Shown: one piece after another, positions 1 through 38,064 of the stretch | Position numbering within the stretch: position 1 is the first letter of the stretch | How the letters are laid out: each line of letters opens with the position of its first letter | Assembly (NCBI GenBank): GCA_017624835.1 | Contig: JAGAMG010000036.1 | Span: forward strand, 1-38,064 | Source: Lachnospiraceae bacterium | GTDB lineage: Bacteria; Bacillota; Clostridia; Lachnospirales; Lachnospiraceae | Length of the DNA: 38,064 nucleotides | Direction of reading: 5' to 3' | Position numbers and translations under genes: made by a program | The notes under the pieces: model-generated | Database searches by the model: none | Seen by the model: the letters and a program-made list of their open reading frames with translations, nothing else | What the model was told of the DNA's origin: nothing

Positions 1-240
1 CTTGCAGTTTTCCTGCAGAGTCCAATGACAGGTAGTAGCAGCGGAAGTAATGGTAATACCTCTTTCCTGCTCCTGAGCCATCCAGTCCATTGTTGCGGTA
101 CCTTCATGGGTATCACCAATCTTATAGTTAACACCGGTGTAGTAAAGAATACGCTCTGTGGTTGTAGTCTTACCGGCATCGATATGAGCCATGATACCAA
201 TATTTCTGGTTCTCTCTAATGGATATTCTCTTCCAGCCAA
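1..240 (-). CDS. fusA: Elongation factor G, N-terminal 80 residues (cut by window edge)
   Basis: EF-G is the GTPase that moves tRNA and mRNA through the ribosome after peptide bond formation. The visible part holds the N-terminus of the G domain: the P-loop (AHIDAGKTT, about residues 18-26) and the switch I region ([19 protein letters not shown]), typical of clostridial EF-G rather than of ribosome-protection proteins. The start is taken as TTG at 238-240: no upstream ATG fits, the second residues ([14 protein letters not shown]) are the usual EF-G start, and AGGAGG lies 8 bases before the TTG. The gene follows rpsG by 69 bases in the usual rpsL-rpsG-fusA order. The remaining 85 percent of the protein is outside the window. 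Confidence 0.97.
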
Positions 241-309
241 GATTTTTTCCTCCTAACTTAATGTCAAAACGATAGCCGGGCATACGCCCAAGGCCACTCA
301 ATACGCCGA

Positions 310-810
<501 letters not shown>

Positions 811-926
811 TTACGTTAAATCATCGGTACTCACATGTGTTTCCCCAAGTGTTCGCGCGGTATATCTGCATCACAGAATTCCAACACTGTCTTAGTTGCG
901 TTTAGTGAATCCAAACTTAAAAAGCC

Positions 927-1349
927 TTATTTCTTAGCGTCTTTAGGTCTCTTAGCACCATACTTGGAACGAGCCTGTTTTCTGTTAGCTACACCTGCGG
1001 TATCAAGGGTACCACGGATAATGTGGTATCTGGTACCGGGTAAGTCCTTAACACGACCACCACGGATCAAAACAACGCTATGCTCCTGCAGGTTGTGTCC
1101 TTCTCCGGGAATGTAGCTTGTTACTTCGATTCCGTTAGAAAGACGAACTCTGGCGATTTTTCTAAGAGCAGAGTTAGGCTTCTTAGGAGTTGCTGTCTTA
1201 ACAGCGGTACATACACCACGCTTCTGGGGAGCAGATGCGTTAGTTGCTTTCTTGTGAAGAGAGTTGTAACCCTTCTGGAGAGCAGGTGCAGTAGACTTCT
1301 TTACAGTAGTCTGACGTCCTTTTCTTACTAACTGGTTAAATGTTGGCAT
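927..1349 (-). CDS. rpsL: 30S ribosomal protein S12
   Basis: S12 sits in the decoding centre and affects translational accuracy. The 140-residue protein starts [12 protein letters not shown], has the [11 protein letters not shown] loop and the [12 protein letters not shown] loop, and carries the wild-type lysines at both streptomycin-related positions. The ATG start has AGAGGTG seven bases upstream. It is the first gene of a separate rpsL-rpsG-fusA unit here, because rpoC, its usual upstream neighbour, lies 34 kb away. It has a strong promoter of its own (1430-1458). Confidence 0.98.
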
Positions 1350-1397
1350 TCTGTTTCACCTCTTTCTTAAAAGTATAATAGTTGTTTGTGACACACG

Positions 1398-1452
1398 AAA
1401 AAAATATGCATCCGCGTGCACACTTTGATAGTATACTTGTTTGCGGATGCAT
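1398..1452 (-). terminator. Intrinsic-terminator-like hairpin with an embedded promoter
   Basis: On the minus strand a perfect 10-base stem, ATGCATCCGC (1443-1452) with GCGGATGCAT (1406-1415), is followed by A and then seven T residues (1398-1404). This is the form of a rho-independent terminator and lies just past the rfbD stop. Its loop is unusually long (27 bases) and contains the -10 box of the rpsL promoter. Read-through RNA from rfbD would carry both arms and could terminate. RNA started at the rpsL promoter carries only the 3' arm and would escape. The mechanism is inferred; the symmetry is seen. Confidence 0.6.
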
Positions 1453-1458
1453 TGTCAA
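1430..1458 (-). promoter_or_regulatory. Sigma-A promoter of rpsL-rpsG-fusA
   Basis: TTGACA (1453-1458), exactly 17 bases, then TATACT (1430-1435), reading toward rpsL. Only one base differs from full consensus. Predicted start near 1423, giving a leader of about 75 bases. The spacer overlaps the 5' arm of the terminator-like hairpin. Confidence 0.85.
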
Positions 1459-1484
1459 CTGTTTTTTTCTTGATTTTTCAAGGA

Positions 1485-2342
1485 TTAAAAGAATTTTTCT
1501 TCTCTTAATGCTGCAATATATCTTTTAAGAGCATCCTGCCATTGTGGCAGCTTTTCAAAACCATTCTCAGTAAGCTTTTCCTTGCTCATACGACTATTTG
1601 CAGGACGATTTGCTTTGGCTCCATATTCTTCAGTAGAAACAGGAATCACATTCATTTCAATACCTGCCTCCGCAAAAATAGCACAGGCAAAATCATACCA
1701 TGAACAGATTCCTTCATTCGTGGCATGGTATACGCCATACTTTTCCGTTTGCACCATATCCACTAAAAGTCTCGCCAAATCATAGGTATAAGTAGGTGAA
1801 CCAAATTGGTCATTCACTACACGGATGGTATCATAATTCTTAGACAAATTCAGCATCGTCTTCACAAAGTTCTTTCCATTGATACCAAACACCCATGCAA
1901 TACGAACTATGAAATATTTCTCAAGGATATTTCTGACTGCAAGCTCACCTTCATACTTGGTTTGCCCGTAAACACTTGTAGGACCTGCTTCATCATCGGG
2001 CTCCCATAAATTTTCCCCTTGACCGTTAAACACGTAATCCGTACTAATCTGTATCATCTTAATATCCAGTTCCTTACAGATTTCAGCAATATTCTTAGGT
2101 CCCTCTGCATTTACCTTACGGCAAAGCTCTTCATTTTCCTCCGCCGCATCCACTGCAGTATATGCCGCACAATGAATGACAGCATCCGGTCTTGCTTCCT
2201 TTATTACCTTACTTACGCTGCCGGCGTCTGTAATATCCATTTCGTCAATATCAACACCAATCGCTTCCATACCGCGGTTTTCCAATTCTTTTACCACATC
2301 ATAGCCTAACTGCCCCTTTACTCCCGTTACTAAAACTTTCAT
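1485..2342 (-). CDS. rfbD: dTDP-4-dehydrorhamnose reductase (RmlD family)
   Basis: RmlD reduces dTDP-4-dehydrorhamnose to dTDP-L-rhamnose with NAD(P)H, the last step of rhamnose donor synthesis. The 285-residue protein is a full-length extended SDR: a nucleotide-binding GVKGQLG at residues 7-13, HCAAYTAVD at about 57-65, STDYVF at 100-105, and the catalytic Tyr125-x3-Lys129 in VYGQTKYEGE. The ATG has AAAGGAT upstream, and a near-consensus promoter lies at 2393-2421. No rmlA, rmlB or rmlC is in the window, so the other rhamnose genes must be elsewhere if the pathway is complete. It is divergent from the membrane protein at 2511 and may supply rhamnose to the local surface polymers (inference). 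Confidence 0.92.
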   Translation of the reverse strand: MKVLVTGVKGQLGYDVVKELENRGMEAIGVDIDEMDITDAGSVSKVIKEARPDAVIHCAAYTAVDAAEENEELCRKVNAEGPKNIAEICKELDIKMIQISTDYVFNGQGENLWEPDDEAGPTSVYGQTKYEGELAVRNILEKYFIVRIAWVFGINGKNFVKTMLNLSKNYDTIRVVNDQFGSPTYTYDLARLLVDMVQTEKYGVYHATNEGICSWYDFACAIFAEAGIEMNVIPVSTEEYGAKANRPANSRMSKEKLTENGFEKLPQWQDALKRYIAALREEKFF

Positions 2343-2392
2343 AATTCTATCCTTTCAATAATGTAATAGTATTTAATGTAATGATATTTACT

Positions 2393-2421
2393 ATTATACC
2401 TTTAAACATAAAGCTTGACAA
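2393..2421 (-). promoter_or_regulatory. Promoter of rfbD
   Basis: TTGTCA (2416-2421), 17 bases, TATAAT (2393-2398), reading toward rfbD. It leaves an AT-rich leader of about 45 bases. Confidence 0.8.
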
Positions 2422-2439
2422 CAAAATCAATATTTAAAC

Positions 2440-2468
2440 TTTCAATTTCCTGCCTACTACATTATAAT
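2440..2468 (+). promoter_or_regulatory. Probable promoter of the membrane protein at 2511
   Basis: A perfect TATAAT (2463-2468) with a weak -35 TTTCAA (2440-2445) at 17 bases, about 40 bases before the ATG. The -35 is poor, so the promoter may need help from an activator. Confidence 0.45.
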
Positions 2469-2510
2469 TAGGATAGACTTTATTACGACAACCACTGCGA
2501 GGAATCTATT

Positions 2511-4850
2511 ATGATACAGGAACTGATAAAAAAATCACCAAAAAAATACTTAATCTTCTTACTTGTTATTGAACTTTTATTCTTGTCTTATTCTGTTAAT
2601 TCTCTCTATCAGAATTATGGAACAACAAAAACCTTTGAATTCTCTGCATGGGATTTTTCCAATCGTATCGGAGAATTAAAAGGCAATTCTTTCTATGTTG
2701 ATGATTCCTATATTTTCGACACGGAGGGCAATCTTCTTCCCTCCGGTCTCAAAACCTTTACCTACGGTCCATATGCCGTTCTGACTAAGGGAAGCTATAC
2801 CATTACTCTGCACTATAGCACAGATACTGACGGTAACCAATGCTACCCATTTTCAAACATGCTGTCAAGCTCTCAATTAAAAAGTGCCTATCGAATACCT
2901 CTTTCCAAGGAAAAGAATAGTGTTACCTTTGATTTGCTTTTAGAACAAAACACTAAAGATTTAGAGATTATTACGGAGTATAATGGAACAGGAAACCTTC
3001 GTATTGATAAAATGACGATAACCAAAACCCCTGTTTTCTACATACGCAATATTTTTACCACCTTTGCCGGATGTCTTATAGTGCTTGTAATTTATTACTT
3101 TTATGTTTCAAATAAAGAAAAACGAAAAACGATTTTGGCTCTGACATTAATTATTCTGTCCGCAAGCTATCCGCTATTTACCGACTACATAACCGCAGGA
3201 CACGACCTTCCTTTTCATCTGAATCGAATAGAAGGACTTGCTCAGGGTCTGCAAAGCGGTATTTTTCCGGTCAAAATCCATCCTTTTTGGATAAACGATT
3301 ATGGGTATGCAGTAGGTGTCTTTTATGGAGATGCCTTTTTATACCTGCCGGCTTTCCTTTACTTAGCAGGCTTTACCCTTACAGAAAGCTATAAGGTATA
3401 TGTATTTCTAATCAATTTGGCTACCGTTTTATTCTCCTGGAAATGCTTTGAGAGAATTTTCAAAAGCAATAATTTCGGAATATTAGCAGCGTTTTTATAT
3501 ACACTGGCTCCTTATCGTTTAAGTAATATGTATTTAAGAGCCTCTGTCGGAGAATACACCGCACTAACCTTCTTACCCATAGTTTTATATGGATTTTATA
3601 AGATTTTTACTGAGGACTATACTCAAAAGGACTATTGGAAAAACTTTCTCCTTCCCGCCCTGGGGCTAACCGGTATTATCCAATGCCATATTATCAGCTG
3701 TGAGATGGTAGGAATTTTCATTATTATAATCTGTCTTATTATGCTAAACAGAATATGTAAATTACGGGTTTTTTTGACCTTATGCCTGGCTGCTTTCACT
3801 ACCCTGTTGTTAAATTTAGGATTTCTGATTCCTTTTCTCAACTACTTCGGCGGTGATTTTGTTATGAATTCAGAAAGCTTTAACAGCGTCCCCATACAGG
3901 CCTCCGGAGCCTACATTCCTCAGCTTTTTGCAATATTTAACAATGGCGTGGGCAGTTCCTCCTCCACTGCCAGCGGCATGGCAGGAGAAATGCCTTTAGG
4001 CATAGGTTTTGCTCTATTCCTTGGATTGTTACTGTTTTTTTATATCCGTTTTTGTGACTCCAAAACAAAGGAAACCGGCATCTTTCATAATTTTATCAAC
4101 CTGTCAGCCCTATTGACTGTTTTGGCTCTCTTTATGTCAACAAACAGTTTTCCTTGGAATACCATTGCCAATATTAGCGAATTATTAAAAAAGCTGGTAC
4201 ATAACATGCAGTTCCCCTGGCGTTTCCTGACGATTACAACACTGTTTTCCGTAATCATTACCGCCTATGCACTACAGCTTACCCGTAAATATTACTCCCG
4301 GGAAACATTTATCAGAATGCTTTCCATAATAACTTGTTTTCTTGTAATATCAACCTCTTGGTTTTATTACGAAATTCTAAATGAAAATATCCCTTTACGC
4401 TATTTTAATTCCACTGATTTAAATAGTATGCTGATAGGTTCAGAGGAATATCTGCCGGAAGACACCAATATTTCGGAACTGCCCGACGGCGTACCGCTCC
4501 CGGGTGAGGGTGTTGAAATCCAAAGCTTCACCAAAAACGGAACCACCATCCGGCTACAGGTAACCTCCCATGCTTCCGACAGCCATGTAGACCTTCCGCT
4601 TTTATATTATGACGGTTACGTGGCAACCTCCGATACCACTTCACTATCTCTTCAAAGGGGCAAAAATAATGTCATTCGTTTAGATATTCCGGCAAACTTC
4701 AATGGCATTGTGACCATAGCCTTCCGTGAACCGTTATCCTGGCGAATCGGTGAATTAATTTCTGCCATCACAGCTTTGGGCATAATAATAGGACTGCTTG
4801 TAACAGTCCCAAGTAAAGCTAAACAAAAGTATAATCATCCCGTGGATTAA
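2511..4850 (+). CDS. Large polytopic membrane protein, PTPS-related / GT-C-like
   Basis: A 779-residue protein with one N-terminal membrane helix (about residues 14-34), an extracytoplasmic beta-rich stretch (about 35-175), a block of many membrane helices, and a second extracytoplasmic stretch (about 640-745) before a final helix. The loop after the first helices of the block carries GHDLPFHLNRIEGLAQGL, typical of the membrane family named '6-pyruvoyl-tetrahydropterin synthase-related domain' (PF10131), whose topology resembles GT-C glycosyltransferases and YfhO. Such proteins are thought to transfer sugars from lipid carriers outside the membrane; the exact reaction is unknown. GAGGAA precedes the ATG by 6 bases. 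Its 3' end overlaps the convergent PTPS-like gene by 32 bases, and it is the only plus-strand gene before 12 kb. Confidence 0.75.
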   Translation: MIQELIKKSPKKYLIFLLVIELLFLSYSVNSLYQNYGTTKTFEFSAWDFSNRIGELKGNSFYVDDSYIFDTEGNLLPSGLKTFTYGPYAVLTKGSYTITLHYSTDTDGNQCYPFSNMLSSSQLKSAYRIPLSKEKNSVTFDLLLEQNTKDLEIITEYNGTGNLRIDKMTITKTPVFYIRNIFTTFAGCLIVLVIYYFYVSNKEKRKTILALTLIILSASYPLFTDYITAGHDLPFHLNRIEGLAQGLQSGIFPVKIHPFWINDYGYAVGVFYGDAFLYLPAFLYLAGFTLTESYKVYVFLINLATVLFSWKCFERIFKSNNFGILAAFLYTLAPYRLSNMYLRASVGEYTALTFLPIVLYGFYKIFTEDYTQKDYWKNFLLPALGLTGIIQCHIISCEMVGIFIIIICLIMLNRICKLRVFLTLCLAAFTTLLLNLGFLIPFLNYFGGDFVMNSESFNSVPIQASGAYIPQLFAIFNNGVGSSSSTASGMAGEMPLGIGFALFLGLLLFFYIRFCDSKTKETGIFHNFINLSALLTVLALFMSTNSFPWNTIANISELLKKLVHNMQFPWRFLTITTLFSVIITAYALQLTRKYYSRETFIRMLSIITCFLVISTSWFYYEILNENIPLRYFNSTDLNSMLIGSEEYLPEDTNISELPDGVPLPGEGVEIQSFTKNGTTIRLQVTSHASDSHVDLPLLYYDGYVATSDTTSLSLQRGKNNVIRLDIPANFNGIVTIAFREPLSWRIGELISAITALGIIIGLLVTVPSKAKQKYNHPVD

Positions 4851-5208
4851 TTCCACTTACTTGATAAACCCGGGAAGGGGTTTCGCTTAATTCCAAAATT
4901 AAAAGCATCCAACCCCTTTCCCATAATTCTTTTCTCAGATATTCAAAGAAATAATCCCCTACATTTTCTAATGTAGGATTAATGACATTAAAAGGCGGCA
5001 AATTATTCATGTATTTGTCCTGATACCTATCCAACACACCAGTAACACATTTCTCAATTTCAGAAAAACTTACAAATACATTCTCCTCCACAGCCATCCC
5101 AATGCAGATTTCCCAGGTATGAGAGTGAATCGCTCCAATTTTCCCATTGATTTCCACGGAATGATTCATATTCAGGTAGAATTTGTACTTGTACTGTCTG
5201 TATAACAT
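4819..5208 (-). CDS. 6-pyruvoyl-tetrahydropterin synthase-like protein, exosortase-associated
   Basis: A 129-residue T-fold protein of the PTPS/QueD superfamily. The zinc ligands are kept as His16, His28 and His30 (NMNH ... AIHSHTWE, where enzymes have HGH), and the PTLENVGDYFF helix matches the family. The catalytic cysteine normally found a few residues before the HxH motif is absent, so ordinary pterin or queuosine chemistry is unlikely. PTPS-related proteins of this kind are known partners of the Gram-positive exosortase XrtG. It is translated from a strong GGAGGAG site inside the 3' end of the glycosyltransferase gene (37-base overlap), and it is the last gene of the module. Confidence 0.8.
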   Translation of the reverse strand: MLYRQYKYKFYLNMNHSVEINGKIGAIHSHTWEICIGMAVEENVFVSFSEIEKCVTGVLDRYQDKYMNNLPPFNVINPTLENVGDYFFEYLRKELWERGWMLLILELSETPSRVYQVSGINPRDDYTFV

Positions 5209-6584
5209 TCTGTCTCCTCCGATTCTTCAATCAATGCCTTAATCCACTTTCTTATTACTCTGAGTATTTCAAAATCAAGCCAAAATGTGTCAAATGCTTC
5301 CTTCATTTCTTCCGTAAAGGTCTTTGTCTTCCACGTACTTTTTCTTTTGAGGGAATTAATAATTCCTGCAAAACGTATAAAAAAAGCAAACATATTATAA
5401 AGAGGCAATAATATTACATATCCGATTTTTCTTCCATAGTACTTTTGAATATCCTTGAAAGGATGCAAAAAGGATACTACATTTCCATAATACAAAAGCG
5501 CGCCAAAGACATATAACGCATAGATTAACAGGGATGCAATAATAATGTTGCCAAAACTATAATTTACACATCCTAATGCAATCAATGCAAAATACCAAAT
5601 CAAACGGGGAAAAGCAAATGTATGATCCTGAATCAGTACACGCAGGCTGGAATTCCAAAAAAACCCGGTAATAGGATTTTTCAGTTGGTCTTTCATAAAC
5701 ATACTGCTAACTTCCAATTCACCAATTTGCCAACGCTGTCTCTGTGTATAAAATTTATTTACGCTTTCAATGGGATCTACCATAAATATAGCATCATGAC
5801 AAAATTGCACTCTCTTTTTTAAAATATCCTTAATCTGAAAAGCTAAATGCGCATCTTCACAAATTGTATTTGTATTGTACAGAAACGTTTTCAAAAGAAC
5901 TGACTTGCGAAAAGCGGAAAATGCTCCGGATAATGTAAAAAGGCTATGAAACTGAGATTCCAAATTGCGCCCCGCCAAAAATGCATGTGCATACTCTACA
6001 AATTCCAATTTTTGAAACTGCCTCAGCCAAAAGCTTTTCGTCTTTTCAATCAATGCCGGCTCAATCAAAATCGCTCCTGTCATACTTACAATTTCAGGAT
6101 AATTTTCAAAACGCCTGACCATATTGGTAAGGGCATCCTTTTGCAAAATACCATCACTGTCAATATTAATAATATACTTTCCATTGCTATTAAAAATGGC
6201 CTTGTTTAAAGCCTTTGACTTCCCTTGTCTGGAGTACATCCACCACATTCCCAAATCCGGAAAATCAATCTGCGCTTTTTGGAAAATCTCAAAGCTATTA
6301 TCCTTTGACCCATTATCAACCAGCAATACCTCGATACATTCATTAGGGTAAGTCGACTCATGCACGGACTGAATGCATCGATACAGAGTTGCATGTGAAT
6401 TATATACCGGAATAATCAATGTAATAACGGGTTTAAATTCAGACATATTCCTTTCACGATACCACAGGAATATTTTTTTCCAAAGCAACACTATCGAATT
6501 CACTATATTCGGAACAATTTCCACTACCAAAGGAATAATAACCCAAGCCGCCCAATAACAAATAATACTGGTCATTTTAGTCAT
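5172..6584 (-). CDS. XrtG-associated family 2 glycosyltransferase
   Basis: A 470-residue membrane glycosyltransferase. An N-terminal helix pair (about residues 8-38) precedes a GT-A domain with IIPVYN at 57-62, VDNGSKD near 89-95, the metal-binding DSD at 142-144, the catalytic ED at 243-244 and QRQRW at 281-285. This pattern is found in processive GT2 enzymes such as hyaluronan or cellulose synthases. Further helices follow (about 315-390). The gene overlaps xrtG by 8 bases upstream and the PTPS-like gene downstream. This matches the glycosyltransferase family known to accompany Gram-positive exosortases. The sugar and acceptor are not known; a glycan attached to the sorted protein is one possibility. 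Confidence 0.85.
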   Translation of the reverse strand: MTKMTSIICYWAAWVIIPLVVEIVPNIVNSIVLLWKKIFLWYRERNMSEFKPVITLIIPVYNSHATLYRCIQSVHESTYPNECIEVLLVDNGSKDNSFEIFQKAQIDFPDLGMWWMYSRQGKSKALNKAIFNSNGKYIINIDSDGILQKDALTNMVRRFENYPEIVSMTGAILIEPALIEKTKSFWLRQFQKLEFVEYAHAFLAGRNLESQFHSLFTLSGAFSAFRKSVLLKTFLYNTNTICEDAHLAFQIKDILKKRVQFCHDAIFMVDPIESVNKFYTQRQRWQIGELEVSSMFMKDQLKNPITGFFWNSSLRVLIQDHTFAFPRLIWYFALIALGCVNYSFGNIIIASLLIYALYVFGALLYYGNVVSFLHPFKDIQKYYGRKIGYVILLPLYNMFAFFIRFAGIINSLKRKSTWKTKTFTEEMKEAFDTFWLDFEILRVIRKWIKALIEESEETECYTDSTSTNST

Positions 6585-7167
6585 TGTAACTAAACTCTCC
6601 TATTCGTTGTTGCCGTATCTGCCTTCTGGTAAACACATAAAAATATAATGTAATCGCAAACAAATAAAACACCATTCTACCCACAATCGTATGTGCCAGA
6701 TAGTATATATCATTACCACCTATATGAATCATGACACATATTATCGTAAGACGCAGAACATTTGCAAAAAGAACTCCTACAACACCCAAAAATCCTATCA
6801 CAATCTTTTCTTTCCAATTGTACGCCTGAAAAAAAATCAACAATGACAAAAATACTAATATCTCTATCAGACCGGCGCATTCAAAATCAACATATAGTGA
6901 TACCGGTCCTTTTTCTGCTTCTATAAATAGGATTCCATAGCTTGCATGAGCAGAAAAGATTCCTGTCATACGTCCCACGGCTCCGGTCAGATGGCAAACC
7001 AATTTGGCAAGCGGTGCCGTAAGAATCGGTTCTAAAATAATAAAACAAAATATAAACAACCCTGCTCCTCCTACAAAGAAGTAGAAGAAGCTCTGCTTTT
7101 TTCTCTGAAATATACTTATTGCATATATCCAGATAATTATAAACAGCAGTAACATCATCAAATTCAT
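6577..7167 (-). CDS. xrtG: Exosortase family protein XrtG
   Basis: A 196-residue integral membrane transpeptidase-like protein of the exosortase/archaeosortase superfamily. The predicted catalytic residues are all present: Cys97 in FECAGL, Arg139 in ANVLRLT and His159 in AHTIVG. At least six hydrophobic segments surround them. Exosortases cleave and re-anchor proteins that bear a C-terminal sorting signal. Here the likely substrate, with a Firmicu-CTERM-like tail, is two genes upstream (7603-8784). It lies 2 bases after the PTPS-like gene stop and overlaps the next gene by 8 bases, so it is translationally coupled. Confidence 0.9.
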   Translation of the reverse strand: MNLMMLLLFIIIWIYAISIFQRKKQSFFYFFVGGAGLFIFCFIILEPILTAPLAKLVCHLTGAVGRMTGIFSAHASYGILFIEAEKGPVSLYVDFECAGLIEILVFLSLLIFFQAYNWKEKIVIGFLGVVGVLFANVLRLTIICVMIHIGGNDIYYLAHTIVGRMVFYLFAITLYFYVFTRRQIRQQRIGEFSYND

Positions 7168-7169
7168 TT

Positions 7170-7619
7170 TTATACCACAGCTTTCCTACACTCCGACTCT
7201 ACCTGCTTTTTGTACCTGGCAAATTCCTCATCAGAAACCCAATGATAAGTATCTCCGAGCAAACACCTTCTGCCTAATATATATCGAGCAGTGGGGCTGT
7301 CCCCCACCTCTATCTGCAACAAATCCATGCCATGCTCTTCTGCAATTTTCTCCATATCATAATACAAGGTTTCGCAAATCACTTCCACTGTCGGTATTTT
7401 CTCTTTGAAATTTTCCAACTCATTCAGATACTTTCCGGTATACTGTTTCAAGTAACTCTTCAATTTACCTTCGCATCGATTCTGCTTATCTTCATTCAAT
7501 TCCACAATCTCCATCCATAATATTACCAAAAAAGAATGGGCATGCTTTCCCGCTTCCGTCTCCGGAGTAATATTATGTACGGCATTAAAATGAAACTGCC
7601 ATTTATACGCTCTTCCCAT
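7170..7619 (-). CDS. Second 6-pyruvoyl-tetrahydropterin synthase-like protein
   Basis: A PTPS/QueD-superfamily protein of 149 residues from the chosen ATG. The zinc ligands are visible in NAVHN and KHAHSF (the first His at about residue 15, the HxH at about 26 and 28), but no cysteine stands at the usual catalytic place. The ATG at 7617-7619 is preferred to one 33 bases upstream because AAAAGGAT lies directly before it while the upstream ATG has no ribosome binding site. This start leaves a 17-base overlap with the substrate gene. It differs strongly from the copy at 4819, so the two are not a recent duplication. Its role in the exosortase module is unknown. Confidence 0.78.
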   Translation of the reverse strand: MGRAYKWQFHFNAVHNITPETEAGKHAHSFLVILWMEIVELNEDKQNRCEGKLKSYLKQYTGKYLNELENFKEKIPTVEVICETLYYDMEKIAEEHGMDLLQIEVGDSPTARYILGRRCLLGDTYHWVSDEEFARYKKQVESECRKAVV

Positions 7620-8784
7620 CCGAATCCTTTTCTTTCTTACGTTTTTTTTCATATTGCTTCAATAATACAGTACTTCCCGGAATAACCAAAAGTGCTGCTC
7701 CGGCAGTTACCAGAGGGAAAGTGCTTGCTCCGGAAGCGGTAATACTACGATACATCAGATTATAGGTAAAAAATTCTATAGTTCCTATATTTTCAATATC
7801 AACATTCTCATTTTGGTAAGCAAACTGCTCCAATGGAATCATCAATTCTATTTCTGCATTTCTATTATCCTCATATTTCGTCAGATATGCCAACGAACCA
7901 TCTACATGTTGACCGGACATCCATGGATTTCTGTGTACCACATTTATTTGATGTGTTCCCACATCCAGTCCATCTAATTTTCCGGTAATATTTCGTCCAT
8001 CATCATATTCCAACTGAAATGCAGACATCTGGCCATCTATAGTAAAACGATAGTCGTTTCCGTTTACATCATCCCAATATGCGGTGGCAAATACAATATG
8101 TAAATATACATTCGTTCCATCGCAGTATAGCTGCATCTTATGTCTTACATTAACATCATACTCTCCTACGGGAGTCTTATAACATTGACCGTCAAACCAC
8201 ATTCCCCAATACCAGCAGTTATCAGAGTTATCATAGTTATATTCATAAGAGCAGGGCAGGCTATCCCAATCAATTCCCAGCATTGCGCTTGTTTCATGCT
8301 CCACCGGCTCAATATAAGCAGCAATACCAAAGGAATTCATGGTACTTACCGGTTGCTGCTCAATAGCCGTTGCCAATACTTCAACCGGCTCCGGGCCCAT
8401 ACTGATAGATAAATATATTTTTTCAGCCTCAGACACGGATACTTCACCAACAGGAGACTGCTCATACACTACATCCAAAGGGACTTCCGCGGAATAGGCA
8501 TAGGACTTAATAATTTCTATTTGCTTCCCTTCCGGCAAAACTACCTCTTCCAACGTGGCAATCGCTTCCGCCTCGGTCATTCCCGTCACATCTGCAATAT
8601 GTACAGAGCTAGTAACTACAGGGGCAGGACTCACCATGGAAGGATTCACGGTAGAAGGAGCTACAGTAGGCGTTTCTACCACTGTATCACCGGAACTTAC
8701 AGTTTCATAATTCATGATTTCCTGTGCGCTTACAGGCATGGAAAAAAATAATGCACCGACGAATATGAAAACCAGCTTTTTCAT
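7603..8784 (-). CDS. Secreted PASTA protein with Firmicu-CTERM-like sorting tail, probable XrtG substrate
   Basis: A 393-residue exported protein. It has a signal peptide (residues 1-20, cleavage probably after MPVSA), a Thr/Pro/Val/Ser-rich linker, a PASTA-like domain (about 62-131, VTGMTEAEAIATLEE to LSISMGP), a Cys- and Trp-containing domain (about 165-345), and a C-terminal tail of ASGAS motif (about 350-354), hydrophobic segment and a very basic end (KKRKKEK). The tail architecture is that of the Firmicu-CTERM signal recognised by XrtG, and xrtG lies close by in the same operon. PASTA domains often bind cell-wall muropeptides. AAGGAGGG precedes the ATG, which overlaps the upstream stop as ATGA. 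The function of the middle domain is not known. Confidence 0.82.
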   Translation of the reverse strand: MKKLVFIFVGALFFSMPVSAQEIMNYETVSSGDTVVETPTVAPSTVNPSMVSPAPVVTSSVHIADVTGMTEAEAIATLEEVVLPEGKQIEIIKSYAYSAEVPLDVVYEQSPVGEVSVSEAEKIYLSISMGPEPVEVLATAIEQQPVSTMNSFGIAAYIEPVEHETSAMLGIDWDSLPCSYEYNYDNSDNCWYWGMWFDGQCYKTPVGEYDVNVRHKMQLYCDGTNVYLHIVFATAYWDDVNGNDYRFTIDGQMSAFQLEYDDGRNITGKLDGLDVGTHQINVVHRNPWMSGQHVDGSLAYLTKYEDNRNAEIELMIPLEQFAYQNENVDIENIGTIEFFTYNLMYRSITASGASTFPLVTAGAALLVIPGSTVLLKQYEKKRKKEKDSDGKSV

Positions 8785-11273
8785 TTTCTGCTTCCCTCCT
8801 TACGAAGTCCCAACAAAACAATCCAAAATACAACAATTCCCAAGCCCCCAATTACCGTAACTATCATTCCCAACTTAAAATCAGTGTACTCCACATCATA
8901 CACTGTAATTCCACTATCAACTACCAACAGATTACCCTGTGTAATCTTTTCTTTCCCTTCTGCTGCAACAAAACAATCCAGTGCTGCTATTCCTGTATTT
9001 ATGTCATTCTCCGGTGAAGTAACAGTAATCTTATCCCCTTCATATATTACATCAATAGGTACCAATTCCGTCTCACAGATTACTCCCGGTTCTTCTTCAA
9101 AGGTCTCATTCAAAAAGGTAAGAAGCTCCGGCATTCTGTTTTCCACAAAATAATATACTACATTAAAACCTAAAAAAGTGATATTGGGATTTCCGTCCCT
9201 TGCCACATAGGTTAAACGATTCACATCATCATAATACGCTTCCTTGAGGTTTTCTGATGCTCCGGATACATAAACTGTATTCCAGATTTTATAACCTCCG
9301 GTTCGAAAATCCAGCTTGAACTGCGAGCCATTGTCAGTCGATAACACCGGAAACTTCTCCGTAAATGCTATATATTGAGCATATACCCCCAAAAATTCTG
9401 ATTTCCCTTCTAATTTCTCTTCCGGGATATGCTGCATATCAATATAAATCTTTACCCCTTTATTGGCAACAGTTCTCAACAGCTGCTCTGCCGCCTGCTT
9501 ATCCCGATAAGTAAAGCCAGAGAGGTAAATCTTTTCGTATTGAAGCAGCTCTTCCTCTGTATAATCCTCCAACACATAGCTTTCCCCATAGCCAAACTCA
9601 GGATATACATAACAAATCGTTTGGGCATGTTGACCTATGGCAATATTACGGTACTTCTTTTTTACACCAAAAGCTTGCTTTGCCTCATTATAATGATACA
9701 GCCATGCATTTTCATTTTCTTTATAAAGTGTGTATCCTACTTTTTCAGCCGCTTTCTGTATGGCCGCTTCATTGCCGGCACCAACAAAGCCCTTATCTAC
9801 TAAAATTGTATCATCGCCCAATTCCAATAACCTGTCAAAGGAATACTCGTAAAAATTCCACTGTGCAGCCTCGTTGATACTGACAATATTATTTAATGTC
9901 TCTGCACCCTGATATGCCCAGCCAAAACTATATTGTACACTTTCGTCATTCATATCCTGACTAAAATACCAGCTGGGAATTGCTCCCCACAAGCTATTAT
10001 CCAAAACACCAAGCCTGTTCACTGTCAGCTCCATAGCCTCATCTAACATATAACGACTCATATCCTGCTCAACAAGCTCTGCAACCGGTTCTTTCCTTAC
10101 TTCCGTCAGCATGGAAAAAGTCATAAGGATATCTGCCACCATAGCCACCGTAAACAATATCGTTACCGACCGTTTTAACTGCTTCCACATCATAAACGTA
10201 AAAAAGAAAATACACATTGCCATGGGCACAAAACGTTGCATCCAAAACACCTGACTCATGGGCAACAGACGAACCACTGCTGACGCAGATGTAGTTGTAC
10301 AAACAAAAATGAAAAGAGTGGTAATAAACCCCGCACCGTTTTTCTTATTAGCAACAATTACCCCCAATAAAACAATAATAAATATGGATAATCCAAAATA
10401 AAAATTTCTAACATATCCTGCGCCACTTCTATAAAAGGGATTTAACGATTTTATGGCCTCCTGTGCCCATTGACTAATGGTCGCAACAGAAGCCTCTGAA
10501 TTTTGGGATGTCAATCCTCCCCCTGTCAGACCGGGTATCAGAAAGATACCGGATGCCAAATAAGAAAATCCCAAATTCAATGTTATGTAAACAATTCCCT
10601 TCCATTCTCTATTCATTATACCATATACTGCACATAGAATAAAAACAGAAATACCGGACATTGCTGCTATCATGTAATGAGATGTGGTAATCATGAAAAT
10701 GATAACAGACATCCCAATTAATTTTTTCCACTGCTTATAATGCAGACATTCCCATACACAATAAAACAAAAAAGGTAGCAATGAGGTTATGAATATTCGG
10801 GGAACATTACCTTCCGCCATAAAAATACGAAAATTGTCCGGACAAAAGAAATACAAATTACCGGATAAAAAGGCCATTCCAAGTCTGTTTTCACTCTTTC
10901 CCAACAACAGCCAGCCGGACATATTCATGATATACACCAGTGCTGCAAATAAGTAGAACGCATTTATAATATCGCCACCTGTAAGAAATTGCATAAGAGA
11001 CAAGGCATAATAAGCAAGCGGAGGCCAATATCGGAACAATTCCATTCCATTATACCAATACTCTGTATAAACCGGATACCATACTCCTTTTTTCAAAGAA
11101 TGGTATAAATAGTTACTTTTAAACAAATGACCAAAGGTATCCGTATCTACACTGTCAGGGTAAATAGAATTAAAATATAGATATGCCAAAAAAGCTAGTG
11201 CCATCATCGCACTTGCCAACATAAAAAGCATCATTTTTGATATCTTGGGCTTAACTCTTCCCTCCATATACAT
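8781..11273 (-). CDS. Large polytopic membrane protein of the XrtG module (PTPS-related / GT-C-like)
   Basis: About 830 residues: many N-terminal membrane helices, then a large extracytoplasmic domain (roughly residues 430-790), then one last helix with a basic end. The first loop holds DTFGHLFKSNYLYHSLKKG, the GT-C-like feature of PTPS-related membrane proteins (compare GHDLPFHLNRIEGL in the protein at 2511). It is the first gene of the exosortase operon and ends in ATGA overlap with the PASTA protein gene. The start is uncertain. The ATG at 11271-11273 has GAAGGA at 5 bases; an in-frame ATG at 11304-11306 and a TTG just before it have poor ribosome binding sites. It probably transfers sugars outside the membrane (inference). 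Confidence 0.75.
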   Translation of the reverse strand: MYMEGRVKPKISKMMLFMLASAMMALAFLAYLYFNSIYPDSVDTDTFGHLFKSNYLYHSLKKGVWYPVYTEYWYNGMELFRYWPPLAYYALSLMQFLTGGDIINAFYLFAALVYIMNMSGWLLLGKSENRLGMAFLSGNLYFFCPDNFRIFMAEGNVPRIFITSLLPFLFYCVWECLHYKQWKKLIGMSVIIFMITTSHYMIAAMSGISVFILCAVYGIMNREWKGIVYITLNLGFSYLASGIFLIPGLTGGGLTSQNSEASVATISQWAQEAIKSLNPFYRSGAGYVRNFYFGLSIFIIVLLGVIVANKKNGAGFITTLFIFVCTTTSASAVVRLLPMSQVFWMQRFVPMAMCIFFFTFMMWKQLKRSVTILFTVAMVADILMTFSMLTEVRKEPVAELVEQDMSRYMLDEAMELTVNRLGVLDNSLWGAIPSWYFSQDMNDESVQYSFGWAYQGAETLNNIVSINEAAQWNFYEYSFDRLLELGDDTILVDKGFVGAGNEAAIQKAAEKVGYTLYKENENAWLYHYNEAKQAFGVKKKYRNIAIGQHAQTICYVYPEFGYGESYVLEDYTEEELLQYEKIYLSGFTYRDKQAAEQLLRTVANKGVKIYIDMQHIPEEKLEGKSEFLGVYAQYIAFTEKFPVLSTDNGSQFKLDFRTGGYKIWNTVYVSGASENLKEAYYDDVNRLTYVARDGNPNITFLGFNVVYYFVENRMPELLTFLNETFEEEPGVICETELVPIDVIYEGDKITVTSPENDINTGIAALDCFVAAEGKEKITQGNLLVVDSGITVYDVEYTDFKLGMIVTVIGGLGIVVFWIVLLGLRKEGSRK

Positions 11274-11336
11274 CCCATTCCTTCTATACTGCCCTACCTC
11301 AATCATCAAAGTATAATTATCCTATTGTAATAAATA

Positions 11337-11366
11337 ATTATACCCCACAATGCTTGTCAATGTAAA
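11337..11366 (-). promoter_or_regulatory. Promoter of the exosortase operon
   Basis: TTTACA (11361-11366), 18 bases, TATAAT (11337-11342), reading toward the gene at 8781. The -35 region is overlapped by the last unit of a 20-base-period repeat (11355-11399). Confidence 0.65.
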
Positions 11367-11399
11367 TCCTATTTTGTCATTTTAAATCTTTTTTTGTCA
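11355..11399 (-). repeat. Three TGACA half-sites at 20-base period upstream of the exosortase promoter
   Basis: On the minus strand TGACA occurs at 11395-11399, 11375-11379 and 11355-11359, exactly 20 bases apart. The first two units match further (ATGACAAAA, three bases, GATTTA). Twenty bases is close to two helical turns, so all three lie on one DNA face, and the last touches the -35 region. An activator binding site is plausible but not shown. Confidence 0.5.
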
Positions 11400-11412
11400 T
11401 TATTAAAAGAAA

Positions 11413-11868
11413 TTATCGAGATCCCGAGAGTTCCTTTACCCTGTGTACAGCTTGGGCAATTAGGGGTCTGAGAGGACGTAAAAGCAGCCAGATAGCAAAC
11501 AGGAATCGATATATGGGATTCCTCACATCAAAGTATTTTCCCTTTCTTTTGATTCCAATTAATTTCCCTTTTATCTGGGTTCTGTATATGGGACCTTCCG
11601 TTTCCTTTTGATTGTCCCCAACCATATAGAATTGATCCTCTTTCTTTTTCCAAATTCGGTGGAGCACCAAAATACTTTCTTTCCGGCGATATAAAACCAC
11701 ATCCCCTCTTTTTAAGACATCCTCTCCCACCGGCTTAATCACAGCAATATCCCTCCCGGGTACAAATAAGGGATACATACTGTAGCCTTGGGGCTGAATT
11801 TCCACGGTATTTCCTTCTGACAGGATTTTTTCTATCTCCACTTTGTTATCGTTTTTTTCTTTTGCCAT
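11413..11868 (-). CDS. S24/S26-family membrane peptidase (signal-peptidase-like)
   Basis: A 151-residue serine peptidase of the signal peptidase clan. The nucleophile is Ser30 in GYSMYPLF, the general-base position is His70 in LVLHRI (the Ser-His form seen in archaeal and ER-type enzymes rather than Ser-Lys), and VGDN is at 83-86. A hydrophobic segment near the C-terminus (about 118-135) should anchor it. No helix-turn-helix is present, so it is not a LexA-like repressor. The ATG at 11866-11868 has AAGGA eight bases upstream, while an ATG 18 bases earlier is poorly spaced. Such peptidases occur beside PqqD, HPr-kinase-like and ABC genes in RiPP clusters; a role in trimming the exported peptide is inferred. 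Confidence 0.8.
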   Translation of the reverse strand: MAKEKNDNKVEIEKILSEGNTVEIQPQGYSMYPLFVPGRDIAVIKPVGEDVLKRGDVVLYRRKESILVLHRIWKKKEDQFYMVGDNQKETEGPIYRTQIKGKLIGIKRKGKYFDVRNPIYRFLFAIWLLLRPLRPLIAQAVHRVKELSGSR

Positions 11869-11938
11869 ATATCTGTTCCTTCTCATTTTCCCTTATGATT
11901 TCGTCTCGGGTTAGTGAACACTCGGATTGATTTCACTC

Positions 11939-12118
11939 GCAAGCCCGTGCTTCGCACTCATTGTCTGCTTCGCAGACTGCTTGCTCGTTATCGCGGCTCG
12001 CGCTGGTAAACACTCGCAAAACCGCACTTCGTGCTTATTGTCTGCTACGCAGACGTTTTGCTCGTTATCGCGTGGAAAATCAAATGCCGCTTTGCGGCGC
12101 TTGATTTTCCCTCGCGTA
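11939..12118 (-). repeat. Structured leader element, copy A (hairpin plus two three-way-junction units)
   Basis: Read on the minus strand from just after the -10 box: TACGCGAG, a hairpin with 10-base arms (12101-12110 with 12074-12083) around a GCCGC/GCGGC inner stem, then CGCGATAACGA, then a junction unit in which GCAAAAC pairs with GTTTTGC (12055-12061, 12016-12022) around two small hairpins. A second CGCGATAACGA and a second unit with GCAAGC/GCTTGC (11979-11984, 11939-11944) follow. Stem sequences differ between units but still pair. It lies in the leader of the S26 peptidase and fills most of the 325-base gap 11869-12193. No protein is supported here. Confidence 0.75.
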
Positions 12119-12119
12119 C

Positions 12120-12152
12120 ATTGTAGCATTTCTATGTAAATAATGCTATAAT
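12120..12152. promoter_or_regulatory. Symmetrical divergent promoter for the S26 peptidase and the PqqD-kinase operon
   Basis: An imperfect palindrome of 11-base arms (12120-12130 and 12142-12152, 10 of 11 matching) carries an extended -10 box on each strand: TGC-TATAAT (12144-12152) to the right and TGC-TACAAT (12120-12128, minus strand) to the left. Both -35 hexamers are poor (TAGCAT), as expected for extended -10 promoters. The left transcript enters the structured element at once; the right one reaches the gene at 12194. Confidence 0.6.
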
Positions 12153-12193
12153 ACTTTTGTTTCGGTATTATTTTTAGTGGGAGGGAATCGCAA

Positions 12194-13366
12194 ATGAGAC
12201 GTAATTCATCCTTTACCTTGTGCTATTTGTCAGGTACCCCATATATCCTGCCCTATGGACAGCAAATTGCCAATCATAGGCGCGGTCTTCAAACCAATGC
12301 AACCGGTGCTTTTATATGGGATTTATTGGAAACAGAACAGAATTTTCAAAAACTTTTAAATTGCTGCGCTGTTCATTATCAGGCAGCTGCTCATGAACTC
12401 CCCCTTCTGGAAACGGACATAAAGCAATTTTTGACCCTGCTACAATCCTACGGAATGCTGGAGGACACCATCCCACAGAAGGCTTCTGATTCTTACCCTG
12501 ACAGTTTCCTGCAAATTGCAGGACTTACCCTGAAGCTGACCGGTCCCAAAGAGGCTTTTTCCGCTTCCTTTGACTCTTTTCGTATTTCGGATGCCTCCAC
12601 GATTCATCAGCAAATTGTGATACAGGAAAGCTCCTTTCTCCCCAAGCGTAACGGCACCATCCTGCTGCGTACCGAGGAGGTTATGATATTGGAGGATGAA
12701 GATATCTACATTCTCCTTTTTCCTTCTAACAATCAGCTTGTGGAAGCCCATTTATCCAAGGACGGCAAATTAGCAGTTTTTTATTGTCTTCCCCCCTATA
12801 CGGAGGAATTTCGTGAGGGCTTATTCCACGCCATCCGCTTTACCTTTTTATATTTAGCTCAGCTCCATCATATGGTTGCCATTCATTCCGCTTCCCTACT
12901 GTATCAGGAAAAGGCATGGCTTTTTTCCGGTCACTCCGGCTCCGGCAAATCCACCCATACAGGCTTTTGGAATACTACTCTGAAAACACCCATTCTGAAC
13001 GGAGATTTGAATCTCATTGCCTTTACAGACAAGGGATCTGTTATACACGGAATCCCCTGGTGCGGTACCTCCGGGATTGCCGATACCCAAAGTTACTCCT
13101 TAGGGGGTATTATTTTACTAAAAAAACATTATTTTGATTACATAGAAGATTTATCAGAAAGCAAGAAACAGCTCTATGTGCTGCAACGCTTTATTTCCCC
13201 CTCTTGGACTTTAAGCCAAATGCAGCAAAATTGTGATTTTTCCGCGAAAATTGCTTCCTCCTGCTTGGTCTGCCGTTACCACTGCACCAAGACTCCTGAA
13301 GCGGTTTCCCCGATAAAAAAGGAAATAGATACCTATCTGGAAGGATTCGTACAAAATGATAAATAG
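12194..13366 (+). CDS. PqqD-like / HPr-kinase-like fusion protein
   Basis: A 390-residue protein. Residues about 10-92 look like a PqqD or RiPP-recognition domain (ILPYGQ, NATGAFIWDLLE, DIKQFLTLLQSYG). From about 225 on it resembles HPr serine kinase: HSASL at 231-235, the P-loop GHSGSGKST at 246-254, NGD at 269-271 and GIPWCGTSG at 286-294. HPr-kinase homologues tailor some lasso peptides by phosphorylation, and PqqD domains deliver precursor peptides, so a precursor-modifying kinase is a good guess; the substrate is not shown. GGAGGG lies 8 bases before the ATG. The gene overlaps the ABC transporter gene by 11 bases, so the two are coupled. Bona fide HPr kinase of sugar catabolism is less likely given the context and the fusion. 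Confidence 0.8.
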   Translation: MRRNSSFTLCYLSGTPYILPYGQQIANHRRGLQTNATGAFIWDLLETEQNFQKLLNCCAVHYQAAAHELPLLETDIKQFLTLLQSYGMLEDTIPQKASDSYPDSFLQIAGLTLKLTGPKEAFSASFDSFRISDASTIHQQIVIQESSFLPKRNGTILLRTEEVMILEDEDIYILLFPSNNQLVEAHLSKDGKLAVFYCLPPYTEEFREGLFHAIRFTFLYLAQLHHMVAIHSASLLYQEKAWLFSGHSGSGKSTHTGFWNTTLKTPILNGDLNLIAFTDKGSVIHGIPWCGTSGIADTQSYSLGGIILLKKHYFDYIEDLSESKKQLYVLQRFISPSWTLSQMQQNCDFSAKIASSCLVCRYHCTKTPEAVSPIKKEIDTYLEGFVQNDK

Positions 13367-15122
13367 CATAAAACATATTATCAAGAGAATACAGGAAGGT
13401 ATCCTTCGTGATATCTTACGCGCCACCAAATGGATATACGGTTATGCACGCAACTATTGGTGGGCAATGATTTTTTACACCGCATTAGGCCTTTTTGGTA
13501 CCTTTATCTCCTTTGGCTCCAGTCTGATTTCCAAGGATCTGATTGATATTATTACCGGACAGGAAACCGGCGAGCTTGTGAAAACCTTCTGTATTATGAT
13601 GGGCTTTGGCATCGGTAATACCATTATCAATCAGCTTTGCAGCTATGCCTCCAATTGGATTAGCTTAAAAGTGGACAGCGAAATCAAATCCGATATTTTT
13701 GCAAAAATGCTGGTAACGGATTTGGAAGCCATCTCCCATTATCATACCGGCGATTTACTTACCCGATGGAATTCGGATGCCTCCAATATTTCCCAGGGTG
13801 TGCTTAGCTTTATTCCCAATTTTATTATTAATATCATAAAATTTATCGGTGCTTTTGCAATTGTCATCTATCACGATGCAACCTTTGCTTTTTTTGCCAT
13901 GCTAAGCATCCCCTTTACCCTGATTATGTCCCGTACCTTAACCATGAGAATGGTACAGAATAATAAACGCAGTGCTGCCATGAGTGCCAAAATGTCCGGC
14001 TTTAATCAAGAGGCTTTTTCCAATATCCAGACCATCAAAGCCTTTGATTTGATTTCCCTCTATATTAAGCATTTAAAACAATTGCAATCCGAATACATTA
14101 CCATGAAAATGGATTTTCAAAGAATGTCCATGTTTACTTCCATCTTAATGACCCTTTCCGGCCTACTGGTTTCCTACAGTTCCTATGGCTGGGGAATTTA
14201 CCGGGTTTACAGCGGAGCTATCAGCTATGGTACCATGACCCTCTTTCTTTCCATGTCCGGCACCTTGACCGGTACCGTGAATAGCCTTATCTCCCTGATT
14301 CCCACCGCCATCTCCCTTACCACCTCGGCAGGCAGATTAATGGATATTTTGGAAATGCCTCAGGAGGATTACAGTCAGGCGGAAGAAATCGATAGCTTTA
14401 TGAAGCAGTATCATCAGGAAGGCTTTTCCATAAAGCTTTCTCAAATTGATTATACCTATCAAACCGGAACAGAGGTTTTTCATGAAACCTCTCTGGAAGC
14501 ACATCCTCATGAGATTATTGCACTGGTAGGTCCCTCGGGAGAAGGCAAAACCACAATGCTCAGACTGCTCCTTGCTCTGTTGCGTCCTCAATCCGGTGAT
14601 GCCAGAATCCTTGCCCATTCAGACGATGACCAATATTATACGATTACTCCTGCAACCAGACGACTTTTTTCCTATGTGCCCCAAGGCAATACTATGTTTT
14701 CCGGCACCATTGCAGAAAATATGCGAAATGTAAAGCCGGATGCCACCGATGAAGAGATTATTACAGCTCTACAGCAGGCCTGTGCATGGGATTTTGTAGA
14801 AAAGCTGCCGGAGGGTATCAACAGCATGATTAAGGAGCGAGGGGGCGGTTTTTCAGAAGGACAGGCACAGCGCCTTTCCATTGCCAGAGCCTTGCTGCGT
14901 CGTTCCCCCATACTCTTATTGGATGAGGCAACCTCCGCATTGGATCACACTACCGAAAAGAAAATTTTACAAAACATCGCCAAGGACACCTACCCCAGAA
15001 CCTGTATTATTACTACTCACAGACCACACGTATTAACAATTTGTAATCGGGTTTATTCTATTCAGGACAAACAATGTGTTACCCTGACTTCTGAACAAAT
15101 TCAGGAAATGTTGAAGCCTTAG
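13356..15122 (+). CDS. ABC exporter, fused membrane and ATPase domains
   Basis: A 588-residue half-transporter: a six-helix membrane domain (about residues 35-320) and an ATPase with Walker A GPSGEGKTT at 392-400, a Q-loop in YVPQG near 440, the signature FSEGQ at 499-503 (variant of LSGGQ) and Walker B LLLDEATSALD at 520-530. There is no N-terminal C39 peptidase domain, so any leader must be removed by another enzyme, for example the S26 peptidase at 11413. It is coupled to the PqqD-kinase gene and convergent with the precursor-like gene. Export of a modified peptide or protein is the likely role; it would act as a homodimer. Confidence 0.88.
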   Translation: MINSIKHIIKRIQEGILRDILRATKWIYGYARNYWWAMIFYTALGLFGTFISFGSSLISKDLIDIITGQETGELVKTFCIMMGFGIGNTIINQLCSYASNWISLKVDSEIKSDIFAKMLVTDLEAISHYHTGDLLTRWNSDASNISQGVLSFIPNFIINIIKFIGAFAIVIYHDATFAFFAMLSIPFTLIMSRTLTMRMVQNNKRSAAMSAKMSGFNQEAFSNIQTIKAFDLISLYIKHLKQLQSEYITMKMDFQRMSMFTSILMTLSGLLVSYSSYGWGIYRVYSGAISYGTMTLFLSMSGTLTGTVNSLISLIPTAISLTTSAGRLMDILEMPQEDYSQAEEIDSFMKQYHQEGFSIKLSQIDYTYQTGTEVFHETSLEAHPHEIIALVGPSGEGKTTMLRLLLALLRPQSGDARILAHSDDDQYYTITPATRRLFSYVPQGNTMFSGTIAENMRNVKPDATDEEIITALQQACAWDFVEKLPEGINSMIKERGGGFSEGQAQRLSIARALLRRSPILLLDEATSALDHTTEKKILQNIAKDTYPRTCIITTHRPHVLTICNRVYSIQDKQCVTLTSEQIQEMLKP

Positions 15123-15149
15123 AGCAACTCACAGGCAGATTCATTCCAT

Positions 15150-15203
15150 AAAAAAGATAGGCATTCACACATGTGCAAGCACATTGGAATACCTATCTTT
15201 TTT
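15150..15203. terminator. Bidirectional intrinsic terminator
   Basis: A perfect 12-base inverted repeat (15150-15161 with 15192-15203), whose ends are A6 and T6, lies between two convergent genes, so it has a stem and a U-run in both directions. It ends the kinase-ABC transcript and the precursor-like transcript. Confidence 0.85.
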
Positions 15204-15231
15204 ATGTAAATATCTTAACTATTCAATTATA

Positions 15232-15639
15232 TTAGTGCTGTCCGCAATCATGATTACAGTAAACTATAACATTGGTTAAAGCCAAACCTGCATCAGCTTC
15301 TACAATCACATCGCCTAACCCAATATTATCATTGCCATTATTATGATAGCCATATTCGATTTCAATGGTGTTTCCGGTACCTGTACCGCAGATGCTACCA
15401 TTGGAACTCTTATATACAACAGGCTGATTAAAGGTTAATGTTGCAATCTGACATCCACTATGATGACTATCTGTTGCCGCATGCTTCGCATTTAACTGAA
15501 TGCGGTAATCGCCACGTCCTGTCTCCGGTGTCTGGTGAATATAACCGGATGCGGTATAACAATCAGAACCGCTGGCAGCATATACACCTTCGGACAACTC
15601 TTCATTTTCCAATACAATAGGTTTTGCATACTCCTGCAT
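15232..15639 (-). CDS. Putative leader-bearing secreted protein or large RiPP-like precursor
   Basis: A 135-residue protein I cannot assign to a named family. Residues 1-24 look like a leader: charged and polar, with the NEELSEGVYAASG motif and no hydrophobic core, so not a Sec signal. The rest is a Gly/Asn/Thr/His-rich beta-type region with cysteines at 27, 63, 84, 128 and 132 and a CNHDCGQH end. V-Y-A fits the -3/-1 rule of signal-peptidase-type cleavage, and S-G at 23-24 could mimic a double-Gly site. GAGGGG precedes the ATG, and a strong promoter of its own lies at 15720-15748, so it is probably made in excess over the processing genes. The neighbours (PqqD-kinase, exporter, S26 peptidase, nucleotidyltransferase) support a processed, exported product. 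Confidence 0.65.
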   Translation of the reverse strand: MQEYAKPIVLENEELSEGVYAASGSDCYTASGYIHQTPETGRGDYRIQLNAKHAATDSHHSGCQIATLTFNQPVVYKSSNGSICGTGTGNTIEIEYGYHNNGNDNIGLGDVIVEADAGLALTNVIVYCNHDCGQH

Positions 15640-15719
15640 AATAACCCCTCGCTTTCTGATATCCCAGATATCTGAATACTTTTCCTCTATACGTTGATAA
15701 AACTTTAAAATACAAATTA

Positions 15720-15748
15720 ATCATATTACATTTTTACGTCTGCGTCAA
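15720..15748 (-). promoter_or_regulatory. Promoter of the precursor-like gene
   Basis: TTGACG (15743-15748), 17 bases, TATGAT (15720-15725), giving a leader of roughly 75 bases with a GATATC-based small inverted repeat. The upstream operon has no clear terminator, so read-through is also possible. Confidence 0.75.
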
Positions 15749-15803
15749 ATATTTTTTACAACAAATGGTGCGCTTCGTGAATTTCCCGGCTCGGTTGAAA
15801 TGT

Positions 15804-18581
15804 TTATTTCCACAACCTTATCTGCATTAACAACCGGCTTCTCTGTCCCGCCTTTCTAAAAATAGAACCACTGGACACCTTCCGAATTTTTCGATTATTA
15901 CTCAGAAAGCGAACCAAGGTTATTATCCATAAAAGGGGCCATAATACACAGCATTTACCATACCTTGGGAAATTTAATCGCATTTGATGATGAAACTCTC
16001 TTACATATCCGCTGATTCCATTGCTTCTTAATACCACCATGCGGTCGGAATTTGATTTTCCGAATTCCTCCGCCTCCAGAATTTCTTTCATAAACTCTGT
16101 CAATTCATATTCTTTCCAGGGCTGCATCCACGCAACTGCATCCTTTTTCAAGCCCAGATAAGTACAACAAATTTGGGTTATCATATCGGAAAAGCCTCTG
16201 ATACCGCTCTCTTCTACCAGACAAAGATATTGTTCCTTGTAGGAATCCTCCATCTCCTGTTCCCAAAACACCACCCAGTCACATAGGAATCGCAAACCAA
16301 AACCGGAACGTAAAAAATGCTGTAGCATATGAAGCAACAATTCATAGGCATAAAAATCGGGAGACAGTACCGGAAGCTCCACCCCACAAACATCCTTCCT
16401 ACAAATCTTTTCTTTGCATTCTGACAGCTTATGTTCCATATATTTATTGATTTTCTCGTTATCAAAGGGTTCCGCCAGCATGGTATGCAATTCTATGTCA
16501 ATTCCTTCCGGAGAAATAAGAACCACATGATGAAGGGCGTACTGCCTTTCCTTAACAATACAGCCACAGTCCTCCAATACCTTACAGGCCAGCTCCGCCT
16601 TATTCTTATCAAGCAACAACAAATCCACATCCCCCGATTTGCGCAACTCCGGCTCCGGGTAATAGGATGCGGTTCCCACACCTTTTAATAAAACAACGGA
16701 TAAGCCTGCTGCTTCCAATTTTTCTATCATATACTTACTGTGAAACAGCAGATGGTAACATTGCATAGCAGATTTTTTTGCCGCCTTCTGCGCTTCCTCC
16801 CGTAGTTTTGCACTTTCCGCCAAATGTTCGGGAATCTCACGATATAGCAATGAGAGCACTCCATGGGCGGCAGCAGTCATTTTAAGCTTCTCCCATTGAA
16901 TGTAAGAAGCTCCTTCTCTCATTGCTTCCTTCAATTCATTTCTCTCTTTCTGTACGCCTTCCCCCTGTAATGCATTACAAAGCATTGCCAATAAATACAT
17001 CTCTTCCTGATTTACAGTATTCCTTTGTTTTCTCTCCTTTGTTTCTCCAAACGAAAGCTTCTTACGCAGCAACTCCAACGCCTTGTACCATAACAATCTA
17101 AATTCCTTTGTGCGACAATAGAGCACCAGATAAACCAAATTCGTTATGAAAAAACAAACCACAAAACGTCCAAAACAGCAAAACCACAAACTACCGGTAA
17201 TCCTTTGACATAATTGGTCTTCCCCATACCAAAGCAATGCTGTTACACCTGCATACACCCCATATTTTGCAAAATAAGAACCAACCCTTGCTTCCAACCG
17301 ATATTTGTACAAAATATAAGGTTCCACCCATAAGGAGGTGGTTACCGTACTAATCAAGGTTCCCAGGAAGATACCAAAAGTCCCCATTACGGTTCCCAAT
17401 ATCAAGGAGCTTATCAGATTAATCAACGCCTCCACCAGGGACTTATGCCTGTCATACCAGAAAAGACCCAAAGAGTCTCGAAAAACCAAGGTTGCCTGAC
17501 GCATTCCCACAACATAAAAATTAATGCACAAAATCAAGGTTACTTCCTTGGGAAACACATAACCTGCTCCAAAGCTGATTTCCACAAAGGCATCCAGTAC
17601 TTCATAGAGACAGATGGCAGACAAGCCAAACATCCATTGTCCGATAAAAAAGGACGCCGTAAAAATCCTTTTTATCCGCTCCTTGCTCTCCTCCACTCCC
17701 AGATTGCCTACGCTGGCAGTAATCCCCTGAAACATCTGATTCAATACCTGACGTACCGAGCCGATAATCAAAAAGTAATTGGAATATCTGCTGACACTTC
17801 CGATTCCCACAAGGGAAGATAACAGCAGATTATCCGTATTATTTACAATCACATTTCCGATTTTGTGCATCAGCATTGCACGTACATTCTGATAAATACT
17901 GCTCTTTTCTGTTTTGGATAAGGGAACTACATCTCTTTCCTTCAAATAAGGATACATCCGGTCTGCTTTTAATGAAACGCACAAATTATTGGCGATGGTA
18001 CATCCAATCATAATTGCCACAAACAAAATAAAATTTCTGGTAAAATAAAGCACTCCCATCTGCAACACATTTTGCAGCAGCAAAAAAAAGGTCTGATAAA
18101 GCACACCGATATAGCTTAGCTGATGTGCTTCTATTAAGGTTTTCTTATAAATAAACAGATAGGACAACACCGAATTAAATAAATACATCAGGTAAATCAA
18201 TATCAGATGTTCAACCGCAGGCTGGTTTCTGATGAGAATATCCATAAAGGGAATTACTGCCAGACCGGCAATTAGCACAATCACAGCGATTCCTCTATAA
18301 AATTGCTGATACAGCTTCATCAGGGATTTCTGCTTTTCCACATCCTTTTCCGATATGGGTTTATACAAAGCATAGGTAATGGCAGTACCCACCCCCAGTT
18401 CAGAAAGCGCCAACACATTTAATATATCTGTAAACAGACCGTTAATTCCCACATAATCCTCACTTAAGGTATGTGTAAAAACGACCCTTGTAATAAAACC
18501 TGCCAAAATAGCAGCAACTCTTGCTACCATCGCCACGGTAGTATTCTTCGCCGAATACTCCGTCCTGCTTTTTTCTATCAC
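15804..18581 (-). CDS. Wzx/MATE-like flippase fused to an NTP_transf_5 nucleotidyltransferase
   Basis: A 925-residue two-part protein. Residues 1 to about 505 form a polysaccharide-type flippase (12-14 helices, starting TEYSAKNTTVAMVARV), expected to move lipid-linked glycans across the membrane. Residues about 535-880 match the family of uncharacterised nucleotidyltransferases (PF14907), with VVLLKG near 630 and the nucleotide/metal motif KSGDVDLLL near 650, then IELH. Such nucleotidyltransferases are frequent in lasso and other RiPP clusters. The GTG at 18579-18581 is chosen because GGAGGA lies 6 bases before it; the GTG 24 bases earlier, which would overlap the Stealth stop, has no ribosome binding site. 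It is the last gene of the long operon. The fusion joins polysaccharide export to a peptide-cluster enzyme. Confidence 0.82.
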   Translation of the reverse strand: MIEKSRTEYSAKNTTVAMVARVAAILAGFITRVVFTHTLSEDYVGINGLFTDILNVLALSELGVGTAITYALYKPISEKDVEKQKSLMKLYQQFYRGIAVIVLIAGLAVIPFMDILIRNQPAVEHLILIYLMYLFNSVLSYLFIYKKTLIEAHQLSYIGVLYQTFFLLLQNVLQMGVLYFTRNFILFVAIMIGCTIANNLCVSLKADRMYPYLKERDVVPLSKTEKSSIYQNVRAMLMHKIGNVIVNNTDNLLLSSLVGIGSVSRYSNYFLIIGSVRQVLNQMFQGITASVGNLGVEESKERIKRIFTASFFIGQWMFGLSAICLYEVLDAFVEISFGAGYVFPKEVTLILCINFYVVGMRQATLVFRDSLGLFWYDRHKSLVEALINLISSLILGTVMGTFGIFLGTLISTVTTSLWVEPYILYKYRLEARVGSYFAKYGVYAGVTALLWYGEDQLCQRITGSLWFCCFGRFVVCFFITNLVYLVLYCRTKEFRLLWYKALELLRKKLSFGETKERKQRNTVNQEEMYLLAMLCNALQGEGVQKERNELKEAMREGASYIQWEKLKMTAAAHGVLSLLYREIPEHLAESAKLREEAQKAAKKSAMQCYHLLFHSKYMIEKLEAAGLSVVLLKGVGTASYYPEPELRKSGDVDLLLLDKNKAELACKVLEDCGCIVKERQYALHHVVLISPEGIDIELHTMLAEPFDNEKINKYMEHKLSECKEKICRKDVCGVELPVLSPDFYAYELLLHMLQHFLRSGFGLRFLCDWVVFWEQEMEDSYKEQYLCLVEESGIRGFSDMITQICCTYLGLKKDAVAWMQPWKEYELTEFMKEILEAEEFGKSNSDRMVVLRSNGISGYVREFHHQMRLNFPRYGKCCVLWPLLWIITLVRFLSNNRKIRKVSSGSIFRKAGQRSRLLMQIRLWK

Positions 18582-18601
18582 GCCTTGTCCTCCATCAGCT
18601 T

Positions 18602-19606
18602 TCACTTTTCAAAGGTTGACTTCCCCGGCTCAATCTCCCCAAATGCCCTTTGCAGCTCTACTTTTATCCCTTCCACATCTCCGGTAACTTTTGCATCATT
18701 AATACAAATCACCTTTTTCTTCTGTTTCCGAATGGTTTTTATCAATTTCCTATTATCATCCTCTATATTAAAGTACTGAAAATCACGCTGTATATTTTTT
18801 GCAAAAAAATGATTGGAAAGCTTTTGCCAATCGCGAAACAAATAGATAGAAATATCACTTGCACTTCGGAAACGACTTTGAGAGGTTTCCTTCAGAATTT
18901 CCTCCTCCTTTTCCCAAAGCTCTTCAAAGGTTGTCCGGGTAAACGCTGCCGGACCATGTACATTATAAAACCCGGTATACAGGGGAAATGCCAATTCTAA
19001 CATATTATAAAAGAAATACAGGGGCGGATACCCGATTTTTAAATAATTTTTCAGGTGGGCTTTTACCTCTTTTCGCTTATCAAAATATTTGGCAAGCACC
19101 AAAGTATTATTCAAAAATAAATGGGACATGGTAGGATTCTTCGGATTGGCAACCACCGGCTGAAACGCCAGCATATCACAGGGCTTTCCCTCTCTGAAAA
19201 AATCCTCCGGCTGTACAGGTCTTGTCAAAAAAACATCATCATTAAAATACACAAAATGCTCCGCCAGCCCTTCAATACGATGCATATAAATCTCCAACAC
19301 CGTACTGTTAAATACCGGCAGATATTCCTTGGGGATGTAATCCTCATGGCGCACAATATGTAATTTGGGATTCGTAGTATCCAGCCACTCGGGAAGATGT
19401 CCCCAGGTCACAAAATGGATTTTTCTTACCCAGGGAGCAAATTGCTCCACACCTCGAAACCAATACTGCAAAAGCTCCCAATCCCGATACCGTTCCTCAC
19501 TATCATCCCAATTGCCGGCTCCACTATATTTTGCTTTTTCCTGTCTCCATGCCGGGTCATTGCCATCCACCCAGGTTACCACAAAATCAATCTCATACTT
19601 ACTCAT
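18602..19606 (-). CDS. Stealth-family sugar phosphotransferase
   Basis: A 334-residue Stealth protein, a family that makes phosphodiester-linked polysaccharides by moving hexose-1-phosphate from UDP-sugars. All conserved regions are visible: CR1 at the N-terminus (DFVVTWVDGNDPAW), CR2 with RKIHFVTWGHLPEWL and the YFNDDVFL metal-binding motif, CR3 with HGPAAFTR, and a C-terminal part. AGGATTGT precedes the ATG, and the gene overlaps the DUF4832-type gene by 8 bases. It suggests that the polymer or its decoration contains sugar-phosphate linkages (inference). Confidence 0.88.
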   Translation of the reverse strand: MSKYEIDFVVTWVDGNDPAWRQEKAKYSGAGNWDDSEERYRDWELLQYWFRGVEQFAPWVRKIHFVTWGHLPEWLDTTNPKLHIVRHEDYIPKEYLPVFNSTVLEIYMHRIEGLAEHFVYFNDDVFLTRPVQPEDFFREGKPCDMLAFQPVVANPKNPTMSHLFLNNTLVLAKYFDKRKEVKAHLKNYLKIGYPPLYFFYNMLELAFPLYTGFYNVHGPAAFTRTTFEELWEKEEEILKETSQSRFRSASDISIYLFRDWQKLSNHFFAKNIQRDFQYFNIEDDNRKLIKTIRKQKKKVICINDAKVTGDVEGIKVELQRAFGEIEPGKSTFEK

Positions 19607-21125
19607 ACAATCCTACTTCCCACCATTTATGCTGTGTTTTCCATTCTGTCAGCCACTTTTCCGCCGACTCCAAAGTAAAGCCTCCCACACAATACCCAAG
19701 CTCTGTGGCATCCTGCTCATTTCCAAGCAAAATACGCTGTCCGGAAATCTTATCCCTGATATCCAGAAAACATAGCCAGCTTCCTTCCGTTTCCCCTGTC
19801 AGCTTCAATTCAGCAGATAATGTCAAAAGATCATCCCTATCATTTCCCCCGGTTAAATCCCTAATATCCTGATTGACCGGCACTGAATAATAGGTATCCG
19901 CTTCCTCATTATAAAAAATCATCCTGATATCCGCTTCCCGATATAAGGGAGCAAAGCCTACATTTTGCATATTTGCCGCCACCTGCAAGGTATCCTGCTT
20001 AAAATCATAATCCATACTCACATCTCTCAGTACAAACCGATACCCTAAATGCCGCTCAATATAGGAAAGTCCATCCATACCATTAAAACAGCCGTCCTCT
20101 TCTACGATGGTATTTTCCCATTTTTTCATAACAGCTCCGTCATAATCACGATTGATGTAGCTTACATGCATGGTAGCCATATCTTTTACAGCGTTCTCAA
20201 AATCATTGTACTCATTGTCTACAACCACTTCTCCACCGATGGGCACAATTTTACACAGGGTATCCTGAAATTCCAATTCCTGCTCCCTGTTCCAATAGGT
20301 AAAAGGACCATATTCCTCCTTGGTTCGCTCCCCATAGGTACCGTAATCGCTCCAGCTTCCCAACATACCATCATTGAAAAGACTTAATCTGGACGCCAGG
20401 CTTCCATCCCCCCTTACTACCTTTTCAGGCTCTCCAAGTTGGGTAGTTACCCTCCATTGAGCAGGCATACGCACTGCCAGATAGGTCTTCTCATCCGTCA
20501 CCTGAAACAGCTTATTTGCCAATGCCTGAAAATTCTCCTGTCCCAAGAACTTTGTGCCGTGCATTTCCCCCCAGTTACCGATAAATAAGCCCTGTAGGAT
20601 ATAGATTTCATCGCTATACTTACGCAATACCTGCTCTGACTGTCCTATATGCTCCAATATTACCTCTAAGGTATCCGGTTCATATTCTTCGTTTTTTCCT
20701 TCCCAATCATACAGGAAACGGACAATCAAATGCTTATCTACTTTGGAAAGTGCTGCAAACAGTGCTTCCAAATTTTCCAGCCCCTGCCGGGAAATAGCCC
20801 CCTCCCGAAAAGCCTGCAGATTCACCTGAATCATGGTAAGCGCGGTATCCTCATCCTTACAAAAACGTGCCGCCACATTATCCCGAAATTCCGTTTTTTC
20901 ATCCAAAATCCGGAAACCATGCATATGATAAAAGCCCCTGTAGGGATTATTCAATTGTCGGGAAGACTCTGTAAATGTATAACATTCCGTACTGACATCG
21001 CCATGTCCGCGGAGTGTAAAATATCTCTCAGTCATTTCCGTTACCTTAAGATATCCTCCGTAAACAATCGCTGCTATCAGCACCATATTGGCAATTATGC
21101 CAATGATTTTTACTAATCGCTTCAT
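19599..21125 (-). CDS. Membrane-anchored DUF4874/DUF4832-type protein, glycoside-hydrolase-like
   Basis: A 508-residue protein with one N-terminal membrane anchor (about residues 7-27), otherwise extracytoplasmic. NNPYRGFYHMHGF opens the DUF4874-like region; the TIM-barrel-like stretch includes LFIGNWGEMHGT with a candidate acidic residue, and VDNEYNDF followed by VSYINRDYDG marks the DUF4832-like region. A C-terminal beta-sandwich follows. These families are often found in exopolysaccharide loci and resemble glycosidases; the activity is not established. It overlaps the upstream membrane protein gene by ATGA. A second relative is at 23587. Confidence 0.78.
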   Translation of the reverse strand: MKRLVKIIGIIANMVLIAAIVYGGYLKVTEMTERYFTLRGHGDVSTECYTFTESSRQLNNPYRGFYHMHGFRILDEKTEFRDNVAARFCKDEDTALTMIQVNLQAFREGAISRQGLENLEALFAALSKVDKHLIVRFLYDWEGKNEEYEPDTLEVILEHIGQSEQVLRKYSDEIYILQGLFIGNWGEMHGTKFLGQENFQALANKLFQVTDEKTYLAVRMPAQWRVTTQLGEPEKVVRGDGSLASRLSLFNDGMLGSWSDYGTYGERTKEEYGPFTYWNREQELEFQDTLCKIVPIGGEVVVDNEYNDFENAVKDMATMHVSYINRDYDGAVMKKWENTIVEEDGCFNGMDGLSYIERHLGYRFVLRDVSMDYDFKQDTLQVAANMQNVGFAPLYREADIRMIFYNEEADTYYSVPVNQDIRDLTGGNDRDDLLTLSAELKLTGETEGSWLCFLDIRDKISGQRILLGNEQDATELGYCVGGFTLESAEKWLTEWKTQHKWWEVGLYE

Positions 21126-23569
21126 TGTACTGCATCCTTTTCACAGATTCCAAGCAAAAAAGGATTTTGAGGATTCTGTTTAAAATAATAACAAACAAAC
21201 GCATCATCCTCATAATAAACCTTCATTTCATTGGGATATACCTTATCAAATTCCTGACACCATGCGTAGGCTCTTTCCTCAATTCGTGTTCTGGTTCCCA
21301 ATGTAGTATACACTCGGGCGTGACTTGCATAACGCATCATCGCATCCTCCTCTTTCACAGGACCGATTTCCGAGGTAGTAATATCCGGGCACTGGCTGAT
21401 ATAGGAATCATAATAAGCCGGATATTTTTCACCGGCAAGCCAGGCAGGTCCTGAAAAGAAATGGCTTTGTCCATACTCAATGGGTTTCTTTTCTATAAAT
21501 ATAAATACATACTCCGTGGGAATTCTATACCCCGGTTCCCCATCCTTATTTACCAGATTTACCAATTCTTCATGTCTGCCAAACTGAATCACCTGATAAA
21601 GCTCATCCGTGGGAGAGATAATGGTATAGCTATCCTTAGGGAACTCCTCGGTTATGGCATATGTGGTCTTTACGGCTCCATTATGTCTGGTAAGCTCATA
21701 ATACAAATAACCGTGGAAGGTACCTGTAAGCTGCGTTCCCAAATAAACTCCTGCCACACATGCTATGGATACCCCATGCAAAATTGTCTGACTCACCTTT
21801 TTGCACAAAGCCCAAAACAGCATATCCAAGGGAATTACCAGCATTCCCAAAATCAACATTTGTTCCGTAGAACACAATCTGGAGCCGGCAATCAATGCAG
21901 GAAGTCCCAAACTGGAGGCACAATACATTATCATATAAATAAGGGATGCTGTAACCAATACCATATAACCATCAAAGCTGTTGGTCAAAAGCTCCTTTTT
22001 CTTTCCAATATATTTTTTGCTCATAACCGTTATGCGATATGCAAGCCATAAAAAAACTGCCAAAAACGAACTGCCAATAATCCAAAAAGCACGCTCCTGC
22101 TTATACAGTGTTAAATATCCGGCATAATATACAATTTTTCCTTTTTTCTGCAACACCGTCCAAACCATTCCCGGCAAACCAACTATTTTCTCCACAATCC
22201 CTTGGGACTGAGGCTGGGACATTACCACGCCCTCAGTATTACTGCTATTTTGCACAATATCAGTATTTTGTTCATCCTCTGTCCGGGGCTGGGATGTTAC
22301 CTCCGGCTCCGCAGCAAGCTCTTCCTCCATAACCTCCGCCAGCTTCTGGGCATTGGCTTCATTTACTTTATTGGTTTCCTCATCCGTACCGTTTATAACA
22401 TTCATAGCCCAGCCGATGGAGCCCTGGAAGGGAATCCCACTGGCAAGCGCCCCTGCCATGGGAAGCACTGCAATCATAAATCCACAGATAACTGCTGCCA
22501 CCAATGGCCAGAAGCGTTTCCCTGAAAAAATCTTTGCAAAGAAAAATGGCACCACTGCTACACAAAGGAAAAATGCCATGATGGTAGTATAAAAATGAAT
22601 TGCAAGGGATGCCGCCAATGCTAATGCAAACACCACCAGACTACTATCCCAATAACATTTTGTGAGTTTTCCCTTTCTCTCCTTTTGAGTGCCCAAACGC
22701 AGGTATCGAACCAAAAAAGCCGCACATAAAAACTGGGTAAAAAGTCCAAATTCCTGTGGCAGGGTCCACTGCAAACGGGACATGCTGTACACCTCATCAA
22801 TACAAAGCAAATCAATGGTTAAAAACATTGCTAATGCTATCATAGGGGAATAGCGCCAATGCATCAGCTCTTTCATTAAAATATAGGCGGACAGCAAAAA
22901 TACAGCGGAATGAATTCCCGCCACAAAAAGCAGACAACTATAAATACGAATGCCAAACAAGGTATGTAATCCATATACAAAACAATGCATTGCTTCCGGA
23001 TAGACACCGGCAGAAAAAATCTGACCATTGGTAAGCCCATATATCCAGGCATTATGGGGATACAAATCACCAAATCCATAGGAATAATCCTGAAAGGCTC
23101 CATAGGAAAAATAAATCATGCCATACACAACCAAGATGGCTAATACCCCATATTCCCGCCTATGTCCAAGGGTAATCCTCTGAATCAGTTTGGAACACCA
23201 CCAGATTTTCCCCCTAATCCATGACACAATCCTAAGCAGGAAATGCTTTCTTCCATAGGTTCCGGTTACAAATCGCTTTAATACCACCAAACCTTCCGAA
23301 CTGCTTTCAAAATTACGCCGTAGCGACCACAGGAATACTCCATAAAACAGGGCTCGTACCACCCACTCATTTAAAATATGGAATAATCCCAATACTAATA
23401 CCACTGAATTAATGAGTACAATCTGCACGGTCACACAAAAAGAAAAGAAAAAGGTAATATTTTTTCCCTTCAGGAATTTTTGAAAGACCACCGCAGGCCA
23501 GACAAACATCACAAAGGAATATCCCAGCAAGACCTTTGCGTATTCTGTTATCCAATATAATGTTGTCAC
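21122..23569 (-). CDS. Large polytopic membrane protein, possibly GT-C-type
   Basis: An 815-residue protein I do not recognise by name. It has at least 12 membrane helices, the motif YGFGDLYPHNAWIYGL (an acidic residue and His in the first large loop, as in GT-C enzymes), an acidic Glu/Thr/Ser/Gln-rich loop around residues 405-460, and an extracytoplasmic C-terminal domain of about 180 residues. It starts with GTG after GAGGTGAGG and sits between two DUF4832-type genes, with ATGA overlap on one side and 17 bases on the other, so the three probably act together. A lipid-linked-sugar transferase or polymerase is the best guess, not shown. Confidence 0.6.
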   Translation of the reverse strand: MTTLYWITEYAKVLLGYSFVMFVWPAVVFQKFLKGKNITFFFSFCVTVQIVLINSVVLVLGLFHILNEWVVRALFYGVFLWSLRRNFESSSEGLVVLKRFVTGTYGRKHFLLRIVSWIRGKIWWCSKLIQRITLGHRREYGVLAILVVYGMIYFSYGAFQDYSYGFGDLYPHNAWIYGLTNGQIFSAGVYPEAMHCFVYGLHTLFGIRIYSCLLFVAGIHSAVFLLSAYILMKELMHWRYSPMIALAMFLTIDLLCIDEVYSMSRLQWTLPQEFGLFTQFLCAAFLVRYLRLGTQKERKGKLTKCYWDSSLVVFALALAASLAIHFYTTIMAFFLCVAVVPFFFAKIFSGKRFWPLVAAVICGFMIAVLPMAGALASGIPFQGSIGWAMNVINGTDEETNKVNEANAQKLAEVMEEELAAEPEVTSQPRTEDEQNTDIVQNSSNTEGVVMSQPQSQGIVEKIVGLPGMVWTVLQKKGKIVYYAGYLTLYKQERAFWIIGSSFLAVFLWLAYRITVMSKKYIGKKKELLTNSFDGYMVLVTASLIYMIMYCASSLGLPALIAGSRLCSTEQMLILGMLVIPLDMLFWALCKKVSQTILHGVSIACVAGVYLGTQLTGTFHGYLYYELTRHNGAVKTTYAITEEFPKDSYTIISPTDELYQVIQFGRHEELVNLVNKDGEPGYRIPTEYVFIFIEKKPIEYGQSHFFSGPAWLAGEKYPAYYDSYISQCPDITTSEIGPVKEEDAMMRYASHARVYTTLGTRTRIEERAYAWCQEFDKVYPNEMKVYYEDDAFVCYYFKQNPQNPFLLGICEKDAVQ

Positions 23570-23586
23570 AACCTCACCTCGTTTCC

Positions 23587-24924
23587 TTATTGATATAAAC
23601 TACCGATTTCTACCTTTCCCTCTTCATTCAGAGAATTTGCCAGAAAGATAGGAGCACCGTCTCTTTTACGCCTTGCCGCCAGATATATCTTTCCTTCCCG
23701 GGCAGGAACCTTACAAAAAAAGCTTCTGCTCTCGCCGCTCTTCCAGCCCTTTATCTGTGTCTCCATTATCTGTAACGTTTTATTTTCTTCTAAATCTTCT
23801 GCTTGCAACAGAAGCTCTCCCGCCTGATAACAGGCAGCAAAGCCGATATTCTTAATAATAATTTCTAAGCATACCGTTTCCTTATCTCCAAGACCTGCTA
23901 CTCCGGGCTGCCTTGTCTTCTTTACCCCCTGTACCAGCAAACGATACCCCAGATGGGCACCAATATAATCATAAAGACTTTTCCCTTTCCACACACCTTT
24001 ATCTGTATATTCCCGACTTTTCCAACTATCCAGAATGCGCCCGTCATATACCCGATTCAAATAGGTGACCTGCACTCTTTTTAATTCTTCTATTATTCTT
24101 TGGGCAGTGAGCTTACCTGCATACTCAGGAACAAAAACTGCTTCTCCCCCATAGGGTACTGTATTACATAGCACATTGATAAAGTCCCGCTCCTTTGCAG
24201 TATCCCAAACTTCACACCAACCGGCATTCTCTCCGGGAGTATTTCCAAAGGTTCCTAAATGATTATCATTACCGAAAATCCCGTCATCAAATATGCCCAT
24301 ATCCTTCCGTTCTGCCCGGGAATTTACCGCTTCCTCACTATGGAGTAATCGCCACAGTCTCGGTGTTCTGACTGCCAGGTAAGTTCCCTCCCCCTTCTTG
24401 GAACGAAGTACACTTGCCATCTCCTGCAGCTTTTCATCTGCCAGAAATCGGGAAGTATGCATCTCTCCCCAATTCCCCACTAACAATCCCTGAAATATAA
24501 AGATACTCTCTCCATATTCCTGCAAAAGACTTCCTATCTGTTCCAAATGCTTAAGCACCTGCGAAAACAAAAAAGGCTCTCTTTCCATTGCCTTTCCTTC
24601 ATGGTCATAGGTAACTCGCAAAATAATATCATAACCCTGTTGCCCGAAAAAGGCCAATAAACTGCTCATATGTTTTAAAGCTTTTTCATCCAAATCCTTA
24701 TCCCGATAGCTACCGATATCCACAAGCAACAGCACTAGGCTGTCCCTTGGCTCCAGACACCATATTAGCTCCTCAAAATTCGGCTCTTCTTCAATGGAAA
24801 AGGTATGAATCTGATACCAGCCACGAGCCGGATTTCTAAGCTCCAAAGTACTTTCCTGCAAATCCGACGCCCGAAAAGATAAGCCCCCTCTAAATCTTCC
24901 CATGCTATGCAGCCTTTTCTTCAT
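23587..24924 (-). CDS. Second DUF4832/DUF4874-type protein
   Basis: A 445-residue relative of the protein at 19599: NPARGWYQIHTF replaces NNPYRGFYHMHGF, LLVGNWGEMHTS replaces LFIGNWGEMHGT, and TYLNRVYDG replaces SYINRDYDG. The GNWGEMH motif is the best candidate for an active or binding site because it is almost identical in both. Unlike its relative it has no clear membrane anchor or signal, so it may be cytoplasmic or exported another way. The start is uncertain: the ATG at 24922-24924 has a G-rich stretch upstream and overlaps the GT2 gene by 20 bases, while an ATG at 24901-24903 follows that gene's stop directly. Confidence 0.75.
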   Translation of the reverse strand: MKKRLHSMGRFRGGLSFRASDLQESTLELRNPARGWYQIHTFSIEEEPNFEELIWCLEPRDSLVLLLVDIGSYRDKDLDEKALKHMSSLLAFFGQQGYDIILRVTYDHEGKAMEREPFLFSQVLKHLEQIGSLLQEYGESIFIFQGLLVGNWGEMHTSRFLADEKLQEMASVLRSKKGEGTYLAVRTPRLWRLLHSEEAVNSRAERKDMGIFDDGIFGNDNHLGTFGNTPGENAGWCEVWDTAKERDFINVLCNTVPYGGEAVFVPEYAGKLTAQRIIEELKRVQVTYLNRVYDGRILDSWKSREYTDKGVWKGKSLYDYIGAHLGYRLLVQGVKKTRQPGVAGLGDKETVCLEIIIKNIGFAACYQAGELLLQAEDLEENKTLQIMETQIKGWKSGESRSFFCKVPAREGKIYLAARRKRDGAPIFLANSLNEEGKVEIGSLYQ

Positions 24925-25687
24925 CCCCTGCCCCCATATCTACATGAAACAGCTTGATTCGAATCCATACTGCAACAATGGAAAACATCATACGAAACAT
25001 ATACAAAATAGGCTTTAATCCTGCATGCATGCTGACTCCTTCCGTTCTTTCATGCATCACCGCCGGAATTTCCTCCACCACATATCCCAATAAAATCATC
25101 TGCATTATCATATTGGCATCAGGATACTGGTCATCAAAATGATTATACCTTGCATAAAAGGAAAAAGCTCTTCTGCTTAGCCCCTGCAATCCGGTAGTGG
25201 GATCCCAAATCTTTCGCCCCGTTCCCATCCTAATCAATAGGCGAAACAAGGTATAAGCAACCTTTTTTAACAGAGAGGTTTTATAAGCCGTACTTCCCTC
25301 CACAAAACGGGAGCCCAATACAATATCCGGATACTTTCCCGCTTCATTCTTGGTATTCAGCTTCTTCCAAATTTCCTCAATATTACATACATCATGCTGT
25401 CCATCGGCATCCATCTGAATCACATACTCATAGCCCTTGCGAAAAGCATATTTATAGCCAATCTGCAAACCACTTCCATAGCCCAGGTTATAAACATGGG
25501 TTACCACAGTATGCTTTCTTCCTTGTACAATTTCCTTGGTTCTGTCAACGGATGCATCATTCATTACCAGCACATCCGCTATCTTTGCAATCTCCGGCTG
25601 TTCTAACTTATCCAAAAGTGCACCTATGGTACTTTCCTCATTATATGCCGGAATGATAATCAAAAGCTTCTTTTGTTGTTCCTTCAT
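24905..25687 (-). CDS. Family 2 glycosyltransferase, dolichyl-phosphate-mannose-synthase-like
   Basis: A 260-residue GT2 enzyme with IIPAYNEE near the N-terminus, NDASVDRT, the DADGQHD metal motif and LGSRFVEG, typical of polyprenyl-phosphate sugar synthases (DPM1/GtrB type) without C-terminal membrane helices. It would load a sugar on undecaprenyl phosphate, which fits the GT-C-like membrane proteins nearby that need such donors. The ATG at 25685-25687 is chosen because AGGTGG lies 5 bases upstream; a GTG 9 bases earlier is too close to it. Confidence 0.85.
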   Translation of the reverse strand: MKEQQKKLLIIIPAYNEESTIGALLDKLEQPEIAKIADVLVMNDASVDRTKEIVQGRKHTVVTHVYNLGYGSGLQIGYKYAFRKGYEYVIQMDADGQHDVCNIEEIWKKLNTKNEAGKYPDIVLGSRFVEGSTAYKTSLLKKVAYTLFRLLIRMGTGRKIWDPTTGLQGLSRRAFSFYARYNHFDDQYPDANMIMQMILLGYVVEEIPAVMHERTEGVSMHAGLKPILYMFRMMFSIVAVWIRIKLFHVDMGAGDEEKAA

Positions 25688-25714
25688 AATACCCACCTTT
25701 TCTTTTGTAACACC

Positions 25715-26914
25715 TCATAATAAATCCAACAGCTTATTGATATCCTCTGATTTTACCGATATTTTTTTTGCGGCTTCCTTTCCCAATCTCTCACGCAATT
25801 CCTCATGGTTAAGCAGGGTTTCTATTCCTTCAGCAATCTCTCCGGCATCAAGCTGACACATGAAGCCATCCACTCCGGGAATGACCTGTTCTCTATTGCC
25901 GCTGCAATCCGATACCAGAATTGCTTTTCCCAAAACCTGCGCTTCCTGTATGGCAATACTCTTTCCTTCAAATCTGCTGGCATGCACATAAACATCTGCC
26001 TGACGCATATAGGGATAGGGATTTCTCACAGCTCCCAAAAGTACAAAATCCTCTTCCAAATCTGCTTTCCTGATTCTTTCCTCCAAAAAGCTTCTCTGGT
26101 CTCCTTCCCCACAAACATACCAACGGGCATTTATTCCTTGTTCCTTTAGAATTTTCATGGCATCAATGGATACCTCCAATGCCTTTTGAGTGGTAAGACG
26201 CCCAACTGTCAAAATGCGAAAGCCCTTAAAATCATCCTCAAAACCTCCTGCTGCCTGTGCTTTCGCTCGGATTCCCTGAATATCCAGCATATTATGAAAA
26301 ATTTCCGTTTTTTCAAGGCACTCCGGGTAAACTCTCAAAAATGCTTCCCTTACCTCATTGGAAACCGTAAATATTTTATCAAATACCAAATAACAATCCT
26401 TATCTAACTTTCTGGTATAACCCGCCTTTTCATAATCCACATGCAAGAAAACTGCTTTTTTATCAGCATGTACATGCTCTGCCACATAATAAGCGGCTCC
26501 TCCTTCCAGAAAGGCTACCGCCAAATCATAATGGGTTTCAAACCGCTCTCCACTCTCCGAAATCACACGCCACAAAAGCTTATCTGCCATGATTTGTTTT
26601 TTCTTTACCATTTCTGTCAGATTGGATAGCAGATAGGGCAACAGACGCAATCCATTCCCTCTTTTCATTAAGGCTTTCAATACCGTGCCATATAGATATT
26701 TTTTCCCCTCTTTACTGAGAACGGAGGCATTTCTATAGGTATGATTTAACAGTCTTACACGCTCCGGCAGCTCCTCCACCAATTCTCCCTGTCCCATTAA
26801 TACATACAGGTCTATTTCATAGTCCTTTTTCGGGAAACGACGTAACAGCTCCAATAGTGCTGCTTCCGCTCCTGCACCGCCCATGGTATTCATCACAAAG
26901 AGTATCTTTTTCAT
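25715..26914 (-). CDS. Family 4 glycosyltransferase
   Basis: A 399-residue GT-B enzyme: MNTMGGAGAEAAL in the N-terminal domain, TVGRLTTQKA, CGEGDQR, and HASRFEGKSIAIQEAQ with the E-x7-E donor-binding motif in the C-terminal domain. It should be a cytoplasmic retaining sugar transferase acting on a nucleotide sugar. It overlaps the DUF2304 gene by ATGA. Sugar specificity cannot be read from the sequence. Confidence 0.87.
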   Translation of the reverse strand: MKKILFVMNTMGGAGAEAALLELLRRFPKKDYEIDLYVLMGQGELVEELPERVRLLNHTYRNASVLSKEGKKYLYGTVLKALMKRGNGLRLLPYLLSNLTEMVKKKQIMADKLLWRVISESGERFETHYDLAVAFLEGGAAYYVAEHVHADKKAVFLHVDYEKAGYTRKLDKDCYLVFDKIFTVSNEVREAFLRVYPECLEKTEIFHNMLDIQGIRAKAQAAGGFEDDFKGFRILTVGRLTTQKALEVSIDAMKILKEQGINARWYVCGEGDQRSFLEERIRKADLEEDFVLLGAVRNPYPYMRQADVYVHASRFEGKSIAIQEAQVLGKAILVSDCSGNREQVIPGVDGFMCQLDAGEIAEGIETLLNHEELRERLGKEAAKKISVKSEDINKLLDLL

Positions 26915-27303
26915 ACTGCATCCTGCCCTTTGTTTTCCTTTTCCAAAAGTGTTTCAAGCTGTCTGCGCATTTCTTCCGTCTCCTGATTCAATAAGGAAAC
27001 CTGCATTGCCAGCTCATGATTTCTTCTCATAAGCTCCGATACTCTGGCAGACATAAACAGCATTCCGTATACCACACAAAAGGCTATCATAAGTCCCAGT
27101 AAAAGACCGGTTCCACTAATATAACGATTCCACACAACGGGTCTAAGCAATAATCCTGCCAGCACAATAATCACACTGATAACGCCCCAGGTCAAACAAA
27201 AGGGTTCCGTCATCTTCCGTTTTGCCAATGAGGAAACCACATAGGCAAACAGCATAATTCCTACTACCACCATTATAATTCGAAGTAATGCTCCCGGTTC
27301 CAT
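26911..27303 (-). CDS. DUF2304 membrane protein
   Basis: A 130-residue protein with three membrane helices (about residues 5-22, 33-52, 64-84) and a C-terminal coiled coil (about 88-125, NHELAMQVSLLNQETEEM). DUF2304 proteins are small partners of polyprenyl-phosphate glycosyltransferases and often sit next to GT2 genes, as here with the gene at 24905. AGGAGG precedes the ATG; it follows pelG by 3 bases. Confidence 0.72.
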   Translation of the reverse strand: MEPGALLRIIMVVVGIMLFAYVVSSLAKRKMTEPFCLTWGVISVIIVLAGLLLRPVVWNRYISGTGLLLGLMIAFCVVYGMLFMSARVSELMRRNHELAMQVSLLNQETEEMRRQLETLLEKENKGQDAV

Positions 27304-27306
27304 ATC

Positions 27307-28785
27307 TTATCTCCTCCTTTTCTTGACCTTTTCCTGTTCCAATATACTCTGCTTGACATAGACTCTGTTAGAGGGACGCTTTCCCACTCCACGCTTCATA
27401 ATATTTCCTTCACAGAATATATGAATATCCAAATGCTTTTCAATCCGTCTTAGTCTGTAATAAGCCACACTCCAGCCCGCGTAGGCGCCCATAACCAATC
27501 CCAGACCATACCATATGGTAGGCAGACGTGAGGATAGAATACTGCCCAGATACGTAACTGTCACAAAACAAAGGGAAGTCCAGACAGCACCATCCAAATC
27601 ATTATAATAATACTGAAAAATAATAGCAGCATACATCACAAAAAGAATAAAATATCCGGCTGCCAGGCAGGGATATATCTTCATCACGTTGCCTCCCAAT
27701 CCAAATCTGGGCAACACAATAATACATACAAAAAACAATAATATAGATACAATGAACTGAATCCGTACAAGACTCATCAATTCTTCCGTAAGCTGCGTAA
27801 ACATCCTTTTCTTGGTGTTTTCAATATCAATTCCCCTACCACCGATTACCGCTTCCGAGTAAGCCTTATAACGATCATGGAAATTCATTTCCACTCTGGA
27901 AATAAATATAACGCTGGCAGAAATGTTTGTAAACATAGCGATACAGGATGCCATGTCATAGTTGGGCATACATACAAAGCTGTCCGCTACCACCATTTTC
28001 ATATCCGTGGACCAGAATACAAAATTATGTACATACAATCCTACACTGTATAAAAAGTTTGCCACTACCAATTTCCAATACTTTTTAAAGTACTGTAAAA
28101 CTGCCTTATATTTACCACTGTTTTCTCTAAAATAGCCTTTAAACTGTGCAAATTCCAAAACTCCGATTAATACAAAGCCCGCATCCATTGCAATCAGCAT
28201 TGCATAAATAATATCCATCTGAAATCCATATACGAAAATCACGGACAAAAGAATGGTGAAAATCATACCAATCCCAAAAAACAAGGATATTTTTTTATAA
28301 TCCTTACAAATGGACAGATACAGCATGGAATAAAACACCAAAGTCAAACTCATGTATCCACAATATCCGGCAAAAACAAAGAGGATATCCACACCGCCCA
28401 CCACATATTCCCATACACAGAAGGGAATACCTATCACACAGCTAAAGCCCACATTCAAAAGCAAGCCCACATAATAACAGGGAACAATATCTTCAAACCG
28501 CTCTTCATAAATGGTATCCGACATATATCTGGAAAGTACCGCATTAAAGGGGGAAGCTGTCAAAAGAGAAAATACAAAGGTATACAGCAGAGTACAGGAA
28601 AAAAGCTCCCTTCTTGCATAATCCAGCTTGGTAAAGCCCAATAGCTGCTGCATTAAAAGTACCGTAATAATAACAGCAAGCATGGGGGCAACCGTGATTA
28701 CAATACTGTAAAAAAAGCCTACCAAATGAGTGGTAATTGTCTGCTTTTCAAATATTCTGTTAAGTCTTACACCAATTCCTGCCAT
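27307..28785 (-). CDS. pelG: PelG-type exopolysaccharide transporter
   Basis: A 492-residue, roughly 12-helix membrane protein of the PelG family (MVF/MOP superfamily). The N-terminus MAGIGVRLNRIFEKQT and the region LLTASPFNAVLSRYMSDTIYEE are characteristic. In Pel synthesis PelG, with PelD and PelE, forms the inner-membrane complex that receives and moves the polymer made by PelF. AAGGAGA precedes the ATG, and pelF lies 9 bases upstream. The C-terminus is basic (KVKKRRR). Confidence 0.92.
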   Translation of the reverse strand: MAGIGVRLNRIFEKQTITTHLVGFFYSIVITVAPMLAVIITVLLMQQLLGFTKLDYARRELFSCTLLYTFVFSLLTASPFNAVLSRYMSDTIYEERFEDIVPCYYVGLLLNVGFSCVIGIPFCVWEYVVGGVDILFVFAGYCGYMSLTLVFYSMLYLSICKDYKKISLFFGIGMIFTILLSVIFVYGFQMDIIYAMLIAMDAGFVLIGVLEFAQFKGYFRENSGKYKAVLQYFKKYWKLVVANFLYSVGLYVHNFVFWSTDMKMVVADSFVCMPNYDMASCIAMFTNISASVIFISRVEMNFHDRYKAYSEAVIGGRGIDIENTKKRMFTQLTEELMSLVRIQFIVSILLFFVCIIVLPRFGLGGNVMKIYPCLAAGYFILFVMYAAIIFQYYYNDLDGAVWTSLCFVTVTYLGSILSSRLPTIWYGLGLVMGAYAGWSVAYYRLRRIEKHLDIHIFCEGNIMKRGVGKRPSNRVYVKQSILEQEKVKKRRR

Positions 28786-28794
28786 TATGTCTCC

Positions 28795-30228
28795 TTACAT
28801 AACATCATACCCGTATTCTCTGCCCAGTTCATTATAGATTTCCTCGTAAGCAGCCTTCATTTGTTGAATACGATATTTCTTATTTACACGGCGATAACCG
28901 CATTCTCCCATTTCCAATCTTTGTTGTTTGGATCTGCTCATTTCCAATATAGCAGCGGACAACTCACCTACATTCATAATATGGGTAAGAATCCCTGCTG
29001 TTCCGCATCCGTCATTTACTCCATAAATCAGTTCGCGACAATTACCTACATCGGTGGCAATTACCGGTTTGTGAGCGGCATAGCTTTCTAAGATGGTCAG
29101 AGGCTGCCCCTCACTGATACTGGTCAAAATAGTGAAATCCATCCTGCCCAGATACTCTCTGATATCCACTCTGCCGGTAAAAATTACATCCTTTACCTGC
29201 AATGCTTCCACCAAATCAAAGCATTCCTTTGCGTAAGCCTCATCCTCATCGCAGGGTCCCATAATCCAAAGCTTCAAATGATGATTTTCTTCCTTGGCAA
29301 AGGAAAACGCTCGAATCATGGTTTTTACATCCTTGATGGGGGACACTCTGAGCACCGCTCCGATGTTGATGTAGCCCTCATCCTCTTCAGTCTTCCCGGG
29401 CAGATTTGCCAGACGCTCCACATCGATTCCATTGGGCGTGACTCTGGTCTTTTCTTCCAAACACCCCATTCCAATCTGCAATTCCCTGGCATGCTCAAAG
29501 AGACTTGTTACAATATCCGCTCTTTCATAGGCAAGGGTGGACATTTTATGGAACTGCTCAATCCAGATATTTTTATAGAGTCCCTTTACCCAAGTTGCCT
29601 TCAAAAGCTCCTCTTCTCTCTCTCTGGTATAAATTCCATGCTCCGAAATCAAAAGCCAGCTGTTATACTGCTTTTGGGCCATGCTTCCCAATACTCCTGC
29701 ATAGCCGGTAGCCACACAATGATAGATATCAGCCTTAGGCATGGGGGTTTTCAAGATTAAAAATAAGGGCAGATAAATGGAACGCATGGTCCACAAAAAA
29801 TCGGAAAAAGTAATATAGGGATATTTCTGCTGATACACTTCCTTTACAATGGAAAAGAAATCTGCTCCCATAAGTAAGTCATCAATGGAAAATTTACCCT
29901 TTTGAAACATTTCAAAAATGGTATCCCAATCCACATTCTCATTGATAACCATACTTTTTAAAGCATTATATTCCCTGACCTTAAGCTTTGTCCTTTTTCC
30001 GTGCTTTGGTTTATGTCCCCAATCATAATCATCCAGATAGGCTTCATAAACCTCTACCAGATTGTCCGGCAGTTCATACACAAATTTTCCGCTTTGGGAG
30101 CGATTTGCAACAATCGCCGTTACTACAAACTCTATGTCCGGAAAGGATTTTATCATACTATGTATCCAACTGGATACGCCGCCTACCACATAGGGATAGC
30201 AACCCTCGGCAATCAGACATACTCTCAT
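28795..30228 (-). CDS. pelF: PelF-type family 4 glycosyltransferase
   Basis: A 477-residue cytoplasmic glycosyltransferase, the Pel polymerase that uses UDP-linked N-acetylhexosamines. It starts MRVCLIAEGCYPYVVGGVSS, with the PelF-typical GGVSSWIHSMI, and has ISEHGIYTRERE in the middle and SISEGQPLTILESYAAHKP with the donor-binding glutamates near the C-terminus. Length and order (pelF directly before pelG) match known Pel loci. Ribosome binding site AAAGGAA. Confidence 0.93.
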   Translation of the reverse strand: MRVCLIAEGCYPYVVGGVSSWIHSMIKSFPDIEFVVTAIVANRSQSGKFVYELPDNLVEVYEAYLDDYDWGHKPKHGKRTKLKVREYNALKSMVINENVDWDTIFEMFQKGKFSIDDLLMGADFFSIVKEVYQQKYPYITFSDFLWTMRSIYLPLFLILKTPMPKADIYHCVATGYAGVLGSMAQKQYNSWLLISEHGIYTREREEELLKATWVKGLYKNIWIEQFHKMSTLAYERADIVTSLFEHARELQIGMGCLEEKTRVTPNGIDVERLANLPGKTEEDEGYINIGAVLRVSPIKDVKTMIRAFSFAKEENHHLKLWIMGPCDEDEAYAKECFDLVEALQVKDVIFTGRVDIREYLGRMDFTILTSISEGQPLTILESYAAHKPVIATDVGNCRELIYGVNDGCGTAGILTHIMNVGELSAAILEMSRSKQQRLEMGECGYRRVNKKYRIQQMKAAYEEIYNELGREYGYDVM

Positions 30229-30243
30229 ATACGTTCCTTTCTA

Positions 30244-32022
30244 TTACTCTAACTGAATTTCCACATTTTCAGAATATATCTGCAAAAGATAAATGTCATC
30301 TTCCAGCATTTGATAATCCGCTCCCTTCACTGCAACTACACTTTCTCCATGAGTACGCAGCAGAAACCAGCTCTGCTCTCCATGATTTTTAAGCTTCATA
30401 TAGATGGTATTACCATCCCGTATCTGTGAATATTGTAAATTCAAAAAGCTACGAAGTCTCTTATCACTTTCCAGCAATGTGGTATTATCAAACTTTCTGT
30501 TCTGCTTCCAATAAATACTGATATTACTGAACACCTCATCAGAATAATTTTCCCATTGGTCTTCCTTTAATTCCGGCCATAATACTCGTTCTGCATCCAA
30601 CATAAAATTGGAATATCCCAAAGCCGTTTCCAAGCTTCTGTACTGCAATTCCTGAGAAAAGGTATACTGTTTTGCATCTCCGGTAATTCCCTGCAATGTT
30701 ACTCCTGCATTGTAAAATGCCAGCAGCGGGTATTTCGTTCCCTGCTGATAGGCAATGGTTCTGATTCCCTGTAGGGCGGGATTCTGTCCCACCACCTGTT
30801 CAAGTTCCTCCGACGAAGCCTCTTCCATGTAGCAGGAAGCATATTTATACCGATTCTCTATCAAATCAAAAAAGGCTTTATCCCGACTTATTTTTTCAGT
30901 AATGGGTACCTGCTTCCAATTGGCAAGACTCATTCCGGCTTCCCCGTCAATTTCCTTCATTTGCTGTAAATAAAATACATAATCCGCTTCATCCGGTTCT
31001 ATTTCATCCAGATAATCAAATTGGGGAGTCAGCATAAAGGTTAATTTTAAATTCCTTTTTTCTGCCAATGCCACAATTCCCGGCCACACAATATCCCGTT
31101 CAAAGGACTTTGTATCTCGACTGTATAATTCAAAGATTCTTTCCTCATTTTCCCTTGCAAAGGAAGGATAATTAGTAACAATAACACTTTCAGCATTCAC
31201 AACAGGATATAAAGTATAGTCCCTTAGCTCATGCACAAAGGCATCCAAGATACCGATTCCTGTGAGAGTGGACATATAATCCCCATTTACCGCAAATACA
31301 AAGGAATTTTCCACATGATTTCTCCATAAACATGCCGGAAACTCTTCCCTGGGCACCTGTTCCTCATCCAACATTCCAACCATATATACCTTGGTTCCTG
31401 CATCCATGGAAAACCAGGGCATATTTAATTTCAAATCCTGCTTCTCCAAATCTTCTTCTTTTTCTGCTTTTAAAATAAGCTCTCCTCCCAAAAAGAAGCC
31501 GGAATAAACCTGCAATCCTTCCACGGCGGTATTCTCACTAATTATCTCTGAGATTCCAAGCAACTCTCGCAGCTTTTCATTTTTCTCTATCACGGAGATA
31601 TCCGGCAGATTACAAAACACTACCGGGATTCCCTGCAAAGTGATATCCTCTATCAAAGAAGTTTCCTTCTCAAAGTCAACATGCCCTGCATCTAATAAAA
31701 ATAATTCCGGTACCTTCTCTGTTAGTTTTTTCAGCTCTGTTTCTTCAGGAATCCGGGCACTGGAAATGTACTCCCTCTTCGTGTAAGTACACCATTGGGA
31801 CACCACCTTTGCGATTGCACTTTCCTTATCGCCCACATAAACAATTTTTTCTCTTTCTGTCGGACCATCCAATATAATATTTTCCGGTACATCAGAATAT
31901 TCAACCTGCTCATTTATATTATACTCATTCTCATGCTCTACAAAAACCTGCAGAAACTGAAACATAAACAGCAGTATTATCATTATAACGCTAATACTTA
32001 GAAAGTTTTTATAGGATACCAT
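30244..32022 (-). CDS. PelA-like / DUF2194 membrane-anchored extracellular protein
   Basis: A 592-residue protein with one N-terminal membrane anchor (about residues 8-28) and a large extracellular part. Its place between PelE and PelF is that of the deacetylase PelA in Gram-positive Pel operons, and the fold features (FAVNGDYMSTLTG, VTNYPSFARENEE, TFMLTPQFDYL) fit a deformed polysaccharide-deacetylase-like barrel (DUF2194). I do not see the Asp-Asp-His-His metal and catalytic set of active carbohydrate esterases: an Asn stands before the Gly-Asp, and a Tyr is where HP is expected. It may therefore be a non-catalytic polymer-binding subunit. No glycosidase domain is fused to it. AGAGGG precedes the ATG. 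Confidence 0.65.
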   Translation of the reverse strand: MVSYKNFLSISVIMIILLFMFQFLQVFVEHENEYNINEQVEYSDVPENIILDGPTEREKIVYVGDKESAIAKVVSQWCTYTKREYISSARIPEETELKKLTEKVPELFLLDAGHVDFEKETSLIEDITLQGIPVVFCNLPDISVIEKNEKLRELLGISEIISENTAVEGLQVYSGFFLGGELILKAEKEEDLEKQDLKLNMPWFSMDAGTKVYMVGMLDEEQVPREEFPACLWRNHVENSFVFAVNGDYMSTLTGIGILDAFVHELRDYTLYPVVNAESVIVTNYPSFARENEERIFELYSRDTKSFERDIVWPGIVALAEKRNLKLTFMLTPQFDYLDEIEPDEADYVFYLQQMKEIDGEAGMSLANWKQVPITEKISRDKAFFDLIENRYKYASCYMEEASSEELEQVVGQNPALQGIRTIAYQQGTKYPLLAFYNAGVTLQGITGDAKQYTFSQELQYRSLETALGYSNFMLDAERVLWPELKEDQWENYSDEVFSNISIYWKQNRKFDNTTLLESDKRLRSFLNLQYSQIRDGNTIYMKLKNHGEQSWFLLRTHGESVVAVKGADYQMLEDDIYLLQIYSENVEIQLE

Positions 32023-32034
32023 TCTTTTCCCTCT

Positions 32035-32937
32035 TTAACTAAATACACGAATCAGCTCCAGTGTTTCACTGTCAATTACCACAGGGGACTTCTTTAATTG
32101 CTCCAAAACCTCAAAGAATCGTTTTTTATCCCCCTTATTAAAATATAATTTTAGCTGACTGGAATAAGTTGACAGAGTATTGGGGAAATGATATTCCGCT
32201 CTCTCACACCACTTTTTGCATAAATCATACTCTTCCATTTCCAACAGTCTTATGCTGATTGCCTCATAATGATTGCTTGTCAGATAGGCACTGTTATTGG
32301 TATACATAAGCTCACATACTTCATCCATCAGCAAAGTATATCTTCTTTGCTCCATCTCTGAAAAAACCTTTTGCTCCAATACCTGATTCATATACTCCAC
32401 CAATGCATTGGCACAGGAAAGCATTTCCTTTCCCCCTGCCAATATCATGGTATATTGCTTTTCCACATAAATACGAAACTTATTTAATTCTGTTTGCAAA
32501 ACACTGGCTGCATAATGTGCTACTTCTGTATCCTCACTATTCAGTGCCAGAGAAATCGCTGCCAGGGATTTTTGAATATCCCCTCTTACTACATTCATCA
32601 TAAGACTACGCAGCTCTTCTTTTTCCGTAACCTCAATGGCCTCCTCCAGGGGAACAATATTACGCTCTCTTTCCTCATCCGCATGTACAAACATTTTCTT
32701 TCGTTCCTTGCTAAAGATAACATCAGCCAAATCCACAGGTTTTGAAAAAAATATTCTCAGACAAACCGCGGAAAGCAGAAAGAAGGAAATCCCCACCACA
32801 GGGCAGAAAAGCATTACAAGTCCACATATTACCATGCTTCTTCGATTGCTTTTCTTATCACATATTTTCCATACAAAATATAATGCCACCAGTATTGTAT
32901 TGATTATTACAATACCCAGAAACAGCTTCATTTGCAT
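32035..32937 (-). CDS. pelE: PelE-like membrane protein with helical repeats
   Basis: A 300-residue protein: two or three N-terminal membrane helices (about residues 3-60) and a cytoplasmic all-helical region with TPR-like character (LEMEEYDLCKKWCERAEYHFP, LKLYFNKGDKKRFFEVLEQL). PelE links PelD to the synthase and exporter in the inner-membrane complex. The ATG at 32935-32937 is preferred because GGAGAAG lies 7 bases upstream and it starts just after the PelD stop; an ATG 30 bases earlier has no site. Family assignment rests on topology and position. Confidence 0.72.
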   Translation of the reverse strand: MQMKLFLGIVIINTILVALYFVWKICDKKSNRRSMVICGLVMLFCPVVGISFFLLSAVCLRIFFSKPVDLADVIFSKERKKMFVHADEERERNIVPLEEAIEVTEKEELRSLMMNVVRGDIQKSLAAISLALNSEDTEVAHYAASVLQTELNKFRIYVEKQYTMILAGGKEMLSCANALVEYMNQVLEQKVFSEMEQRRYTLLMDEVCELMYTNNSAYLTSNHYEAISIRLLEMEEYDLCKKWCERAEYHFPNTLSTYSSQLKLYFNKGDKKRFFEVLEQLKKSPVVIDSETLELIRVFS

Positions 32938-32939
32938 TC

Positions 32940-35117
32940 TTATACTTCTCCGTTTCCTACAATACAACTGTTATAACCGACCTCTGCAAATCGTCCGATT
33001 ACATATTGGGCATCCTCATCATCCGTATTGGACAAAAGAGCATAGAGTTCTCCATCCTCCAAGGTTCCCATATAATCCGATTGTCGCAGCTTCTCAATCA
33101 ATACAGGAGCCACCTTCATATAATCCTCCTGATGGGTTTCGATATGTAACACGGTACATTCCGTAAGTCCTTTGTCCCTGGCTGACAGATAAGCCCTTAA
33201 CAACGAAGTAAAGGCTTCTGTTTCCATAATCTGAGTTCCCTCTACATAACGCTGATTTTCCAACACGGACATATATCGGTTTGCTCGAAGCACCGCATTC
33301 TGTATCAGGGAACTAATGATAACCAGCTGATTTGCCTGTCCCAGAGTCATATTCTCCCAGGAAATTCCCCAAATCATAATCATCATTTCCATTTTATCAT
33401 TTTCAAAAATGGCATTTGCCATAAGTGGATATCGCTCATCCATTTTACGATTAATATAAACCTTCTGTTGGGACAACTGCTCATACACTTCCCCCATTTG
33501 GGTATATTGTATGGATTTCCCTAACATTCTCGCCTTTTTGGAGGTGGAGGAGAATAGTCTTGCATAGGCTGAATTGGATATGGTGTAAATTGCCACATCC
33601 TTACTTTTGGTTAAGGTTGCCACGATTTCCGCAGCATAAAACAGCACCTCATCAGGACTGTACTGCTCCAAAGCAGAGGTAATACTGTAAATCTTACCCA
33701 CACTGTCATTCTGATTCACAATTTGCGTTTCCAGCGCATCCTTAACCCGGACATTACTGTTATTAATATCCTGAATATCGGAAAGCTGCATCTCCAAAAA
33801 TTCCTGTTCCTGCTCATTCTCCTTCTGCATCTGCCGGATTCTGTCCCTCATATATCCCACAGTCAATCCCAAAATAAATAATTGGGCTATCCACACATAA
33901 GTATTGGTATCCAGCATAACTTCAAAACCGGTTCTGTCATAGGTCTGCCTGAAATAGAAACCTGCCACCGCCAATATAGCAGAAATACATGCCTGCTGCT
34001 GACCATATACGATGGCAAATAATAATACATATAATAAATAAAAATCCAATCTGGCAAAATGCTCGCTGCCTGCCGCACGATTGTTTAACATAAAAAACGG
34101 AATGAAAGCAATCAAATTTTCCACAAAAGGAACCATCGCCCGTAAAAGCCAGCCTATCTTTTTGAAAACTCTCTCCTTTAAGGGCACCTCCGCTACTTTG
34201 TTTCTCTTAAACAGATGCTGATTCTTTTTCATACTGTCAATGACCTTTTGAACAATCATCTGCTCCTCACAAAATCGTGGATTTCCAAATTCACTTTCAT
34301 ATAACACATTAGATAATACTCTTCTTGACTTTTCTGCCGGCAGGGTAATGATTTCCACATCTTCCTTCACTTCTTTTTTTATCATTTCTGCCAATTGCAA
34401 GCCGGTAATCTCCCTGGAAGAAGAAATATTATAAGTAAAGCTTAAGGAATTTCTATTCACCATGACCCTATATATTGCCTCTATGGCATCCGTTTCATAA
34501 AGCAGGGAAAATGTATTGTTGTCCTGCACTGTAATCTTGTGACTTTCCAAGGCTTCCAGACACATTTTACTACAGATATCATTCACATTTCTTCTTTCCC
34601 TTGGGATACTGTATAAGGTATCCAGACGCAAAACCATAATATCCTTTTTCAGGTTATTTCTATAGCTGTCACACAACTCCTCCGATTGGGCAAATACCAT
34701 GCCACGTATATCCGATGGGTCAAAGGAATCATATTCCAGAATATCCTCTGTATGCTTATTATTATACACCTCTGCAGAGGATAAATAGATGAACCTTCCT
34801 CTTCCACCCTCCGCATAGCTCATTAAAAGATTCATCAGATTTGTGGAATATTTAACAGCCTCCGCCGAAGCCTGAATCCAATGGTAATTGGTATCGAAGG
34901 CTCCCATAAATATGGTTACATCCGGGCGCACACTTGCAAACACCTCTGCCAGACAGTTGCTGTCATAGGTAAAATTATACTTTTCAAAAACCTTTTGATA
35001 GGGCATTCTGTCAAATCTGCTTCCTGTCAGCAGACAGACTCTATGCCCTTCTTTTTTCAACTTTATTATTAAATTATTAATTAATGTTCCTGCCCCACCA
35101 ATTAACAATACATTCAT
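32940..35117 (-). CDS. pelD: PelD-like c-di-GMP receptor with a fused, degenerate NAD-epimerase domain
   Basis: A 725-residue protein. Residues 1 to about 300 are an extended SDR/epimerase fold (LIGGAG at 5-10, YLSSAEVY at 111-118), but the catalytic Tyr-x3-Lys is Phe142-x3-Glu146 and the third glycine of the nucleotide motif is lost, so catalysis is unlikely. About four membrane helices (320-425), a coiled coil (428-460), a GAF domain (about 475-615) and a degenerate GGDEF domain (620-725) follow, the order found in PelD. The GGDEF active site is EDGE (687-690), while the inhibitory c-di-GMP site RQSD (Arg678, Asp681) is kept with the normal 5-residue spacing. So it should bind c-di-GMP and switch on polymer synthesis, not make the signal. 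Confidence 0.85.
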   Translation of the reverse strand: MNVLLIGGAGTLINNLIIKLKKEGHRVCLLTGSRFDRMPYQKVFEKYNFTYDSNCLAEVFASVRPDVTIFMGAFDTNYHWIQASAEAVKYSTNLMNLLMSYAEGGRGRFIYLSSAEVYNNKHTEDILEYDSFDPSDIRGMVFAQSEELCDSYRNNLKKDIMVLRLDTLYSIPRERRNVNDICSKMCLEALESHKITVQDNNTFSLLYETDAIEAIYRVMVNRNSLSFTYNISSSREITGLQLAEMIKKEVKEDVEIITLPAEKSRRVLSNVLYESEFGNPRFCEEQMIVQKVIDSMKKNQHLFKRNKVAEVPLKERVFKKIGWLLRAMVPFVENLIAFIPFFMLNNRAAGSEHFARLDFYLLYVLLFAIVYGQQQACISAILAVAGFYFRQTYDRTGFEVMLDTNTYVWIAQLFILGLTVGYMRDRIRQMQKENEQEQEFLEMQLSDIQDINNSNVRVKDALETQIVNQNDSVGKIYSITSALEQYSPDEVLFYAAEIVATLTKSKDVAIYTISNSAYARLFSSTSKKARMLGKSIQYTQMGEVYEQLSQQKVYINRKMDERYPLMANAIFENDKMEMMIMIWGISWENMTLGQANQLVIISSLIQNAVLRANRYMSVLENQRYVEGTQIMETEAFTSLLRAYLSARDKGLTECTVLHIETHQEDYMKVAPVLIEKLRQSDYMGTLEDGELYALLSNTDDEDAQYVIGRFAEVGYNSCIVGNGEV

Positions 35118-35133
35118 TGCATTTCCTCTCTTA

Positions 35134-35397
35134 TTAACGAACTACACCGGCATCTGCCAACTGCTTCTGAAAGCTCATTACATCTTCCAAAATCATTTCC
35201 GGACTCACTCCATAGCTTGCAGACAAAGTCTTTGCAATGGCTTCGTTCTCTTTATCTTCCTGCATCAGATTCCAGATTTGGGCACCCATTTCATTTATGG
35301 CAATGGGCTTTTTGTATGGCACTCCCGGTTGCTGCATATCCAATAGCCAGTACATGCCGGCAGCATGCCTTAATTGATATCGCTGTTTATTATTCAT
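35134..35397 (-). CDS. PqqD-family peptide-chaperone-like protein
   Basis: An 87-residue stand-alone PqqD-like protein: PIAINEMGAQIWNLM, then AIAKTLSASYGVS and a helix DVMSFQKQLADAG, the normal form of the family. PqqD proteins bind leader peptides and hand them to modifying enzymes in RiPP pathways. It is the first gene of the long polysaccharide operon, far from the precursor-like gene, and starts 16 bases before pelD. The ATG at 35395-35397 has GAGGG eight bases upstream; a TTG 15 bases earlier is not favoured. Its promoter and leader carry the structured element copy B. Confidence 0.82.
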   Translation of the reverse strand: MNNKQRYQLRHAAGMYWLLDMQQPGVPYKKPIAINEMGAQIWNLMQEDKENEAIAKTLSASYGVSPEMILEDVMSFQKQLADAGVVR

Positions 35398-35426
35398 TTT
35401 AAACGCCCTCAACTACCGTTACACTT

Positions 35427-35546
35427 GCAAGCACGCGCTTCGCGCTTATTGTCTGCTTACGCAGACTGCTTGCTCGTTATCGCGGAAGAAAATCAAATGC
35501 CGCTTCTCGGCGCTTGATTTTCTTCTCGCGTATTTTCTGCTCGCGT
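35427..35546 (-). repeat. Structured leader element, copy B (hairpin plus one three-way-junction unit)
   Basis: Same plan and orientation as copy A. From just after the -10 box: TACGCGAG (35540-35547 region), a hairpin with perfect 12-base arms (35514-35525, 35485-35496), CGCGATAACGA, then a junction unit: GCAAGC/GCTTGC outer stem (35468-35473, 35427-35432) around GTCTGC/GCAGAC and GCGC/GCGC hairpins. Compared with copy A, the small stem changes from GTGC/GCAC or GCAC/GTGC to GCGC/GCGC, always pairing. It forms most of the leader of the pqqD-pel operon. Confidence 0.75.
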
Positions 35547-35548
35547 AT

Positions 35549-35577
35549 ATTATAACACATTACTTTACTAAAGCAAA
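35549..35577 (-). promoter_or_regulatory. Promoter of the pqqD-pel operon
   Basis: Extended -10 TGT-TATAAT (TATAAT at 35549-35554) with a weak -35 TTTGCT (35572-35577, spacing 17) or TTGCTT (35571-35576, spacing 16), placed directly after the rpoC terminator. Leader of about 145 bases. It would serve all genes down to 15804, where no other internal promoter is obvious. Confidence 0.65.
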
Positions 35578-35612
35578 GAAAAAAAGGTGTGAGCACAACT
35601 ACTCACACCTTT
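35578..35612 (-). terminator. Intrinsic terminator of rpoC
   Basis: Stem GGTGTGAG (35586-35593) with CTCACACC (35602-35609), extendable by A-T pairs, and a run of eight T residues after the stem on the minus strand (35578-35585). It begins about five bases after the rpoC stop and separates rpoC from the inserted operon. Confidence 0.9.
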
Positions 35613-35616
35613 CTTA

Positions 35617-38064
35617 TTATTCTTCTACCACAACACTGTCTTCGAAAACACTTTCTTCTTCAACTGTGGTTTCAGTCTGCTCCAAATCCATTTCTTCGTC
35701 GAAGGCTTCTTCCTCAAAGCTGATGGTTTCGGTTGCGTCCGTATTCAGTCTGGTATTGCGATATCTCTTCATACCGGTTCCGGCAGGAATCAGCTTACCG
35801 ATGATAACGTTCTCTTTCAGACCAATCAAAGGATCTACCTTACCCTTGATTGCAGCCTCAGTCAGAACCTTGGTGGTTTCCTGGAAGGATGCTGCTGATA
35901 AGAAGGAATTGGTTGCCAATGCAGCCTTGGTAATACCCAGAATAATCTGCTTACCATCTGCGGGCTCCTTGCCCTCAGCAATCAATTGCTCATTCATATC
36001 TTCATAATCAAGAATATCTACTAAGGTGCCGGGAAGGAAATCGGAATCACCGTTATTTTCCACACGGACTTTCTTCAGCATCTGACGTACCAGAACTTCA
36101 ATATGCTTATCCGCAATATCTACACCCTGCAGACGGTATACACGCTGAACCTCACGGAGCATGTAATCCTGTACTGCACGAACACCCTTAATCTTAAGAA
36201 GGTCATGGGGGTTAACACTACCTTCGGTCAGTTCATCACCGGCCTCCAGCATCTGTCCGTCCATAATCTTGATACGGGAACCGTAAGGAATCAAATATGC
36301 CTTGGATTCGCCGGTTTCTTCGTTGGTAATTACAACCTCACGCTTCTTCTTGGTATCACGGATTTCCGCTTTACCACCGAACTCAGCGATAATTGCAAGT
36401 CCCTTAGGCTTTCTAGCCTCGAACAACTCCTCTACACGGGGAAGACCCTGGGTAATATCATCACCCGCAACACCACCGGTATGGAAGGTTCTCATGGTCA
36501 GCTGTGTACCGGGCTCACCAATGGACTGTGCTGCAATAATACCAACAGCTTCACCTACCTGAACTGCTTCACCGGTTGCCATGTTTGCTCCGTAGCACTT
36601 CGCACAAATACCATTGCGGGAACGACAGTTCAAGATATTACGAATCTTAACAGCTTCGATAGGTTCACCATTTGCATCCACGCCAACGCTCATAATCTTA
36701 GCAGCGCGGCTGGGAGTAATCATATGATTACGTTTTACAATCACATTGCCATCTTTATCTTTAATTTCCTCACAGGTAAATCTTCCTGTAATTCTATCCT
36801 TCAGACCTTCGATAGTCTCTTTTCCATCCATGAATGCCTTAACAACCATTCCAGGGATTTCGGTCTTACCTTCGCAACAGTCAATCTCACGGATAATTAA
36901 TTCCTGAGATACGTCAACCATTCGACGAGTCAGGTAACCTGAGTCCGCTGTACGAAGCGCGGTATCGGACAGACCCTTACGAGCACCATGCGCAGACATG
37001 AAGTACTCCAATACGTCCAGACCTTCACGGAAGTTTGACTTGATAGGCAACTCAATGGTTCTACCTGTTGTATCAGCCATCAAACCACGCATACCTGCCA
37101 GCTGCTTAATCTGCTGGTTGGAACCACGGGCACCGGAGTCAGCCATCATGTAAATGTTGTTATACTTATCAAGACCTGCAAGCAGCACCTCAGTCAGCTC
37201 CTTATCAGTCTCATTCCAAGTTTCAACAACTGCACGATATCTCTCTTCCTCAGTAATCAAACCTCTACGGTAGTTTGCAGAAATTCTATCTACAGTTGCC
37301 TGTGCAGCAGCCAGCATTTCAGGCTTCTTCTCAGGCACGGTCATATCGGAAATGGATACGGTCATAGCTGCTCTGGTAGAGTACTTATAACCGATAGCCT
37401 TAACATCATCCAATACCTCAGCGGTCTTGGATGCACCATGGGTATTGATAACTTTCTCCAGAATCTGCTTTAAGCCCTTCTTGCCTACGTGGAAATCCAC
37501 CTCCAGCTTCAGGAAATCTTCCGGATTGGTTCTGTCTACAAAGCCCAAATCCTGAGGCAGAATCTCATTGAAAATGAAACGTCCCAGAGTGGACTCTACA
37601 TTACCGGTTACCACTTCGCCCTCTGCATTTACCTTGCTCATACGAACCTTAATTCTTGTGTGCAGGGTAATTGCCTGGTTTTCATATGCTAAAATTGCTT
37701 CGTTTACACTCTTGAAGAACTTGCCTTCGCCTAATACTCCGGGTCTTTCCTGAGTCAGGTAGTAAATACCAAGTACCATATCCTGGGAAGGAACGGCAAC
37801 AGGACCACCATCGGAGGGCTTCAGCAGGTTGTTAGGAGACAGAAGCAGGAATCTACATTCTGCCTGTGCTTCTACGGACAGAGGAAGATGTACCGCCATC
37901 TGGTCACCGTCGAAGTCCGCATTGAATGCGGTACATACCAAGGGATGAAGCTTAATAGCCTTACCCTCTACCAAAATAGGCTCAAATGCCTGAATACCTA
38001 ATCTATGCAGAGTAGGAGCACGGTTCAGCATAACAGGATGCTCTTTGATAACCTCTTCCAAAAC
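35617..38064 (-). CDS. rpoC: DNA-directed RNA polymerase beta' subunit, C-terminal part (cut by window edge)
   Basis: About 815 C-terminal residues of beta'. Visible are NADFDGDQ (the three aspartates that hold the catalytic magnesium, about residue 50 of this fragment), the bridge-helix and trigger-loop regions including [17 protein letters not shown], the zinc-binding cysteines of [13 protein letters not shown], and [21 protein letters not shown]. The C-terminus is an acidic Glu/Val tail. The reading frame runs past the window end, so the N-terminal third is missing. rpsL usually follows; here a terminator and the 34-kb surface locus do. Confidence 0.98.

Follow-up and report, generated by a model that had tools for sequence, protein, structure and literature searches.

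The window, by which we mean the whole stretch of 38,064 nucleotides that was analysed, carries a pel operon of Gram-positive type, whose first gene encodes a PqqD/RRE protein and whose last encodes a flippase–NTP_transf_5 fusion. The 14 genes from the RRE to the fusion all lie on the minus strand and, by their ORF coordinates, overlap or are separated by gaps of at most 18 bp:

35134..35397, minus strand: discrete RRE (PqqD-like), LppB-like, first gene of the Pel operon (PF05402, E = 8.8e-12)
32940..35117, minus strand: PelD-like protein with an epimerase-like N terminus, a transmembrane region and a C terminus with RxxD (PF01370, 60 bits)
32035..32967, minus strand: PelE-like protein (position and conservation in relatives)
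30244..32022, minus strand: PelA-like protein, DUF2194 (PF09960, 2.8e-16)
28795..30228, minus strand: PelF glycosyltransferase (DUF3492, 1.1e-79, and Glycos_transf_1)
27307..28785, minus strand: PelG (PF16933, 492 bits)
26911..27303, minus strand: DUF2304 membrane protein (PF10066)
25715..26914, minus strand: group-1 glycosyltransferase (PF00534, 2.2e-32)
24905..25696, minus strand: family-2 glycosyltransferase (PF00535, 3.3e-17)
23587..24924, minus strand: first of two DUF4874/DUF4832 proteins (Pfam)
21122..23569, minus strand: large protein with multiple transmembrane segments, as read from its sequence
19599..21125, minus strand: second DUF4874/DUF4832 protein (Pfam)
18602..19606, minus strand: Stealth protein (PF11380, 2.1e-45)
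15804..18605, minus strand: flippase fused to NTP_transf_5, an LppN/PsmN-like domain (PF14907, 1.5e-34, residues 569–817)

An earlier note on this DNA had placed a PqqD gene at the head of an operon making PelD, PelE, a PelA-like protein, PelF and PelG, and a nucleotidyltransferase on the flippase that ends it. Both placements held, with the Pel genes downstream of the RRE on the same strand and PF14907 scoring 120 bits in the fusion against a cut-off of 31.2. The flippase half gave a weak O-unit flippase-like match (E = 0.00027), and the K-G and G-D-x-D motif residues of NTP_transf_5 were invariant in 16 sequences. The PF05402 scan of the RRE was run from a longer TTG start, and phmmer matched the RRE to TbiB1 (5v1u; E = 0.0013), which we take to be a lasso-peptide RRE. 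An alternative ATG start of the RRE is present at 35397.

In the PelD-like protein, R678 and D681 of the RxxD were invariant in 19/19 aligned PelD sequences, and the motif is read as a predicted c-di-GMP I-site; Pfam returned a DUF4118 match below its cut-off and no GAF domain. The PelE-like protein, named from its position and relatives, had nothing over the Pfam cut-off. For the deacetylase domain of the PelA-like protein, Pfam gave DUF2194 only, and no histidine fell in columns at least 90% conserved among 19 sequences. The large protein at 21122..23569 had no Pfam match and has similar proteins in the Pel operons of relatives, and the Stealth protein is presumably of the sugar-phosphate transferase type. 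An Rfam scan of the window found neither a c-di-GMP riboswitch nor any other RNA at gathering score.

Beyond the fusion lie genes resembling those of a RiPP pathway:

15720..15748, minus strand: promoter-like site of the precursor, TTGACG-17-TATGAT (motif match)
15232..15639, minus strand: precursor, LppA-like, with leader MQEYAKPIVLENEELSEGVYAASG and a predicted β-sandwich core (20-sequence alignment, AF2 model, fold comparison)
13356..15122, plus strand: MsbA-like ABC exporter, LppD-like (PF00664 and PF00005, ABC_membrane and ABC_tran)
12194..13366, plus strand: RRE–HPrK-like kinase fusion, LppK-like (PF05402, 1.3e-6, for the RRE half)
11413..11886, minus strand: archaeal/SipW-type S26 signal peptidase (SpI), LppS-like leader peptidase (TIGR02228, 1e-10)

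The precursor-like gene, PqqD–HPr-kinase fusion, ABC exporter and S26-type peptidase reported earlier were all recovered, the HPrK half with only a weak match to TIGR04352 (E = 0.003, far below cut-off) together with kinase-type motif residues (H231, P-loop K252 and D271) invariant in 21 sequences. An HPr-rel-A system, the subject of TIGR04352, was dropped at so distant a score. The exporter's best NCBIfam match, MsbA_rel, was below cut-off, and no peptidase domain was found in it. For SpI, TIGR02228 was the best NCBIfam match but fell below its equivalog cut-off, with the SipW model second; S36, H76 and D91 were invariant in 20 sequences. A 5′ element common to both RRE genes was considered as a joint regulator and set aside as a dispersed repeat, matched at 23 places in the genome, at some of them only by fragments.

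The precursor starts 164 bp beyond the fusion gene, behind the promoter-like site; such a site (at least 10/12 within 250 bp) was present for 10 of 20 precursor homologues, the window included, compared with 4.6% of base-shuffled controls. The precursor ORF had no Pfam or NCBIfam match, and a search by sequence for solved relatives gave a single match at E = 0.66. A similarity search returned 26 matches in 23 genomes, and 20 homologues were aligned after very divergent or short matches (L019 and L022–L026) were left out. All 20 carry a YxxPxVL-type leader in which Y4 and P7 are invariant. From a wider collection of 116 ORFs, two of which were dropped as spurious before counting, YxxPx12[YFM]x[AGS]S fitted 110/114 leaders, a conservation partly built in by a selection pattern that needed aromatic-xxP and a small end residue. 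That selection pattern had no match in precursor-less Pel loci totalling 397 kb and two in 675 kb of base-shuffled sequence; there were 26 matches in the unshuffled loci L027–L066, three of these (loci or matches) being precursor-free, a term that here means without a match to the precursor profile used, which other core types could escape.

Grouping of the cores by single-linkage of blastp matches placed several unrelated cores behind one leader, with the junction serine (A-A-S-G) kept on them. One kind carries a CBM2 domain, and a sibling core (L018:932–1351) matched PF00553 (CBM2) over Pfam's cut-off. The window core is a β-sandwich in its AF2 model, with CBM2 domains as nearest neighbours in the fold comparison, and for both modelled core types the same CBM2 chain was the first-ranked solved neighbour. 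The two modelled cores are predicted to be folded domains of about 100–110 amino acids, not short peptides.

Across genomes, the precursor and Pel co-occurred near-strictly. In a family sample of 298 genomes the precursor was found in 16 (14 genera) and PelG over cut-off in 50, including 16/16 precursor genomes; in a same-genus sample of 61 genomes the numbers were 23 and 27, including 23/23, with a few precursor matches in both samples being weak and resting mainly on the leader (G033, G056 and G057 in the genus; for example G174 and G275 in the family). PelG was present in only 4/38 genus genomes without precursor. Precursor and PelG shared a contig in 15/16 family genomes, their starts 6.8–28.5 kb apart, and PelG was found in 41/42 genomes of the named loci, some of which overlap with the two samples. 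The hosts are mainly recorded as Lachnospiraceae, nearly all with PelG.

PqqD alone was dropped as a Pel marker: some PqqD match occurs in 153/298 family genomes, so only its position counts. At least six genera have an RRE 0–85 bp in front of pelD, and so do the three draft genomes described below. In the genus sample, 20/23 precursor-positive genomes had an RRE upstream of PelG on the same strand, compared with 0/4 precursor-negative PelG genomes, and none of 13 pelD 5′ ends from precursor-free genomes had an RRE ahead of it. An SpI–RRE–pelD run recurs in five distinct genomes, including Eubacterium plexicaudatum ASF492 and Roseburia porci. We also looked for the arrangement that would separate the two sets of genes, with Pel and peptide genes independent and the pqqD and nucleotidyltransferase parts absent from the operon; three draft genomes carry the precursor module on a separate contig, but have both modules, and the RRE still heads their Pel operon. 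The arrangement recurs in related genomes, and the earlier claim of a connection between peptide genes and Pel operon is supported.

Lasso clusters of the paeninodin/pseudomycoidin type contain an RRE and an exporter. Both are shared with this locus (PMC13381572), as are an HPrK-like kinase and a nucleotidyltransferase (PMC9266682), whereas the precursor here is, in its model, a folded protein. A lasso cluster was rejected, since, as had been noted from the start, neither a macrolactam cyclase nor a B2 protease was matched by Pfam among the 20 window ORFs. Closer than the lasso cluster is the linear polyphosphorylated peptide (LPP) RiPP pathway (Popov et al., May 2026, PMC13381572), in which an HprK-like kinase (poly)phosphorylates a serine and leader cleavage falls to a SipW-like peptidase; the earlier suggestion of a new modification is not supported. 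Locus and LPP pathway share a discrete RRE, an NTP transferase, a SipW-type SpI, an MsbA-like exporter, a YxxPxVL leader and a polysaccharide-gene neighbourhood, and the candidate counterpart of the LPP kinase is the RRE–HPrK-like fusion, with its weak TIGR04352 match. Unlike in the LPP clusters described there, the RRE and nucleotidyltransferase here are members of the pel operon, the kinase carries its own RRE, and the two modelled cores are predicted folded β-sandwiches, one kind CBM2-like. The published motif Px9Fx[T/A] fitted 0/114 leaders, and because this cleavage motif is absent we call the locus LPP-like and do not file it as an LPP member. The role of LPPs is unknown according to their authors, who link them to biofilms in speculation only, and Pel, Lachnospir, Clostridia and carbohydrate-binding have no match in that main text (PMC13381572).

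The operon also shares an epimerase-like PelD N terminus, PelE, PelA-like, PelF, PelG and DUF4832, a known Pel accessory gene, with the Gram-positive pelDEADAFG operon (Whitfield et al. 2020, PMC7112168), but differs from it in the leading RRE, the flippase–nucleotidyltransferase, Stealth, further glycosyltransferases and a PelA-like protein without a conserved histidine. According to the same paper, Roseburia pel genes sit inside a larger capsule/teichoic-type cluster; its main text does not mention PqqD. Apart from the general polysaccharide neighbourhoods in PMC13381572, no Pel–RiPP link appeared in the titles and abstract starts of the literature matches listed. The chemistry, with its LPP pathway parts, is not wholly new; the tie to Pel looks new.

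From the genes present, the conserved catalytic-type residues, the conservation of the leader, the predicted fold class of the core and the near-strict co-occurrence, we consider it likely that the locus works as a single system, an LPP-like route for maturing and exporting a small folded carbohydrate-binding-type protein for a Pel-like exopolysaccharide. On the best reading, its product is a matrix protein of carbohydrate-binding type that is exported, probably carries a phospho-modification and is probably under c-di-GMP control. In these gut and rumen bacteria, Pel genes are interwoven with genes that have probable roles in recognising, phosphorylating, trimming and exporting a small sugar-binding-like protein, an arrangement suggesting that protein and polymer are meant to function jointly. 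In the mechanism we propose, the RRE heading the pel operon, that of the kinase, or both would bind the YxxPxVL leader, and the HPrK-like kinase would phosphorylate the conserved serine of the A-A-S-G junction, by analogy with what is published on LPPs and pseudomycoidin. The NTP_transf_5 domain, which its fusion to the flippase would keep at the membrane, may add a sugar or nucleotide to the phosphoserine, sugar transfer being suggested by the same analogy, as is removal of the leader by the SipW-type peptidase; the MsbA-like pump would export the protein. Outside the cell the β-sandwich core, probably closed by a C27–C128 disulfide, would act alongside the Pel-like polymer as a protein of the matrix or the cell surface, and c-di-GMP on PelD would set polymer output. 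Because the operon is shared, we propose that maturation of the protein is coupled to production of the polymer.

Mere neighbourhood could also bring together two separate surface systems in one hot spot, the peptide genes being independent, for example a bacteriocin-like RiPP. In Bacilli, LPP clusters are often found in capsular loci, for reasons their authors do not know (PMC13381572), the window precursor has a promoter-like site of its own, and the operon includes neither the kinase nor the peptidase. We nevertheless think this very unlikely given PelG in every precursor genome of the family sample, a pairing that holds with the modules on different contigs, and an RRE that sits within the pel operon yet is missing ahead of all 13 precursor-free pelD 5′ ends and upstream of PelG in all four precursor-free genus genomes.

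Two further readings were weighed. In the first, leader, RRE, SpI and ABC pump might be a private secretion route for an unmodified carbohydrate-binding protein, with kinase and nucleotidyltransferase acting elsewhere, for example on the polymer's lipid or sugar carrier. The predicted folded cores would suit such a route, and in the published host no effect of LppN was seen (PMC13381572), but the reading seems doubtful beside a junction serine kept on unrelated cores, invariant kinase and nucleotidyltransferase motif residues, and a published LPP kinase that acts on the precursor and aids cleavage (PMC13381572). In the second, a link made through the nucleotidyltransferase, perhaps with Stealth, might join the phosphoserine to a primer sugar or to the Pel-like polymer, the protein capping or anchoring the polymer. 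PsmN of the pseudomycoidin cluster is required for hexose addition to phosphoserine (PMC9266682), and the nucleotidyltransferase here is fused to the flippase and adjoins Stealth; however, several relatives encode it separately, Stealth was not seen in all operons, and PsmN may only nucleotidylate, a host enzyme then adding the sugar (PMC9266682). We regard such a conjugate as unlikely, and equally so its fuller form, in which interchangeable carbohydrate-binding proteins would be phosphorylated, glycosylated and so covalently joined to a Pel-like polymer under c-di-GMP control; such a leader-guided conjugate system would supply the LPP family's missing function.

For the favoured reading, LPP-like maturation of a protein that serves the Pel-like polymer, the near-absolute genome-level tie to Pel and the placement of the recognition protein within the pel operon make the question of LPP function directly testable. 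The data further suggest that RiPP-type leaders may be used for folded matrix proteins, and that gut Lachnospiraceae often pair Pel with a protein dedicated to it. The records of Eubacterium plexicaudatum ASF492 and Roseburia porci (strain MUC/MUC-530-WT-4D) carry the system, and both, being cultured commensals, are possible cultured carriers for its study.

All genes named by the earlier note, which had proposed a single hybrid peptide–polysaccharide system with RiPP-type genes interleaved in a Pel-like operon, are present in the window, the kinase being assigned from a weak profile match and motif residues. The operon is a minus-strand run of 14 genes that either overlap or lie no more than 18 bp apart, and a terminator-like hairpin (35580-35615) lies upstream of it at the rpoC end:

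35397 to 15804, minus strand: PqqD-like RRE gene, PelD, PelE, PelA-like, PelF, PelG, DUF2304, two glycosyltransferases, two DUF4874/DUF4832 proteins, a multi-TM protein, Stealth and a flippase–NTP_transf_5 (NTPt) fusion
15232-15639, minus strand: precursor of 135 aa, beyond the fusion, with its own promoter-like site
12194-15122: convergent pair of kinase and MsbA-like ABC exporter
11413-11886: signal peptidase (SpI)

On the far side of SpI (1485-11309) are genes including a large PTPS_related membrane protein (8781-11309). A repeat of about 110 nt occurs upstream of each RRE gene (11931-12116 and 35415-35530); because it has 23 matches in the genome, some only pieces, we rejected it as a joint regulator and regard it as a dispersed element.

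The precursor and PelG occur together far beyond the window. In a set of 99 relatives, 61 from the genus and 38 from elsewhere in the order, 23 have the precursor and 27 have PelG above cut-off, all within the genus, with the 27 including all 23 (Fisher p = 5e-13 for the 61 genus genomes, a value too good because the genomes are related). Across 298 genomes drawn evenly from the family, which record names suggest is Lachnospiraceae, the precursor profile matched 16, from 14 genera, and all 16 were among the 50 with PelG above cut-off (p = 4e-14, too good for the same reason). The two genes share a contig in 15 of the 16, their starts 6.8-28.5 kb apart, and lie on separate contigs in the remaining one (G115). 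As 34 of the 50 PelG-positive genomes carry Pel alone, Pel can exist without the precursor protein, but the protein hardly exists without Pel in these samples; one draft genome (G415) is an exception.

The RRE follows the same pattern. Within the genus it lies upstream of PelG on the same strand in 20 of 23 precursor genomes, counting G010, where the operon is rearranged and the RRE is 18 kb away, and in none of four precursor-free PelG genomes; in the other three precursor genomes (G001, G029, G033), the PelG contig lacks an RRE. Measured between ends of tblastn matches, an RRE lies 0-85 bp ahead of pelD (16 bp in the window) at 23 of the 41 pelD 5' ends listed in the retrieved loci, representing at least six genera; two of these loci, L096 and L184, are apparently one genome. 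By tblastn, no RRE lies directly ahead at 18 ends, 13 from precursor-free genomes and five from precursor genomes (L052 = G010, L081, L171 = G119, L172 = G131 and L176 = G198), although the PqqD profile nonetheless places one 41 bp ahead in G198 and about 0.5 kb ahead in G119. Five distinct genomes, Eubacterium plexicaudatum ASF492 (L080) and Roseburia porci (L091) among them, have SpI immediately upstream of RRE–pelD, and a record named Thermoclostridium (L190) has the order SpI–RRE–NTPt–PelDEAFG. One of 20 retrieved Pel loci from precursor-free genomes, that of G123, has a distant RRE–SpI–HPrK-like–ABC set behind PelG; the set (L154 14718-18022) lies just behind that Pel operon, and no YxxP precursor is evident in the part of the locus listed.

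Such pairing could reflect hitch-hiking of neighbours. In three draft genomes, however, the precursor–ABC–kinase module lies on another contig, well inside its ends (L117, L104, L076), and the Pel operon still begins RRE–pelD (L187-L189); two of the three also have NTPt there, and one shows the beginning of SpI. These drafts may be mis-binned, but persistence of the pairing without linkage argues for a functional tie over hitch-hiking.

In named genomes, 112 precursor loci were confirmed by scanning, and 80 of them were retained. Within the retrieved flanks, many of them truncated, the precursor is accompanied by ABC at at least 75 of the 80, kinase at at least 66, SpI at at least 58 and NTPt at at least 54; a core pel gene is present at at least 25, and some gene similar to the window pel operon, glycosyltransferases counted, at at least 52. 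Whole-genome searches for 42 loci (L081 and 41 of the 55 whose flanks show no core pel gene) found PelG in 41 of 42 genomes; the 42 overlap in part with the family sample. The precursor also occurs in records labelled Thermoclostridium, Coriobacteriales and Gastranaerophilales (L116, L122, L073), which may reflect transfer or mis-binning.

The peptide genes match the gene list of the linear polyphosphorylated peptide (LPP) pathway (PMC13381572): SpI, RRE, HprK-like kinase, NTP transferase, MsbA-like pump and YxxPxVL precursor. In that study, the kinase adds one to four phosphates to Ser3 of the core, SpI cuts the leader aided by the RRE, and removal of the NTP transferase LppN caused no change in the host used. 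Its homologue PsmN is required for hexoses on phospho-Ser in the pseudomycoidin lasso pathway (PMC9266682). The window-type leader differs from the published one, with Px9Fx[T/A] in 0 of 114 and 110 of 114 fitting a version about three residues longer; we therefore call the system LPP-like rather than an LPP member. By analogy, its chemistry would be a variant of the known pathway. Among genus homologues passing length filters, candidate catalytic residues are invariant in SpI (S36/H76/D91, 20 sequences), the kinase (H231/K252/D271, 21) and NTPt (K-G and G-D-x-D, 16). The kinase (12194-13366) has its own RRE domain besides the free RRE, and the two may serve one leader or two precursor kinds.

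On the Pel side, PelD R678..D681 is invariant in 19 sequences filtered likewise. The PelA-like protein (30244-32022) matches DUF2194 and keeps no His across 19 relatives, making a classical deacetylase role doubtful; the polymer may be other than de-acetylated Pel.

On the simplest interpretation, the pel operon would encode the polymer machinery together with two parts, RRE and NTPt, of a machine maturing an exported protein, the remaining parts being encoded next to the operon. The proposed steps of phosphorylation, sugar transfer and leader cleavage are modelled on the published relatives. Co-occurrence with Pel and CBM-like cores suggest a matrix role for the protein; covalent linkage to the polymer would be a guess. 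Among the literature matches listed, none reports the union with Pel or the set of folded, carbohydrate-binding-type cores, which to that extent are unpublished; the chemistry itself would be a variant of a known one. Second precursors with the same leader and other cores adjoin the main one at four loci (L015 971-1366, L018 932-1351, L012 1891-2265, L009 950-1369), a pattern resembling the swapping or stacking of cores.
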